Shown here one piece after another: positions 1-64,000 of a DNA stretch of 64,000 nucleotides; positions within the stretch are counted from its first letter, which is position 1; every line of letters starts with the position of its first letter. Under the pieces are notes generated by a model that was given only the letters and a program-made list of their open reading frames with translations, had not been told where the DNA came from and made no database searches. Both the position numbers and the translations under genes were made by a program. The stretch is from Hirudinaria manillensis (Eukaryota > Annelida > Clitellata > Hirudinida > Hirudinidae), in contig CM067537.1 in assembly GCA_034509925.1 (NCBI GenBank), positions 3,261,501 through 3,325,500 of the forward strand, read 5' to 3'.

Positions 1-385
1 GCTTGGGCAATGTCTCTGTCCTGTCAGAGACGAACTTCAACCTCATTGGTCTTCCGTCGAGCGTCATCGCGTTGAACCTTTTCATTGCGCTCGTGGCATC
101 GTTGTGTCTGCAGAAGACGACCTCCCCAGTTCCAGTGCTGGTACCGTCCTCCTTGTAATAGACTGTGGCTTTCCTGACGGCACCGACCGTGCCGAAAAGA
201 CATTCGAGATCCTTTCCGGTCACGTTGTAGCGCAGGTTGTCGATGAGAATCCTGCACTTACCGTCGTTCGCAAAGGATTTTTTCTCGATGATTTTCCTCC
301 CGTCCATGGCTGGCCTCCTCTTGTCTCTCTTGACAAACGAGTTAGCTTCAACTTTCGTTAACTTCGGTGCGGCCGTAGGATACAT
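1..385 (-). CDS. ALYREF-like: ALYREF-like gene, unit 1 (3' end beyond the window)
   Basis: Residues 1 to about 128 are visible, from the ATG at 383-385. The rest, including the UAP56-binding tail, lies left of the window. It carries the same Ala74Thr change as unit 4 and the same synonymous GGTACC variant as units 3, 4 and 13, which marks sequence exchange within the array. Confidence 0.85.
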   Translation of the reverse strand, partial: MYPTAAPKLTKVEANSFVKRDKRRPAMDGRKIIEKKSFANDGKCRILIDNLRYNVTGKDLECLFGTVGAVRKATVYYKEDGTSTGTGEVVFCRHNDATSAMKRFNAMTLDGRPMRLKFVSDRTETLPK

Positions 386-449
386 TTTGTAACTTGGAAG
401 AACTATGGAAACGTACAGAGTGCTGTGTTGTTTTGCTAGAGAGGTAACT

Positions 450-461
450 GTCGTCGACGAC
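450..461. promoter_or_regulatory. 12-bp perfect palindrome GTCGTCGACGAC near the predicted start site
   Basis: It lies about 30 bp below the TATA box, at or just after the predicted transcription start, and recurs at the same place in the array except in units 3 and 13, where the last base is G. It could be a protein-binding site or a small 5'UTR hairpin; its role is unknown. Confidence 0.5.
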
Positions 462-489
462 TAAACGTTTTGGCAAAAAAGATGCTGGA

Positions 490-495
490 TATATA
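490..495 (-). promoter_or_regulatory. TATA box of unit 1 (repeated in every complete unit)
   Basis: The minus strand reads TATATA in the context AATTATATATCC, 105-110 bp upstream of the ATG. I saw the same element at the same offset in the other units (for example 1356-1361 for unit 2). A start about 30 bp downstream would give a 5'UTR near 75-80 nt. Each complete unit thus appears to have its own promoter. Confidence 0.65.
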
Positions 496-528
496 ATTAT
501 TTTTCTATTAATTTTTTTCTGCTATTAT

Positions 529-546
529 TAAAAAAAAATTTTTTTC
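529..546. promoter_or_regulatory. Poly(dA:dT) tract upstream of the TATA box
   Basis: A run of A directly followed by a run of T, about 35-50 bp upstream of the TATA box. Run lengths differ from unit to unit, as expected of slippage. Such tracts often exclude nucleosomes at promoters; that role is inferred here. Confidence 0.45.
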
Positions 547-635
547 CCCCCATTCCTTTACGTATTAAAAAATATTTAAAAATTATTTATGCTGCTGAAT
601 AATTGATTAACACGATATATATTTTTTTGCGAGTT

Positions 636-641
636 TTTATT
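636..641 (-). terminator. AATAAA poly(A) signal of unit 2 (repeated in units)
   Basis: The minus strand has AATAAA about 29 nt after the TAA stop at 670-672, in the context TCTAATAAAAACTC. The same signal follows the stop in the other units. With the TATA box this makes each ~867-bp unit a compact transcription unit. Confidence 0.65.
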
Positions 642-669
642 AGAGATTGTTTGTAAAGTTTCTTGTCGA

Positions 670-1251
670 TTAACATTGGCCCACTGGCTCGACCGGCTTC
701 TTTTCGCACATGTATTGGTCGATTTCCATGTCGAGCTGGTCTTTCGTGGGCTTGCTGACTTCCGTTTTCTGCTGTTTTTGCTGCTTCTTGAAGACTCTCG
801 ATTTTCTAGTCTTGGGCGGCTGGCGAAAGGTCTTGTCCGTACGGTCGAACGTTTGTCTTTCCCGCTGCTTGGGCAATGTCTCTGTCCTGTCAGAGACGAA
901 CTTCAACCTCATTGGTCTTCCGTCGAGCGTCATCGCGTTGAACCTTTTCATTGCGCTCGTGGCATCGTTGTGTCTGCAGAAGACGACCTCCCCAGTTCCA
1001 GTGCTGGTGCCGTCCTCCTTGTAATAGACTGCGGCTTTCCTGACGGCACCGACCGTGCCGAAAAGACATTCGAGATCCTTTCCGGTCACGTTGTAGCGCA
1101 GGTTGTCGATGAGAATCCTGCACTTACCGTCGTTCGCAAAGGATTTTTTCTCGATGATTTTCCTCCCGACCATGGCTGGCCTCCTCTTGTCTCTCTTGAC
1201 AAACGAGTTAGCTTCAACTTTCGTTAACTTCGGTGCGGCCGTAGGATACAT
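670..1251 (-). CDS. ALYREF-like: ALYREF-like mRNA export adaptor, unit 2 (full annotation for the family)
   Basis: Single-exon gene for 193 residues. An RRM covers about residues 43-118, with RNP2-like RILIDNL at 45-51 and RNP1-like GTGEVVFC at 85-92. It ends in the LDGRPM segment (109-114) typical of Aly/REF proteins. A Lys/Arg/Gln-rich linker (about 121-165) follows. The C-terminus has TKDQLDMEIDQYM (169-181), matching the C-terminal UAP56/DDX39B-binding motif of ALYREF. Known Aly/REF proteins bind mRNA within the TREX complex in the nucleus and hand it to the export receptor NXF1. Unlike usual ALYREF, the N-terminal UAP56 motif and the RGG boxes are missing; basic Lys-rich stretches replace them. 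The lack of introns suggests a retrocopy origin. This copy has Asp28Val. The ATG is the first in frame, about 75 nt below a predicted TATA-directed start. The family assignment is strong; function of this short form is inferred. Confidence 0.88.
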   Translation of the reverse strand: MYPTAAPKLTKVEANSFVKRDKRRPAMVGRKIIEKKSFANDGKCRILIDNLRYNVTGKDLECLFGTVGAVRKAAVYYKEDGTSTGTGEVVFCRHNDATSAMKRFNAMTLDGRPMRLKFVSDRTETLPKQRERQTFDRTDKTFRQPPKTRKSRVFKKQQKQQKTEVSKPTKDQLDMEIDQYMCEKKPVEPVGQC

Positions 1252-1534
1252 TTTGTAACTTGGAAGAACTATGGAAACGTACAGAGTGCTGTGTTGTTTT
1301 GCTAGAGAGGTAACTGTCGTCGACGACTAAACGTTTTGGCAAAAAAGATGCTGGATATATAATTATTTTTCTATTAATTTTTTCTGCTATTATTAAAAAA
1401 AAAAATTTTTACACACCATTCCTTTACGTATTAAAAAATATTTAAAAATTATTTATGCTGCTGAATAATTGATTAACACGATATATATTTTTTGCGAGTT
1501 TTTATTAGAGATTGTTTGTAAAGTTTCTTGTCGA

Positions 1535-2116
1535 TTAACATTGGCCCACTGGCTCGACCGGCTTCTTTTCGCACATGTATTGGTCGATTTCCATGTCGAG
1601 CTGGTCTTTCGTGGGCTTGCTGACTTCCGTTTTCTGCTGTTTTTGCTGCTTCTTGAAGACTCTCGATTTTCTAGTCTTGGGCGGCTGGCGAAAGGTCTTG
1701 TCCGTACGGTCGAACGTTTGTCTTTCCCGCTGCTTGGGCAATGTCTCTGTCCTGTCAGAGACGAACTTCAACCTCATTGGTCTTCCGTCGAGCGTCATCG
1801 CGTTGAACCTTTTCATTGCGCTCGTGGCATCGTTGTGTCTGCAGAAGACGACCTCCCCAGTTCCAGTGCTGGTACCGTCCTCCTTGTAATAGACTGCGGC
1901 TTTCCTGACGGCACCGACCGTGCCGAAAAGACATTCGAGATCCTTTCCGGTCACGTTGTAGCGCAGGTTGTCGATGAGAATCCTGCACTTACCGTCGTTC
2001 GCAAAGGATTTTTTCTCGATGATTTTCCTCCCGTCCATGGCTGGCCTCCTCTTGTCTCTCCTGACAAACGAGTTAGTTTCAACTTTCGTAAACTTCGGTG
2101 CGGCCGTAGGATACAT
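1535..2116 (-). CDS. ALYREF-like: ALYREF-like, unit 3 (variant haplotype)
   Basis: Intact 193 codons with Leu9Phe, Ala14Thr and Lys19Arg. The same three changes, and the same broken 5'UTR palindrome (final C to G), recur only in unit 13, ten units away. Confidence 0.87.
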   Translation of the reverse strand: MYPTAAPKFTKVETNSFVRRDKRRPAMDGRKIIEKKSFANDGKCRILIDNLRYNVTGKDLECLFGTVGAVRKAAVYYKEDGTSTGTGEVVFCRHNDATSAMKRFNAMTLDGRPMRLKFVSDRTETLPKQRERQTFDRTDKTFRQPPKTRKSRVFKKQQKQQKTEVSKPTKDQLDMEIDQYMCEKKPVEPVGQC

Positions 2117-2400
2117 TTTGTAACTTGGAAGAACTATGGAAACGTACAGAGTGCTGTGTTGTTTTGCTAGAGAGGTAACTGTCGTCGACGAGTAAACGTT
2201 TTGGCAAAAAAGATGCTGGATATATAATTATTTTTCTATTAATTTTTTCTGCTAGTATTAAAAAAAAATTTTTTTTCCCCCCATTCCTTTACGTATTAAA
2301 AAATATTTAAAAATTATTTATGCTGCTGAATAATTGATTAACACGATATATATTTTTTTGCGAGTTTTTATTAGAGATTGTTTGTAAAGTTTCTTGTCGA

Positions 2401-2982
2401 TTAACATTGGCCCACTGGCTCGACCGGCTTCTTTTCGCACATGTATTGGTCGATTTCCATGTCGAGCTGGTCTTTCGTGGGCTTGCTGACTTCCGTTTTC
2501 TGCTGTTTTTGCTGCTTCTTGAAGACTCTCGATTTTCTAGTCTTGGGCGGCTGGCGAAAGGTCTTGTCCGTACGGTCGAACGTTTGTCTTTCCCGCTGCT
2601 TGGGCAATGTCTCTGTCCTGTCAGAGACGAACTTCAACCTCATTGGTCTTCCGTCGAGCGTCATCGCGTTGAACCTTTTCATTGCGCTCGTGGCATCGTT
2701 GTGTCTGCAGAAGACGACCTCCCCAGTTCCAGTGCTGGTACCGTCCTCCTTGTAATAGACTGTGGCTTTCCTGACGGCACCGACCGTGCCGAAAAGACAT
2801 TCGAGATCCTTTCCGGTCACGTTGTAGCGCAGGTTGTCGATGAGAATCCTGCACTTACCGTCGTTCGCAAAGGATTTTTTCTCGATGATTTTCCTCCCGT
2901 CCATGGCTGGCCTCCTCTTGTCTCTCTTGACAAACGAGTTAGCTTCAACTTTCGTTAACTTCGGTGCGGCCGTAGGATACAT
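2401..2982 (-). CDS. ALYREF-like: ALYREF-like, unit 4
   Basis: Intact 193 codons with Ala74Thr, shared with unit 1. Confidence 0.87.
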   Translation of the reverse strand: MYPTAAPKLTKVEANSFVKRDKRRPAMDGRKIIEKKSFANDGKCRILIDNLRYNVTGKDLECLFGTVGAVRKATVYYKEDGTSTGTGEVVFCRHNDATSAMKRFNAMTLDGRPMRLKFVSDRTETLPKQRERQTFDRTDKTFRQPPKTRKSRVFKKQQKQQKTEVSKPTKDQLDMEIDQYMCEKKPVEPVGQC

Positions 2983-3276
2983 TTTGTAACTTGGAAGAAC
3001 TATGGAAACGTACAGAGTGCTGTGTTGTTTTGCTAGAGAGGTAACTGTCGTCGACGACTAAACGTTTTGGCAAAAAAGATGCTGGATATATAATTATTTT
3101 TCTATTTATTTTTTCTGCTTGTATTAAAAAAAAAATTTTTTTTCCCCCATTCCTTTACGTATTAAAAAATATTAAAAAATATTTAAAAATTATTTATGCT
3201 GCTGAATAGTTGATTAACACGATATATATTTTTTTGCGAGTTTTTATTAGAGATTGTTTGTAAAGTTTCTTGTCGA

Positions 3277-3858
3277 TTAACATTGGCCCACTGGCTCGAC
3301 CGGCTTCTTTTCGCACATGTATTGGTCGATTTCCATGTCGAGCTGGTCTTTCGTGGGCTTGCTGACTTCCGTTTTCTGCTGTTTTTGCTGCTTCTTGAAG
3401 ACTCTCGATTTTCTAGTCTTGGGCGGCTGGCGAAAGGTCTTGTCCGTACGGTCTAACGTTTGTCTTTCCCGCTGCTTGGGCAATGTCTCTGTCCTGTCAG
3501 AGACGAACTTCAACCTCATTGGTCTTCCGTCGAGCGTCATCGCGTTGAACCTTTTCATTGCGCTCGTGGCATCGTTGTGTCTGCAGAAGACGACCTCCCC
3601 AGTTCCAGTGCTGGTGCCGTCCTCCTTGTAATAGACTGCGGCTTTCCTGACGGCACCGACCGTGCCGAAAAGACATTCGAGATCCTTTCCGGTCACGTTG
3701 TAGCGCAGGTTGTCGATGAGAATCCTGCACTTACCGTCGTTCGCAAAGGATTTTTTCTCGATGATTTTCCTCCCGTCCATGGCTGGCCTCCTCTTGTCTC
3801 TCTTGACAAACGAGTTAGCTTCAACTTTCGTTAACTTCGGTGCGGCCGTAGGATACAT
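3277..3858 (-). CDS. ALYREF-like: ALYREF-like, unit 5
   Basis: Intact 193 codons with Phe135Leu in the linker. Its 3' flank has the GAATAGTTG spacer variant and the 10-bp spacer duplication. Confidence 0.87.
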   Translation of the reverse strand: MYPTAAPKLTKVEANSFVKRDKRRPAMDGRKIIEKKSFANDGKCRILIDNLRYNVTGKDLECLFGTVGAVRKAAVYYKEDGTSTGTGEVVFCRHNDATSAMKRFNAMTLDGRPMRLKFVSDRTETLPKQRERQTLDRTDKTFRQPPKTRKSRVFKKQQKQQKTEVSKPTKDQLDMEIDQYMCEKKPVEPVGQC

Positions 3859-4142
3859 TTTGTAACTTGGAAGAACTATGGAAACGTACAGAGTGCTGTG
3901 TTGTTTTGCTAGAGAGGTAACTGTCGTCGACGACTAAACGTTTTGGCAAAAAAGATGCTGGATATATAATTATTTTTCTATTAATTTTTTCTGCTAGTAT
4001 TAAAAAAAAAATTTTTTTTCCCCCATTCCTTTACGTATTAAAAAATATTTAAAAATTATTTATGCTGCTGAATAATTGATTAACACGATATATATTTTTT
4101 TGCGAGTTTTTATTAGAGATTGTTTGTAAAGTTTCTTGTCGA

Positions 4143-4725
4143 TTAACATTGGCCCACTGGCTCGACCGGCTTCTTTTCGCACATGTATTGGTCGATTTCC
4201 ATGTCGAGCTGGTCTTTCGTGGGCTTGCTGACTTCCGTTTTCTGCTGTTTTTGCTGCTTCTTGAAGACTCTCGATTTTCTAGTCTTGGGCGGCTGGCGAA
4301 AGGTCTTGTCCGTACGGTCGAACGTTTGTCTTTCCCGCTGCTTGGGGCAATGTCTCTGTCCTGTCAGAGACGAACTTCAACCTCATTGGTCTTCCGTCGA
4401 GCGTCATCGCGTTGAACCTTTTCATTGCGCTCGTGGCATCGTTGTGTCTGCAGAAGACGACCTCCCCAGTTCCAGTGCTGGTGCCGTCCTCCTTGTAATA
4501 GACTGCGGCTTTCCTGACGGCACCGACCGTGCCGAAAAGACATTCGAGATCCTTTCCGGTCACGTTGTAGCGCAGGTTGTCGATGAGAATCCTGCACTTA
4601 CCGTCGTTCGCAAAGGATTTTTTCTCGATGATTTTCCTCCCGTCCATGGCTGGCCTCCTCTTGTCTCTCTTGACAAACGAGTTAGCTTCAACTTTCGTTA
4701 ACTTCGGTGCGGCCGTAGGATACAT
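4143..4725 (-). pseudogene. ALYREF-like: ALYREF-like, unit 6, +1 frameshift
   Basis: One extra G in the G-run at 4344-4347 (four instead of three) shifts the frame near residue 127. The product would be 148 residues: the RRM is kept and the basic linker and UAP56-binding tail are lost. The locus is 583 bp against 582 in intact units. This may be a real null copy or a homopolymer sequencing error. Confidence 0.8.
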
Positions 4726-5012
4726 TTTGTAACTTGGAAGAACTATGGAAACGTACAGAGTGCTGTGTTGTTTTGCTAGAGAGGTAACTGTCGTCGACGA
4801 CTAAACGTTTTGGCAAAAAAGATGCTGGATATATAATTATTTTTCTATTAATTTTTTCTGCTAGTATTAAAAAAAAAATTTTTTTATTTCTCCCATTCCT
4901 TTACGTATTAAAAAATATTTAAAAATTATTTATGCTGCTGAATAATTGATTAACACGATATATTTTTTTTTGCGAGTTTTTATTAGAGATTGTTTGTAAA
5001 GTTTCTTGTCGA

Positions 5013-5594
5013 TTAACATTGGCCCACTGGCTCGACCGGCTTCTTTTCGCACATGTATTGGTCGATTTCCATGTCGAGCTGGTCTTTCGTGGGCTTGCTG
5101 ACTTCCGTTTTCTGCTGTTTTTGCTGCTTCTTGAAGACTCTCGATTTTCTAGTCTTGGGCGGCTGGCGAAAGGTCTTGTCCGTACGGTCGAACGTTTGTC
5201 TTTCCCGCTGCTTGGGCAATGTCTCTGTCCTGTCAGAGACGAACTTCAACCTCATTGGTCTTCCGTCGAGCGTCATCGCGTTGAACCTTTTCATTGCGCT
5301 CGTGGCATCGTTGTGTCTGCAGAAGACGACCTCCCCAGTTCCAGTGCTGGTGCCGTCCTCCTTGTAATAGACTGCGGCTTTCCTGACGGCACCGACCGTG
5401 CCGAAAAGACATTCGAGATCCTTTCCGGTCACGTTGTAGCGCAGGTTGTCGATGAGAATCCTGCACTTACCGTCGTTCGCAAAGGATTTTTTCTCGATGA
5501 TTTTCCTCCCGTCCATGGCTGGCCTCCTCTTGTCTCTCTTGACAAACGAGTTAGCTTCAACTTTCGTTAACTTCGGTGCGGCCGTAGGATACAT
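5013..5594 (-). CDS. ALYREF-like: ALYREF-like, unit 7 (consensus protein)
   Basis: Intact 193 codons, identical in protein to units 8, 9, 11, 14, 18, 21 and 22. Confidence 0.87.
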   Translation of the reverse strand: MYPTAAPKLTKVEANSFVKRDKRRPAMDGRKIIEKKSFANDGKCRILIDNLRYNVTGKDLECLFGTVGAVRKAAVYYKEDGTSTGTGEVVFCRHNDATSAMKRFNAMTLDGRPMRLKFVSDRTETLPKQRERQTFDRTDKTFRQPPKTRKSRVFKKQQKQQKTEVSKPTKDQLDMEIDQYMCEKKPVEPVGQC

Positions 5595-5888
5595 TTTGTA
5601 ACTTGGAAGAACTATGGAAACGTACAGAGTGCTGTGTTGTTTTGCTAGAGAGGTAACTGTCGTCGACGACTAAACGTTTTGGCAAAAAAGATGCTGGATA
5701 TATAATTATTTTTCTATTAATTTTTTCTGCTAGTATTAAAAAAAAAATTTTTTTTCCCCCATTCCTTTACGTATTAAAAAATATTAAAAAATATTTAAAA
5801 ATTATTTATGCTGCTGAATAATTGATTAACACGATATATATTTTTTTGCGAGTTTTTATTAGAGATTGTTTGTAAAGTTTCTTGTCGA

Positions 5889-6470
5889 TTAACATTGGCC
5901 CACTGGCTCGACCGGCTTCTTTTCGCACATGTATTGGTCGATTTCCATGTCGAGCTGGTCTTTCGTGGGCTTGCTGACTTCCGTTTTCTGCTGTTTTTGC
6001 TGCTTCTTGAAGACTCTCGATTTTCTAGTCTTGGGCGGCTGGCGAAAGGTCTTGTCCGTACGGTCGAACGTTTGTCTTTCCCGCTGCTTGGGCAATGTCT
6101 CTGTCCTGTCAGAGACGAACTTCAACCTCATTGGTCTTCCGTCGAGCGTCATCGCGTTGAACCTTTTCATTGCGCTCGTGGCATCGTTGTGTCTGCAGAA
6201 GACGACCTCCCCAGTTCCAGTGCTGGTGCCGTCCTCCTTGTAATAGACTGCGGCTTTCCTGACGGCACCGACCGTGCCGAAAAGACATTCGAGATCCTTT
6301 CCGGTCACGTTGTAGCGCAGGTTGTCGATGAGAATCCTGCACTTACCGTCGTTCGCAAAGGATTTTTTCTCGATGATTTTCCTCCCGTCCATGGCTGGCC
6401 TCCTCTTGTCTCTCTTGACAAACGAGTTAGCTTCAACTTTCGTTAACTTCGGTGCGGCCGTAGGATACAT
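5889..6470 (-). CDS. ALYREF-like: ALYREF-like, unit 8 (consensus protein)
   Basis: Intact 193 codons with the consensus protein. The spacer downstream of its stop carries the second instance of the 10-bp TATTAAAAAA duplication. Confidence 0.87.
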   Translation of the reverse strand: MYPTAAPKLTKVEANSFVKRDKRRPAMDGRKIIEKKSFANDGKCRILIDNLRYNVTGKDLECLFGTVGAVRKAAVYYKEDGTSTGTGEVVFCRHNDATSAMKRFNAMTLDGRPMRLKFVSDRTETLPKQRERQTFDRTDKTFRQPPKTRKSRVFKKQQKQQKTEVSKPTKDQLDMEIDQYMCEKKPVEPVGQC

Positions 6471-6754
6471 TTTGTAACTTGGAAGAACTATGGAAACGTA
6501 CAGAGTGCTGTGTTGTTTTGCTAGAGAGGTAACTGTCGTCGACGACTAAACGTTTTGGCAAAAAAGATGCTGGATATATAATTATTTTTCTATTAATTTT
6601 TTCTGCTAGTATTAAAAAAAAATTTTTTTTTCCCCCATTCCTTTACGTATTAAAAAATATTTAAAAATTATTTATGCTGCTGAATAATTGATTAACACGA
6701 TATATATTTTTTTGCGAGTTTTTATTAGAGATTGTTTGTAAAGTTTCTTGTCGA

Positions 6755-7336
6755 TTAACATTGGCCCACTGGCTCGACCGGCTTCTTTTCGCACATGTAT
6801 TGGTCGATTTCCATGTCGAGCTGGTCTTTCGTGGGCTTGCTGACTTCCGTTTTCTGCTGTTTTTGCTGCTTCTTGAAGACTCTCGATTTTCTAGTCTTGG
6901 GCGGCTGGCGAAAGGTCTTGTCCGTACGGTCGAACGTTTGTCTTTCCCGCTGCTTGGGCAATGTCTCTGTCCTGTCAGAGACGAACTTCAACCTCATTGG
7001 TCTTCCGTCGAGCGTCATCGCGTTGAACCTTTTCATTGCGCTCGTGGCATCGTTGTGTCTGCAGAAGACGACCTCCCCAGTTCCAGTGCTGGTGCCGTCC
7101 TCCTTGTAATAGACTGCGGCTTTCCTGACGGCACCGACCGTGCCGAAAAGACATTCGAGATCCTTTCCGGTCACGTTGTAGCGCAGGTTGTCGATGAGAA
7201 TCCTGCACTTACCGTCGTTCGCAAAGGATTTTTTCTCGATGATTTTCCTCCCGTCCATGGCTGGCCTCCTCTTGTCTCTCTTGACAAACGAGTTAGCTTC
7301 AACTTTCGTTAACTTCGGTGCGGCCGTAGGATACAT
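6755..7336 (-). CDS. ALYREF-like: ALYREF-like, unit 9 (consensus protein)
   Basis: Intact 193 codons with the consensus protein. Confidence 0.87.
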   Translation of the reverse strand: MYPTAAPKLTKVEANSFVKRDKRRPAMDGRKIIEKKSFANDGKCRILIDNLRYNVTGKDLECLFGTVGAVRKAAVYYKEDGTSTGTGEVVFCRHNDATSAMKRFNAMTLDGRPMRLKFVSDRTETLPKQRERQTFDRTDKTFRQPPKTRKSRVFKKQQKQQKTEVSKPTKDQLDMEIDQYMCEKKPVEPVGQC

Positions 7337-7619
7337 TTTGTAACTTGGAAGAACTATGGAAACGTACAGAGTGCTGTGTTGTTTTGCTAGAGAGGTAACT
7401 GTCGTCGACGACTAAACGTTTTGGCAAAAAAGATGCTGGATATATAATTATTTTTCTATTAATTTTTTCTGCTAGTATTAAAAAAAATTTTTTTATTTCT
7501 CCCATTCCTTTACGTATTAAAAAATATTTAAAAATTATTTATGCTGCTGAATAGTTGATTAACACGATATATTTTTTTGCGAGTTTTTATTAGAGATTGT
7601 TTGTAAAGTTTCTTGTCGA

Positions 7620-8201
7620 TTAACATTGGCCCACTGGCTCGACCGGCTTCTTTTCGCACATGTATTGGTCGATTTCCATGTCGAGCTGGTCTTTCGTGGG
7701 CTTGCTGACTTCCGTTTTCTGCTGTTTTTGCTGCTTCTTGAAGACTCTCGATTTTCTAGTCTTGGGCGGCTGGCGAAAGGTCTTGTCCGTACGGTCGAAC
7801 GTTTGTCTTTCCCGCTGCTTGGGCAATGTCTCTGTCCTGTCAGAGACGAACTTCAACCTCATTGGTCTTCCGTCGAGCGTCATCGCGTTGAACCTTTTCA
7901 TTGCGCTCGTGGCATCGTTGTGTCTGCAGAAGACGACCTCCCCAGTTCCAGTGCTGGTGCCGTCCTCCTTGTAATAGACTGCGGCTTTCTTGACGGCACC
8001 GACCGTGCCGAAAAGACATTCGAGATCCTTTCCGGTCACGTTGTAGCGCAGGTTGTCGATGAGAATCCTGCACTTACCGTCGTTCGCAAAGGATTTTTTC
8101 TCGATGATTTTCCTCCCGTCCATGGCTGGCCTCCTCTTGTCTCTCTTGACAAACGAGTTAGCTTCAACTTTCGTTAACTTCGGTGCGGCCGTAGGATACA
8201 T
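7620..8201 (-). CDS. ALYREF-like: ALYREF-like, unit 10 (Arg71Lys type)
   Basis: Intact 193 codons with Arg71Lys in the RRM. The GAATAGTTG spacer variant lies in its 3' flank, a linked pair that recurs in units 12, 15, 17 and 19. Confidence 0.87.
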   Translation of the reverse strand: MYPTAAPKLTKVEANSFVKRDKRRPAMDGRKIIEKKSFANDGKCRILIDNLRYNVTGKDLECLFGTVGAVKKAAVYYKEDGTSTGTGEVVFCRHNDATSAMKRFNAMTLDGRPMRLKFVSDRTETLPKQRERQTFDRTDKTFRQPPKTRKSRVFKKQQKQQKTEVSKPTKDQLDMEIDQYMCEKKPVEPVGQC

Positions 8202-8487
8202 TTTGTAACTTGGAAGAACTATGGAAACGTACAGAGTGCTGTGTTGTTTTGCTAGAGAGGTAACTGTCGTCGACGACTAAACGTTTTGGCAAAAAAGATG
8301 CTGGATATATAATTATTTTTCTATTAATTTTTTTCTGCTAGTATTAAAAAAAAATTTTTTATTTCTCCCATTCCTTTACGTATTAAAAAATATTTAAAAA
8401 TTATTTATGCTGCTGAATAATTGATTAACACGATATATTTTTTTTTGCGAGTTTTTATTAGAGATTGTTTGTAAAGTTTCTTGTCGA

Positions 8488-9069
8488 TTAACATTGGCCC
8501 ACTGGCTCGACCGGCTTCTTTTCGCACATGTATTGGTCGATTTCCATGTCGAGCTGGTCTTTCGTGGGCTTGCTGACTTCCGTTTTCTGCTGTTTTTGCT
8601 GCTTCTTGAAGACTCTCGATTTTCTAGTCTTGGGCGGCTGGCGAAAGGTCTTGTCCGTACGGTCGAACGTTTGTCTTTCCCGCTGCTTGGGCAATGTCTC
8701 TGTCCTGTCAGAGACGAACTTCAACCTCATTGGTCTTCCGTCGAGCGTCATCGCGTTGAACCTTTTCATTGCGCTCGTGGCATCGTTGTGTCTGCAGAAG
8801 ACGACCTCCCCAGTTCCAGTGCTGGTGCCGTCCTCCTTGTAATAGACTGCGGCTTTCCTGACGGCACCGACCGTGCCGAAAAGACATTCGAGATCCTTTC
8901 CGGTCACGTTGTAGCGCAGGTTGTCGATGAGAATCCTGCACTTACCGTCGTTCGCAAAGGATTTTTTCTCGATGATTTTCCTCCCGTCCATGGCTGGCCT
9001 CCTCTTGTCTCTCTTGACAAACGAGTTAGCTTCAACTTTCGTTAACTTCGGTGCGGCCGTAGGATACAT
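8488..9069 (-). CDS. ALYREF-like: ALYREF-like, unit 11 (consensus protein)
   Basis: Intact 193 codons with the consensus protein, between two Arg71Lys units. Confidence 0.87.
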   Translation of the reverse strand: MYPTAAPKLTKVEANSFVKRDKRRPAMDGRKIIEKKSFANDGKCRILIDNLRYNVTGKDLECLFGTVGAVRKAAVYYKEDGTSTGTGEVVFCRHNDATSAMKRFNAMTLDGRPMRLKFVSDRTETLPKQRERQTFDRTDKTFRQPPKTRKSRVFKKQQKQQKTEVSKPTKDQLDMEIDQYMCEKKPVEPVGQC

Positions 9070-9353
9070 TTTGTAACTTGGAAGAACTATGGAAACGTAC
9101 AGAGTGCTGTGTTGTTTTGCTAGAGAGGTAACTGTCGTCGACGACTAAACGTTTTGGCAAAAAAGATGCTGGATATATAATTATTTTTCTATTAATTTTT
9201 TCTGCTAGTATTAAAAAAATTTTTTTTATTTCTCCCATTCCTTTACGTATTAAAAAATATTTAAAAATATTTATGCTGCTGAATAGTTGATTAACACGAT
9301 ATATATTTTTTTGCGAGTTTTTATTAGAGATTGTTTGTAAAGTTTCTTGTCGA

Positions 9354-9935
9354 TTAACATTGGCCCACTGGCTCGACCGGCTTCTTTTCGCACATGTATT
9401 GGTCGATTTCCATGTCGAGCTGGTCTTTCGTGGGCTTGCTGACTTCCGTTTTCTGCTGTTTTTGCTGCTTCTTGAAGACTCTCGATTTTCTAGTCTTGGG
9501 CGGCTGGCGAAAGGTCTTGTCCGTACGGTCGAACGTTTGTCTTTCCCGCTGCTTGGGCAATGTCTCTGTCCTGTCAGAGACGAACTTCAACCTCATTGGT
9601 CTTCCGTCGAGCGTCATCGCGTTGAACCTTTTCATTGCGCTCGTGGCATCGTTGTGTCTGCAGAAGACGACCTCCCCAGTTCCAGTGCTGGTGCCGTCCT
9701 CCTTGTAATAGACTGCGGCTTTCTTGACGGCACCGACCGTGCCGAAAAGACATTCGAGATCCTTTCCGGTCACGTTGTAGCGCAGGTTGTCGATGAGAAT
9801 CCTGCACTTACCGTCGTTCGCAAAGGATTTTTTCTCGATGATTTTCCTCCCGTCCATGGCTGGCCTCCTCTTGTCTCTCTTGACAAACGAGTTAGCTTCA
9901 ACTTTCGTTAACTTCGGTGCGGCCGTAGGATACAT
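9354..9935 (-). CDS. ALYREF-like: ALYREF-like, unit 12 (Arg71Lys type)
   Basis: Intact 193 codons with Arg71Lys and the linked GAATAGTTG 3' flank. Confidence 0.87.
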   Translation of the reverse strand: MYPTAAPKLTKVEANSFVKRDKRRPAMDGRKIIEKKSFANDGKCRILIDNLRYNVTGKDLECLFGTVGAVKKAAVYYKEDGTSTGTGEVVFCRHNDATSAMKRFNAMTLDGRPMRLKFVSDRTETLPKQRERQTFDRTDKTFRQPPKTRKSRVFKKQQKQQKTEVSKPTKDQLDMEIDQYMCEKKPVEPVGQC

Positions 9936-10220
9936 TTTGTAACTTGGAAGAACTATGGAAACGTACAGAGTGCTGTGTTGTTTTGCTAGAGAGGTAACTG
10001 TCGTCGACGACTAAACATTTTGGCAAAAAAGATGCTGGATATATAATTATTTTTCTATTAATTTTTTTCTGCTATTATTAAAAAAAAAATTTTTTTCCCC
10101 CCATTCCTTTACGTATTAAAAAATATTTAAAAATTATTTATGCTGCTGAATAATTGATTAACACGATATATATTTTTTTGCGAGTTTTTATTAGAGATTG
10201 TTTGTAAAGTTTCTTGTCGA

Positions 10221-10802
10221 TTAACATTGGCCCACTGGCTCGACCGGCTTCTTTTCGCACATGTATTGGTCGATTTCCATGTCGAGCTGGTCTTTCGTGG
10301 GCTTGCTGACTTCCGTTTTCTGCTGTTTTTGCTGCTTCTTGAAGACTCTCGATTTTCTAGTCTTGGGCGGCTGGCGAAAGGTCTTGTCCGTACGGTCGAA
10401 CGTTTGTCTTTCCCGCTGCTTGGGCAATGTCTCTGTCCTGTCAGAGACGAACTTCAACCTCATTGGTCTTCCGTCGAGCGTCATCGCGTTGAACCTTTTC
10501 ATTGCGCTCGTGGCATCGTTGTGTCTGCAGAAGACGACCTCCCCAGTTCCAGTGCTGGTACCGTCCTCCTTGTAATAGACTGCGGCTTTCCTGACGGCAC
10601 CGACCGTGCCGAAAAGACATTCGAGATCCTTTCCGGTCACGTTGTAGCGCAGGTTGTCGATGAGAATCCTGCACTTACCGTCGTTCGCAAAGGATTTTTT
10701 CTCGATGATTTTCCTCCCGTCCATGGCTGGCCTCCTCTTGTCTCTCCTGACAAACGAGTTAGTTTCAACTTTCGTAAACTTCGGTGCGGCCGTAGGATAC
10801 AT
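10221..10802 (-). CDS. ALYREF-like: ALYREF-like, unit 13 (variant haplotype)
   Basis: Intact 193 codons. The protein equals unit 3 (Leu9Phe, Ala14Thr, Lys19Arg) and the 5'UTR palindrome is broken in the same way, so units 3 and 13 descend from one recent parent or a conversion event. Confidence 0.87.
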   Translation of the reverse strand: MYPTAAPKFTKVETNSFVRRDKRRPAMDGRKIIEKKSFANDGKCRILIDNLRYNVTGKDLECLFGTVGAVRKAAVYYKEDGTSTGTGEVVFCRHNDATSAMKRFNAMTLDGRPMRLKFVSDRTETLPKQRERQTFDRTDKTFRQPPKTRKSRVFKKQQKQQKTEVSKPTKDQLDMEIDQYMCEKKPVEPVGQC

Positions 10803-11086
10803 TTTGTAACTTGGAAGAACTATGGAAACGTACAGAGTGCTGTGTTGTTTTGCTAGAGAGGTAACTGTCGTCGACGAGTAAACGTTTTGGCAAAAAAGAT
10901 GCTGGATATATAATTATTTTTCTATTAATTTTTTCTGCTAGTATTAAAAAAAAATTTTTTTTTCCCCCATTCCTTAACGTATTAAAAAATATTTAAAAAT
11001 TATTTATGCTGCTGAATAATTGATTAACACGATATATATTTTTTTGCGAGTTTTTATTAGAGATTGTTTGTAAAGTTTCTTGTCGA

Positions 11087-11668
11087 TTAACATTGGCCCA
11101 CTGGCTCGACCGGCTTCTTTTCGCACATGTATTGGTCGATTTCCATGTCGAGCTGGTCTTTCGTGGGCTTGCTGACTTCCGTTTTCTGCTGTTTTTGCTG
11201 CTTCTTGAAGACTCTCGATTTTCTAGTCTTGGGCGGCTGGCGAAAGGTCTTGTCCGTACGGTCGAACGTTTGTCTTTCCCGCTGCTTGGGCAATGTCTCT
11301 GTCCTGTCAGAGACGAACTTCAACCTCATTGGTCTTCCGTCGAGCGTCATCGCGTTGAACCTTTTCATTGCGCTCGTGGCATCGTTGTGTCTGCAGAAGA
11401 CGACCTCCCCAGTTCCAGTGCTGGTGCCGTCCTCCTTGTAATAGACTGCGGCTTTCCTGACGGCACCGACCGTGCCGAAAAGACATTCGAGATCCTTTCC
11501 GGTCACGTTGTAGCGCAGGTTGTCGATGAGAATCCTGCACTTACCGTCGTTCGCAAAGGATTTTTTCTCGATGATTTTCCTCCCGTCCATGGCTGGCCTC
11601 CTCTTGTCTCTCTTGACAAACGAGTTAGCTTCAACTTTCGTTAACTTCGGTGCGGCCGTAGGATACAT
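11087..11668 (-). CDS. ALYREF-like: ALYREF-like, unit 14 (consensus protein)
   Basis: Intact 193 codons with the consensus protein. Confidence 0.87.
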   Translation of the reverse strand: MYPTAAPKLTKVEANSFVKRDKRRPAMDGRKIIEKKSFANDGKCRILIDNLRYNVTGKDLECLFGTVGAVRKAAVYYKEDGTSTGTGEVVFCRHNDATSAMKRFNAMTLDGRPMRLKFVSDRTETLPKQRERQTFDRTDKTFRQPPKTRKSRVFKKQQKQQKTEVSKPTKDQLDMEIDQYMCEKKPVEPVGQC

Positions 11669-11952
11669 TTTGTAACTTGGAAGAACTATGGAAACGTACA
11701 GAGTGCTGTGTTGTTTTGCTAGAGAGGTAACTGTCGTCGACGACTAAACGTTTTGGCAAAAAAGATGCTGGATATATAATTATTTTTCTATTAATTTTTT
11801 CTGCTAGTATTAAAAAAATTTTTTTATTTCTCCCATTCCTTTACGTATTAAAAAATATTTAAAAATTATTTATGCTGCTGAATAGTTGATTAACACGATA
11901 TATATTTTTTTGCGAGTTTTTATTAGAGATTGTTTGTAAAGTTTCTTGTCGA

Positions 11953-12535
11953 TTAACATTGGCCCACTGGCTCGACCGGCTTCTTTTCGCACATGTATTG
12001 GTCGATTTCCATGTCGAGCTGGTCTTTCGTGGGCTTGCTGACTTCCGTTTTCTGCTGTTTTTGCTGCTTCTTGAAGACTCTCGATTTTCTAGTCTTGGGC
12101 GGCTGGCGAAAGGTCTTGTCCGTACGGTCGAACGTTTGTCTTTCCCGCTGCTTGGGCAATGTCTCTGTCCTGTCAGAGACGAAACTTCAACCTCATTGGT
12201 CTTCCGTCGAGCGTCATCGCGTTGAACCTTTTCATTGCGCTCGTGGCATCGTTGTGTCTGCAGAAGACGACCTCCCCAGTTCCAGTGCTGGTGCCGTCCT
12301 CCTTGTAATAGACTGCGGCTTTCTTGACGGCACCGACCGTGCCGAAAAGACATTCGAGATCCTTTCCGGTCACGTTGTAGCGCAGGTTGTCGATGAGAAT
12401 CCTGCACTTACCGTCGTTCGCAAAGGATTTTTTCTCGATGATTTTCCTCCCGTCCATGGCTGGCCTCCTCTTGTCTCTCTTGACAAACGAGTTAGCTTCA
12501 ACTTTCGTTAACTTCGGTGCGGCCGTAGGATACAT
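11953..12535 (-). pseudogene. ALYREF-like: ALYREF-like, unit 15, +1 frameshift
   Basis: One extra A in the A-run at 12182-12184 shifts the frame at the end of the RRM. The frame from the ATG gives only 120 residues. It is otherwise of the Arg71Lys type with the GAATAGTTG flank. A homopolymer sequencing error cannot be excluded. Confidence 0.8.
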
Positions 12536-12821
12536 TTTGTAACTTGGAAGAACTATGGAAACGTACAGAGTGCTGTGTTGTTTTGCTAGAGAGGTAACTG
12601 TCGTCGACGACTAAACGTTTTGGCAAAAAAGATGCTGGATATATAATTATTTTTCTATTAATTTTTTCTGCTAGTATTAAAAAAAAAATTTTTTATTTCT
12701 CCCATTCCTTTACGTATTAAAAAATATTTAAAAATTATTTATGCTGCTGAATAATTGATTAACACGATATATTTTTTTTTGCGAGTTTTTATTAGAGATT
12801 GTTTGTAAAGTTTCTTGTCGA

Positions 12822-13404
12822 TTAACATTGGCCCACTGGCTCGACCGGCTTCTTTTCGCACATGTATTGGTCGATTTCCATGTCGAGCTGGTCTTTCGTG
12901 GGCTTGCTGACTTCCGTTTTTCTGCTGTTTTTGCTGCTTCTTGAAGACTCTCGATTTTCTAGTCTTGGGCGGCTGGCGAAAGGTCTTGTCCGTACGGTCG
13001 AACGTTTGTCTTTCCCGCTGCTTGGGCAATGTCTCTGTCCTGTCAGAGACGAACTTCAACCTCATTGGTCTTCCGTCGAGCGTCATCGCGTTGAACCTTT
13101 TCATTGCGCTCGTGGCATCGTTGTGTCTGCAGAAGACGACCTCCCCAGTTCCAGTGCTGGTGCCGTCCTCCTTGTAATAGACTGCGGCTTTCCTGACGGC
13201 ACCGACCGTGCCGAAAAGACATTCGAGATCCTTTCCGGTCACGTTGTAGCGCAGGTTGTCGATGAGAATCCTGCACTTACCGTCGTTCGCAAAGGATTTT
13301 TTCTCGATGATTTTCCTCCCGTCCATGGCTGGCCTCCTCTTGTCTCTCTTGACAAACGAGTTAGCTTCAACTTTCGTTAACTTCGGTGCGGCCGTAGGAT
13401 ACAT
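12822..13404 (-). pseudogene. ALYREF-like: ALYREF-like, unit 16, +1 frameshift with extended new tail
   Basis: One extra T in the T-run at 12917-12921 shifts the frame at about residue 163, just before the UAP56-binding motif. The shifted frame runs through the normal stop to 12739, giving 221 residues: RRM and basic linker intact, export-helicase motif replaced by an unrelated tail. It may be real or an error. Confidence 0.78.
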
Positions 13405-13689
13405 TTTGTAACTTGGAAGAACTATGGAAACGTACAGAGTGCTGTGTTGTTTTGCTAGAGAGGTAACTGTCGTCGACGACTAAACGTTTTGGCAAAAAAG
13501 ATGCTGGATATATAATTATTTTTCTATTAATTTTTTCTGCTAGTATTAAAAAAATTTTTTTTATTTCTCCCATTCCTTTACGTATTAAAAAATATTTAAA
13601 AATTATTTATGCTGCTGAATAGTTGATTAACACGATATATATTTTTTTGCGAGTTTTTATTAGAGATTGTTTGTAAAGTTTCTTGTCGA

Positions 13690-14271
13690 TTAACATTGGC
13701 CCACTGGCTCGACCGGCTTCTTTTCGCACATGTATTGGTCGATTTCCATGTCGAGCTGGTCTTTCGTGGGCTTGCTGACTTCCGTTTTCTGCTGTTTTTG
13801 CTGCTTCTTGAAGACTCTCGATTTTCTAGTCTTGGGCGGCTGGCGAAAGGTCTTGTCCGTACGGTCGAACGTTTGTCTTTCCCGCTGCTTGGGCAATGTC
13901 TCTGTCCTGTCAGAGACGAACTTCAACCTCATTGGTCTTCCGTCGAGCGTCATCGCGTTGAACCTTTTCATTGCGCTCGTGGCATCGTTGTGTCTGCAGA
14001 AGACGACCTCCCCAGTTCCAGTGCTGGTGCCGTCCTCCTTGTAATAGACTGCGGCTTTCTTGACGGCACCGACCGTGCCGAAAAGACATTCGAGATCCTT
14101 TCCGGTCACGTTGTAGCGCAGGTTGTCGATGAGAATCCTGCACTTACCGTCGTTCGCAAAGGATTTTTTCTCGATGATTTTCCTCCCGTCCATGGCTGGC
14201 CTCCTCTTGTCTCTCTTGACAAACGAGTTAGCTTCAACTTTCGTTAACTTCGGTGCGGCCGTAGGATACAT
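13690..14271 (-). CDS. ALYREF-like: ALYREF-like, unit 17 (Arg71Lys type)
   Basis: Intact 193 codons with Arg71Lys and the linked GAATAGTTG 3' flank. Confidence 0.87.
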   Translation of the reverse strand: MYPTAAPKLTKVEANSFVKRDKRRPAMDGRKIIEKKSFANDGKCRILIDNLRYNVTGKDLECLFGTVGAVKKAAVYYKEDGTSTGTGEVVFCRHNDATSAMKRFNAMTLDGRPMRLKFVSDRTETLPKQRERQTFDRTDKTFRQPPKTRKSRVFKKQQKQQKTEVSKPTKDQLDMEIDQYMCEKKPVEPVGQC

Positions 14272-14557
14272 TTTGTAACTTGGAAGAACTATGGAAACGT
14301 ACAGAGTGCTGTGTTGTTTTGCTAGAGAGGTAACTGTCGTCGACGACTAAACGTTTTGGCAAAAAAGATGCTGGATATATAATTATTTTTCTATTAATTT
14401 TTTCTGCTAGTATTAAAAAAAAATTTTTTTATTTCTCCCATTCCTTTACGTATTAAAAAATATTTAAAAATTATTTATGCTGCTGAATAATTGATTAACA
14501 CGATATATTTTTTTTTGCGAGTTTTTATTAGAGATTGTTTGTAAAGTTTCTTGTCGA

Positions 14558-15139
14558 TTAACATTGGCCCACTGGCTCGACCGGCTTCTTTTCGCACATG
14601 TATTGGTCGATTTCCATGTCGAGCTGGTCTTTCGTGGGCTTGCTGACTTCCGTTTTCTGCTGTTTTTGCTGCTTCTTGAAGACTCTCGATTTTCTAGTCT
14701 TGGGCGGCTGGCGAAAGGTCTTGTCCGTACGGTCGAACGTTTGTCTTTCCCGCTGCTTGGGCAATGTCTCTGTCCTGTCAGAGACGAACTTCAACCTCAT
14801 TGGTCTTCCGTCGAGCGTCATCGCGTTGAACCTTTTCATTGCGCTCGTGGCATCGTTGTGTCTGCAGAAGACGACCTCCCCAGTTCCAGTGCTGGTGCCG
14901 TCCTCCTTGTAATAGACTGCGGCTTTCCTGACGGCACCGACCGTGCCGAAAAGACATTCGAGATCCTTTCCGGTCACGTTGTAGCGCAGGTTGTCGATGA
15001 GAATCCTGCACTTACCGTCGTTCGCAAAGGATTTTTTCTCGATGATTTTCCTCCCGTCCATGGCTGGCCTCCTCTTGTCTCTCTTGACAAACGAGTTAGC
15101 TTCAACTTTCGTTAACTTCGGTGCGGCCGTAGGATACAT
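14558..15139 (-). CDS. ALYREF-like: ALYREF-like, unit 18 (consensus protein)
   Basis: Intact 193 codons with the consensus protein. Confidence 0.87.
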   Translation of the reverse strand: MYPTAAPKLTKVEANSFVKRDKRRPAMDGRKIIEKKSFANDGKCRILIDNLRYNVTGKDLECLFGTVGAVRKAAVYYKEDGTSTGTGEVVFCRHNDATSAMKRFNAMTLDGRPMRLKFVSDRTETLPKQRERQTFDRTDKTFRQPPKTRKSRVFKKQQKQQKTEVSKPTKDQLDMEIDQYMCEKKPVEPVGQC

Positions 15140-15424
15140 TTTGTAACTTGGAAGAACTATGGAAACGTACAGAGTGCTGTGTTGTTTTGCTAGAGAGGTA
15201 ACTGTCGTCGACGACTAAACGTTTTGGCAAAAAAGATGCTGGATATATAATTATTTTTCTATTAATTTTTTCTGCTAGTATTAAAAAAATTTTTTTTATT
15301 TCTCCCATTCCTTTACGTATTAAAAAATATTTAAAAATTATTTATGCTGCTGAATAGTTGATTAACACGATATATATTTTTTTGCGAGTTTTTATTAGAG
15401 ATTGTTTGTAAAGTTTCTTGTCGA

Positions 15425-16006
15425 TTAACATTGGCCCACTGGCTCGACCGGCTTCTTTTCGCACATGTATTGGTCGATTTCCATGTCGAGCTGGTCTTTC
15501 GTGGGCTTGCTGACTTCCGTTTTCTGCTGTTTTTGCTGCTTCTTGAAGACTCTCGATTTTCTAGTCTTGGGCGGCTGGCGAAAGGTCTTGTCCGTACGGT
15601 CGAACGTTTGTCTTTCCCGCTGCTTGGGCAATGTCTCTGTCCTGTCAGAGACGAACTTCAACCTCATTGGTCTTCCGTCGAGCGTCATCGCGTTGAACCT
15701 TTTCATTGCGCTCGTGGCATCGTTGTGTCTGCAGAAGACGACCTCCCCAGTTCCAGTGCTGGTGCCGTCCTCCTTGTAATAGACTGCGGCTTTCTTGACG
15801 GCACCGACCGTGCCGAAAAGACATTCGAGATCCTTTCCGGTCACGTTGTAGCGCAGGTTGTCGATGAGAATCCTGCACTTACCGTCGTTCGCAAAGGATT
15901 TTTTCTCGATGATTTTCCTCCCGTCCATGGCTGGCCTCCTCTTGTCTCTCTTGACAAACGAGTTAGCTTCAACTTTCGTTAACTTCGGTGCGGCCGTAGG
16001 ATACAT
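15425..16006 (-). CDS. ALYREF-like: ALYREF-like, unit 19 (Arg71Lys type)
   Basis: Intact 193 codons with Arg71Lys and the linked GAATAGTTG 3' flank. Confidence 0.87.
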   Translation of the reverse strand: MYPTAAPKLTKVEANSFVKRDKRRPAMDGRKIIEKKSFANDGKCRILIDNLRYNVTGKDLECLFGTVGAVKKAAVYYKEDGTSTGTGEVVFCRHNDATSAMKRFNAMTLDGRPMRLKFVSDRTETLPKQRERQTFDRTDKTFRQPPKTRKSRVFKKQQKQQKTEVSKPTKDQLDMEIDQYMCEKKPVEPVGQC

Positions 16007-16291
16007 TTTGTAACTTGGAAGAACTATGGAAACGTACAGAGTGCTGTGTTGTTTTGCTAGAGAGGTAACTGTCGTCGACGACTAAACGTTTTGGCAAAAA
16101 AGATGCTGGATATATAATTATTTTTCTATTAATTTTTTTCTGCTATTATTAAAAAAAAAATTTTTTTCCCCCCATTCCTTTACGTATTAAAAAATATTTA
16201 AAAATTATTTATGCTGCTGAATAATTGATTAACACGATATATATTTTTTTGCGAGTTTTTATTAGAGATTGTTTGTAAAGTTTCTTGTCGA

Positions 16292-16874
16292 TTAACATTG
16301 GCCCACTGGCTCGACCGGCTTCTTTTCGCACATGTATTGGTCGATTTCCATGTCGAGCTGGTCTTTCGTGGGCTTGCTGACTTCCGTTTTCTGCTGTTTT
16401 TGCTGCTTCTTGAAGACTCTCGATTTTCTAGTCTTGGGCGGCTGGCGAAAGGTCTTGTCCGTACGGTCGAACGTTTGTCTTTCCCGCTGCTTGGGCAATG
16501 TCTCTGTCCTGTCAGAGACGAACTTCAACCTCATTGGTCTTCCGTCGAGCGTCATCGCGTTGAACCTTTTCATTGCGCTCGTGGCATCGTTGTGTCTGCA
16601 GAAGACGACCTCCCCAGTTCCAGTGCTGGTGCCGTCCTCCTTGTAATAGACTGCGGCTTTCTTGACGGCACCGACCGTGCCGAAAAGACATTCGAGATCC
16701 TTTCCGGTCACGTTTGTAGCGCAGGTTGTCGATGAGAATCCTGCACTTACCGTCGTTCGCAAAGGATTTTTTCTCGATGATTTTCCTCCCGTCCATGGCT
16801 GGCCTCCTCTTGTCTCTCTTGACAAACGAGTTAGCTTCAACTTTCGTTAACTTCGGTGCGGCCGTAGGATACAT
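16292..16874 (-). pseudogene. ALYREF-like: ALYREF-like, unit 20, +1 frameshift inside the RRM
   Basis: One extra T in the run at 16713-16715 shifts the frame at residue 54, directly after RNP2. The reading frame from the ATG is 120 residues of mostly wrong sequence. It is of the Arg71Lys type but lacks the linked GAATAGTTG flank, so it is a recombinant unit. Confidence 0.8.
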
Positions 16875-17159
16875 TTTGTAACTTGGAAGAACTATGGAAA
16901 CGTACAGAGTGCTGTGTTGTTTTGCTAGAGAGGTAACTGTCGTCGACGACTAAACGTTTTGGCAAAAAAGATGCTGGATATATAATTATTTTTCTATTAA
17001 TTTTTTTCTGCTATTATTAAAAAAAAAATTTTTTTCCCCCCATTCCTTTACGTATTAAAAAATATTTAAAAATTATTTATGCTGCTGAATAATTGATTAA
17101 CACGATATATATTTTTTTGCGAGTTTTTATTAGAGATTGTTTGTAAAGTTTCTTGTCGA

Positions 17160-17741
17160 TTAACATTGGCCCACTGGCTCGACCGGCTTCTTTTCGCACA
17201 TGTATTGGTCGATTTCCATGTCGAGCTGGTCTTTCGTGGGCTTGCTGACTTCCGTTTTCTGCTGTTTTTGCTGCTTCTTGAAGACTCTCGATTTTCTAGT
17301 CTTGGGCGGCTGGCGAAAGGTCTTGTCCGTACGGTCGAACGTTTGTCTTTCCCGCTGCTTGGGCAATGTCTCTGTCCTGTCAGAGACGAACTTCAACCTC
17401 ATTGGTCTTCCGTCGAGCGTCATCGCGTTGAACCTTTTCATTGCGCTCGTGGCATCGTTGTGTCTGCAGAAGACGACCTCCCCAGTTCCAGTGCTGGTGC
17501 CGTCCTCCTTGTAATAGACTGCGGCTTTCCTGACGGCACCGACCGTGCCGAAAAGACATTCGAGATCCTTTCCGGTCACGTTGTAGCGCAGGTTGTCGAT
17601 GAGAATCCTGCACTTACCGTCGTTCGCAAAGGATTTTTTCTCGATGATTTTCCTCCCGTCCATGGCTGGCCTCCTCTTGTCTCTCTTGACAAACGAGTTA
17701 GCTTCAACTTTCGTTAACTTCGGTGCGGCCGTAGGATACAT
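17160..17741 (-). CDS. ALYREF-like: ALYREF-like, unit 21 (consensus protein)
   Basis: Intact 193 codons with the consensus protein. Confidence 0.87.
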   Translation of the reverse strand: MYPTAAPKLTKVEANSFVKRDKRRPAMDGRKIIEKKSFANDGKCRILIDNLRYNVTGKDLECLFGTVGAVRKAAVYYKEDGTSTGTGEVVFCRHNDATSAMKRFNAMTLDGRPMRLKFVSDRTETLPKQRERQTFDRTDKTFRQPPKTRKSRVFKKQQKQQKTEVSKPTKDQLDMEIDQYMCEKKPVEPVGQC

Positions 17742-18028
17742 TTTGTAACTTGGAAGAACTATGGAAACGTACAGAGTGCTGTGTTGTTTTGCTAGAGAGG
17801 TAACTGTCGTCGACGACTAAACGTTTTGGCAAAAAAGATGCTGGATATATAATTATTTTTCTATTAATTTTTTCTGCTAGTATTAAAAAAAAAATTTTTT
17901 TATTTCTCCCATTCCTTTACGTATTAAAAAATATTTAAAAATTATTTATGCTGCTGAATAATTGATTAACACGATATATTTTTTTTTGCGAGTTTTTATT
18001 AGAGATTGTTTGTAAAGTTTCTTGTCGA

Positions 18029-18610
18029 TTAACATTGGCCCACTGGCTCGACCGGCTTCTTTTCGCACATGTATTGGTCGATTTCCATGTCGAGCTGGTC
18101 TTTCGTGGGCTTGCTGACTTCCGTTTTCTGCTGTTTTTGCTGCTTCTTGAAGACTCTCGATTTTCTAGTCTTGGGCGGCTGGCGAAAGGTCTTGTCCGTA
18201 CGGTCGAACGTTTGTCTTTCCCGCTGCTTGGGCAATGTCTCTGTCCTGTCAGAGACGAACTTCAACCTCATTGGTCTTCCGTCGAGCGTCATCGCGTTGA
18301 ACCTTTTCATTGCGCTCGTGGCATCGTTGTGTCTGCAGAAGACGACCTCCCCAGTTCCAGTGCTGGTGCCGTCCTCCTTGTAATAGACTGCGGCTTTCCT
18401 GACGGCACCGACCGTGCCGAAAAGACATTCGAGATCCTTTCCGGTCACGTTGTAGCGCAGGTTGTCGATGAGAATCCTGCACTTACCGTCGTTCGCAAAG
18501 GATTTTTTCTCGATGATTTTCCTCCCGTCCATGGCTGGCCTCCTCTTGTCTCTCTTGACAAACGAGTTAGCTTCAACTTTCGTTAACTTCGGTGCGGCCG
18601 TAGGATACAT
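18029..18610 (-). CDS. ALYREF-like: ALYREF-like, unit 22 (consensus protein)
   Basis: Intact 193 codons with the consensus protein. It is the last complete unit before the array border. Confidence 0.87.
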   Translation of the reverse strand: MYPTAAPKLTKVEANSFVKRDKRRPAMDGRKIIEKKSFANDGKCRILIDNLRYNVTGKDLECLFGTVGAVRKAAVYYKEDGTSTGTGEVVFCRHNDATSAMKRFNAMTLDGRPMRLKFVSDRTETLPKQRERQTFDRTDKTFRQPPKTRKSRVFKKQQKQQKTEVSKPTKDQLDMEIDQYMCEKKPVEPVGQC

Positions 18611-18896
18611 TTTGTAACTTGGAAGAACTATGGAAACGTACAGAGTGCTGTGTTGTTTTGCTAGAGAGGTAACTGTCGTCGACGACTAAACGTTTTGGCA
18701 AAAAAGATGCTGGATATATAATTATTTTTCTATTAATTTTTTCTGCTAGTATTAAAAAAAAATTTTTTTATTTCTCCCATTCCTTTACGTATTAAAAAAT
18801 ATTTAAAAATTATTTATGCTGCTGAATAATTGATTAACACGATATATATTTTTTTGCGAGTTTTTATTAGAGATTGTTTGTAAAGTTTCTTGTCGA

Positions 18897-19247
18897 TTAA
18901 CATTGGCCCACTGGCTCGACCGGCTTCTTTTCGCACATGTATTGGTCGATTTCCATGTCGAGCTGGTCTTTCGTGGGCTTGCTGACTTCCGTTTTCTGCT
19001 GTTTTTGCTGCTTCTTGAAGACTCTCGATTTTCTAGTCTTGGGCGGCTGGCGAAAGGTCTTGTCCGTACGGTCGAACGTTTGTCTTTCCCGCTGCTTGGG
19101 CAATGTCTCTGTCCTGTCAGAGACGAACTTCAACCTCATTGGTCTTCCGTCGAGCGTCATCGCGTTGAACCTTTTCATTGCGCTCGTGGCATCGTTGTGT
19201 CTGCAGAAGACGACCTCCCCAGTTCCAGTGCTGGTGCCGTCCTCCTT
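18897..19247 (-). pseudogene. ALYREF-like: ALYREF-like, unit 23, truncated at the array border
   Basis: Only residues 78-193 remain (the second half of the RRM, linker and UAP56-binding tail). Homology stops abruptly at 19247 and unrelated AT-rich DNA follows, so start codon, 5'UTR and promoter are missing. Any transcript would need a promoter from the flank. Confidence 0.9.
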
Positions 19248-22200
19248 TGCTTTGTTGTCCAATTATGGAAAATTTTGGATTGTTGAAAGTTAGATGTTGT
19301 CTTTTATATTATGAATTGAAATGAAAAGCATCTAAATTTTTTTTTAGTAGTATTGACTCGGTTATTGTAACAAATGAGATTCAGTTGATTTGAAACATTT
19401 GTATCAATCAATCAATCGATCGATAGCATTTGTATTTATTCGGGTTTTGTCTTATTTGAAATCCGCCCTCATAACTCCTTACGGTAGTGGTAAATGCTAT
19501 ATTAATATCTTCAAAACTCATCCTTAAATTGGATATGTTTTCGGTAAATAATGGGTCAGAACGTGCTCTGGTTTCTTTATAAACAGAAATATTGTCAAAT
19601 ATTTGCTTTCAGCGTTTTTGAAGTGGGAGAGATTACAATATTTTGAAAAACTGGTTGAGGAATTTTTATTTTGATCTAGAATTTCGCAGTTATGCTTCTA
19701 AGTAAATACCATAATTCAGAATGAAGATTCTTGTCGCTGTGTGTGGACCGCATACGTATATTTTAGAAACTGAAAGCGAAACCTAGAATTAACACTAAAA
19801 ATACCTTTCAGTTTAAGCATTTCTCTAGCTAGGTTGCTGTAGTCTTTCAAAATTGCTAATTGGACTTAACTCTAGTGATATCAGATTATTTAAAGAATTT
19901 AATCCATGTTCAACACTGGAAACAAGGTAATTTGAAACTATTAAATTCATATTAATATGTTTTTATTTATCTTAACGTTTCTTTTCATTAAGTAATCAAT
20001 GTTTGAGAATTTAACATCATTGATACTGGCGGATTTAGAGATTATATTGGTGTCTAGCTCTGGATCAGGGAAATAGAAATCTCGCGAATTATCGGAGGAG
20101 AAATGTATGTTAAATGTTATTATTATATTTAATAATATTATATTTATATTAAATATTATTATTATATTTAAGTTACATTAAAGACTAAATCAAGATCTAG
20201 GGTATCTGTTCGTAAATTGGGGATCATTGTCCGATACTCAAAGCGAGATAGCAAAAAATATTAAGCAATATTTCATGAAAACTGACAAAAAAATAAATTC
20301 ATAATGCTCAGCATAGTAAGACTTCACATACATTGCTTGTCCATGACATATGTCCACATGTGTTTATATAATTGAAGTACAGATAATTAACATTATTTTG
20401 AACATTTCTGTAAAGCGACTTGATTTTTACCAAAACGCCGTTATCAATAACTATTCAATGAAATTTGACAACAACGTTTGAATATCGTTAAAAGATAAAT
20501 TCAGGTCTTTTTTGGACAATTTCCGAGATTTGTAAGAAAGTAAATCTATCTAGAAAGCTCGTAATTCGTAATATACACGATTTATAAGGAAGGAAATAAG
20601 AACTTGACGAACCTCGCGAAGCTTTCGAATTTTACCTCAATGTTCTTAAAATATGAATATTTATCTCGACACAATAAATATGAAACATCCGTATTTATAA
20701 TGTATGTCATTACATGCCACAAAGAATTGGTCCACATATTCGCACTACACTAGAAATTCCAAAATTATTTAAATTTAAATTATTTTCCTTTTAAATTTTG
20801 TTCAGGGTTTTATGAGCATTTTTTTATAAATAAATTTTAATGTGGATATAAATGGCTCACCTAAGATCTTTGTAACTGGCTGTCAAACTAATTTGTCAAT
20901 TTTTCATTATAATATAATCAAACTTCACCAAAGACAAAAACACAAAATGAAGCAATTTATGTAAGATGGTTGATATTTGCAACAATTTAAAAAAAAACGT
21001 CTGAATTACACAGCAGAATTATGGTTTAACAAATTGAGGGGTTTAGAAGCAAAAACAAATTATTTGGGTCACTGTTTTTGATCGCTACTTTGTTTGAGCG
21101 CACGTTTTTTCTAGTTTCTAAATTTATCCTTTGAGGATATGAATTGCACTCATTCACTCATTAAGCGTTATCATTTGCTAATTGCAAGCAACAGTTACAA
21201 CAACAGTAGGAACAACAACAACGACAACAACATTAATAACGAAAATAATAAAAATAATAGTTTGAATGATAATATCCAGAGCGAACCACAACACAAGAAG
21301 AGAATTGAACATTTTCATGGCAGACTATATCCACTTCAGAAAAATAATGATAAAATAATCCAGAGAAATTCAAGAAACCATAAAATTAAGTCTCACATTA
21401 AAATCATTTTGATGTAAATTTAAAAACAAAATTCTATTTCGAATCGAATCTAGGCAATAGTTAATTTTTTTATCTTTTTTTTTAAACAAGGGATTGGTAA
21501 TAATTGAAGCGGCAAGCGTAATTGTTCTTATTGAGTTATGGATTATATTCCACGATTCTTATCTCAATAATAAGGTTGCAATTATTCCGCTTTATTGTAA
21601 AAGAAATTCCAGTCATTAAAAACAAATTACACAGCTTATTGTCTTGAACACTAAATAAAATCTATTAAATAATAGAATTTAAAGTATCAATTACTAAGCC
21701 GGATTTCGAAAGATTGTAGTGTGCAAAGTGAACGCAAGTCATCTTGATTCCGAACAAAACATCTTTTCTCACATCCATTCCTACCTTAGCACGTCGTTTG
21801 ATAGACAAACCTTTGTCAGTAAGCCCTTTACTAACATAAAATGGCTGCTGGTAGCACTACAGCTCAAAAAAACTTTGTAAGGTTTTTGTAATTGGATACG
21901 CAGAACGAGGATGTTGACAAAAAATATGAGAGCATTTAGAATCATCTTGTAGGCTTTTGAATTGGTGACTCAGTTAGCGTGCTAACCTAGTTAAAGAATG
22001 TCGAACAATAAATTAGTACAAAGCAGAAAATAATTGCGTGAAATATTTCGGTTTTGTGTGGAAGTAGTCTAGTTACATGAAGCTGGATGCATAAATTGCA
22101 ACGAGACAGGTTGGAATTTGAACGAAAACAAGTCGAACAAATTTTTAAACATTTTGAAGGATTTCATATTTCTGAATGCAATAATTAAAATACTTACAGT

Positions 22201-22696
22201 GACAATCCAGTGTCTTAAAGTCTACTTTATTCCGATAATAAAGATAACCTGCGATCAGTGCCTGTAGTCTTTGGGCCTGTTTGCAAAGTCTGCTTGTAAG
22301 TAAATACTAAGTACTTAATTATTATATTATTATATCGCTAATTTCTTCAAAGTAACAATTACAAGATAATTTTATTCGTCTAATCAATATTAAGTTAATG
22401 ATGAAACTGTGCCTATAATGACTTGATCCACCGAGAGTGAATCATTTTATTTCTATTGTAAAAGGTTTTGATCTTGAAATTTGCGAATAATAACATTAAA
22501 CTTTCCTTAAAATATGATGCATACTCCATTCTTAAAATATTAATATTTATTAAATTTTAATAATATTTAATAATTATTTAATATTATGTTTTTATTAATG
22601 TTTATCGGATTGAAGCGAAAAAGAATGACAACGTTGAGGAATAAGAAAGAGATCAACATAGGAACGAATTTCTTCAGAAACACAATTGAACATATA
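19248..22696. other. AT-rich intergenic DNA between the array and the esterase genes
   Basis: I see no convincing gene. It holds an AT-rich near-palindromic stretch at about 20116-20172 and an Asn-codon-rich low-complexity stretch at 21190-21270. The promoter of the esterase gene to the right should lie near its end but no clear TATA box was identified. Confidence 0.5.
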
Positions 22697-24489
22697 ATGC
22701 ATTTCTCGTTTGTCTTGCTGCTGCTCTCTCATGGAATTGGTGCCACGGAAGCATCGAGACCTTTAGTAGAAACCAGGCATGGAAAGATAAGAGGAAGAAC
22801 ACATCATCTTGAAGGAATGGATCGTCCAGTCGATGTTTATCTCAGCATCCCTTTTGCTGAACCACCAACTGGACAACTTCGTTTCCAACTTCCCCAACCT
22901 CCGCAGAGGTGGCTAGGAGTCCTCGAGGCCACGAAGATTCCGACTCCTTGTTGGCAAAGCAACGACACGACATTTGGTGATGATTTTAGAGGAACTGGCA
23001 TGTGGAATTCATTTCTGTTTCCAAAGGAAGACTGCCTCTACCTGAACGTATACGTACCACAGAATTCGGAAAACGCAAATAATTCCAACAAACTAGCAGT
23101 AATGGTGTGGATACACGGAGGAGGATTTTATAGCGGCAGTTCTAACCTGGACGTATACGACGGTAAGTATCTGGCAGCAGAGAGCAACACGATTGTCGTC
23201 AGTATGAATTACAGATTGGGTCCATTTGGTTTCTTCACACTCAACAGTACTGAAGCTCCACCTAATATCGGCCTACGAGATCAACTCATGAGTTTACAAT
23301 GGGTTCAGGATAACATAGCTGCGTTTGGAGGCGATCCAAACAACGTGACGATATTTGGAGAAAGTGCCGGAGCAGTCAGTGTCAGTCTGCATCTTTTGTC
23401 ACCGCTGAGCAGAGATAAATTCAATAGGGCCATACTTCAGAGCGGTTCAGCAAATATGCCTTGGAGTGTTCTAACAATGAGAGAAGCCATAAAGAGATCA
23501 AAAAAATTTATAAAGAAAATCAGATGTCCTTGGGACCCTGACGATCATACTCAAGCCTTAACATGTTTAAAAAAAAAGGGTGCAAAATTCCTTAATAATA
23601 AGCAGTGGATTACACAAGGAATCCTACAGTTTCCATTTCTGCCTGTGATTGATGGAGATTTCTTACCTGATGACCCTGTTGCGATGATAGAACGACATGA
23701 CTTTAAAAGGTGTCCTATACTACTCGGAACTAATGCTAATGAAGGGTCATATTTTCTCATCTATGAATTTCCAGAACTGTTGACTTTGCAATCGATTTCA
23801 ATGACAAATGAACAATACGAGGATAGTTTTAACAAGGCATTCACTTATTACCCCAGATATCCGACTAAAATGTCTGATGAATTACTGGCAAGAATTAAAT
23901 TAATTTATAATCATTCTCATTCTAATGAATCAGAATATAGCAATCAACTAGCGAATATACATGCCTTGGACATGGCTATTGCTGACAGCCAATTCGTCTG
24001 CCCAGTCAATTCTTTTGCTCGGGCATATGCATCAGCAGATCAGGATGTATACGCGTACTACTTCAGTCAGCGTATTGTCCAACACGAATGGCCAGAATGG
24101 ATGGGAGTATTACATGGAGATGAAATCTTGTTTATGTTTAGTGATGCTCTGAAATATCTTCTTGATTACACTCAAGAAGAACATGCTTTTAGCCGGAGAA
24201 TGATCTCATATTGGAGTACTTTTGCTAAAAACGGGTTTGTCTAATGCTTTGTTTCATGCTTTTCAGAAGCTTTTACTTTGAATGTCGTTATTTATTCAAT
24301 TAATACCTTTACAGAAATCCCAATGACCTCAGTGATTCATTAAGTTTTAAAAGCGTTTTTTGGCCAAAATTCACCACTGATGCTCAGGAGTTCCTGGAAC
24401 TGAATGCCATTAAGCTAAATAATTCAACAGGTTCAGTCGGAAGGGAACTTCGAAAACAAGAGTGTGATCTCTGGGATAGCCTGGGATAA
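22697..24489 (+). CDS. Acetylcholinesterase-like carboxylesterase, gene 1 (two exons)
   Basis: Exons 22697-24234 and 24315-24489 (GT-AG, phase 2), about 571 residues. The chosen ATG gives a clean signal peptide (MHFSFVLLLLSHGIGA); an in-frame ATG at 22586 would add 37 basic residues and bury it. Cholinesterase marks are present: oxyanion-hole HGGGF, nucleophile elbow GESAG, catalytic Glu in NANEGSYF, catalytic His in GVLHGDE, choline-site Trp in GTGMWN, gorge Tyr in GGGFYSG and YFLIY, and Cys residues in positions of the three family disulfides. The acyl pocket is Leu/Phe (ILQFPF) where vertebrate AChE has Phe/Phe. The last exon ends just after RKQECDLWDSLG with no amphiphilic T-peptide, so a soluble secreted enzyme is likely. 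Acetylcholine hydrolysis is inferred from the conserved gorge. Confidence 0.88.
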
Positions 24490-24809
24490 ACTGTTGTTTA
24501 ATTGGATGTCGTTCTGACAATCCCTGAAGATTCCTGTAACATTATTGTAACCTAGTTTCAAATAACTGATCGTCTTTATTAATGACAACGCACTGTCGTT
24601 AATATGAAATCTGGTTTGGTTTGTGATGTCATTAATTTTGAATTGATTCTTATATAATCATATGTTTTAATATGTATTTGGATATATTCATTATTTTCAA
24701 TTTATTTAAAATGCAGTAGTGATATATTTTCATCCAGAATTTGTATCTAATTTGATTGCATTAAAAAACCCAGTTATAGTTTCAGCATGTCTGCAAATTT
24801 ATCATAAAG

Positions 24810-24815
24810 AATAAA
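24810..24815 (+). terminator. Possible poly(A) signal of esterase gene 1
   Basis: AATAAA about 320 nt after the stop, in a stretch AGAATAAATAAAT. It is the clearest such hexamer downstream of this gene. Confidence 0.4.
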
Positions 24816-24889
24816 TAAATACCACTGAACAAAAGGCACTAATCGAAGATTTCTAAAAATGGATGGAAAACATACTATTAAAATAAATG

Positions 24890-25800
24890 TAACGAATTCG
24901 AAGAAACTAAGCAAAATTATGTTTCAACTGGCTGTTTCGAGAGTGCAAATGACTTTAGAATCAGAGAGATGATTTGTGATTTTTTTCTAAACTTGTCTCT
25001 CGAGAATCTGTAAATATTATTGAAATTATTTAATTATTTCAAAAATACATTAATCAGCAAAGTTTCAAAACCCATAAAAAATAAATCTCCGAAAAATCAC
25101 ATACACACAAAAAAAACGGAATGAGAATAATTTAGCCAAATTCTGTTCCAAATGAAGCAACAAGTAAAATGTTTACGATGTTCCAAGCAACGGAGAAGCT
25201 ACCAGGTGCAATTCGAGACGGGCATAAATGTTCTTGATCGTTGTGGGATATTAAAACCTTGGAATGTAATCCGTGATCCTTACGACATGGAAATAACGTT
25301 GAAGTTATTCTGTACAAGCTAATGTAAATTTGTTACAAACAATCTTGGACACTAGTAAGTCTATCAATTAATGGAATTCAAGACAGTGAATTTTAGAAAA
25401 AATCTATTGGCGTTTGTAAACGTGCTTACATGCACCTACACCGATCGTACATGTATTCTTGAACCGAATGCCAGTACCTAATTTAGAATAAAACATTTTC
25501 TCTCATTCGTCTTTATTTAGCCAGGCGTTTGGTAAAAATTCTTCTTCAGTAAACACATTCCAAGTGGAATTTGAAAATTGGGTAATCTAAAATGTTTGAA
25601 GCATTTTGTTCCATTGGCTTAGTAGGGTGACTGTGACAGAACGAAGAGGATTTTGTGCCAAATACAAAGAACAAACCAAGCATGAAAGCTAAATTAATGA
25701 AGGATTTATTGCCCGTACGTATTAATATATTCTTATCAATTTATTGATAGAACTGATTAATTTTAATGATGCATTTCTCAGTGATTTTAATAAATCTCAC
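24890..25800 (+). repeat. Esterase downstream spacer, first copy of a direct duplication
   Basis: This non-coding block is repeated, diverged, at about 26720-27500. Shared landmarks include the segment around GTAACGAATTCGAA (24889 and 26729) and CTACCAGGTGCAATT (25198 and 26876). It shows that a whole gene-plus-spacer block was duplicated. Confidence 0.75.
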
Positions 25801-25814
25801 TCATGTTTTCAGAA

Positions 25815-26545
25815 TCCATCCTTCTGGGAACTAATGCTAACGATGGGTTATATTTCTTCATCTATGATTTCCCAGAACTGAAGTCTTTGCAATCAATTTC
25901 AATGATTGAACAATACGAAGATAGTTTTAACAAGGTATTTATTTATTATTCCAGATAATCGATTGAAATGTCAGATGCATTACTGGCAAGAATTAAATCA
26001 GTTCTATTGAATAAAATCATTCTATTGAATCAGAATATAGTAATCGATTAACAAACATTTACTCTTTGGACACGGCTGTTGTTGACTGGCTGTCGACTCT
26101 TTAGCTCCTATATACGTATCAGCAGGTCAGGATGTATACGTGTATCATTTCAGTCGTCCAACACGAATGGCCATAATGGATGGGAGTGTTACGTGGAGAC
26201 AAAATCTTGTTCGTGTTTAGTGATACTCTGAAAAATCTTATTAATTAAACTCAAGAAGAACGTGCTCTTAGCCAAAGAAAGATCTCACATTGGAGTACTT
26301 TTGCTAAAACAAGGTTTGTTTAATGTTTTGTTGCATCCTTTACAGAAGGTGTAATAGGAACAGAGAACTATTTAGATTAATAGCGTAAAATTCGAGAAAC
26401 TCCTGAGCATCAATGCCGAATTTTGGCCAATAATGGCATTTATTAAATAAATAACGACATTTAAACTAAAATCTTCTGTAAAGCATGCAACAAAGCATTA
26501 AACAAACCCGGTTTAACAGCAGTATGATTTATGGGATAGTCTCCG
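25815..26545 (+). pseudogene. Decayed third cholinesterase copy with an inverted segment
   Basis: 25815-26350 matches the 3' third of exon 1 of gene 1 but has stops and frameshifts. The catalytic Glu codon GAA is now GAT (Asp) and the catalytic His codon CAT is now CGT (Arg). 26351-26516 matches gene 1's intron and the start of exon 2 in reverse complement, including TTGGCCAA and the CTGATGCTCAGGAG region. From about 26517 the direct orientation resumes with the last codons and 3' flank. No intact esterase can be read from it. Confidence 0.85.
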
Positions 26546-26719
26546 AACTTGTTATCGTTCTGATAATCCACGAAAATTACGGTAGCCTAATTTAGTTTCA
26601 AACAACTATTACTTTTTATGACAAAGCAATATCATTAATACGAAGTTTGTTTTCGGTTGTAATATTAATTTTGAATTGATGCTTATATGAATAAATGTTT
26701 TAATGGAAGAAGTATTGAT

Positions 26720-27500
26720 TAAAATGTTGTAACGAATTCGAACAAACTTCTATCAGCAAAATTATGTTTCAACAACTGCATATTTCGAGAGTGCAAAAGA
26801 CTTTAGAATCAGAGAATTGATTTGTGTTTTCTTTTTGTTTCTAAGCTTGTCCCTCGAGAATCTGTAGCGGAAAATCTACCAGGTGCAATTTGAGAAGGGC
26901 ATAAATGTTCTTGATCGTTGTGGAATATTAAAACCGTGGAATGTAATCCGTGATCGACACTGAAATAAAGTTGAAGTTATTTTGTACAAGTTAATGTATA
27001 TTCGTGAATCTATCTTGGACACTAAAAAAATCCATCAACTAATAGAATTCCAGACATTGAGTCTTGGGAAACAAAATCTATTGGCATTTTGAAACATGCT
27101 GCATGGACAAACATCGATCGTACTTGTATTCTTGAACCGAGTACCAGTCCCTAATTTGGAATAAAAACTTTTCTCTCATTCGTCTTTATTTAGCCAGGCG
27201 TCTTATAAAAATTCTTCTTCAGTAAACACATTCCAAAAGTGGAATTTGGACCACTTGATTATCTAAAACGTTTGAAGCGTTTTGTTTAATTGGCTCAGTG
27301 GGGTGACTGCGATAAAAATGAAGGGGATGGTTCCACGATGCAGGATTTAGTACCAAATATTTAAGTACAATCCAAGCCTGAAAGCTAAATTAATGCTGAA
27401 GGATTTATTGCCCGTAACTAGTAATATATTCATATCAGATTATTGATAGAACAGACTAATTTTAATACTGCATTTTTCGAAGATTTTAATGAATCTCCAC
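26720..27500 (+). repeat. Esterase downstream spacer, second copy
   Basis: Diverged direct repeat of 24890-25800 with several small deletions. It follows the pseudogene in the same order in which the first copy follows gene 1. Confidence 0.75.
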
Positions 27501-28657
27501 TGCTTTCAGAATCTCAGGAGAGTTTGTCGAGGTTCCCAAGACTTATGAGTAAGCTTATTTCTTGATATTATTAATTATTCATTATGATTAATCGTTAATA
27601 ATAAGAAAAACATTTGAAATAGTTTTGATAATCTGATTAAGGTCAATTAAGGTCACTTATTCAAAAAGACATTATTAATTTTCATAAATGAACATAGTTA
27701 ATCACCATAATTGATGCATCAGCATTTCAATAGTAACTAAATAGTAAAACTCATTTTAAAAAAACCCGTTATAGGCCGCGATAAAATTTCATTTTCATAG
27801 AGAAATCATGTTTGCCGTCTAATTGGTCCCACTAGCTAGAATTTGAAACATACCATGTTTTACGTGATTATTTGCATCCTTCTTTGTGAATATAATCCAT
27901 AATTAAGAAATATTTTTGAGATAATATAAGAAAAAGAATTCCAGCGGTTCAAGGAATTCTTAATTCAGTCTTATTTTTATACAGATTTACTTACACTGCA
28001 ATGACGTATCAGATTTTTCAAATTCAAACGTGAACAGACAAAATAAAATATTAATAAGAACTTAAATAGTACCTTACTCATAATTTTGCTAATTAGCTAG
28101 TCCTCCATTGCCCTCAATGTCATAACGCGACAGTCGCTGATTTCTTAGATTTCGTTTGTTTATTATTTATTTATTTATTTATTTTTATTTATTTATTCAA
28201 ACTGAAGGGCCCAATAGGACCACTAACACAGTTTTCGATTTCCAATTCGAGCAAGGACAAATTTCAATGACAGTATGAGTCAAGGTGGCGATAAGGACTA
28301 CAATGAGAGATTGTTATATGTAAGATATTTGCTAAGATCAAAGTCTCTTATAAGTGCATTATTTTATTATGGTTGAATATATTTTTGGTAAATATAAACT
28401 TCATCACAACACAACTTCATCTTTCAATCAGAAATAACATTAAATGGTAATAGTGTTCCAAAAATGACTTTTCAAGGTTAAATGACATTAATTCATTTTT
28501 TAAGAATAAATTTATTGAACTTAAAATTCTAAAGAAAATAGCAGAACTAAATCTTTCTTTGAAAATATGAGATACATTTTAATCATACATTTTTGTCTAC
28601 GTTTTTTTATATTTACAAGGGATCAGAAAAGGTACAAATTTGTTCACAAGTGAACGC
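27501..28657. other. Intergenic DNA upstream of esterase gene 2
   Basis: AT-rich; contains a (TTTA)n stretch at about 28160-28196. No gene seen. The promoter of esterase gene 2 is probably in its last few hundred bases. Confidence 0.4.
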
Positions 28658-30676
28658 ATGATGCAAATCTCGATTCTCTTATTACTACTTTCTTGTGGAA
28701 TTGATGCCGCGGAAACATCGAGACCTTTAGTAGAAACCATGCGTGGAAAGGTAAGAGGAAGAACACATCATCTTGAAGGAATGGTTCGTCCAGTTGATGT
28801 TTATCTCAGCATCCCTTTTGCTGAACCACCAACTGGACAACTTCGTTTCCAACTTCCCCAACCTCCGCAGAGGTGGCTAGGAGTCCTCGAGGCCACGAAG
28901 ATTCCGACTCCTTGTTGGCAAAGCAACGACACGACATTTGGTGATGATTTTAGAGGAACTGGCATGTGGAATTCATTTCTGTCCCCAAGCGAAGACTGCC
29001 TCTATCTGAACGTATACGTACCACAGAATTCGGAAAACGCAAATAATTCCAACAAACTAGCAGTAATGGTGTGGATACATGGAGGAGGATTTTATAGCGG
29101 CAGTTCTAACCTGGACGTATACGACGGTAAGTATCTGGCAGCTGAGAGCAACACGATTGTCGTCAGTATGAATTACAGATTGGGTCCATTTGGTTTCTTC
29201 ACACTCAACAGCGCTGAAGCTCCACCTAATATTGGCCTACGAGATCAACTCATGGGCTTACAATGGGTTCAGGATAACATAGCTGCGTTTGGTGGCGATC
29301 CAAACAACGTGACGATATTTGGAGAAAGTGCCGGAGCAGTCAGTGTCAGTCTGCATCTTTTGTCACCGCTGAGCAGAGATAAATTCAATAGGGCCATACT
29401 TCAGAGCGGCTCAGCAAATATGCCCATAATTACGTTAACGATGAAAGAAATTCTGAACACATCGAAAACATTATTGAAAGTTCTAGGGTGCCTGGAAGAT
29501 GACGAAAATATGTTTGATATTACCCAAACTATGAGCTGCTTAAAGGGTAGATCTGCCCAAGCTATTCACGACAATCAGTTTCTAAGTCAGGGGTTATTGC
29601 AGTTTTCATTTTTACCTGCGATCGATGGAGATTTTCTACCCGACGACCCTGTTGCGATGATTGAACGACATGACTTTAAAAGGTGTCCTATACTACTCGG
29701 AACTAATGCTAATGAAGGGTCATATTTTCTCATCTATGAATTTCCAGAACTGCTGACTTTGCAATCGATTTCAATGACAAATGAACAATACGAGGATAGT
29801 TTTAACAAGGCATTCACTTATTATCCCAGATATCCGAATAAAACGTCCGATGAATTACTGGCAAGAATTAAATCAGTTTATAGTCATTCTCATTCTAATG
29901 AATCGGAATTCAGCAACGATTTAGCAAACATTCATGCATTGGACATGGCTATTTCTGATAGCGAATTCGTCTGCCCTGCCAATTCTTTTGCTCGGGCATA
30001 CGCATCTGCAGGTCAGGATGTATACGCATACTACTTTAGTCAGCGTATTGTCCAACACAAATGGCCAGAATGGATGGGAGTATTACATGGAGATGAAATA
30101 TTGTTTTTGATTAGTGATGCACTTAAAAATCCTAATTACACTCCAGACGAACGTATTTTTAGCCGGAGAATGATCTCATATTGGAGTTCTTTTGCTAAAA
30201 CCGGGTTGGTAACGTTTTGGAGAATTTGGAAAAGTTTTAACTTAATGTTTTGTTGTTGTTTTTTTTTTTAAATTTAGGAACCCTAATAGCAATGGACAGC
30301 ATTTTGTAAACTTAACCTGGCCAAAATTTACTGCTGATGGTCAGGAATACATCGAACTAAATGCTAATAAGCAGCATGCCACTGATGCCATAGGAAGAGA
30401 ATTGCGAAAGCATGAATGCGTCTTTTGGGATAACCTTCAATGTTTGTACCAACTGAACAGCACTAATAACTTTATGTATATATCATATAATACCATTTAT
30501 AAATTAGTTAAGACAGACTTATTACTATTAATAATTGCATGACCATTCATGGTTTTAATGAATTAGGTAAGATAGTGTTTTATATTTTATAGCAATTACT
30601 TTCAAGTAATGATTTCATATTTGATTTTTCAGACGAGTACTTGAAAACTACTGGAGAAGCGAATGAAGATGCTTAA
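28658..30676 (+). CDS. Acetylcholinesterase-like carboxylesterase, gene 2 (three exons)
   Basis: Exons 28658-30204, 30278-30441 and 30633-30676; every junction is GT-AG and phases agree, giving about 584 residues. The tandem ATGs at 28658 start a signal peptide (MMQISILLLLLSCGIDA). The catalytic Ser, Glu and His, the choline-site Trp and the gorge Tyr/Phe are as in gene 1. Differences lie in a divergent patch of about 70 residues after SGSANMP: the acyl-site Trp of gene 1 (NMPW) is Ile here, and the peripheral-site Trp position (KQW in gene 1) is Phe (NQF). The short last exon adds a hydrophilic tail (EYLKTTGEANEDA); reading through its donor at 30442 would instead give a hydrophobic tail ending at 30541-30543, so alternative tails are possible. 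No T-peptide is present. Confidence 0.86.
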
Positions 30677-32546
30677 TGCCTAAGAATTCTGAATTACTAA
30701 ATGTTTACATTTGCATGTGTCTGGGGGCAGTTGCTTGTTTTTTTTTATTTTCCTGCTTCTATTTGCATTGTAAGTTGCTGGATTCTCAAAACTGAAATTC
30801 AGCACCTTCTCATTTAGATTGTAACACAATACTTAATTGGGTGCGCTATAAGCTATAGAATATATAAAAGCTAGAACGAATATTTTGGAATCCATAAGTA
30901 AATTTGATGATTACCCAAGTTGTAAACTACTAGTAAATTACATTAAATTCTTAAAAATTTAGTTCCGACCGACCATAAAAATTGTTAAACGAAATATTTC
31001 CTCTCCAGTAGTAAACATTGAGATGGCTTTGCAAAAACCAAAATTCCTCCAAAGTTTCTCTTTCCCATAAACCATGCATCAAGCTGAATTACAAATTTCA
31101 TTTGCTCAATGAAATCATGTAATCGTCTAGAAATACAGTCTTCCGACATTGAATCAATTATCCTGGTGTTAAATTTTTTAGATACGTGAATGGATTTCAA
31201 TTTCAATGCTTCGGCATTTTACCCTTAACATGTTTTATAAGCGATCGTATTTATGGATAGCCTTCCTTAAAGAAAGACACAAGGGAGTTGTAACTTACCA
31301 GCAAATGGTTACACTTTTTAAAATTTTCGGAGGATTCTTCGCCGACACTCTGGGTTGAGAACCCTTAATATAGAGTATAAAAGCTATAAAAAAAGGGGTT
31401 GTGGTAATTATATTTAACTAAAATATAATTCACAATATAATACTTCAAATATGAAATAAATATTACATACCATTCATAAACAAAAACATTAAATTAAACA
31501 TTTGAAAATTATGTTTATATATGTAACTGTAATTACCAGTTTGAATTTTTCACGGAATTCAGATCTCACCTTTTCAATTCCTCATTGCCTCTTGACATTG
31601 AAACATATCAACGAAACAGGTCTTTTGGGCAATTATTTCCTTTGCAAGTTGAAGTTAACAGCATAAAATTTATGATTAATGACTCCTAGACTTATGCTCC
31701 TTCTTAGACTAAAGCTCATATGCTATATTACAATGTTATACTAATATAGAAATTCCGGGATTGGCATTCGCATAAAGGCGTTGTTGCGAACCTGAAGTGT
31801 TGTAGAACATATTGATCAGTCCGTTTTCAGACAACCTGATCGATCCGCAGCTTGTAATAATCATTATACTCCCCTCAAGGTTCTCCGTATCATAAAAAGC
31901 AATCATTTAATTGAGCAAAAACAAAAACTCAAGACCTGATAAAGTTATTTTAAAAATGATAAATTACCAACGACAAGAAATAAAAGGAAGATCTTGATTG
32001 TCGATACAAAAATCGCTTTCATGGAGTTTAAATCATTGCTTGGCACAAAAAGCAATTTCGGTTTCTTGATATCATTGAGCTCCACATTCACCACGAGCGT
32101 TGCCAGAGGTTTGGAACAAACAACAAAAACAGTGATTAAAATTGATTACCTGACAATTTAAAGGCCAAGTTTGATCTGAACAGACCCTGGTTTCGGGTTA
32201 AACATGTTAAAAGGTTTGGTCGCAAAGAACCTTTTTGATCGAAGAAATGGCAAAACATTTGTGCCTATTAAACTCATCTCATCGGCGGCATTGATTTCTC
32301 TTTATAATTAATTAATTAATTAAAACGGGCGATTATCACTTAATTGCTAGACTTTCTGGTTTGAACACACCATTTGCTCTGTTACGTAATATTTTTAAAT
32401 TAAAGGTTAGAAGTAGCCGATCAATACCACAACTGTCTGCTGTGGTCTGCAGTCTCGGATCTTTCCAGCCTTCCGTGAGAAGCTCCGCCCACATTTCGCC
32501 ACGCCATTAAGCGTTATTAACACAAGAAACATGCTTCTTTTTAAAG
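30677..32546. other. Intergenic DNA, no gene seen
   Basis: AT-rich unique sequence after esterase gene 2. Short open frames have no recognisable motif or convincing splice context. Confidence 0.45.
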
Positions 32547-32611
32547 TTTATTATACAAATAAAAATATTTTTTGAAACAATTTGACACAATTTCTTCACA
32601 TTTATACAAGC

Positions 32612-32945
32612 TTAGCATGGACACATGTTTTCGTACTCGGCAAAGATTAATAGAGCCCCACTACAATTCATATCAACGAAATTGGTAGTTGCAATTTGAC
32701 GCGAAACTAGCGAACGGTCTACTGCAAGTTGTCTCTCAAAATAATAACAATAAGAAAGAATAAATAAATAAAACAAGCCCACGATGTCATAGCTATTCTG
32801 CAAAAGAGAAAAGAATTAGCAGACAAAGATTACATAATGAGATTACGAATCCTCCAAATTTCTTTCCGTCTATTTGAGCACGAACCACTTTTACACGTGA
32901 CGAATAAGAGCATTCGTCGATCGAATTGTTCCACATCGCCGCCAT
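32612..32945 (-). CDS. Possible two-exon small membrane protein
   Basis: The first coding exon 32895-32945 starts ATGGCGGCGATGTGG and ends at a good donor (CGT|gtaaaa). The second, 32612-32797, begins after a strong acceptor (ctcttttgcag|AAT) and stays open to TAA. Both junctions are phase 0, so the joined frame gives 78 residues with one hydrophobic segment (about residues 22-35). AATAAA lies on the same strand at 32547-32552, about 60 nt after the stop. I do not recognise the protein. The membrane segment comes partly from a TTTATT-rich stretch, so this may be chance. Confidence 0.3.
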
Positions 32946-33705
32946 GGCGCCGGGGAAGAAGCGTTTAGAAGACAGAAAGGACGACCGGCTCTCGCACTGA
33001 AATCCGAATTACAAACGAGTAAATAGCATGGAAATTGATAGAAAACACATCGGAGCATAAATAAGAACATCGCGCTGGGAAAACATTGAAAGGATTGGTT
33101 TCGATCTGTCCGTGATTTGGGCATCAGATGGAAGGTAGACATTCATGACAACGACGACGACGATGCTGAGGATGATTCGAAACGATAATAACTAACAATA
33201 ATTTAATAATTGAATATCATATTAATTAATTAATTAAAGTTACACCAACAACATGTCAATTGTTACTGGTACCATTACAACGATGAGGTTAATAAGGATG
33301 TTGTCGAAAACGAGCTCTGAATCGGCGAAAATGTCGCAACAAACGCTGAGTTGTTAGTTGTAGCCGGTGATGAACCATAGATGTAGACAAACCGTAGGTG
33401 AAAATGAACCACAGATGTGGATAAATCATAGACCAGCAGTCGAAGTTTTAACTGAGTCCATTCAGCAAAGAGTAAATAGCATCTGTAGAATTTTCTCCGA
33501 ATTCCTAATTAGTTTGATTGTTTTTTTAAAGTATTTATTTATTTATTTATATCTTTTCCTTTATGTGACGACGGCAAGTTGTCTAATGAAAATGAAATAA
33601 CTTTGCCATATGCAACGTATAACCACAAGAATGGCGAACCGTCAGGACACGCTTCCACCTCCTCATCTTGTTAGACACTTTATCTTTTTTTTTAATTGTA
33701 TGAAC
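32946..33705. other. Intergenic DNA upstream of the candidate small gene and downstream of GNB1
   Basis: Contains GAC/GAT trinucleotide stretches near 33148-33180. No gene seen. It should include the GNB1 3'UTR, which ends left of the stop at 33706; no clean AATAAA was identified. Confidence 0.4.
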
Positions 33706-40023
<6,318 letters not shown>

Positions 40024-41828
40024 GTTTTGTTAGCAGACGATTTGTTACTTCCTGGTCTTTGAGTGTTGTTAGTTCTTCAAACAAGAAACGTAGACGAATA
40101 ATCATTTGAATTTCATTTAATTTCAAATCGACTACGATGATGACGACGACGACGATGGCAATGATGACGACGATGATGGTGATGATAAAATTCTTCCTCA
40201 TTGTGCACGTGATTTGCCACGATTGCATGGAAATTGTTGGAAATCCTCATCGCTACGTGCTCAGGGGAGAGTCTCAAGAGTAAGCGCTTTTCCAGCGAAA
40301 GAAGCCGAGAATTTCAAACAATCTCAAGATTTCATGTGCAGGAGAAACACGATAATTTATTATTACTATTGTTATTATTAATATTATTAAAATGTTTCTT
40401 ATTATTACTACTATTATAATTAATATTAAGATTATTCTTATTATTACTATTGTTATTATTAATATTAAAATTATTCTTCTTATTATTATTATTATTAACA
40501 TTATTCTTATTATTAGGTATTATTAGAACATATAAATAATTATTATGACCAATCAGTCAGCATCGCTTCTATCTTTAAATTTAATATCGATTTCAAGGTG
40601 AAATAGGCGATGATGACGAATATTGGATGGTAATGATGACCATGACGATGGTTATGGCGGGAAATTTCCTTAATTTTGGTTGCATAATTACAAAAAATTG
40701 CATTAAATGAAGTGATATTCACGACGATGTTCTTAGTGATGACTTAATGATGATGGCGATGATGAAGACTGATGATGATGATGGTTGTGGCGATGATGAT
40801 GATGATGACGGTGATGATGATGATGATCGTGTACCGCGGTCCAGCCATCTGCGGCAGAGATGTTTATGATGAGACTGCGCGAGATTCTCTGTATCGAATT
40901 ATTCTCCATCACGGCAGTTTGCTGTTGCTCGTGCTATTTTTAGAATGTTTTCGTCACTTCCTGAGTAGTTTAATTTTAGACTCAACGTGTTCTCCGGGGT
41001 CGGGGGTCGTCTCAAAGTGCAAAGCAACCGATGATTTCTTCTTCTTCTCAGACCGTACTTTCCTCGCCCAAGTCTAGGCACCGTTAGTTTTAGATGCACG
41101 GAGTCGTTCTGCATCGAGCCAAACTTGTTGAAAAATTACCCCCTCATAATCCATGAATATTATGAATGTTGAAAAAGTAACAGGCTGGGATCATTCGTAC
41201 CTGACCTGCCCAGGGCCCATCCTAACCCGAGCCAAGCCCAACCCAGACCTAACCTAAACCCAACCAAACACAGACTTAACCCTAACCCTACTCTATATCC
41301 TGGTTCCATAAATCCACTATAAACCGATAAAACTGAGAGTAAGGTAGGATGTCGTAAACGAAATTGTTAATAAATAAATGATAACATAATGATCATTAAT
41401 AGATTCATCGCCTAATTCGGTAAATTAATTAATTTCAACTCCATTTACTTATTACCTTTTATCGACTTTATATTCCGAGTTTCGATTTGACCCTTGGTAT
41501 TATTATTATTATTTTATTATTATTATTACTATCATTATTATTATTATTATTACTATTATCGTTGTTATTATTATTAATTAATTAATTAATTGATTAATTA
41601 ATAATTAACGTTTATATTAAATTAATGACGCATCGTTCTAGCGCTTTCGCTTGGCGAACGATAGGTGGCGCAGGTAGAAGGAGAACCTACGTGCACGCCA
41701 CGGAGTGTCGAAGCAGTGCAGACGATTATTGATCCAAATCTGCCTCTTCCCGGGATATTTCTGCTTCTCGAAAATACGTTCAAATACAAGTCACAAGTGT
41801 ACGAACGACATTAACGAATTACAATAAC
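40024..41828. other. GNB1 upstream region, microsatellite-rich
   Basis: Holds (GAC/GAT)n near 40134-40190, (TTA)n at about 40353-40515 and (GAT)n at 40737-40828. A locally more GC-rich stretch at 40830-41110 could be the untranslated first exon or promoter of GNB1; this is a guess from position. Around 41220-41295 is a CCTAACCC-rich stretch. Confidence 0.35.
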
Positions 41829-41994
<166 letters not shown>

Positions 41995-41999
41995 TAACA

Positions 42000-43370
42000 C
42001 AATTTGCTAAAAGTGTAGCTAAGTACAAATATTACTGGTATTCGTAACATTAGCGGCATTGCGGTTACGTTCAAAAATATTATTATTCTTATTGTTACAA
42101 TAAAATCCTACTGAATTCCTGGTTTATCGACTTGTTATTAGGGGCATCGTATATCGATACTTGGCAATATAAACTGCTGTTATAAGTGAGACAAGCAGTA
42201 ATTGGCTGAGATCAATTACTAATTACCATCGTGATTGGTTCGTTTGAAACTTTTGATTGAGTTGAAGAGTTTAGGTCAGTTGCTTGGCGTTACTATGGAT
42301 ACCGATACTATGGTTACACCATGGATACTAGTTGCGTCTGCCATTATAATTCAATTTCATCCGGATTCTAATTTATTCCTTTTGCTACGTCAGGCGTTTG
42401 TCTTAAATTTGTTTTTTTTTCATAGGTGGTCGTGGATTAATTCCTTAATCTTTGTAATCCTTTGAAGTTTTTAAGAATTCCTTCATCCTCTTAATTAATC
42501 GCTCCTCCTCTCATTAGCGCTGAATGATTGACAATCAATCGCGTGATTAATCAACCTTTAATCAATCATTCAATTGTAACGTCCCGCAACGTTTGAATTG
42601 ATCGGTTGAATTGCCAAGAGCCACAGACGTCTAATGGCTTCTGAGAAATCCACGCACACGTACTTTACAGACTTCACGTACATGTCTTCACCACACACTT
42701 TGTGTTGACCGTCTGCCTTTCTTGCACCCCCCACACAATCGTTGCTCACTCTTAATTTTCGATCCATAAATTAATATTTTTCACTCACGTGTTTGTTCAA
42801 TACGACATTAGTGTCGATGCTAGCTATGATGATGATGATGATAATGAACGAGGAAGGCGAGGATGACGACGATGGTGATGAATTGGTTTACAAATGTCAA
42901 AGATCACGAATAGAAGCCCGGTATTTTACATCTGAACTTTCACGGCTCTTCAATGAAAAATCTTCAATGTGTGGAAAACAATCGTAAAAAACTGAAATCT
43001 CTTGAAAAAGTCTCGAAATCTATGACCACCATCGTTTCATGGCAACAGTTCAGGAGATTACATTCGCGTGGTTATTATTATTATTATTATTTTTCTAACA
43101 CTATTATTATTATTATTATTATTATTAAGATTATGATTATTATTATTATATTATTCGTACATATCTATGATAACAATATATATCGATGCGGCGATAGTTG
43201 TTAAACTTGTCAATTATTAAACATTTCCATGTTACTACTTCCATACGTAGCTTCTTTTGATGAACATTGAAATGTGCTTTCCTAACCTTTCAGTGGAAAT
43301 CCTGGCCTACAGATTCCTCTTCGATCTTCGATCTGTAAATCAGCTTCGAGTTCAGGATTATTGAAGAAAA
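42000..43370. other. Intergenic DNA with microsatellites and one weak open frame
   Basis: (GAT)n near 42825-42880 and (TTA)n at 43070-43150. A 65-codon minus-strand frame at 42570-42767 has mixed codon use and no recognised motif; I do not call it a gene. Confidence 0.35.
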
Positions 43371-43628
43371 TTAATTTCGATTTGAATTTCCCAGCGATTT
43401 CGGAAGAGAAACTAAATGAGATTTTGCAAACACAGGAGCCACATACAAACTGCTGTTATCACTGAAGGCTAGATACTGCCTCCCTTCTAAACGTCGACTG
43501 TTCTCTCTCCCGTTCTCATCATCTCTCATTTCACTCATTTCAGGCCCTTTCTTTCCATCTCCGGCATCGATGGAGCCAAACAGCTCAACGGATTGCAGTT
43601 GCTTCTCCGATTGTTCTCCAGCATCCAT
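43371..43628 (-). CDS. Unrecognised candidate exon or small gene
   Basis: Open for 85 codons from an ATG, with acidic and charged N-terminal half (GDGKKGPEMSEMRDDENG) and a C-terminal half rich in Ser and hydrophobic residues. Codon choice looks coding-like and less AT-biased than its surroundings. An acceptor-like ctaattag|C directly precedes the ATG, so it could be an internal exon. No family recognised. Confidence 0.25.
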   Translation of the reverse strand: MDAGEQSEKQLQSVELFGSIDAGDGKKGPEMSEMRDDENGRENSRRLEGRQYLAFSDNSSLYVAPVFAKSHLVSLPKSLGNSNRN

Positions 43629-43929
43629 GCTAATTAGCAGGAATAATTTCTTAATAAATTATGTTAATGAGAGTCGGAGTTGGCTTTTTTATTTTTATTT
43701 GTAATACTTGTTAATAGAAAAAAGTATATTATTTTTTATTGCCTCGATGGATGCGTTGTTATCAATCAGAAAACATAAATATGAAAAGGCGCACTGGTAA
43801 ACTCGATCTTCATTTCAATAATTTTCACAAATTATTCCCCCAAATCAAGAAAATCGAACGTGAAACGTAACTTTCGCGAAGACGATGAAAATAATTACAA
43901 TTATAAATTATAGACTGGAATAATAATAA

Positions 43930-44113
43930 TTAAAATGAATAATAACAACTGAGTTCAAATAGAAATAGGTTGAGGTTGCTTTGTCTGGTCAATGCAGTTT
44001 CCTGCTGTTCTGCATCCACGAGTCTCCAAACGCATCTTCTGACGTCATTGATGACCACAGACGGAAGCCAGGGTAAGATATTTTTAGAACGAAGCAGATT
44101 ATCAAATGTCACC
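43930..44113 (-). CDS. Unrecognised candidate exon
   Basis: After an acceptor-like ggcagtag, a minus-strand frame stays open to the stop at 43930 and reads HQLVTFDNLLRSKN, then LPWLPSVVINDVRRCVWRLV, a composition typical of folded protein. Possibly the same gene as the candidate exon at 43371-43628. No family recognised and no confirmed donor. Confidence 0.25.
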
Positions 44114-44459
44114 AATTGGTGCACCTACTGCCTTTTTAGAAATAATTAAAATAAAAAATAATAAAAAATAATATAATCACAAGGCAGTAACAATAACTTA
44201 TATACGATGCAGGTTTTCCTAGCTAATATTTTAAGAAGTTGTAACTGAACCTTGAAAAGTTACAATAAATTATTTCACACAAAAAAAATACTCGACCTCG
44301 CATCAATTTTAACGCTCAATTTGTCGATATCGGACAGATCGCAAAAAGTGGGTTTTTACTTCTAATTGTAGGACAAGGATGACCTTTTCGGTTCTTTTTT
44401 TTTAAATCTTTTTGTAAAGACAAGTTTCGATAAGAGGGTTTCTAGAAGTCATAGCTCAT

Positions 44460-44581
44460 ATAATTCACATTTACATTTACATTTATTTGTCCAATATTTT
44501 ACGTGCGCAATGTTATCCCAAGGGGATGTAAAGGCACGGCGGCAGGGTTCACAAGTCCACAGTCTATGAAATGTAAGATTC

Positions 44582-44607
<26 letters not shown>
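44460..44607 (+). mobile_element. Possible retroposed fragment with A-tail
   Basis: A segment with moderate GC (GCGCAATGTTATCCCAAGGG and GGCACGGCGGCAGGG) ends in an uninterrupted run of about 24 A at 44582-44605. This resembles the 3' end of a SINE or processed transcript. No target-site duplication was established. Confidence 0.3.
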
Positions 44608-44612
<5 letters not shown>

Positions 44613-45363
44613 GTATAATATTATAAATTATATAATATAATGATATCATTATAATTTCGACGGACATCGTCATTCATGCCCCGAACCATTTCGTAATTTT
44701 CATATACTGACAAGGAACAATTTCATGGTCACTGGAAATTTTTCCACTTCAGTTGCCACGCTGAGCGACCTCGTTGTTCTTTGAAGGCCGAAGAGATATT
44801 TTACAGGCAACCAGTGCCACGCCCCGGTCACAACATTATTCACGAACAGACTACGGCGATTTCAATCCACCGGGCGCAAATTCTTAGACCAGCTCCACTT
44901 AGATCCACGACTGAGGCGCTAATCCTAAAGCATAAACAGAATAAACACGACGACTGGCCAACCCCCTCTCGCCATAAAGATGCCCAACCCTATTGCACGG
45001 CTCATACCCTTCCATGAAGTGAGACTAAATTGGCCAAAACGTAAAAGCACCAAGGCACTTTGCTCCCCAAGTCTGGGAAGGATTACACAATTGATTGTCC
45101 TGCAAGTGAAATATCCCATATCAAGAGAATGGTGGTTTGAACCATGCTCAAGACCTCCTCAGAACTTTGATGACAAAATCCTCTCTCCATTGGCCATTAT
45201 GCAAACACAAAAATATCCACAATTTAATTGACTGTTTATTTAAACTAACTTCTTAACAATTAAGTACCTAACATATAAACAATAGTCCCTTAACACATTA
45301 ATGCGCACCCCACAGACGTAAGGACCAAACGATAACCCGCACGCACGACTCGACGCAACGTCT
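44608..45363. other. Intergenic DNA and DDOST 3'UTR
   Basis: 44760-45120 is locally GC-richer without a recognisable protein; it may be an old repeat. The minus-strand AATAAA at 45235-45240, 124 bp beyond the DDOST stop, is the likely DDOST poly(A) signal. Confidence 0.4.
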
Positions 45364-48039
45364 TCAATCGGACTTGTCCTTCTCCTTGAAGTGGAGGAAA
45401 ATGAAGCTGAAGAAGAAGACGCCGACCATCATGGAGAAGGCGCCCGTGTAGTAAGGATAGGCCGAAGGAATGAACCTCTCGTACTGGGTGTGCTCCAGTG
45501 GTCTCACAGATACCTGCAAGTGGATGCAAACACATTTTGAATTTCATAAAAGCTAATTAAGCCATAAACTGCACAAACTATTTAAAATTCAAATGTGCCA
45601 CAAGGCACTCCAAAGATATCATGTGATATATTCAATGAAATAATAACAATCAAGATGGATTTCAGTGATAAAAGGAAAAGTGTAAACAATAATTCGGGAT
45701 AAATACCTGAGTCGTGCTTTGAAGGTGAGTGTAAGCGACCCTGTTGTAGTCGACTCTGAACTTGAAGACTCCATAAACATCTGGCAACTTAAACTTGGTG
45801 CTGAACACTCCATCTAAAAAGCAAAATAAATGAATAAATAAATAAATAAATTCTAAAAGCATTCTTAAAACTTATTCAGCATTTAATTATATTAAATAGT
45901 TATATTAAATAATTTGCATGAAAAATGTTTTGTCTCTCCTTGCAAGCCTCAAGAGAAAAAGTTTTTTCAAACAATTTTTTTTTCCACATACTCTTTCCAG
46001 TGAGAGTGGTCCGCACGAATGGATCGATGCGCACGAATTCCAGTTGGACGTCGTCCGCTTCGAACGGGACCCACTTTCCGTTCTCGATCTTTTCAATCAC
46101 GAGTGAAAATTCCTGGAAAGTGAAAAACATTAAAAATCATTTAAGAAAAGAAAAGTAACCAGTTACAAACGACTTGTAATGAATAGAAAGATTCAATGTT
46201 CAATGATGTTCAAGCATCCAAAATGCAAGACATTCTACAGGAAGTAGAACAAGTGATTTCTTGTTGACCTATCAAGCTTCAGCCAAACTCTTACCAAACC
46301 AAAGATTCAAAATTTTCCACAACCACCATTACTAATCAAATAAATATTTTATTTACTACTTATCCTTAATGAAAATACAAAGCGACGTAACAACTGCAAG
46401 AGTCGCCAGCTTTCTAATTCAACTCACCACGTCATCCAAGATGGTGTAGGCCTGTGGTGGTTCCTTTTCACCAACCCTGTGGTGCTTCACTTCACCAACC
46501 CTCAGAACTCCCTTCTCCTTGAACAACCACTGAGTTAGAGTGATGGCCAGATCTTCATTTCCTGACTTGTCAAACCTTCGAGGAAGATCCAAATTTTTAA
46601 AAATTTATTCCCTTTAATGACGAATTGCAACTAATAATAAGTTAAATTAAATAAAGGTCAGATCAAAAATCAGGAAATTTACTTTTGTCCTCCAAGAGCA
46701 TTCTGAACTGGCGAGAGGAAAAAGGCATCGCTGAAGAAGTCGAGAGATCCGAAGAAGAGAGCCCTGGCATTGTTTCTGGCCTGAAGTCCTGCAATGAGGA
46801 AGGTGTTCTGCCCAACGGCATGGGGGTAGTCGGATATCTTCAGGTTCGGGTTGAACGAATAGGCAGTCCAAGAGGCATGGAGAATGTCAAGGACCAGAGG
46901 ATTTTCAGCATCGACTGTTAGGCTGTCCAATGGAAAATAGCAAGTCAGGTCGTGCAATTATTACTAAGTACTTAAAATAGGTCTTAATATATAGGTTTGA
47001 TTTCCCATCTTAGAGAAGTTGATGAGATTTACTGAATAATTACTAATTCTTATAGCTCACCCAACACCCTTGAAGAGAAGTGGATTGATTTTCTTAGTTC
47101 CAATCAAAATTGGGGATTTGATGAGGTTCTTGGGGTCAGCCACAATGAGTGTATGCTAAATAATTATCAAATGTAAAATACTTTAAAATTTTAAAGTGAT
47201 TTCCATGATTATCTACATTTTAAAATAATAAAACAAGAACTCCAGATATAATTTCAACATTCACACATATTCCATGAGGCCAAGGATTTTGAAAAAGTTA
47301 AAAGCAATTAAATATGTGATCTTTATCAACATTTATCAGCATCCATTAAAATAAGTGCATCTTCCTGTTGATTAAGCTGTCAACAAATTACATCTCAGAT
47401 CTAACCTTTCCATCATCAGAAACATCATAGTTCAGGTGATCAATGACCGAAGTTCTCTCCTCATCGAACTCCACGCCACATTCACTGCCCAAATCTCTGA
47501 TAGCCTCGCCAATGTTTGAGCTTCCAGTGACAAGAACATTGCCACCACCATCAATAAAGCTGGTGATAGCAGGAACGTCGATATTTCCACCAAACTCTGC
47601 AATTACATTCAGAAAGTTATTTCAGATGAGCAACAAATTTTGCAAACAAACTATATTAAATATTGCAATGCAACGTAAAGCTACCCTCGACGGACGGTGA
47701 GAAAAGAATCAGGTTGTCATAGAGGAATTCGCCATATTTCACTAAAGTTAGCGCAGGATCATCGGCTGTTTTAAACGTCAGATCAAATCCTCTATCTGTA
47801 AACAAATTAATGTTGTTTAGGAAAGGTAAGTTACGTCTGCTACGTTTACGTGTACGCCCGTCACAGTTAGACACGTCATCTCAGAACTCACCTCTGAGAG
47901 TTTTGAAAAATATCGAGTGAGTTTCTTTGATTGTCCAATTATCCAACAATACCAATGTTCTTTGAGCAGCTTCGGTGGCTGACAAAGCCAAAATCGCTAC
48001 TAAAAACGCGCAAAGCGAAGCACACCCGGCCACGGCCAT
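45364..48039 (-). CDS. DDOST: Oligosaccharyltransferase 48 kDa subunit (OST48/DDOST), nine exons
   Basis: Exons in transcript order: 47892-48039, 47685-47795, 47406-47596, 47061-47155, 46683-46922, 46428-46575, 45992-46112, 45707-45813 and 45364-45513. They total 1311 nt, 436 residues plus stop, near the usual family length, and all phases agree. Residues 1-24 form a signal peptide ([20 protein letters not shown]). Conserved blocks include [56 protein letters not shown] and [22 protein letters not shown]-terminal membrane helix is followed by the short cytosolic tail HFKEKDKSD. The protein is a core ER-membrane subunit of the oligosaccharyltransferase that N-glycosylates nascent proteins. It lies head-to-head with macoilin, 631 bp apart. 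Confidence 0.97.
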
Positions 48040-48670
48040 CTTCCAACGAAATGTGCAGAGCGGATGAAAGGTACGTTTTCAAGCAATCACCGGACGATTA
48101 CGTTGCAAGCATAAAATTAATCAATATTTGAATTAAATGTCATAACTTTTGCATTTTATAGATTTAATTTAATATTTTAAGCTATAAAAAATCGCAATAA
48201 TTTTAAACAACGGAGTATTTCCACTTCAAGTGTTAAGCAAAATTTCACTGGATTGCGAAATCTGAAGCTTTGCGTAATTGTTATTAAAACAATTAAGACA
48301 TTTAGAATATGTTTGAGCCAATTATAAATGTGTTTTAGCATCCATATCCGACCCTCCTTGAAATAATAAGTGATAATTTTTGTTGCTCTTGTTCCGCATA
48401 TAGTGGCAGTGATTCGCTATTATACAAAATTCCTCGAGACATTTTACAGCAACGCTCAGAGTCGGCCTATTTACGAGCTCGGTGGCAGAGAATCGCTTAA
48501 GTGTAGTTGAAAAGTTTGACGTCGCGGACTGCAAGAATCGGTGGCATTTATTTATTCGTGCGGATCTGCGTTTTAGGGTTTATCGCGATCCGCGTGCGGT
48601 TCCGTTGATCTGCATCTCATATAGACGGGAATTTACTCATAATCGTAATAAAATACGTCGAAACATAATT
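48040..48670. promoter_or_regulatory. Divergent DDOST-macoilin promoter interval
   Basis: Only 631 bp separate the two start codons, so both 5'UTRs and promoters must lie here or overlap. No TATA box is obvious, as usual for housekeeping promoters. A CpG-richer stretch lies at about 48440-48610. Confidence 0.55.
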
Positions 48671-51600
48671 ATGAAGAGGAGAAATGTCGATTTGTCTAAA
48701 GTTCGACGTCCGCCAATAAAACAGCAGAGAGGAAGAGTGTCAGACGGACTTTATCAGAGGTTTAACAGATTTTTTTAGCGTTGCTGAAGATTAACCCCGA
48801 AAGAGTACGACGTGGTTAGGTTTCATAAGTCATTTAGTGATTAATACACTTCTCTTGTAGCATAATAACCTACATGAAGATACTGACTGTCTGGGCAATT
48901 GTTCTCATGATTGACTTTTTTGTTGAGTTTCGGTTTGAGTACCTCTGGCCCTTCTGGCTTCTTCTGAGAAGTTTTTATGATTCTTTCAAATACCAGGGTC
49001 TGGTGAGTGGTGATTGACACTCACCTTTGTACAGAGATTGTTTTGAGTTTCATTATTGTTTCAGGCATTTTCTATGTTCTTTCTTTGCATCACAATAACG
49101 TCTGACATTGTGTGCTACTTGTTTGTTCCTGTTCAGTTCCTCTTCTTCACAGCCAGCACCTATGTGTGGGTCCAGCATGTTTGGCAAACAGGTCATTTAC
49201 TTTGGGTGGCTTTTCATTATAAAACCTTTCTAAGTAACATTGAATTTCACAAATATTGTACGAGTTGTACGTAATGTTCATATTCTTAGAAATAAATTTC
49301 AACATGGTTACGAATTAAATTAAGTTTCACAATTTTATTTTATTTTTAAATCGTTATTTCCATTTGCTGAGCAGAAAGAGGATTCTGCCTGCCAACCTGT
49401 CTCTTATGGTTGTTGTTTTTGTATGTGGAAGCTTTCGTAAGACTGAAGGAGCTGAGGAATATGTCCTTCTCTATGGACCTCTGCAGACCTTTTGCTGCCC
49501 ACTGGTTGGTCAAATAATTTTGAATAATTGTTGACAAATGAATCATAATGTACGAAAAAATGAAAAAAAAAACATTAAACATGATGTCACTATTAGATTA
49601 ACTGTTGATAAGATAGTTCTAATGATCTGGTTTTTTTGTGTTTATCATAATAATTGCAGACAATTTGTTAATATCTGCCAAATTGGTTGCATTGCATTGA
49701 AAATCTCTACAGTAGGAAAGACTTTAATTTTTACTTTTTCAATGCTTATATATCTAATATTTTAAAATTTAAAGAATTATTTTTATTATATTTGGTCTTA
49801 AGAAATACATTCCAAACAATATTAATGTGATATTTAATGCTATACACAAAGTATTATGAAAGTTTTATGCGAGACCTCATTGAATATGTTGAGAAGTTTG
49901 AGACAACATTTGATGAAAGACATGTTGTATAAGTGCATTTAAATAGAAGAATTTTCTTAAAATATTTTTCGGGTTTTTACAATTTTTTTTTCTAAATTCA
50001 TAGTTCACGGAGCAAAATAGTAAACGTGTCACATTTAATGGGTTGTGAACCCAAACAAATGTTGACCTAATTGATTCAAATTTGCATACGCTTTGTACAA
50101 TCACAATTTGCATGTACATCGCGATCGTGTTGGGTAGCTGGCTAATTTAACATGTTTCAAGACGTTAATATATTATAAGAACAGCGGAATTATTTATTGA
50201 GTAGCAGCTCGCAGGTGATGCATGTATTTGCATATTATGCTTTATCCTTTAATTATTCGGACCGGGATGCATCTGTTTTTCGACCGGTTACTGCTGCCCG
50301 TTGTCTCAAATTTCTTCTTTGAGTGATTTAGCCATTGTTCAAAATGATCTTGAAACATGTCCTTTATTTGAGACTGCCTCTCTTTTTTATGCAAAACATG
50401 TAGTTGATAAAATACATTATTTGATTAAATAACAGAGCATCACTTGTCTAAAGAAAGTGAAATTAATGAGTTATCCATATTCCTTAAATTAATAAAAACG
50501 GATTAATAAGAAAAGTTTGAGGCACCGAAATCATATTTTCTAAACTTGCTTAACCACCATGAAGTTTTGCAGCAGGTATGCAATTTAATCAACAATGAAT
50601 ATTTACGATGTGATGTGGGTGTATATTCATAACTGCTGCTTTTCGGTTGCCTGCTGTAATATTTTATAATATTTCGTAATATTTTACACAAGTCCCTGCT
50701 TACTTTCATTAAACCCAAGAAATGGAGAAAGCTTTGATGATTCTCCAATACTTGATCTTGCTTCATTTTGATCTTTTATCTTGAATTCCAAAAATGTTTG
50801 TTTCCATTAGTGCCTGCATCGTAGTGCAATGCACAAGGGAAAGAAAGTTAATTACATTTATAAATAATCCTCCAGAAAAATTAGCATAATTTATGCTAGT
50901 TTCTGGCACGACTTTTGGTTGTAAACAAATTGATGTGAGCAAACATTTTCCTGGTGACTTAACATAACCTCATTAACAGCATAGCAAGTAATTAAATAAC
51001 AATTACCTTTGCAAACGATTAATTTCTTTGTCATTCTAATTAAGCTTTAAAATAAATAATATCTATTCTTGTCACTTTAGTGTTGGTTATCCTGTCATCA
51101 CCATGGGCTTCAGCATCAGGGGTAACATCTCACATCGTTTCCGATTGGTTGGTTGCACTTTGTTGCTAGTGTTGTTTTCGTTTTGTCGGATCGTTTATTC
51201 TGCACTTAATGAAGTCTATAATTTGTCTGTTTGCCATTATTTTGTTTTTAAATACTCCATAATTTCAAGCTTCTCTGGATACATTAAATTACTAAAATGT
51301 CTTAGGAGAATTTTTATCAAGTCATTTTTTTTGAGAAGCACTTCCATCTTAAGCTGATAGAAATTTGTTTTCTTGAGCATGTTGTAAAGAGTTAAAAGGG
51401 GTAACTTCTAACCTTACTACTTATAATGACGTTTGATTTAGGCTCAATTGAAGTGCAATTATTATTATCATCATTTTCCTCTTTTAAGAAAACGTAAATT
51501 CTGCAATTGTTGTGTTGGGTTTTTGGTTATTACAATGTGTATTTTGGTGTTTTAACTGCTCTAGAGCATTTTATTGAAACACAAGAAGCACTCTAATGAT

Positions 51601-54600
51601 TTCTATATCCTGATGGTGTATCAATGGCGTAGTATGTAGTGACTACCTGCAACAGTGACATCAGGATTATCTCAGGTGGATTAGGGTTCCAGTGCACATG
51701 TTTGGAAAGTTTTGATTGTCATAGTAAATTTGAATCACCTCAAGTCAAGAGGTCAAGTCAACCCTAACCCTTAGATTGAAGAGGTCCATCTTGTTTTTAA
51801 CAGAATGATGATGATGATGATACATCACCTTTGAATATAGCTGTGATACAGTTATGATATTAGTTCAAAGCTATGATTTTGTAGACAAATAGAAATTTAT
51901 TAGAAAAAGTTGAGGTTGATTGAATTGATTCTTACAAAAAGGATTCAGTAATTTGTACTTTTAGTGATGTTAAGGTTGATTAAACCAATGTAATGACCAG
52001 TGTAATTCGCAGTTCCAAGATTAAAGTGATTATGCAGTGGAATGGTTTGCAATTGTATTTGTTTTTATATTGTCTTTGCTATGTTTTAGTAGTATATTAA
52101 TTAGTATTTCTTATTAATATTACTGTAATATATTAGTTTTCTAGAAGAGCTTTGCACGGGTGTGGCTGTCAAATGCAAAACATTGTTTACCTAGAAATTT
52201 GAGTTTAATAAAAACCACTTTGGCAAAGTTTCCAAAATTCCTATTGTTTAATAATTCAGCCAAATGCCAAAAGTCAACCGAAAATCAATCGATTGGTCCT
52301 CGTTGATGACTCGATTCGTTGTTTTTAATTCTCGTTGTTTTGAATCTCAGCGAAAGCAGAAGGAAGTTCAGAAAGAGAATCAATTCTACATGCAGCTCCT
52401 CGAGCAAGCCCTTCCATCTCCTCAGCCCTTAGAGGATGACAAAACTAGAGGTTTCAATGATTCCACTTTTCTCATTGAGTTTCTCTCTTTCTAATAATGC
52501 TTTATGAATATTCAAATATCAATATTCCATTCCAATCCAACAGTGCTTGATAGTATCAAATTGATACTGATGATGTGACGTCAACAGGACTTCTTTGAAT
52601 GTGGACAAATATTATATATTATATATATATTATATAGTTATTATGTATAATTGTTATATAAAATATATATATTTTATTTTTAGAATCAATCTTGTCAAAT
52701 GCTGCTCACTCATCTCCCAACACAACCTCTAATTCCTCCTATTCCTTCCTCTCTTCTCTGTGGCTTTCAATATCTTCTTGGTTCGCTTCCGTCAAAAAGG
52801 AGCCTCCGACGACGGCGGCGCCACCTGCCGGCAGCCGTCAGAACGGATCGACTGCCGCGAAGAAGTCGAAAGAGCAGCACTTGAACAGCTTACAGTCTCA
52901 TCAAGATGCCGTCGACAAAGAAGATTTGGAATTTTGCGAGCAGCAGAATCACGTCGGTGTTTTTTGTTTTTCCCTTTCCTTTATTATTATTATTTTTTTT
53001 TTATCATTATTATTATTATTATTATTTTAAATCAAATTTATATTTTGCAATCTAAAAAAGTCTCTAAGAAGCCTCTATGAATTTACTAGCTCTGATTTGT
53101 TTTACTTTTTTTTTTAATTTATTTGCATTTCAAATCTTCCTGATATTTTGATTCGGTCGAAATTTTGAATCCGCGATCATTCCAGGCCAGCGATTACGAC
53201 GACACGGCAGACGCCGAGACTCCGAATTTTGGTCTTTCGACGTCCAACGGGGTCATCAAAAACGTCGTCAAACCTCCCAAAAAGGCAAAGTCCACCAACG
53301 TAACGACCTCCAGCAACTCTTGCGGGTCATCGAGTACAATCAACAAGGATGCCACCATAGCCAGGTTAAGTCCGTTACATTTGTGATCTGATTGATGTAA
53401 CTTTACTATGCATAACGTTGATGTTTTTATGAGGCCAAAAAAAAACTGTACTGGATCTTCATTATTTTTAATTCTTGTGAAATACTAGGCAGAAAGCCTA
53501 GCATTGCCCTAAGCTTAATTAAATTAAGTTAGAAAGGCAATCAAATAACTTAAGAGACTGATGATGTTCATTCTTTGCATTTGAGATTTGATTTGTGAAA
53601 TTTTCTTATGGTTAATATGGTTAAAACATTAATGATAGTAATTAGGTCAAAGCACCACTTTCTGATTGGTTAGCATGACCTAATTCTAGCTTGTATATTG
53701 AGTGAATGTTAATCATCTCTGGCTTTAGGAATAATTTAATACAGAATTTAAGGTGAACATGTTTCAAGATTTTTTTTGAAAATTGCCTTCTGCAAGACAA
53801 GATTTGCCAAAATGGCCCCGAATGGATAACCAGCTTTTGCCAAAGTTTGGTGCATTTGATGACGTCTGGTCTCTAACAGAACATCTGGAGCATTTTAGTG
53901 CTTCTAGATGAAAGTTACCTCATTTAAGGCAGTCATTTGCATAATTTATTCTGACATCTTGATGAAATCAATATGTGTTTCATAACTCCTGCCCTCTCCC
54001 CAACATATGTCGTTCAACCTTAAGGCACATTGAACACTTAGAAAGCTGCCTATGAAGTTTGAATCGTACCCTAATGATAATAACATTTATCTGTCCATCC
54101 ATCCATCTATTCATCCAACTATCATCCATCCATCCATCCATCCATCCATCCATCCATCCATCCATCCATCCATGAATCAGGTTCAAGTCCTTTTAACTCT
54201 CAATAGTGCTGCATGTAATTGTTAATCTTTTAAGATTTTTTAATCCAAACATCACCTCTTCTGTGAAGTCATTTTAACACACGACTTTAGGTGAATTGTA
54301 CGCCCTAACAGTACCTGAGTACGTTCATGACGCGTTGGTAGCTATTTCATCTTATTATTCACTACTTTATTTTCATTATTTTCAAATTTTAACGATAAAT
54401 CGTGATAAATTTTGAATATTATTTTCCACGATCGATATTAGAAAATCAACATTGACTCAATGTTCTCAGGTAATTGCTATATCACGAGGTGTGTACGTGG
54501 CCAATTCCTTATTATGTTTTTTGTTTTTTGGCCTCCATCCATGGACATTCTTAAAGATTCCCATTCAGTGAATTCCTTTTCTGTGCCTTGAACTTTTTTT

Positions 54601-57600
54601 TCTCAAATAAAGTTTTCCTTGCTGGTATTTTCTCCTTTTATGGTTAAACCTCTTTACACTTGGCTTGATATTGATTTGGATTCTTACCATGCATTCAAGA
54701 TGATCTGGATGATCTGACTCTGAATGATGGCAGTGATGATGATGATGAAGTGTAGCTTATGATGATGTCTGTGTTGTTGTTGTTGTTGTTGCTGATGGTG
54801 ATTTAGTTCCAGGCTGGAATCCGAAGTGAAATGGTGGTGATGATGATTACAAGTGTTGTTGAAGATGATGATGATGATGATGATTTAATTCCAGGCTGGA
54901 ATCCGAAGTGAAGAGGATGAGGACAGAACTTCAAGTCTCAAGGAATTTAGAGGCAGAACTCCGATCTCAAATATCAAACCTCTCGGCGGCTGATAAAGTC
55001 TCAAAAGCTGAACTTAACCAGCTAAGATTGGACAATGAAAATCTCCAGGCCAAGTCATTTTTTTAGTTAACTTGTTTAATTTTAATTTGTTATATCCTGC
55101 GTTAAGTTTTGCAGGTTTGATAATTGTTTAGTTGTGTGGTTGGGATGCTACCAACAAGTGATTGTAATACTGAGTACAATTGTGAAAAATCTTGTCTTAG
55201 ACTTATCTTTGTAGATAATTATTATTATTGTTGTTGTTGTTGTTGTTATTATTATTATTACCATTATTTGTAAATATGAAGAAAACAGATATGTTGTGAA
55301 ATTTCCACTTAATTTTACCAAGAGATGTGTGGTTAATTATAATCTTAAGCATATCAATACATTAATATTAAATCATGCAGGATTTATTTTGTTGCTTTTC
55401 TCTTCTAAAGCATGTTTTGGTTGCACTTTTGTTTTCACTTGTTGGTTTCTTGCTTATAAATTATGAACAAGTATAAAATAAATAGCAATTATTCAGCATT
55501 ATTTTTTAATTTTAATTTTTTAATTTGAATTTTTATAACTTGAAAAACAAGTATAAAATAAATAGCAATTATTTAGCATTATTTTTTAATTTTAATTTTT
55601 TAATTTTAATTTTTATAACTTGAAAAACAAGTATAAAATAAATAGCAATTATTCAGCATTATTTTTTAATTTTAATTTTTATAACTTGAAAAGCAAAACT
55701 CCAAAAGTGCCTCGGAATCCATCCGATGCATTCTTTTGTAGTTTGTAGTTTGAGTCACATGCACGCACGCAACAGCCATCTGTCTTTTCAGACTGCACAA
55801 GCAGGTGACTGGCAGACAGCAGGACAAGCAGAACTTGGCCATCGTTGAAAGGAGATTGGTCGAAGAGAGGAAGCAGAAGGTGACCCTTGAGAACCAATTG
55901 ACCACTGAGAAGAGGAGGAAGGCAGAGGAATCGTCTGCACTCAAGGCTTCGACTCCGCCTCCAAAGTCGGTCGAGTTTCTCGGAACTTTTAATGATTTAA
56001 TTAACAATTTTTTTTAAAGTTTTGATTTGTTGCTGTCAGTTAAGTCCACCTTTTTCTTGACGTGCCTTGGAATTTAGCATTTATTTGTTTTATTAATAAT
56101 GAATTGTGTCGCCTGGAAGATTTAAGATGGGATGAAACTACTGCCAATGTATTATTATTATTATTAATATTATTATTATTGTAGCTTCACATGATTGAAT
56201 AATGCTTAATCGGATCGTCCGCTTTTATGATGTGATGATGTGACCTCCGCATTTCATTTCATCACAACTTTATCATTCGTTAATCCCATATTCTTGTAAT
56301 TGTTGCACTGGCTCGCATGAATTTGACTGGTACAGCGCCTCTGTAGCTCACGCGTTCGGCGCTATATAAATGACTTATTATTATTATTATTATTATTATT
56401 ATCTCGGGAAGGAAGACCTTCGAGGTCCGAATGTTGTTCATCCGTCGTTTTCTCTCGAACCAGGTCCGAATGTTCCTCTGACAACTGCAAGATGAAGAGG
56501 GCAGAGTTGGAGAATGAACTGAAGCAGGTCAAACATGATCTCAAGTTGAGGGAAGAGAAGTTGAGACAAATGGACAGAGAAACTCAGGTTAATTTGATCA
56601 TCAACTCATCCTGCTTATCTGTTCTGCTTCTGCTTGATACCAACAAGTGTTGCAGTATTGGTTTGGTCGTGTTATTTGTGGTTATTCGGGGATCGGAATT
56701 GGTTTTAGATTTGGTTTTAGTTTCTAAGTGCTTAATTTTTAGCTGTGATTTTGGTTAAAGTTCATCAGTTAACCTGTTTAGTTTAGTTTTATTGATTTCA
56801 TTTTCTGTTGATAAATTTGTTTTTTGAATTCGTGACATTCAATCGAGCAAATGTTAGAGATGAGTTGCTTTAGCAAAGAGAGAGGACAATTGTTACGATA
56901 ATGTTGAGGTTAAGACAATTAATTACTAAATTACGTGGCTCGTGCAATTGTTTAATGCAACCAACTGACTATGTAGTTTAAATAATAATCATATTTCTAA
57001 ATGATTTAAATAAACTTCTGGCCTATTGGGATAAAGGCTGCTTGCAGTATGTTTCTGGTTTTATCAAACTTGTTCAGATAATTCAGTGTTGTCAATATTG
57101 CATTACTTCAACTGCCAATACTTGTTTTTATAATAATTATCTGTTTTTTTATTCCTTCATTTATTTATTCATTTATTCATTCTTTATGGCATCATCAGAT
57201 ATAGAAAAAATATATATAGTAAAAAAAATCTCCTAATTGTCTAATCCAACAAATTACAGTCTCTGCAGAGGTATAACCCATCTTCTGATGTCCTCCAAAC
57301 GGCCGTGGCTTCCCTCCAGGAGCAGAAACTTCAGCTGGAGAGGAGTCTGAGTGCCGAGACCCGCTTGAAGTTGGACCTCTTCTCTGCCCTCGGCGATGCC
57401 AAGAGACAGATGGAGATTCATCAGGGTCAGAACTTAATGAATTTGTTTGTCCGATTTTCCATTTGATGTTGTGATAGGTTGAAGGGATTCTGTTGTTAAA
57501 CATATGTAGGAAACTTAATTGGGCTATTAATCAATTATTAATCAAGAAGTAAGTTCTAAGTTGACCTTTAGCTAAGAACTATTGAGGAGAAAATGTTTGA

Positions 57601-58066
57601 AGTATTGAAATATAGAAGCATATATGGAAGTTCTGTTTGGTTCATTTGTCAATTCCTTTATTACTGTTAAATCACTGAAAGCTAGCAAGCAATGCTATAT
57701 CGTACTTTAAGTTGCCGCATTCACCTTTCATAACATGGCACAGAAAATAGATATCACGCCGAAACCGTAATCACAAACTCTGCAGGTCTCCTCATACAAA
57801 AGGACCGCGAGCTGTCCGATTTGAAGACTCGCATTGCGGAGGTCATGGCTTTCATGCCCGGCACTTCGACGTACCTGGGCAGAACCAGCTCCCCTCTGCA
57901 TTTATTCTCTTCGCCGAGCCCCACTCTCAACTACCCGCTGCCCCAGGGCTTGCTCGACCAGCCGAGCAAACAGCAGAACAGCCAGCAGGTGGCGGTGGAC
58001 GGCCACTCTTCGCCCCCTCCGAACTCTCCGTTCACTCAGTCCTCGAGCACCGTCGCTCCTCCGTGA
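48671..58066 (+). CDS. MACO1: Macoilin (TMEM57/MACO1), 13 assigned exons
   Basis: Exons: 48671-48759, 48861-49002, 49065-49191, 49375-49504, 51081-51121, 52351-52450, 52684-52952, 53186-53364, 54895-55053, 55792-55965, 56464-56587, 57260-57425 and 57786-58066; about 660 residues, near the usual ~660. The basic N-terminus [10 protein letters not shown] is followed by several membrane helices (exons 2-5), with the family segments [20 protein letters not shown] and [10 protein letters not shown]. Then come [10 protein letters not shown], a low-complexity middle and C-terminal coiled coils with [20 protein letters not shown]. Exon 5 leaves phase 1 while exon 6 needs phase 0, so a micro-exon of 3n+2 nt (about eight codons) between them is not found. 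Exon 7's donor is set by phase at 52953. Macoilin is an ER/rough-ER membrane protein that affects neuronal excitability in worms. Confidence 0.95.
54086..54172 (+). repeat. (CATC)n microsatellite in a macoilin intron
   Basis: Imperfect at the left (54086-54125) and then an uninterrupted CATC run to 54172. Confidence 0.95.
54726..54890 (+). repeat. (GAT)n and (GTT)n microsatellites at the end of a macoilin intron
   Basis: Two GAT clusters flank a GTT cluster, ending only a few bases before the acceptor of exon 9. They surround a duplicated splice-acceptor segment. Confidence 0.9.
54799..54830 (+). repeat. Duplicate of the exon 9 splice acceptor (decoy)
   Basis: 32 bases (TGATTTAGTTCCAG then GCTGGAATCCGAAGTGAA) match 54881-54912 with one mismatch. 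The copy holds the intron's last 14 bases and the first 18 bases of exon 9, placed 82 bp upstream of the real acceptor. Splicing to it would meet an in-frame TGA within about 30 bases. Confidence 0.9.
55466..55690 (+). repeat. 80-bp tandem repeat, about 2.8 copies, in a macoilin intron
   Basis: Copies start at 55466, 55546 and 55626 with AACAAGTATAAAATAAATAG and are almost identical; the third is shortened at its 3' end. Confidence 0.95.
56290..56402 (+). mobile_element. SINE-like 3' end in a macoilin intron
   Basis: Contains TGGTACAGCGCCTCTGTAGC and GGCGCTATATAAATGAC, followed by a (TTA)n tail to 56401. It shares its core with the relic at 37174-37230. The left boundary is uncertain. Confidence 0.6.
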
Positions 58067-58363
58067 CCCCCGCGCCGCGAGCGAGCAGAGAAGCGGAACT
58101 TCCCCGGACAATAGATTCGCACCGGGAGGACTAATTTTTTGTTTTAACTTCTGTTGATTATTTTTCAAGTTGGATGAAGAAGGTGCAAGTCGATCGGAGT
58201 CAAGACGTCGTAAGCGGCACCGTAAACCGGATGTAAACTAGTCAGTCATTTCACGAGGTTCTCGCCCGGGCTCGGCAGGTGGCGCCGTTTTCGTCGTAAA
58301 TCCAGTTGAAATGACAACTCCCTGAGCCCCAAAAAATAAGTAGCATGCATAGAAAATCATTTG

Positions 58364-58369
58364 AATAAA
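58364..58369 (+). terminator. Poly(A) signal of macoilin
   Basis: AATAAA in TTTGAATAAAATC, 298 nt after the stop codon; it is the first such hexamer downstream. Confidence 0.6.
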
Positions 58370-59187
58370 ATCAGTTTTGTATTTGCATCGAGCCATCTCT
58401 CCCTTTCTGAAGATCCAGAAATGGCGAGGCAAACCAGAGAGAGAGAGTTGACTCTCTTCCGACTAGTAGCGGGTCCTCTGAGCGTCGTGTCGTGTTCTTC
58501 TTTGTGTTCAAAATGTTTGTCCCTGCTGTTTGTTTTCAAAAGAAACTTTGTTGGCTGATAAATTAATCTCGCCGGTTGCGTTGCACTCTTGCTTAAAATA
58601 CGGACAGTTAGGAACCTAGGTCGTTTAGAGCATGCTGCTTACCAAATCCATCCAGTTGAGACTCCTCAAAGTACACTGTACTGAACGAAGACAATGCTTG
58701 GGAATCACATGTTTATTTAATAAAACAAAATCATTATAAATACTGAGCAGGGCGTGTAAATCATCTGAGCTATCATTGGGGTGGGCATAATTGAGATTTT
58801 TGAAAACAACTCCATCTGGCTACATAAGAAGCTGGAGGAGGGTCGTTGCCCTCAAATCAGCTTGGGGGATCGGGTCACAATTTACGAATTTCGAACTCAA
58901 GGCACTTGATGAAATGGATTGATGTGATGTCTGGGCCAATCAAACAATAGAGATAAAGAAGAACATTTATGAGGAATATGAAGCATGAATCATATCAGAA
59001 ACACTGGATTGTCTTGGATTGAGATTGTAGACATTTCCTTTTGCCAAATCACTTCTTGGTATTGATATCTAAGGTTAAACCTGATTTCTAGGGAATTATT
59101 AAATTTACATTCAAATTTTTAGTAATCTGTCTTGAATTAAAGCTTCAATGATCCAAGCTGTTGATAAAAACAATCTGGCTTCTCAGT
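58370..59187. other. Macoilin downstream flank and probable 3'UTR of the CD164-like gene
   Basis: No gene seen. On the minus strand this should include the 3'UTR of the exon at 59188; TTTATT at 58714-58719 (AATAAA on the minus strand) could be its poly(A) signal. Confidence 0.4.
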
Positions 59188-59353
59188 TCAGATATTATTG
59201 TAGGTGGTCGAAGTGTTATCCTTTGCACGTTTGGCTTTAATGACGTGGAAGACAGCAATGGTGATGACAACCAACGATATAGATAGAATCATCCCTCCAA
59301 AGAATGATGCCATATTAAAAGCCCTCGTGCATGCTACTCCATAAGTCATCATG
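59188..59353 (-). CDS. C-terminal exon of a CD164/endolyn-like sialomucin (partial)
   Basis: The minus-strand frame reads RAFNMASFFGG, a single membrane helix (MILSISLVVITIAVFHVI), a basic stop-transfer stretch (KAKRAKD) and the terminus TTYNNI before TGA. This matches the end of CD164-family proteins: the F-x-x-ASF-x-GG entry to the helix and a terminal YxxPhi sorting motif (YHTL in vertebrates, YNNI here) that sends them to lysosomes and endosomes. The 5' boundary is uncertain: acceptor-like sites lie at 59354 and 59334. Upstream exons with the Cys-rich, Ser/Thr-rich ectodomain were not found and should lie to the right. The frame is shorter than 60 codons. Confidence 0.5.
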
Positions 59354-62300
59354 CTTTAAGTTTCTGACAATTAAAAAAGTTTATACATTGAATCAAAACA
59401 CAGCAAAAAAGTGAAGATAAAGCTTGCCAAATCGTATAATCATGAAGTCTTAAGAAGAATAAACGTAATATACTTTGATTACATAATAATTCTGTTTCCC
59501 AAATACCTACATAAGCGGAAACATCCGTTTAAATCACTTGATAAAATTTAGTTGAAGAGTTTAGAGCTGAAAATTAGCAATATAAATTCCACAAATAAAA
59601 ACTTACAAGAATGACCAATTATGAGAAAACTAACAAAAGGTTGAATCTTCTACACAAGGACCGAAACACTCAGACGACTGTGCACAATAATCAAATGATT
59701 ATCGACATGATTTACAATATTTTGTAAAGGTGAACCCAGTTTAAATTAAGATAATATGATTGTTAAATGCAGTATTTTTTTAAAATTAAATAGTTACTGT
59801 CATTGCAAAAGATAAATATAAAATTGTTGTGGATGTGTTGATGTAATTATATCATCTTATACAATTTTATTAGCAATGACTAATTTACATGCCCATAGCG
59901 CTACAAGTACTTAAATGTTAACATATTACATAAACACTAAATAAAGGCAATTGGCTTACAAGTCGAATCGTTTACCTGGATTGAAGGTTAAAGTTCAAAC
60001 GGATTTTTTTTCAAATTTACTCAAAATTTACCACATGTATACAGATATATCTACTGCCATTTTTTTTATCAGATCCTAGATGAATATACATATATGTAAT
60101 TGAAATCATTCCTATTCACTATTTCTATTCTTAAATATTTGATCGTTAGATGGAGACTCAATAGTGATACAGGTAGAACATTCATCTGACGTCTCTTAAG
60201 GTGCAGCTTTCGGCGTAACTTATTAAGCATTATTGATAACATTAATGCTACAGAATAACAATACATTATTCACAAATATTTTTTTGTTTTTTTTAATCTA
60301 AGATCTTTGAAGCGATAAGGTTCTTCTATCACTTGAAATCATGATACAGGAATAAGTACTGAAGGTAAGTACAAGTGTAAGCACTCAAAAGATTCGAGTA
60401 CAAGTACTCTAGTAGCGACGAAATATGAACAAGTACAATATGCAAGTACTTCGCTGAAATCTAAGCGCTAAAACAGTATCATATAACAACATCAAAGGCT
60501 CAATTTGGTATTAAAATATTTATTTTTAAAAAATTTTATCCCTTAAAAATGCCGCCCCCTTCTAGACTGAACAAGAAGTTTATTGCAACAAGTTAACACG
60601 CAACATCTTCTACCAGCAAGAATATCTCATTCCCAGTTCTTCGAAGATCATTAACTTATTATTTAAAAATAATTAATGCTAGATCAACGAAACGGATTTA
60701 AATGCAGCATATTTGTAAGTCAGAACTTCTGAAGGAAGGTTAAAAACAGAAGCTATTCAGAAACACGAGTTCCTTATTTACAAGTTTTTTATTAAACATT
60801 CGACGACAATTTACAGAACCCCGAGGAAGTTTCCGAGCGGGTTTTAATCCTAACCTCGTAACCGGAATTTCTCCCATTTTATGCATTCATAAAATCCAGC
60901 GGAGCGTGACGCGGACAGTTCATGCGTGGAAACATGCTCGGGCATGTAACCATGACAACCAATTTTTCCGCATCCTTGTGTCACGAAGACATCCGGCAAG
61001 ATACGGGATAATAACTGGCGGTGCGTTTGTAAAATGCTGCTCTTGCTGCTGGTATTGATAGTACGAATATTAATTCTGAATTATGACTGAATGATTATGA
61101 ATAAACCCTTATTATTTGCATATTAATCAGTCTTTAACGATGCATCAGAACTTGAAAACATGGTGCTGTTATGAATGCTTAAATATCCAATACTCCAGTA
61201 CTTCATTATCACAACCTTCTTAAAGTAGATAGGTACAATAATATACTATAATAATATACAAGTTCCACCCCTTCCGACGGTTTACAAGACTGCAGTCCTC
61301 AACTCCACTGTCAAACTGACAGAAGAACTTCAATTGGGTCCTTTTTATTCTCAATTTTCTACTAAAATACTATTAACGAATTAATTTTTATTATAAACTT
61401 TAAGAGCTTTGTTATGTAAAAACTTTTTTTTTTGTATATTCCGATTTGTGCCTGGAGTTGTATAATTATCGTTTTATTTAATCTTAATAACGCTTTCTTG
61501 CCATTAATTTGATAGAAGATGAGTCCGATAGCGGAAGCGTGCATCGCTTTGAAGCACAACCTTTCAGTTATTTTATCTCCTTTCTCTGCTTAATGTGTTG
61601 TCAGCCATCATTTGATTTGAATAACATTCATAATTAACAACTTATATTTTATTATTTATCTTTATTTTATTTCATTTTATTCAATTCTTGATTTGTTTTT
61701 GAAACGACAAAAAATGAAATCATCTTTCATAAAAAAAAGGTCAAGTTGCCATCTTGAATTCTGAATGTTTACATGAGTTCCAACCATGACCTCTTCTATG
61801 AAGATCCTACGTTATCCAAATTATAATAGCAATACCTACATTAATAACTAATATTACTCCTTCGCGTGATATTCTTACAGTCCAACATACAACGATGTAA
61901 AACTTAAAACTAAATATTTTTAACTTCGTCAAAGTGATTTTTTTTCTCTCAATTATTGCTGTAATTATTTTAAGCGTTTTAATCTGAATTCATTGAATAA
62001 AATTAGTTTTAGTTTTAGGCTTATATTAAATAAACATTGAAAATTGAAAACAATGGTTTTGTATTATATTTAAACATATTTATAATTATAATAAGCTATA
62101 TTTAATAAACTATAATCAATTCAATATATTTCTAACTATAATTGCTTGTATCTTTAGCTTTTCGATAGTTTGAGAGCATATCAAAAATACCCATAATATG
62201 TGAAAGAACTTCTTATTAGATAGCCATTATTATAAAATTAATTAATAAATAATATTATTAAAATAAAATTAATTATTGTATATAGTATATATAGTGTATA

Positions 62301-62868
62301 TAATATATTAATTATTATATTATATATACTATAAATAATATAATTATAATTAAATATTATAATATAATAACTATTATTATGTCGTCCGTATTACAGGAGA
62401 GCATCCGTGATTGAGAAGTGAATGCGCATCTCCAAGTACCAATGGAATAGCATACAGAAAGGACCACTGAACTCTTATAAAACCAATGACCAATCGGCCG
62501 AAGATTCAACTTGAAATTCATCTGAAGACAGAATTTATGAATAATTACCTCGTTCTTACAATAACATTGATGATATTATAACAACAATATTATTATTATT
62601 ATTAATGTCATCGTCAATAAATAGACTGTCCATTATGGTAGCAGCTTCGTAGTTTTAAGTAACCGTTGTAGGATTATTTAAATTTGTGAATTATATTGTA
62701 TTCATAAATAAATTATAAATAACGTTGGTTATAAACTTATAACCCATATTCGCAGTCATAGTAATAGTTTCTGCTCCTTGAATAAACAGTTTTTTTCTTT
62801 AAGAATGGGAATATAAGACAGGATAAGAATCGTTGCTTTATTGAACTATTGGGACTTGTAAGTTGATC
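59354..62868. other. Mostly non-coding; probable intron and promoter DNA of the CD164-like gene
   Basis: AT-rich with no convincing exon. A GC-richer island lies at about 60810-61050 and may be a promoter or first exon. An AT-rich stretch of short ATA/TAT runs lies at 62230-62370. Confidence 0.35.
60946..60959 (+). promoter_or_regulatory. RFX X-box-like motif
   Basis: GTAACCATGACAAC fits the X-box consensus GTHNYYATRRNAAC exactly and lies inside the GC-richer island at 60810-61050. X-boxes bind RFX factors, often at cilium-gene promoters. A chance match in 64 kb is quite possible. Confidence 0.3.
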
Positions 62869-62965
62869 ATGTCTCTCAAAACATCACAGATTGCATCCTC
62901 AATCAACAGCCTCGTCGTCGTCGTCGTCACCGCGGTCTCCTTTCTTCTCACATTCTGTCCGTCAG
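62869..62965 (+). CDS. Possible first exon encoding a signal peptide or membrane anchor
   Basis: ATG opens a frame reading MSLKTSQIASSINSLVVVVV and then TAVSFLLTFCPS, a strongly hydrophobic stretch, and ends at a donor TCAG|gtttgt in phase 1. The Val run comes from a GTC repeat. The following exon was not found before the window ends. Gene unknown. Confidence 0.3.
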
Positions 62966-64000
62966 GTTTGTAATACTAATTATATTTTATTTGTGAAGAT
63001 GGTTTTTTTTTATTTATTTATCTGTGAATTAATGATGAAAAGTAGTTTAAGAATTTTGAACTTATGTTGTTATTATTGTTATATATATATATGAAGTTAT
63101 TTAGTAAAAATTGTTTTTAGATTTCAGTTTATTTCAAATAATTATGTAGTTAATTCTGTTTATGGGATTAGTTTCAAGTTTCAGTTTCAAGATTGGCACT
63201 TTATAGACAAAGCGAATCAGTGAGGCTCTTGTGTGGTCACCGATCACTGTATCACCGTATTGTTGCAAACCACTTATTAAGTCTGGTCATAAATATTAAA
63301 TTAAATATTATTTTTTGTTCAACCCACATCAACAACAAAAACAAAACCATATCTGATTACATTATTTTATCAACAAATACTGTCGGCGAAATTCATTCGA
63401 AGTAACAGTCTGATATTATCTGATGGCTGTGGATATTTGCTTAGCCATTATTATCATCGTCACAACCATCATCATCACTTACGCCATCAGTATCGTCATC
63501 ATCACCATCATCATAGTGACTGGGTATCAATTCAATCCATTCATCATTCCATGAACCGAATCCATCTCTTTCCCAACATCGGAAAACAGTTCGTCAAGTC
63601 AGATTGGAAAACAAAGACAAAACAAGGAAGGGTGGATGGAGACGCGGATGAGTAACGACCAATGAAGTGAGGCTGCAACTCTTCAAGCGGAACTTTAATC
63701 AATGGAAATTTTTTTCACCAAACGCTGTAAACCAACCGTTCGTACATCTTGCCTCCTCACATCCTATGGACACCAACATCTTGATACCCATGCTCTTCGT
63801 ATGGATACCCACGTCCCTACTTCCCCCACGAATACCCATGTCTTTCTATCCATTCCCCCTGTGGGTACCCACAGCTTGCTATCTATAGGAGGTTTGTACA
63901 TCCATGTCTTGTTAACCAAACCCATTATGGATACCCTCTCTTCTAAAGACTACCCACCTGTCTCTTGCTTCTTTTTTTTTGTATTTCGGAGTTGTACTTT
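62966..64000. other. Right edge of the window; no confirmed gene
   Basis: CAT/CAC trinucleotide repeats at about 63445-63515. From about 63760 to 63960 there is a loose repetition of TGGATACCCA/ACCCATG phrases suggesting a degenerate minisatellite with a period of roughly 25-35 bases. Confidence 0.35.

Follow-up and report, generated by a model that had tools for sequence, protein, structure and literature searches.

mRNA-export adaptors are usually regarded as low-copy housekeeping factors; what, then, is a homogeneous tandem array of genes resembling one of them, ALYREF, doing in the genome of the leech Hirudinaria manillensis? The window analyzed here (64,000 nt, beginning at C12:3261501) contains the right-hand part of this array at positions 1..19247, where comparison of the units gave 23 head-to-tail copies, all on the minus strand, with a unit length of ~867 bp. 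A sequence-only reading of the window had proposed at least 23 such units, 17 of them intact, in an intronless and homogeneous array that runs past the window edge, and these points held. A 193-codon frame is present in 17 of the 21 full-length coding copies in the window, the coding frames of the array are uninterrupted, window units are 97.6–100% identical to the reference unit, and the array extends leftward to C12:3239632. The two other units in the window are a copy cut by the left window edge, which is intact in the genome, and a truncated terminal copy (18897..19247, minus strand) in which 351 of 582 nt remain, the array ending on its right side within the coding sequence of this copy. 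In full, the array spans C12:3239632-3280747 (~41 kb) and comprises 44 full-length coding copies, 1 truncated copy, 2 decayed relics (C12:3252499-3253906) and left-end fragments. The head-to-tail, homogeneous units are those of a tandem array under concerted evolution. Divergence between units was only weakly related to how far apart they lie in the array (rho 0.17), and no run of 3 or more successive units recurred at a constant offset when up to 2 differences were allowed. Phage records gave no match, nor did Rfam within the window at gathering thresholds. The annelid-like order of the mitochondrial genes and 63 antistasin matches agree with H. manillensis as the source; the spliced leader of the ascidian Ciona had no match.

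Across the whole array, 35 of 43 near-complete units have intact frames. Two of the remaining eight carry in-frame indels (a 9-nt deletion and a 57-nt insertion) and six carry 1-nt insertions, all in short mononucleotide runs; in the 44th full-length copy, one nucleotide is deleted. Sequence comparison placed the four non-intact full-length copies of the window, each frameshifted by a 1-nt insertion, at 4143..4725, 11953-12535, 12822-13404 and 16292-16874 (minus strand). Given the published Merqury score of 33.53 for this assembly, the 1-nt length changes could be assembly errors. The same score, the high similarity of the units and the six 1-nt differences in mononucleotide runs, which are typical of read errors, would also fit an array that the assembler had inflated from a few real copies. 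However, most units are distinguishable, the array is anchored by unique flanks and internal relics, and the assembly was built from 23.80 Gb of PacBio HiFi reads with a mean length of 18.73 kb, each able to cover ~20 units, so a pure artefact is highly improbable.

The representative intact coding sequence (5889..6470, minus strand) is intronless and encodes a 193-aa protein with Pfam matches to RRM_1 (E 1.9e-11) and FoP_duplication (E 2e-8). Its RRM (aa 46-114; 6129..6335, minus strand) is of the ALYREF type, with THOC4/ALYREF and REF2 as the best single-RRM matches among solved structures (E 4e-16 to 3.5e-14), in a ranking that yeast PABP, with its four RRMs, led on summed score ahead of THOC4/ALYREF. 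Near the C-terminus, the stretch KDQLDMEIDQYM (aa 170-181; 5928..5963, minus strand) resembles a UAP56-binding motif (UBM; naming follows passages in PMC12823420 and PMC7614608) in a by-eye comparison with LTKEQLDEQLDNYN of leech ALYREF and with the C2 and C9 paralogs. Judged from sequence, this likeness (LDMEIDQYM in the array protein, LDEQLDNYN in leech ALYREF) and the FoP_duplication match correspond to the C-terminal UBM of ALYREF. By inspection, the N-terminal UBM (MSLDDIIKLN in leech ALYREF) is absent from the 193-aa protein, which also has no RGG/GRG and no WxHD, whereas leech ALYREF has 10 RGG/GRG and a WxHD. The array protein is, by these sequence features, a divergent ALYREF-like paralog and not ALYREF itself. 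Of the Aly/REF-type export adaptor that had been read from the window, the ALYREF-type RRM stands, but the label “export adaptor” is at most putative because the N-terminal UBM, RGG arms and WxHD are missing. The array protein has one UBM and ALYREF has two. According to a figure legend in PMC12823420, UAP56 is bound by a human ALYREF fragment (residues 106-257) whose sole UBM is the C-terminal one, and normal ALYREF function is said in part of PMC7614608 to need both UBMs.

The sequence-only reading had suggested looking for an intron-containing ALYREF elsewhere in the genome, and the canonical gene was located on C6, with N-UBM, WxHD, RGG and C-UBM, in a 7-exon model built by hand. Closer to the array gene is a single-copy intronless paralog on C2, with more diverged relatives on C11 and C9; FoP_duplication gave no match in the two C11 genes scanned. 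Besides C12, amplification of related RRM genes without introns is seen on C5, where complete frames have 3, 3, 4, 5 and 12 internal RRM repeats, and on C4, where multi-RRM genes encode ~520 aa. Phylogenetic analysis separated 12 leech RRM rows together with leech and human ALYREF from 7 PABP, nucleolin and 2m70 rows (98/95), but descent from ALYREF itself was not resolved because 9 of 18 inner branches were weak. The uninterrupted frames of the array and C2 and the seven exons of ALYREF are those of an intronless copy and an intron-bearing parent, as in a retrogene, and we infer that ALYREF was the parent of the array gene. The near-identity of two of the C11 genes, C11a and C11b, is confined to the coding sequence and does not extend into the flanks, so this pair did not reveal a simple retrocopy boundary.

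Each unit also appears to carry its own control elements. An initiator-like element, CCAGCATCTTTTT, lies 103 nt before the ATG of the representative copy (6561..6573, minus strand) and is found unchanged 22 times in the window. A DPE-like block, CGTCGACGA (6536..6544, minus strand), sits at precisely +28 relative to the A in the CAG of this element, with the same spacing at 22/22 window sites and in the C2 paralog, where it is kept even though the sequence between has diverged. The position +28 from the initiator A is that described for the DPE in a passage of PMC8461331. Downstream, the stop codon is followed after 28 nt by AATAAA (5855..5860, minus strand), and a run of seven A, possibly a poly(A) remnant, begins 7 nt beyond it. 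Of the compact unit previously described from the window, the start, ORF and AATAAA stand, but the TATA box is not supported, since TATATA is found within 2 nt of the conserved CAG instead of ~30 nt upstream of it; the conserved element is initiator-like. On this evidence the array promoter looks initiator/DPE-like rather than TATA-like, and the units look like autonomous transcription units.

The motif YYAGNATCTTTTT was defined post hoc, with the upstream regions already in view. It is exact in 5 of the 10 upstream regions tested (C12, C11a, C11c, C5 and C4), and C11b matches it at 12 of 13 positions. The best matches in the upstream regions of C2, C9, C2b and ALYREF were no better than shuffles, of which 53, 116, 83 and 349 of 400, respectively, did as well; C2 has a variant of the motif at the aligned place. 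Genome-wide, there are 514 sites, including a contribution from the amplified families, compared with 210 for the reversed pattern. Seven sites in six other, hand-chosen stretches comprised three with an ORF of at least 127 aa starting at +125 to +142 and four without, and one further site likewise had no such ORF. Two of the three ORF-bearing genes are related to each other and one is TGS1-like.

Comparison of the array gene with its C2 paralog gave a Ka of 0.24, a Ks of 0.84 and a Ka/Ks of 0.29, indicating that the lineage was under purifying selection in the past. Within the array, 10 of 459 nonsynonymous and 3 of 120 synonymous coding sites vary; this ratio (0.87 per site) is not different from neutral (P 0.74), and present selection on single copies is thus not detectable. 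When homopolymers and gappy columns were left out of a comparison of 43 units, none of the 74 nt preceding the ATG was variable, compared with 13/571 in the coding sequence and 14/145 downstream. Recent homogenization alone could explain both the proportion of intact units and the invariant 74 nt. The near-neutral ratio, together with the frameshifted copies and the two fully decayed relics within the array, would be in keeping with one or a few functional ancestral copies having been multiplied recently by unequal exchange, in a satellite-like expansion with no dosage selection. This near-neutral expansion appears rather unlikely given the 35/43 intact units, the lack of variation upstream of the ATG, the long-term constraint relative to C2 and the amplification of related RRM genes at further places.

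We give an even chance to the reading in which an old retrocopy was amplified and its array now provides large amounts of a simplified TREX adaptor or ALYREF competitor. Counting against it are the near-neutral variation within the array, the single UBM of the protein, the weak inner branches of the tree and the two C11 genes that gave no FoP_duplication match. An old retrocopy of ALYREF would later have been amplified, and homogenized via unequal crossing-over and gene conversion. If each unit is transcribed, a short RNA-binding protein would be made at high dosage; it may dock on the helicase UAP56/DDX39 via its C-terminal motif while its RRM touches RNA or RNP. This protein could be a simplified, stage- or tissue-specific TREX adaptor, most likely of the germline, or a competitor of ALYREF, as it has neither the N-terminal motif nor the RGG arms nor the WxHD exon-junction contact.

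Among known systems, the TREX adaptor ALYREF/THOC4 (including mouse REF2) shares with the array protein the closest RRM among single-RRM solved structures and a FoP_duplication/C-UBM-like end; in contrast, the array gene encodes none of the N-UBM, RGG arms and WxHD, is intronless and is present in ~44 copies. Arrays of the histone/rDNA type are likewise built from homogeneous units in head-to-tail order that bring their own control elements (predicted ones in the leech), but what the leech array repeats is one protein gene, from a family of RNA-binding proteins, and its use for dosage is putative. Mammalian RBMY and DAZ are ampliconic RRM genes as well, and DAZ varies in internal repeats somewhat as the C5 relatives vary in RRM number; they are, however, Y-linked, whereas the leech is a hermaphrodite, and the likeness is one of description. 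A further multiplied locus of a UBM-bearing, adaptor-type gene is that of LUZP4, described in parts of PMC4344508 as an export adaptor of restricted expression that combines one N-terminal UBM with an RS-H region and a leucine zipper, and whose locus is expanded on the mouse X. Unlike LUZP4, the leech array protein has an RRM and a C-terminal motif and is encoded in a homogeneous tandem array.

Stellate/Su(Ste) likewise consists of tandem, multicopy, intact genes, and amplification in the leech could be selfish or conflict-driven in a similar way, through transmission bias or by countering a transposon or virus whose export depends on UAP56. Two observations are consistent with this: related RRM genes have been amplified on C12, C5 and C4, three places in all, and the array protein resembles a truncated adaptor able to compete for UAP56. 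However, the protein is a different one, there is no X-Y system, and no suppressor repeats were found among the matches listed: among the 150 of 200 protein candidates that were scored, those outside the array were diverged paralogs, and the DNA matches listed were 3 from the array (which holds far more), C2 and two from C11. This lack of suppressor-like or dispersed copies among the matches listed is a weak counterargument. To our knowledge, leeches are hermaphrodites with no sex chromosomes; this takes away the X-Y setting, though not drive as such. The array gene and single-copy C2 have diverged from C11a in protein to a similar degree (Ka 0.50 and 0.47), so the array protein shows no marked acceleration, and we consider selfish amplification improbable. 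Similarly doubtful is a wider conflict over RNA export, in which a leech lineage-specific, ALYREF-derived superfamily of intronless RRM genes, repeatedly amplified, would vie with ALYREF for UAP56 in the germline or take its place there. Several of its members would be driven by a shared initiator which, being at the transcript start, could travel with retrocopies.

Among the literature matches listed, none dealt with an array of ALYREF genes or with the array-gene family in leeches, and the main texts of two H. manillensis papers contained no “ALYREF”, “THO complex” or “RNA-binding” in a term search. Published RNA-seq of H. manillensis covers tissues and developmental stages (PMC10087013). 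The C12 array is not alone, as the leech genome has several amplified clusters of genes of this kind. With ~44 copies of a stripped-down ALYREF-like gene, and with related RRM genes amplified on two further chromosomes, it offers a natural test system for whether an initiator/DPE-type promoter keeps intronless copies active, and opens the question of whether export adaptors are under dosage selection or genetic conflict.

Blast with one coding sequence recovered 23 minus-strand copies at window positions 1-19247, bearing out the tandem array proposed in the sequence-only reading, and 17 of these were open over 193 codons, as had been counted there. The window corresponds to C12:3261501-3325500. 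The array was also said to run past the window edge, and joining the left neighbours gave its full span, C12:3239632-3280747, with 44 full-length coding copies. It ends in one truncated copy on the right and in fragments on the left, and two decayed copies lie mid-array (C12:3252499-3253906). Among the 43 units whose alignment covered 840 bp or more of the 867, 35 were intact; two carried in-frame indels and six 1-nt insertions in short mononucleotide runs, and a 1-nt deletion was found in the 44th full-length copy. At the left edge, a 283-aa frame (L031:8896-9744; SAP match below threshold, 19.7 bits against a cut-off of 23.9) runs into the left-most fragment. To the right lie two similar, adjoining, long intron-free carboxylesterase frames (window 22586-24244 and 28658-30271) and, at a distance of ~54 kb, a broken ALYREF-like copy with 40-41% identity and one stop (L035:8873-9238, minus strand).

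As with copies and boundaries, the domain content of the array was directly observed: the protein contains Pfam RRM_1 and FoP_duplication. In a search of solved structures THOC4/ALYREF gave the best single-RRM matches, and a four-RRM yeast PABP ranked top by summed score. An intron-containing ALYREF elsewhere in the genome was located on C6 (hand-made 7-exon model), and its protein has an N-terminal UAP56-binding motif (N-UBM), WxHD, RGG arms, RRM and C-UBM, of which the array protein retains just two, the RRM and an end resembling the C-UBM. The Aly/REF-type RRM of the first reading was upheld by Pfam and structure matches. In a tree of 21 RRMs with few outgroups, drawn from search matches, and 9 of 18 inner branches weak, the array, C2, C11, C9, C5, C4 and C2:11.84-Mb rows joined leech and human ALYREF against seven outgroup rows (98/95). 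The C5 genes and the C2:11.84-Mb gene had ambiguous best matches of their own.

The array lineage has been under purifying selection in the past (Ka 0.24, Ks 0.84, ratio 0.29 against the single-copy C2 paralog). Ka to the diverged paralog C11a was alike for the array (0.50) and C2 (0.47), and therefore constraint on the array lineage is much the same as on the single-copy gene. Within the array, 10 nonsynonymous and 3 synonymous variable coding sites were near neutral expectation (P 0.74), which fits redundancy of each copy plus homogenisation and by itself is no proof of dosage selection. On C11, two ALYREF-like genes 0.5 Mb apart (L037 and L038, 3.13 and 2.63 Mb) are near-identical in coding sequence with diverged flanks, a pattern that suggests gene conversion between the two.

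Array units carry conserved upstream elements, and the 74 nt upstream of the ATG showed zero variation across 43 units. The TATA box claimed earlier was not supported, the TATA lying within 2 nt of a CAG; the element recurring across several related genes is instead YYAGNATCTTTTT, with perfect matches in 5 of the 10 upstream regions compared and none upstream of ALYREF. One decayed relic has lost its frame and kept the initiator-like element. In a comparison of the array with C2 only, a putative DPE-like block CGTCGACGA begins in both at position +28, counting from the A in CAG, with diverged intervening sequence; +28 is the position given for the DPE (PMC8461331).

Among the matches listed, a C5 cluster at 5.59-5.63 Mb has long open frames, and a C4 group, located chiefly between 0.44 and 0.64 Mb, encodes ~520-aa proteins with several RRMs; the C12 array therefore belongs to a set of at least three amplified groups. 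The tandem intronless C5 genes (L040-L042; C5:5583001-5593000, 5598001-5608000 and 5626001-5636000) include complete frames with 3, 3, 4, 5 and 12 near-identical RRM repeats of ~130 aa each, and TCAGCATCTTTTT precedes all seven gene starts in these stretches. The multi-copy C4-type proteins (L043, C4:634001-644000; L044, C4:523001-533000; L045:3425-4954) are likewise intronless, with long serine runs, and have a diverged relative at C2:11.84 Mb. Initiator-like motifs as in the array also stand before two related intronless frames for an unrecognised protein with a terminal RS-like stretch (L053 and L054; C2:5482450-5484650 and 6515116-6516400) and before an intron-free TGS1-like RNA cap methyltransferase frame (L058:2-1171, minus strand, C2:9.17 Mb; Methyltransf_15, E 3.9e-42). 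The L053 frame had no match in Pfam, and two motif copies 1.37 kb apart suggest a tandem pair there.

The genome examined comprises 148.4 Mb (148.43 Mb) in 23 contigs, including C1 (14.76 Mb), C6 (11.46 Mb) and C23 (15,581 bp); the H. manillensis assembly is reported to comprise 22 scaffolds and a mitochondrial sequence of 15,581 bp, 148.59 Mb in total, its longest scaffold measuring 14.76 Mb, its scaffold N50 being 11.46 Mb and its HiFi reads averaging 18.73 kb (PMC10671345). C1 and C12 start with CCCTAA repeats, the mitochondrial order is cox1-N-cox2-D-atp8-G-Y-cox3, and the genome holds 63 antistasin matches, features that together point to a leech. A nuclear cox1 match scoring equal to that of the mitochondrial contig (L049:1501-2841, C9:3026446-3027786) is either mitochondrial DNA recently inserted into the nuclear genome or an artefact of joining during assembly.

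Tandem arrays under concerted evolution are already known, as are retrogenes and export adaptors with restricted expression, and the mouse Luzp4 locus is itself reported as expanded (PMC4344508); an ALYREF-like array of comparable size was not found among top-ranked literature matches. The array gene may have originated as a retrocopy, every unit would be transcribed, giving a high protein dose, and the protein would dock on UAP56 through its C-terminal motif. Because a human ALYREF fragment with the C-terminal motif only is reported to bind UAP56 (PMC12823420), yet normal ALYREF function reportedly requires both UAP56-binding motifs (PMC7614608), the array protein might act either as a pared-down adaptor or as a competitor.
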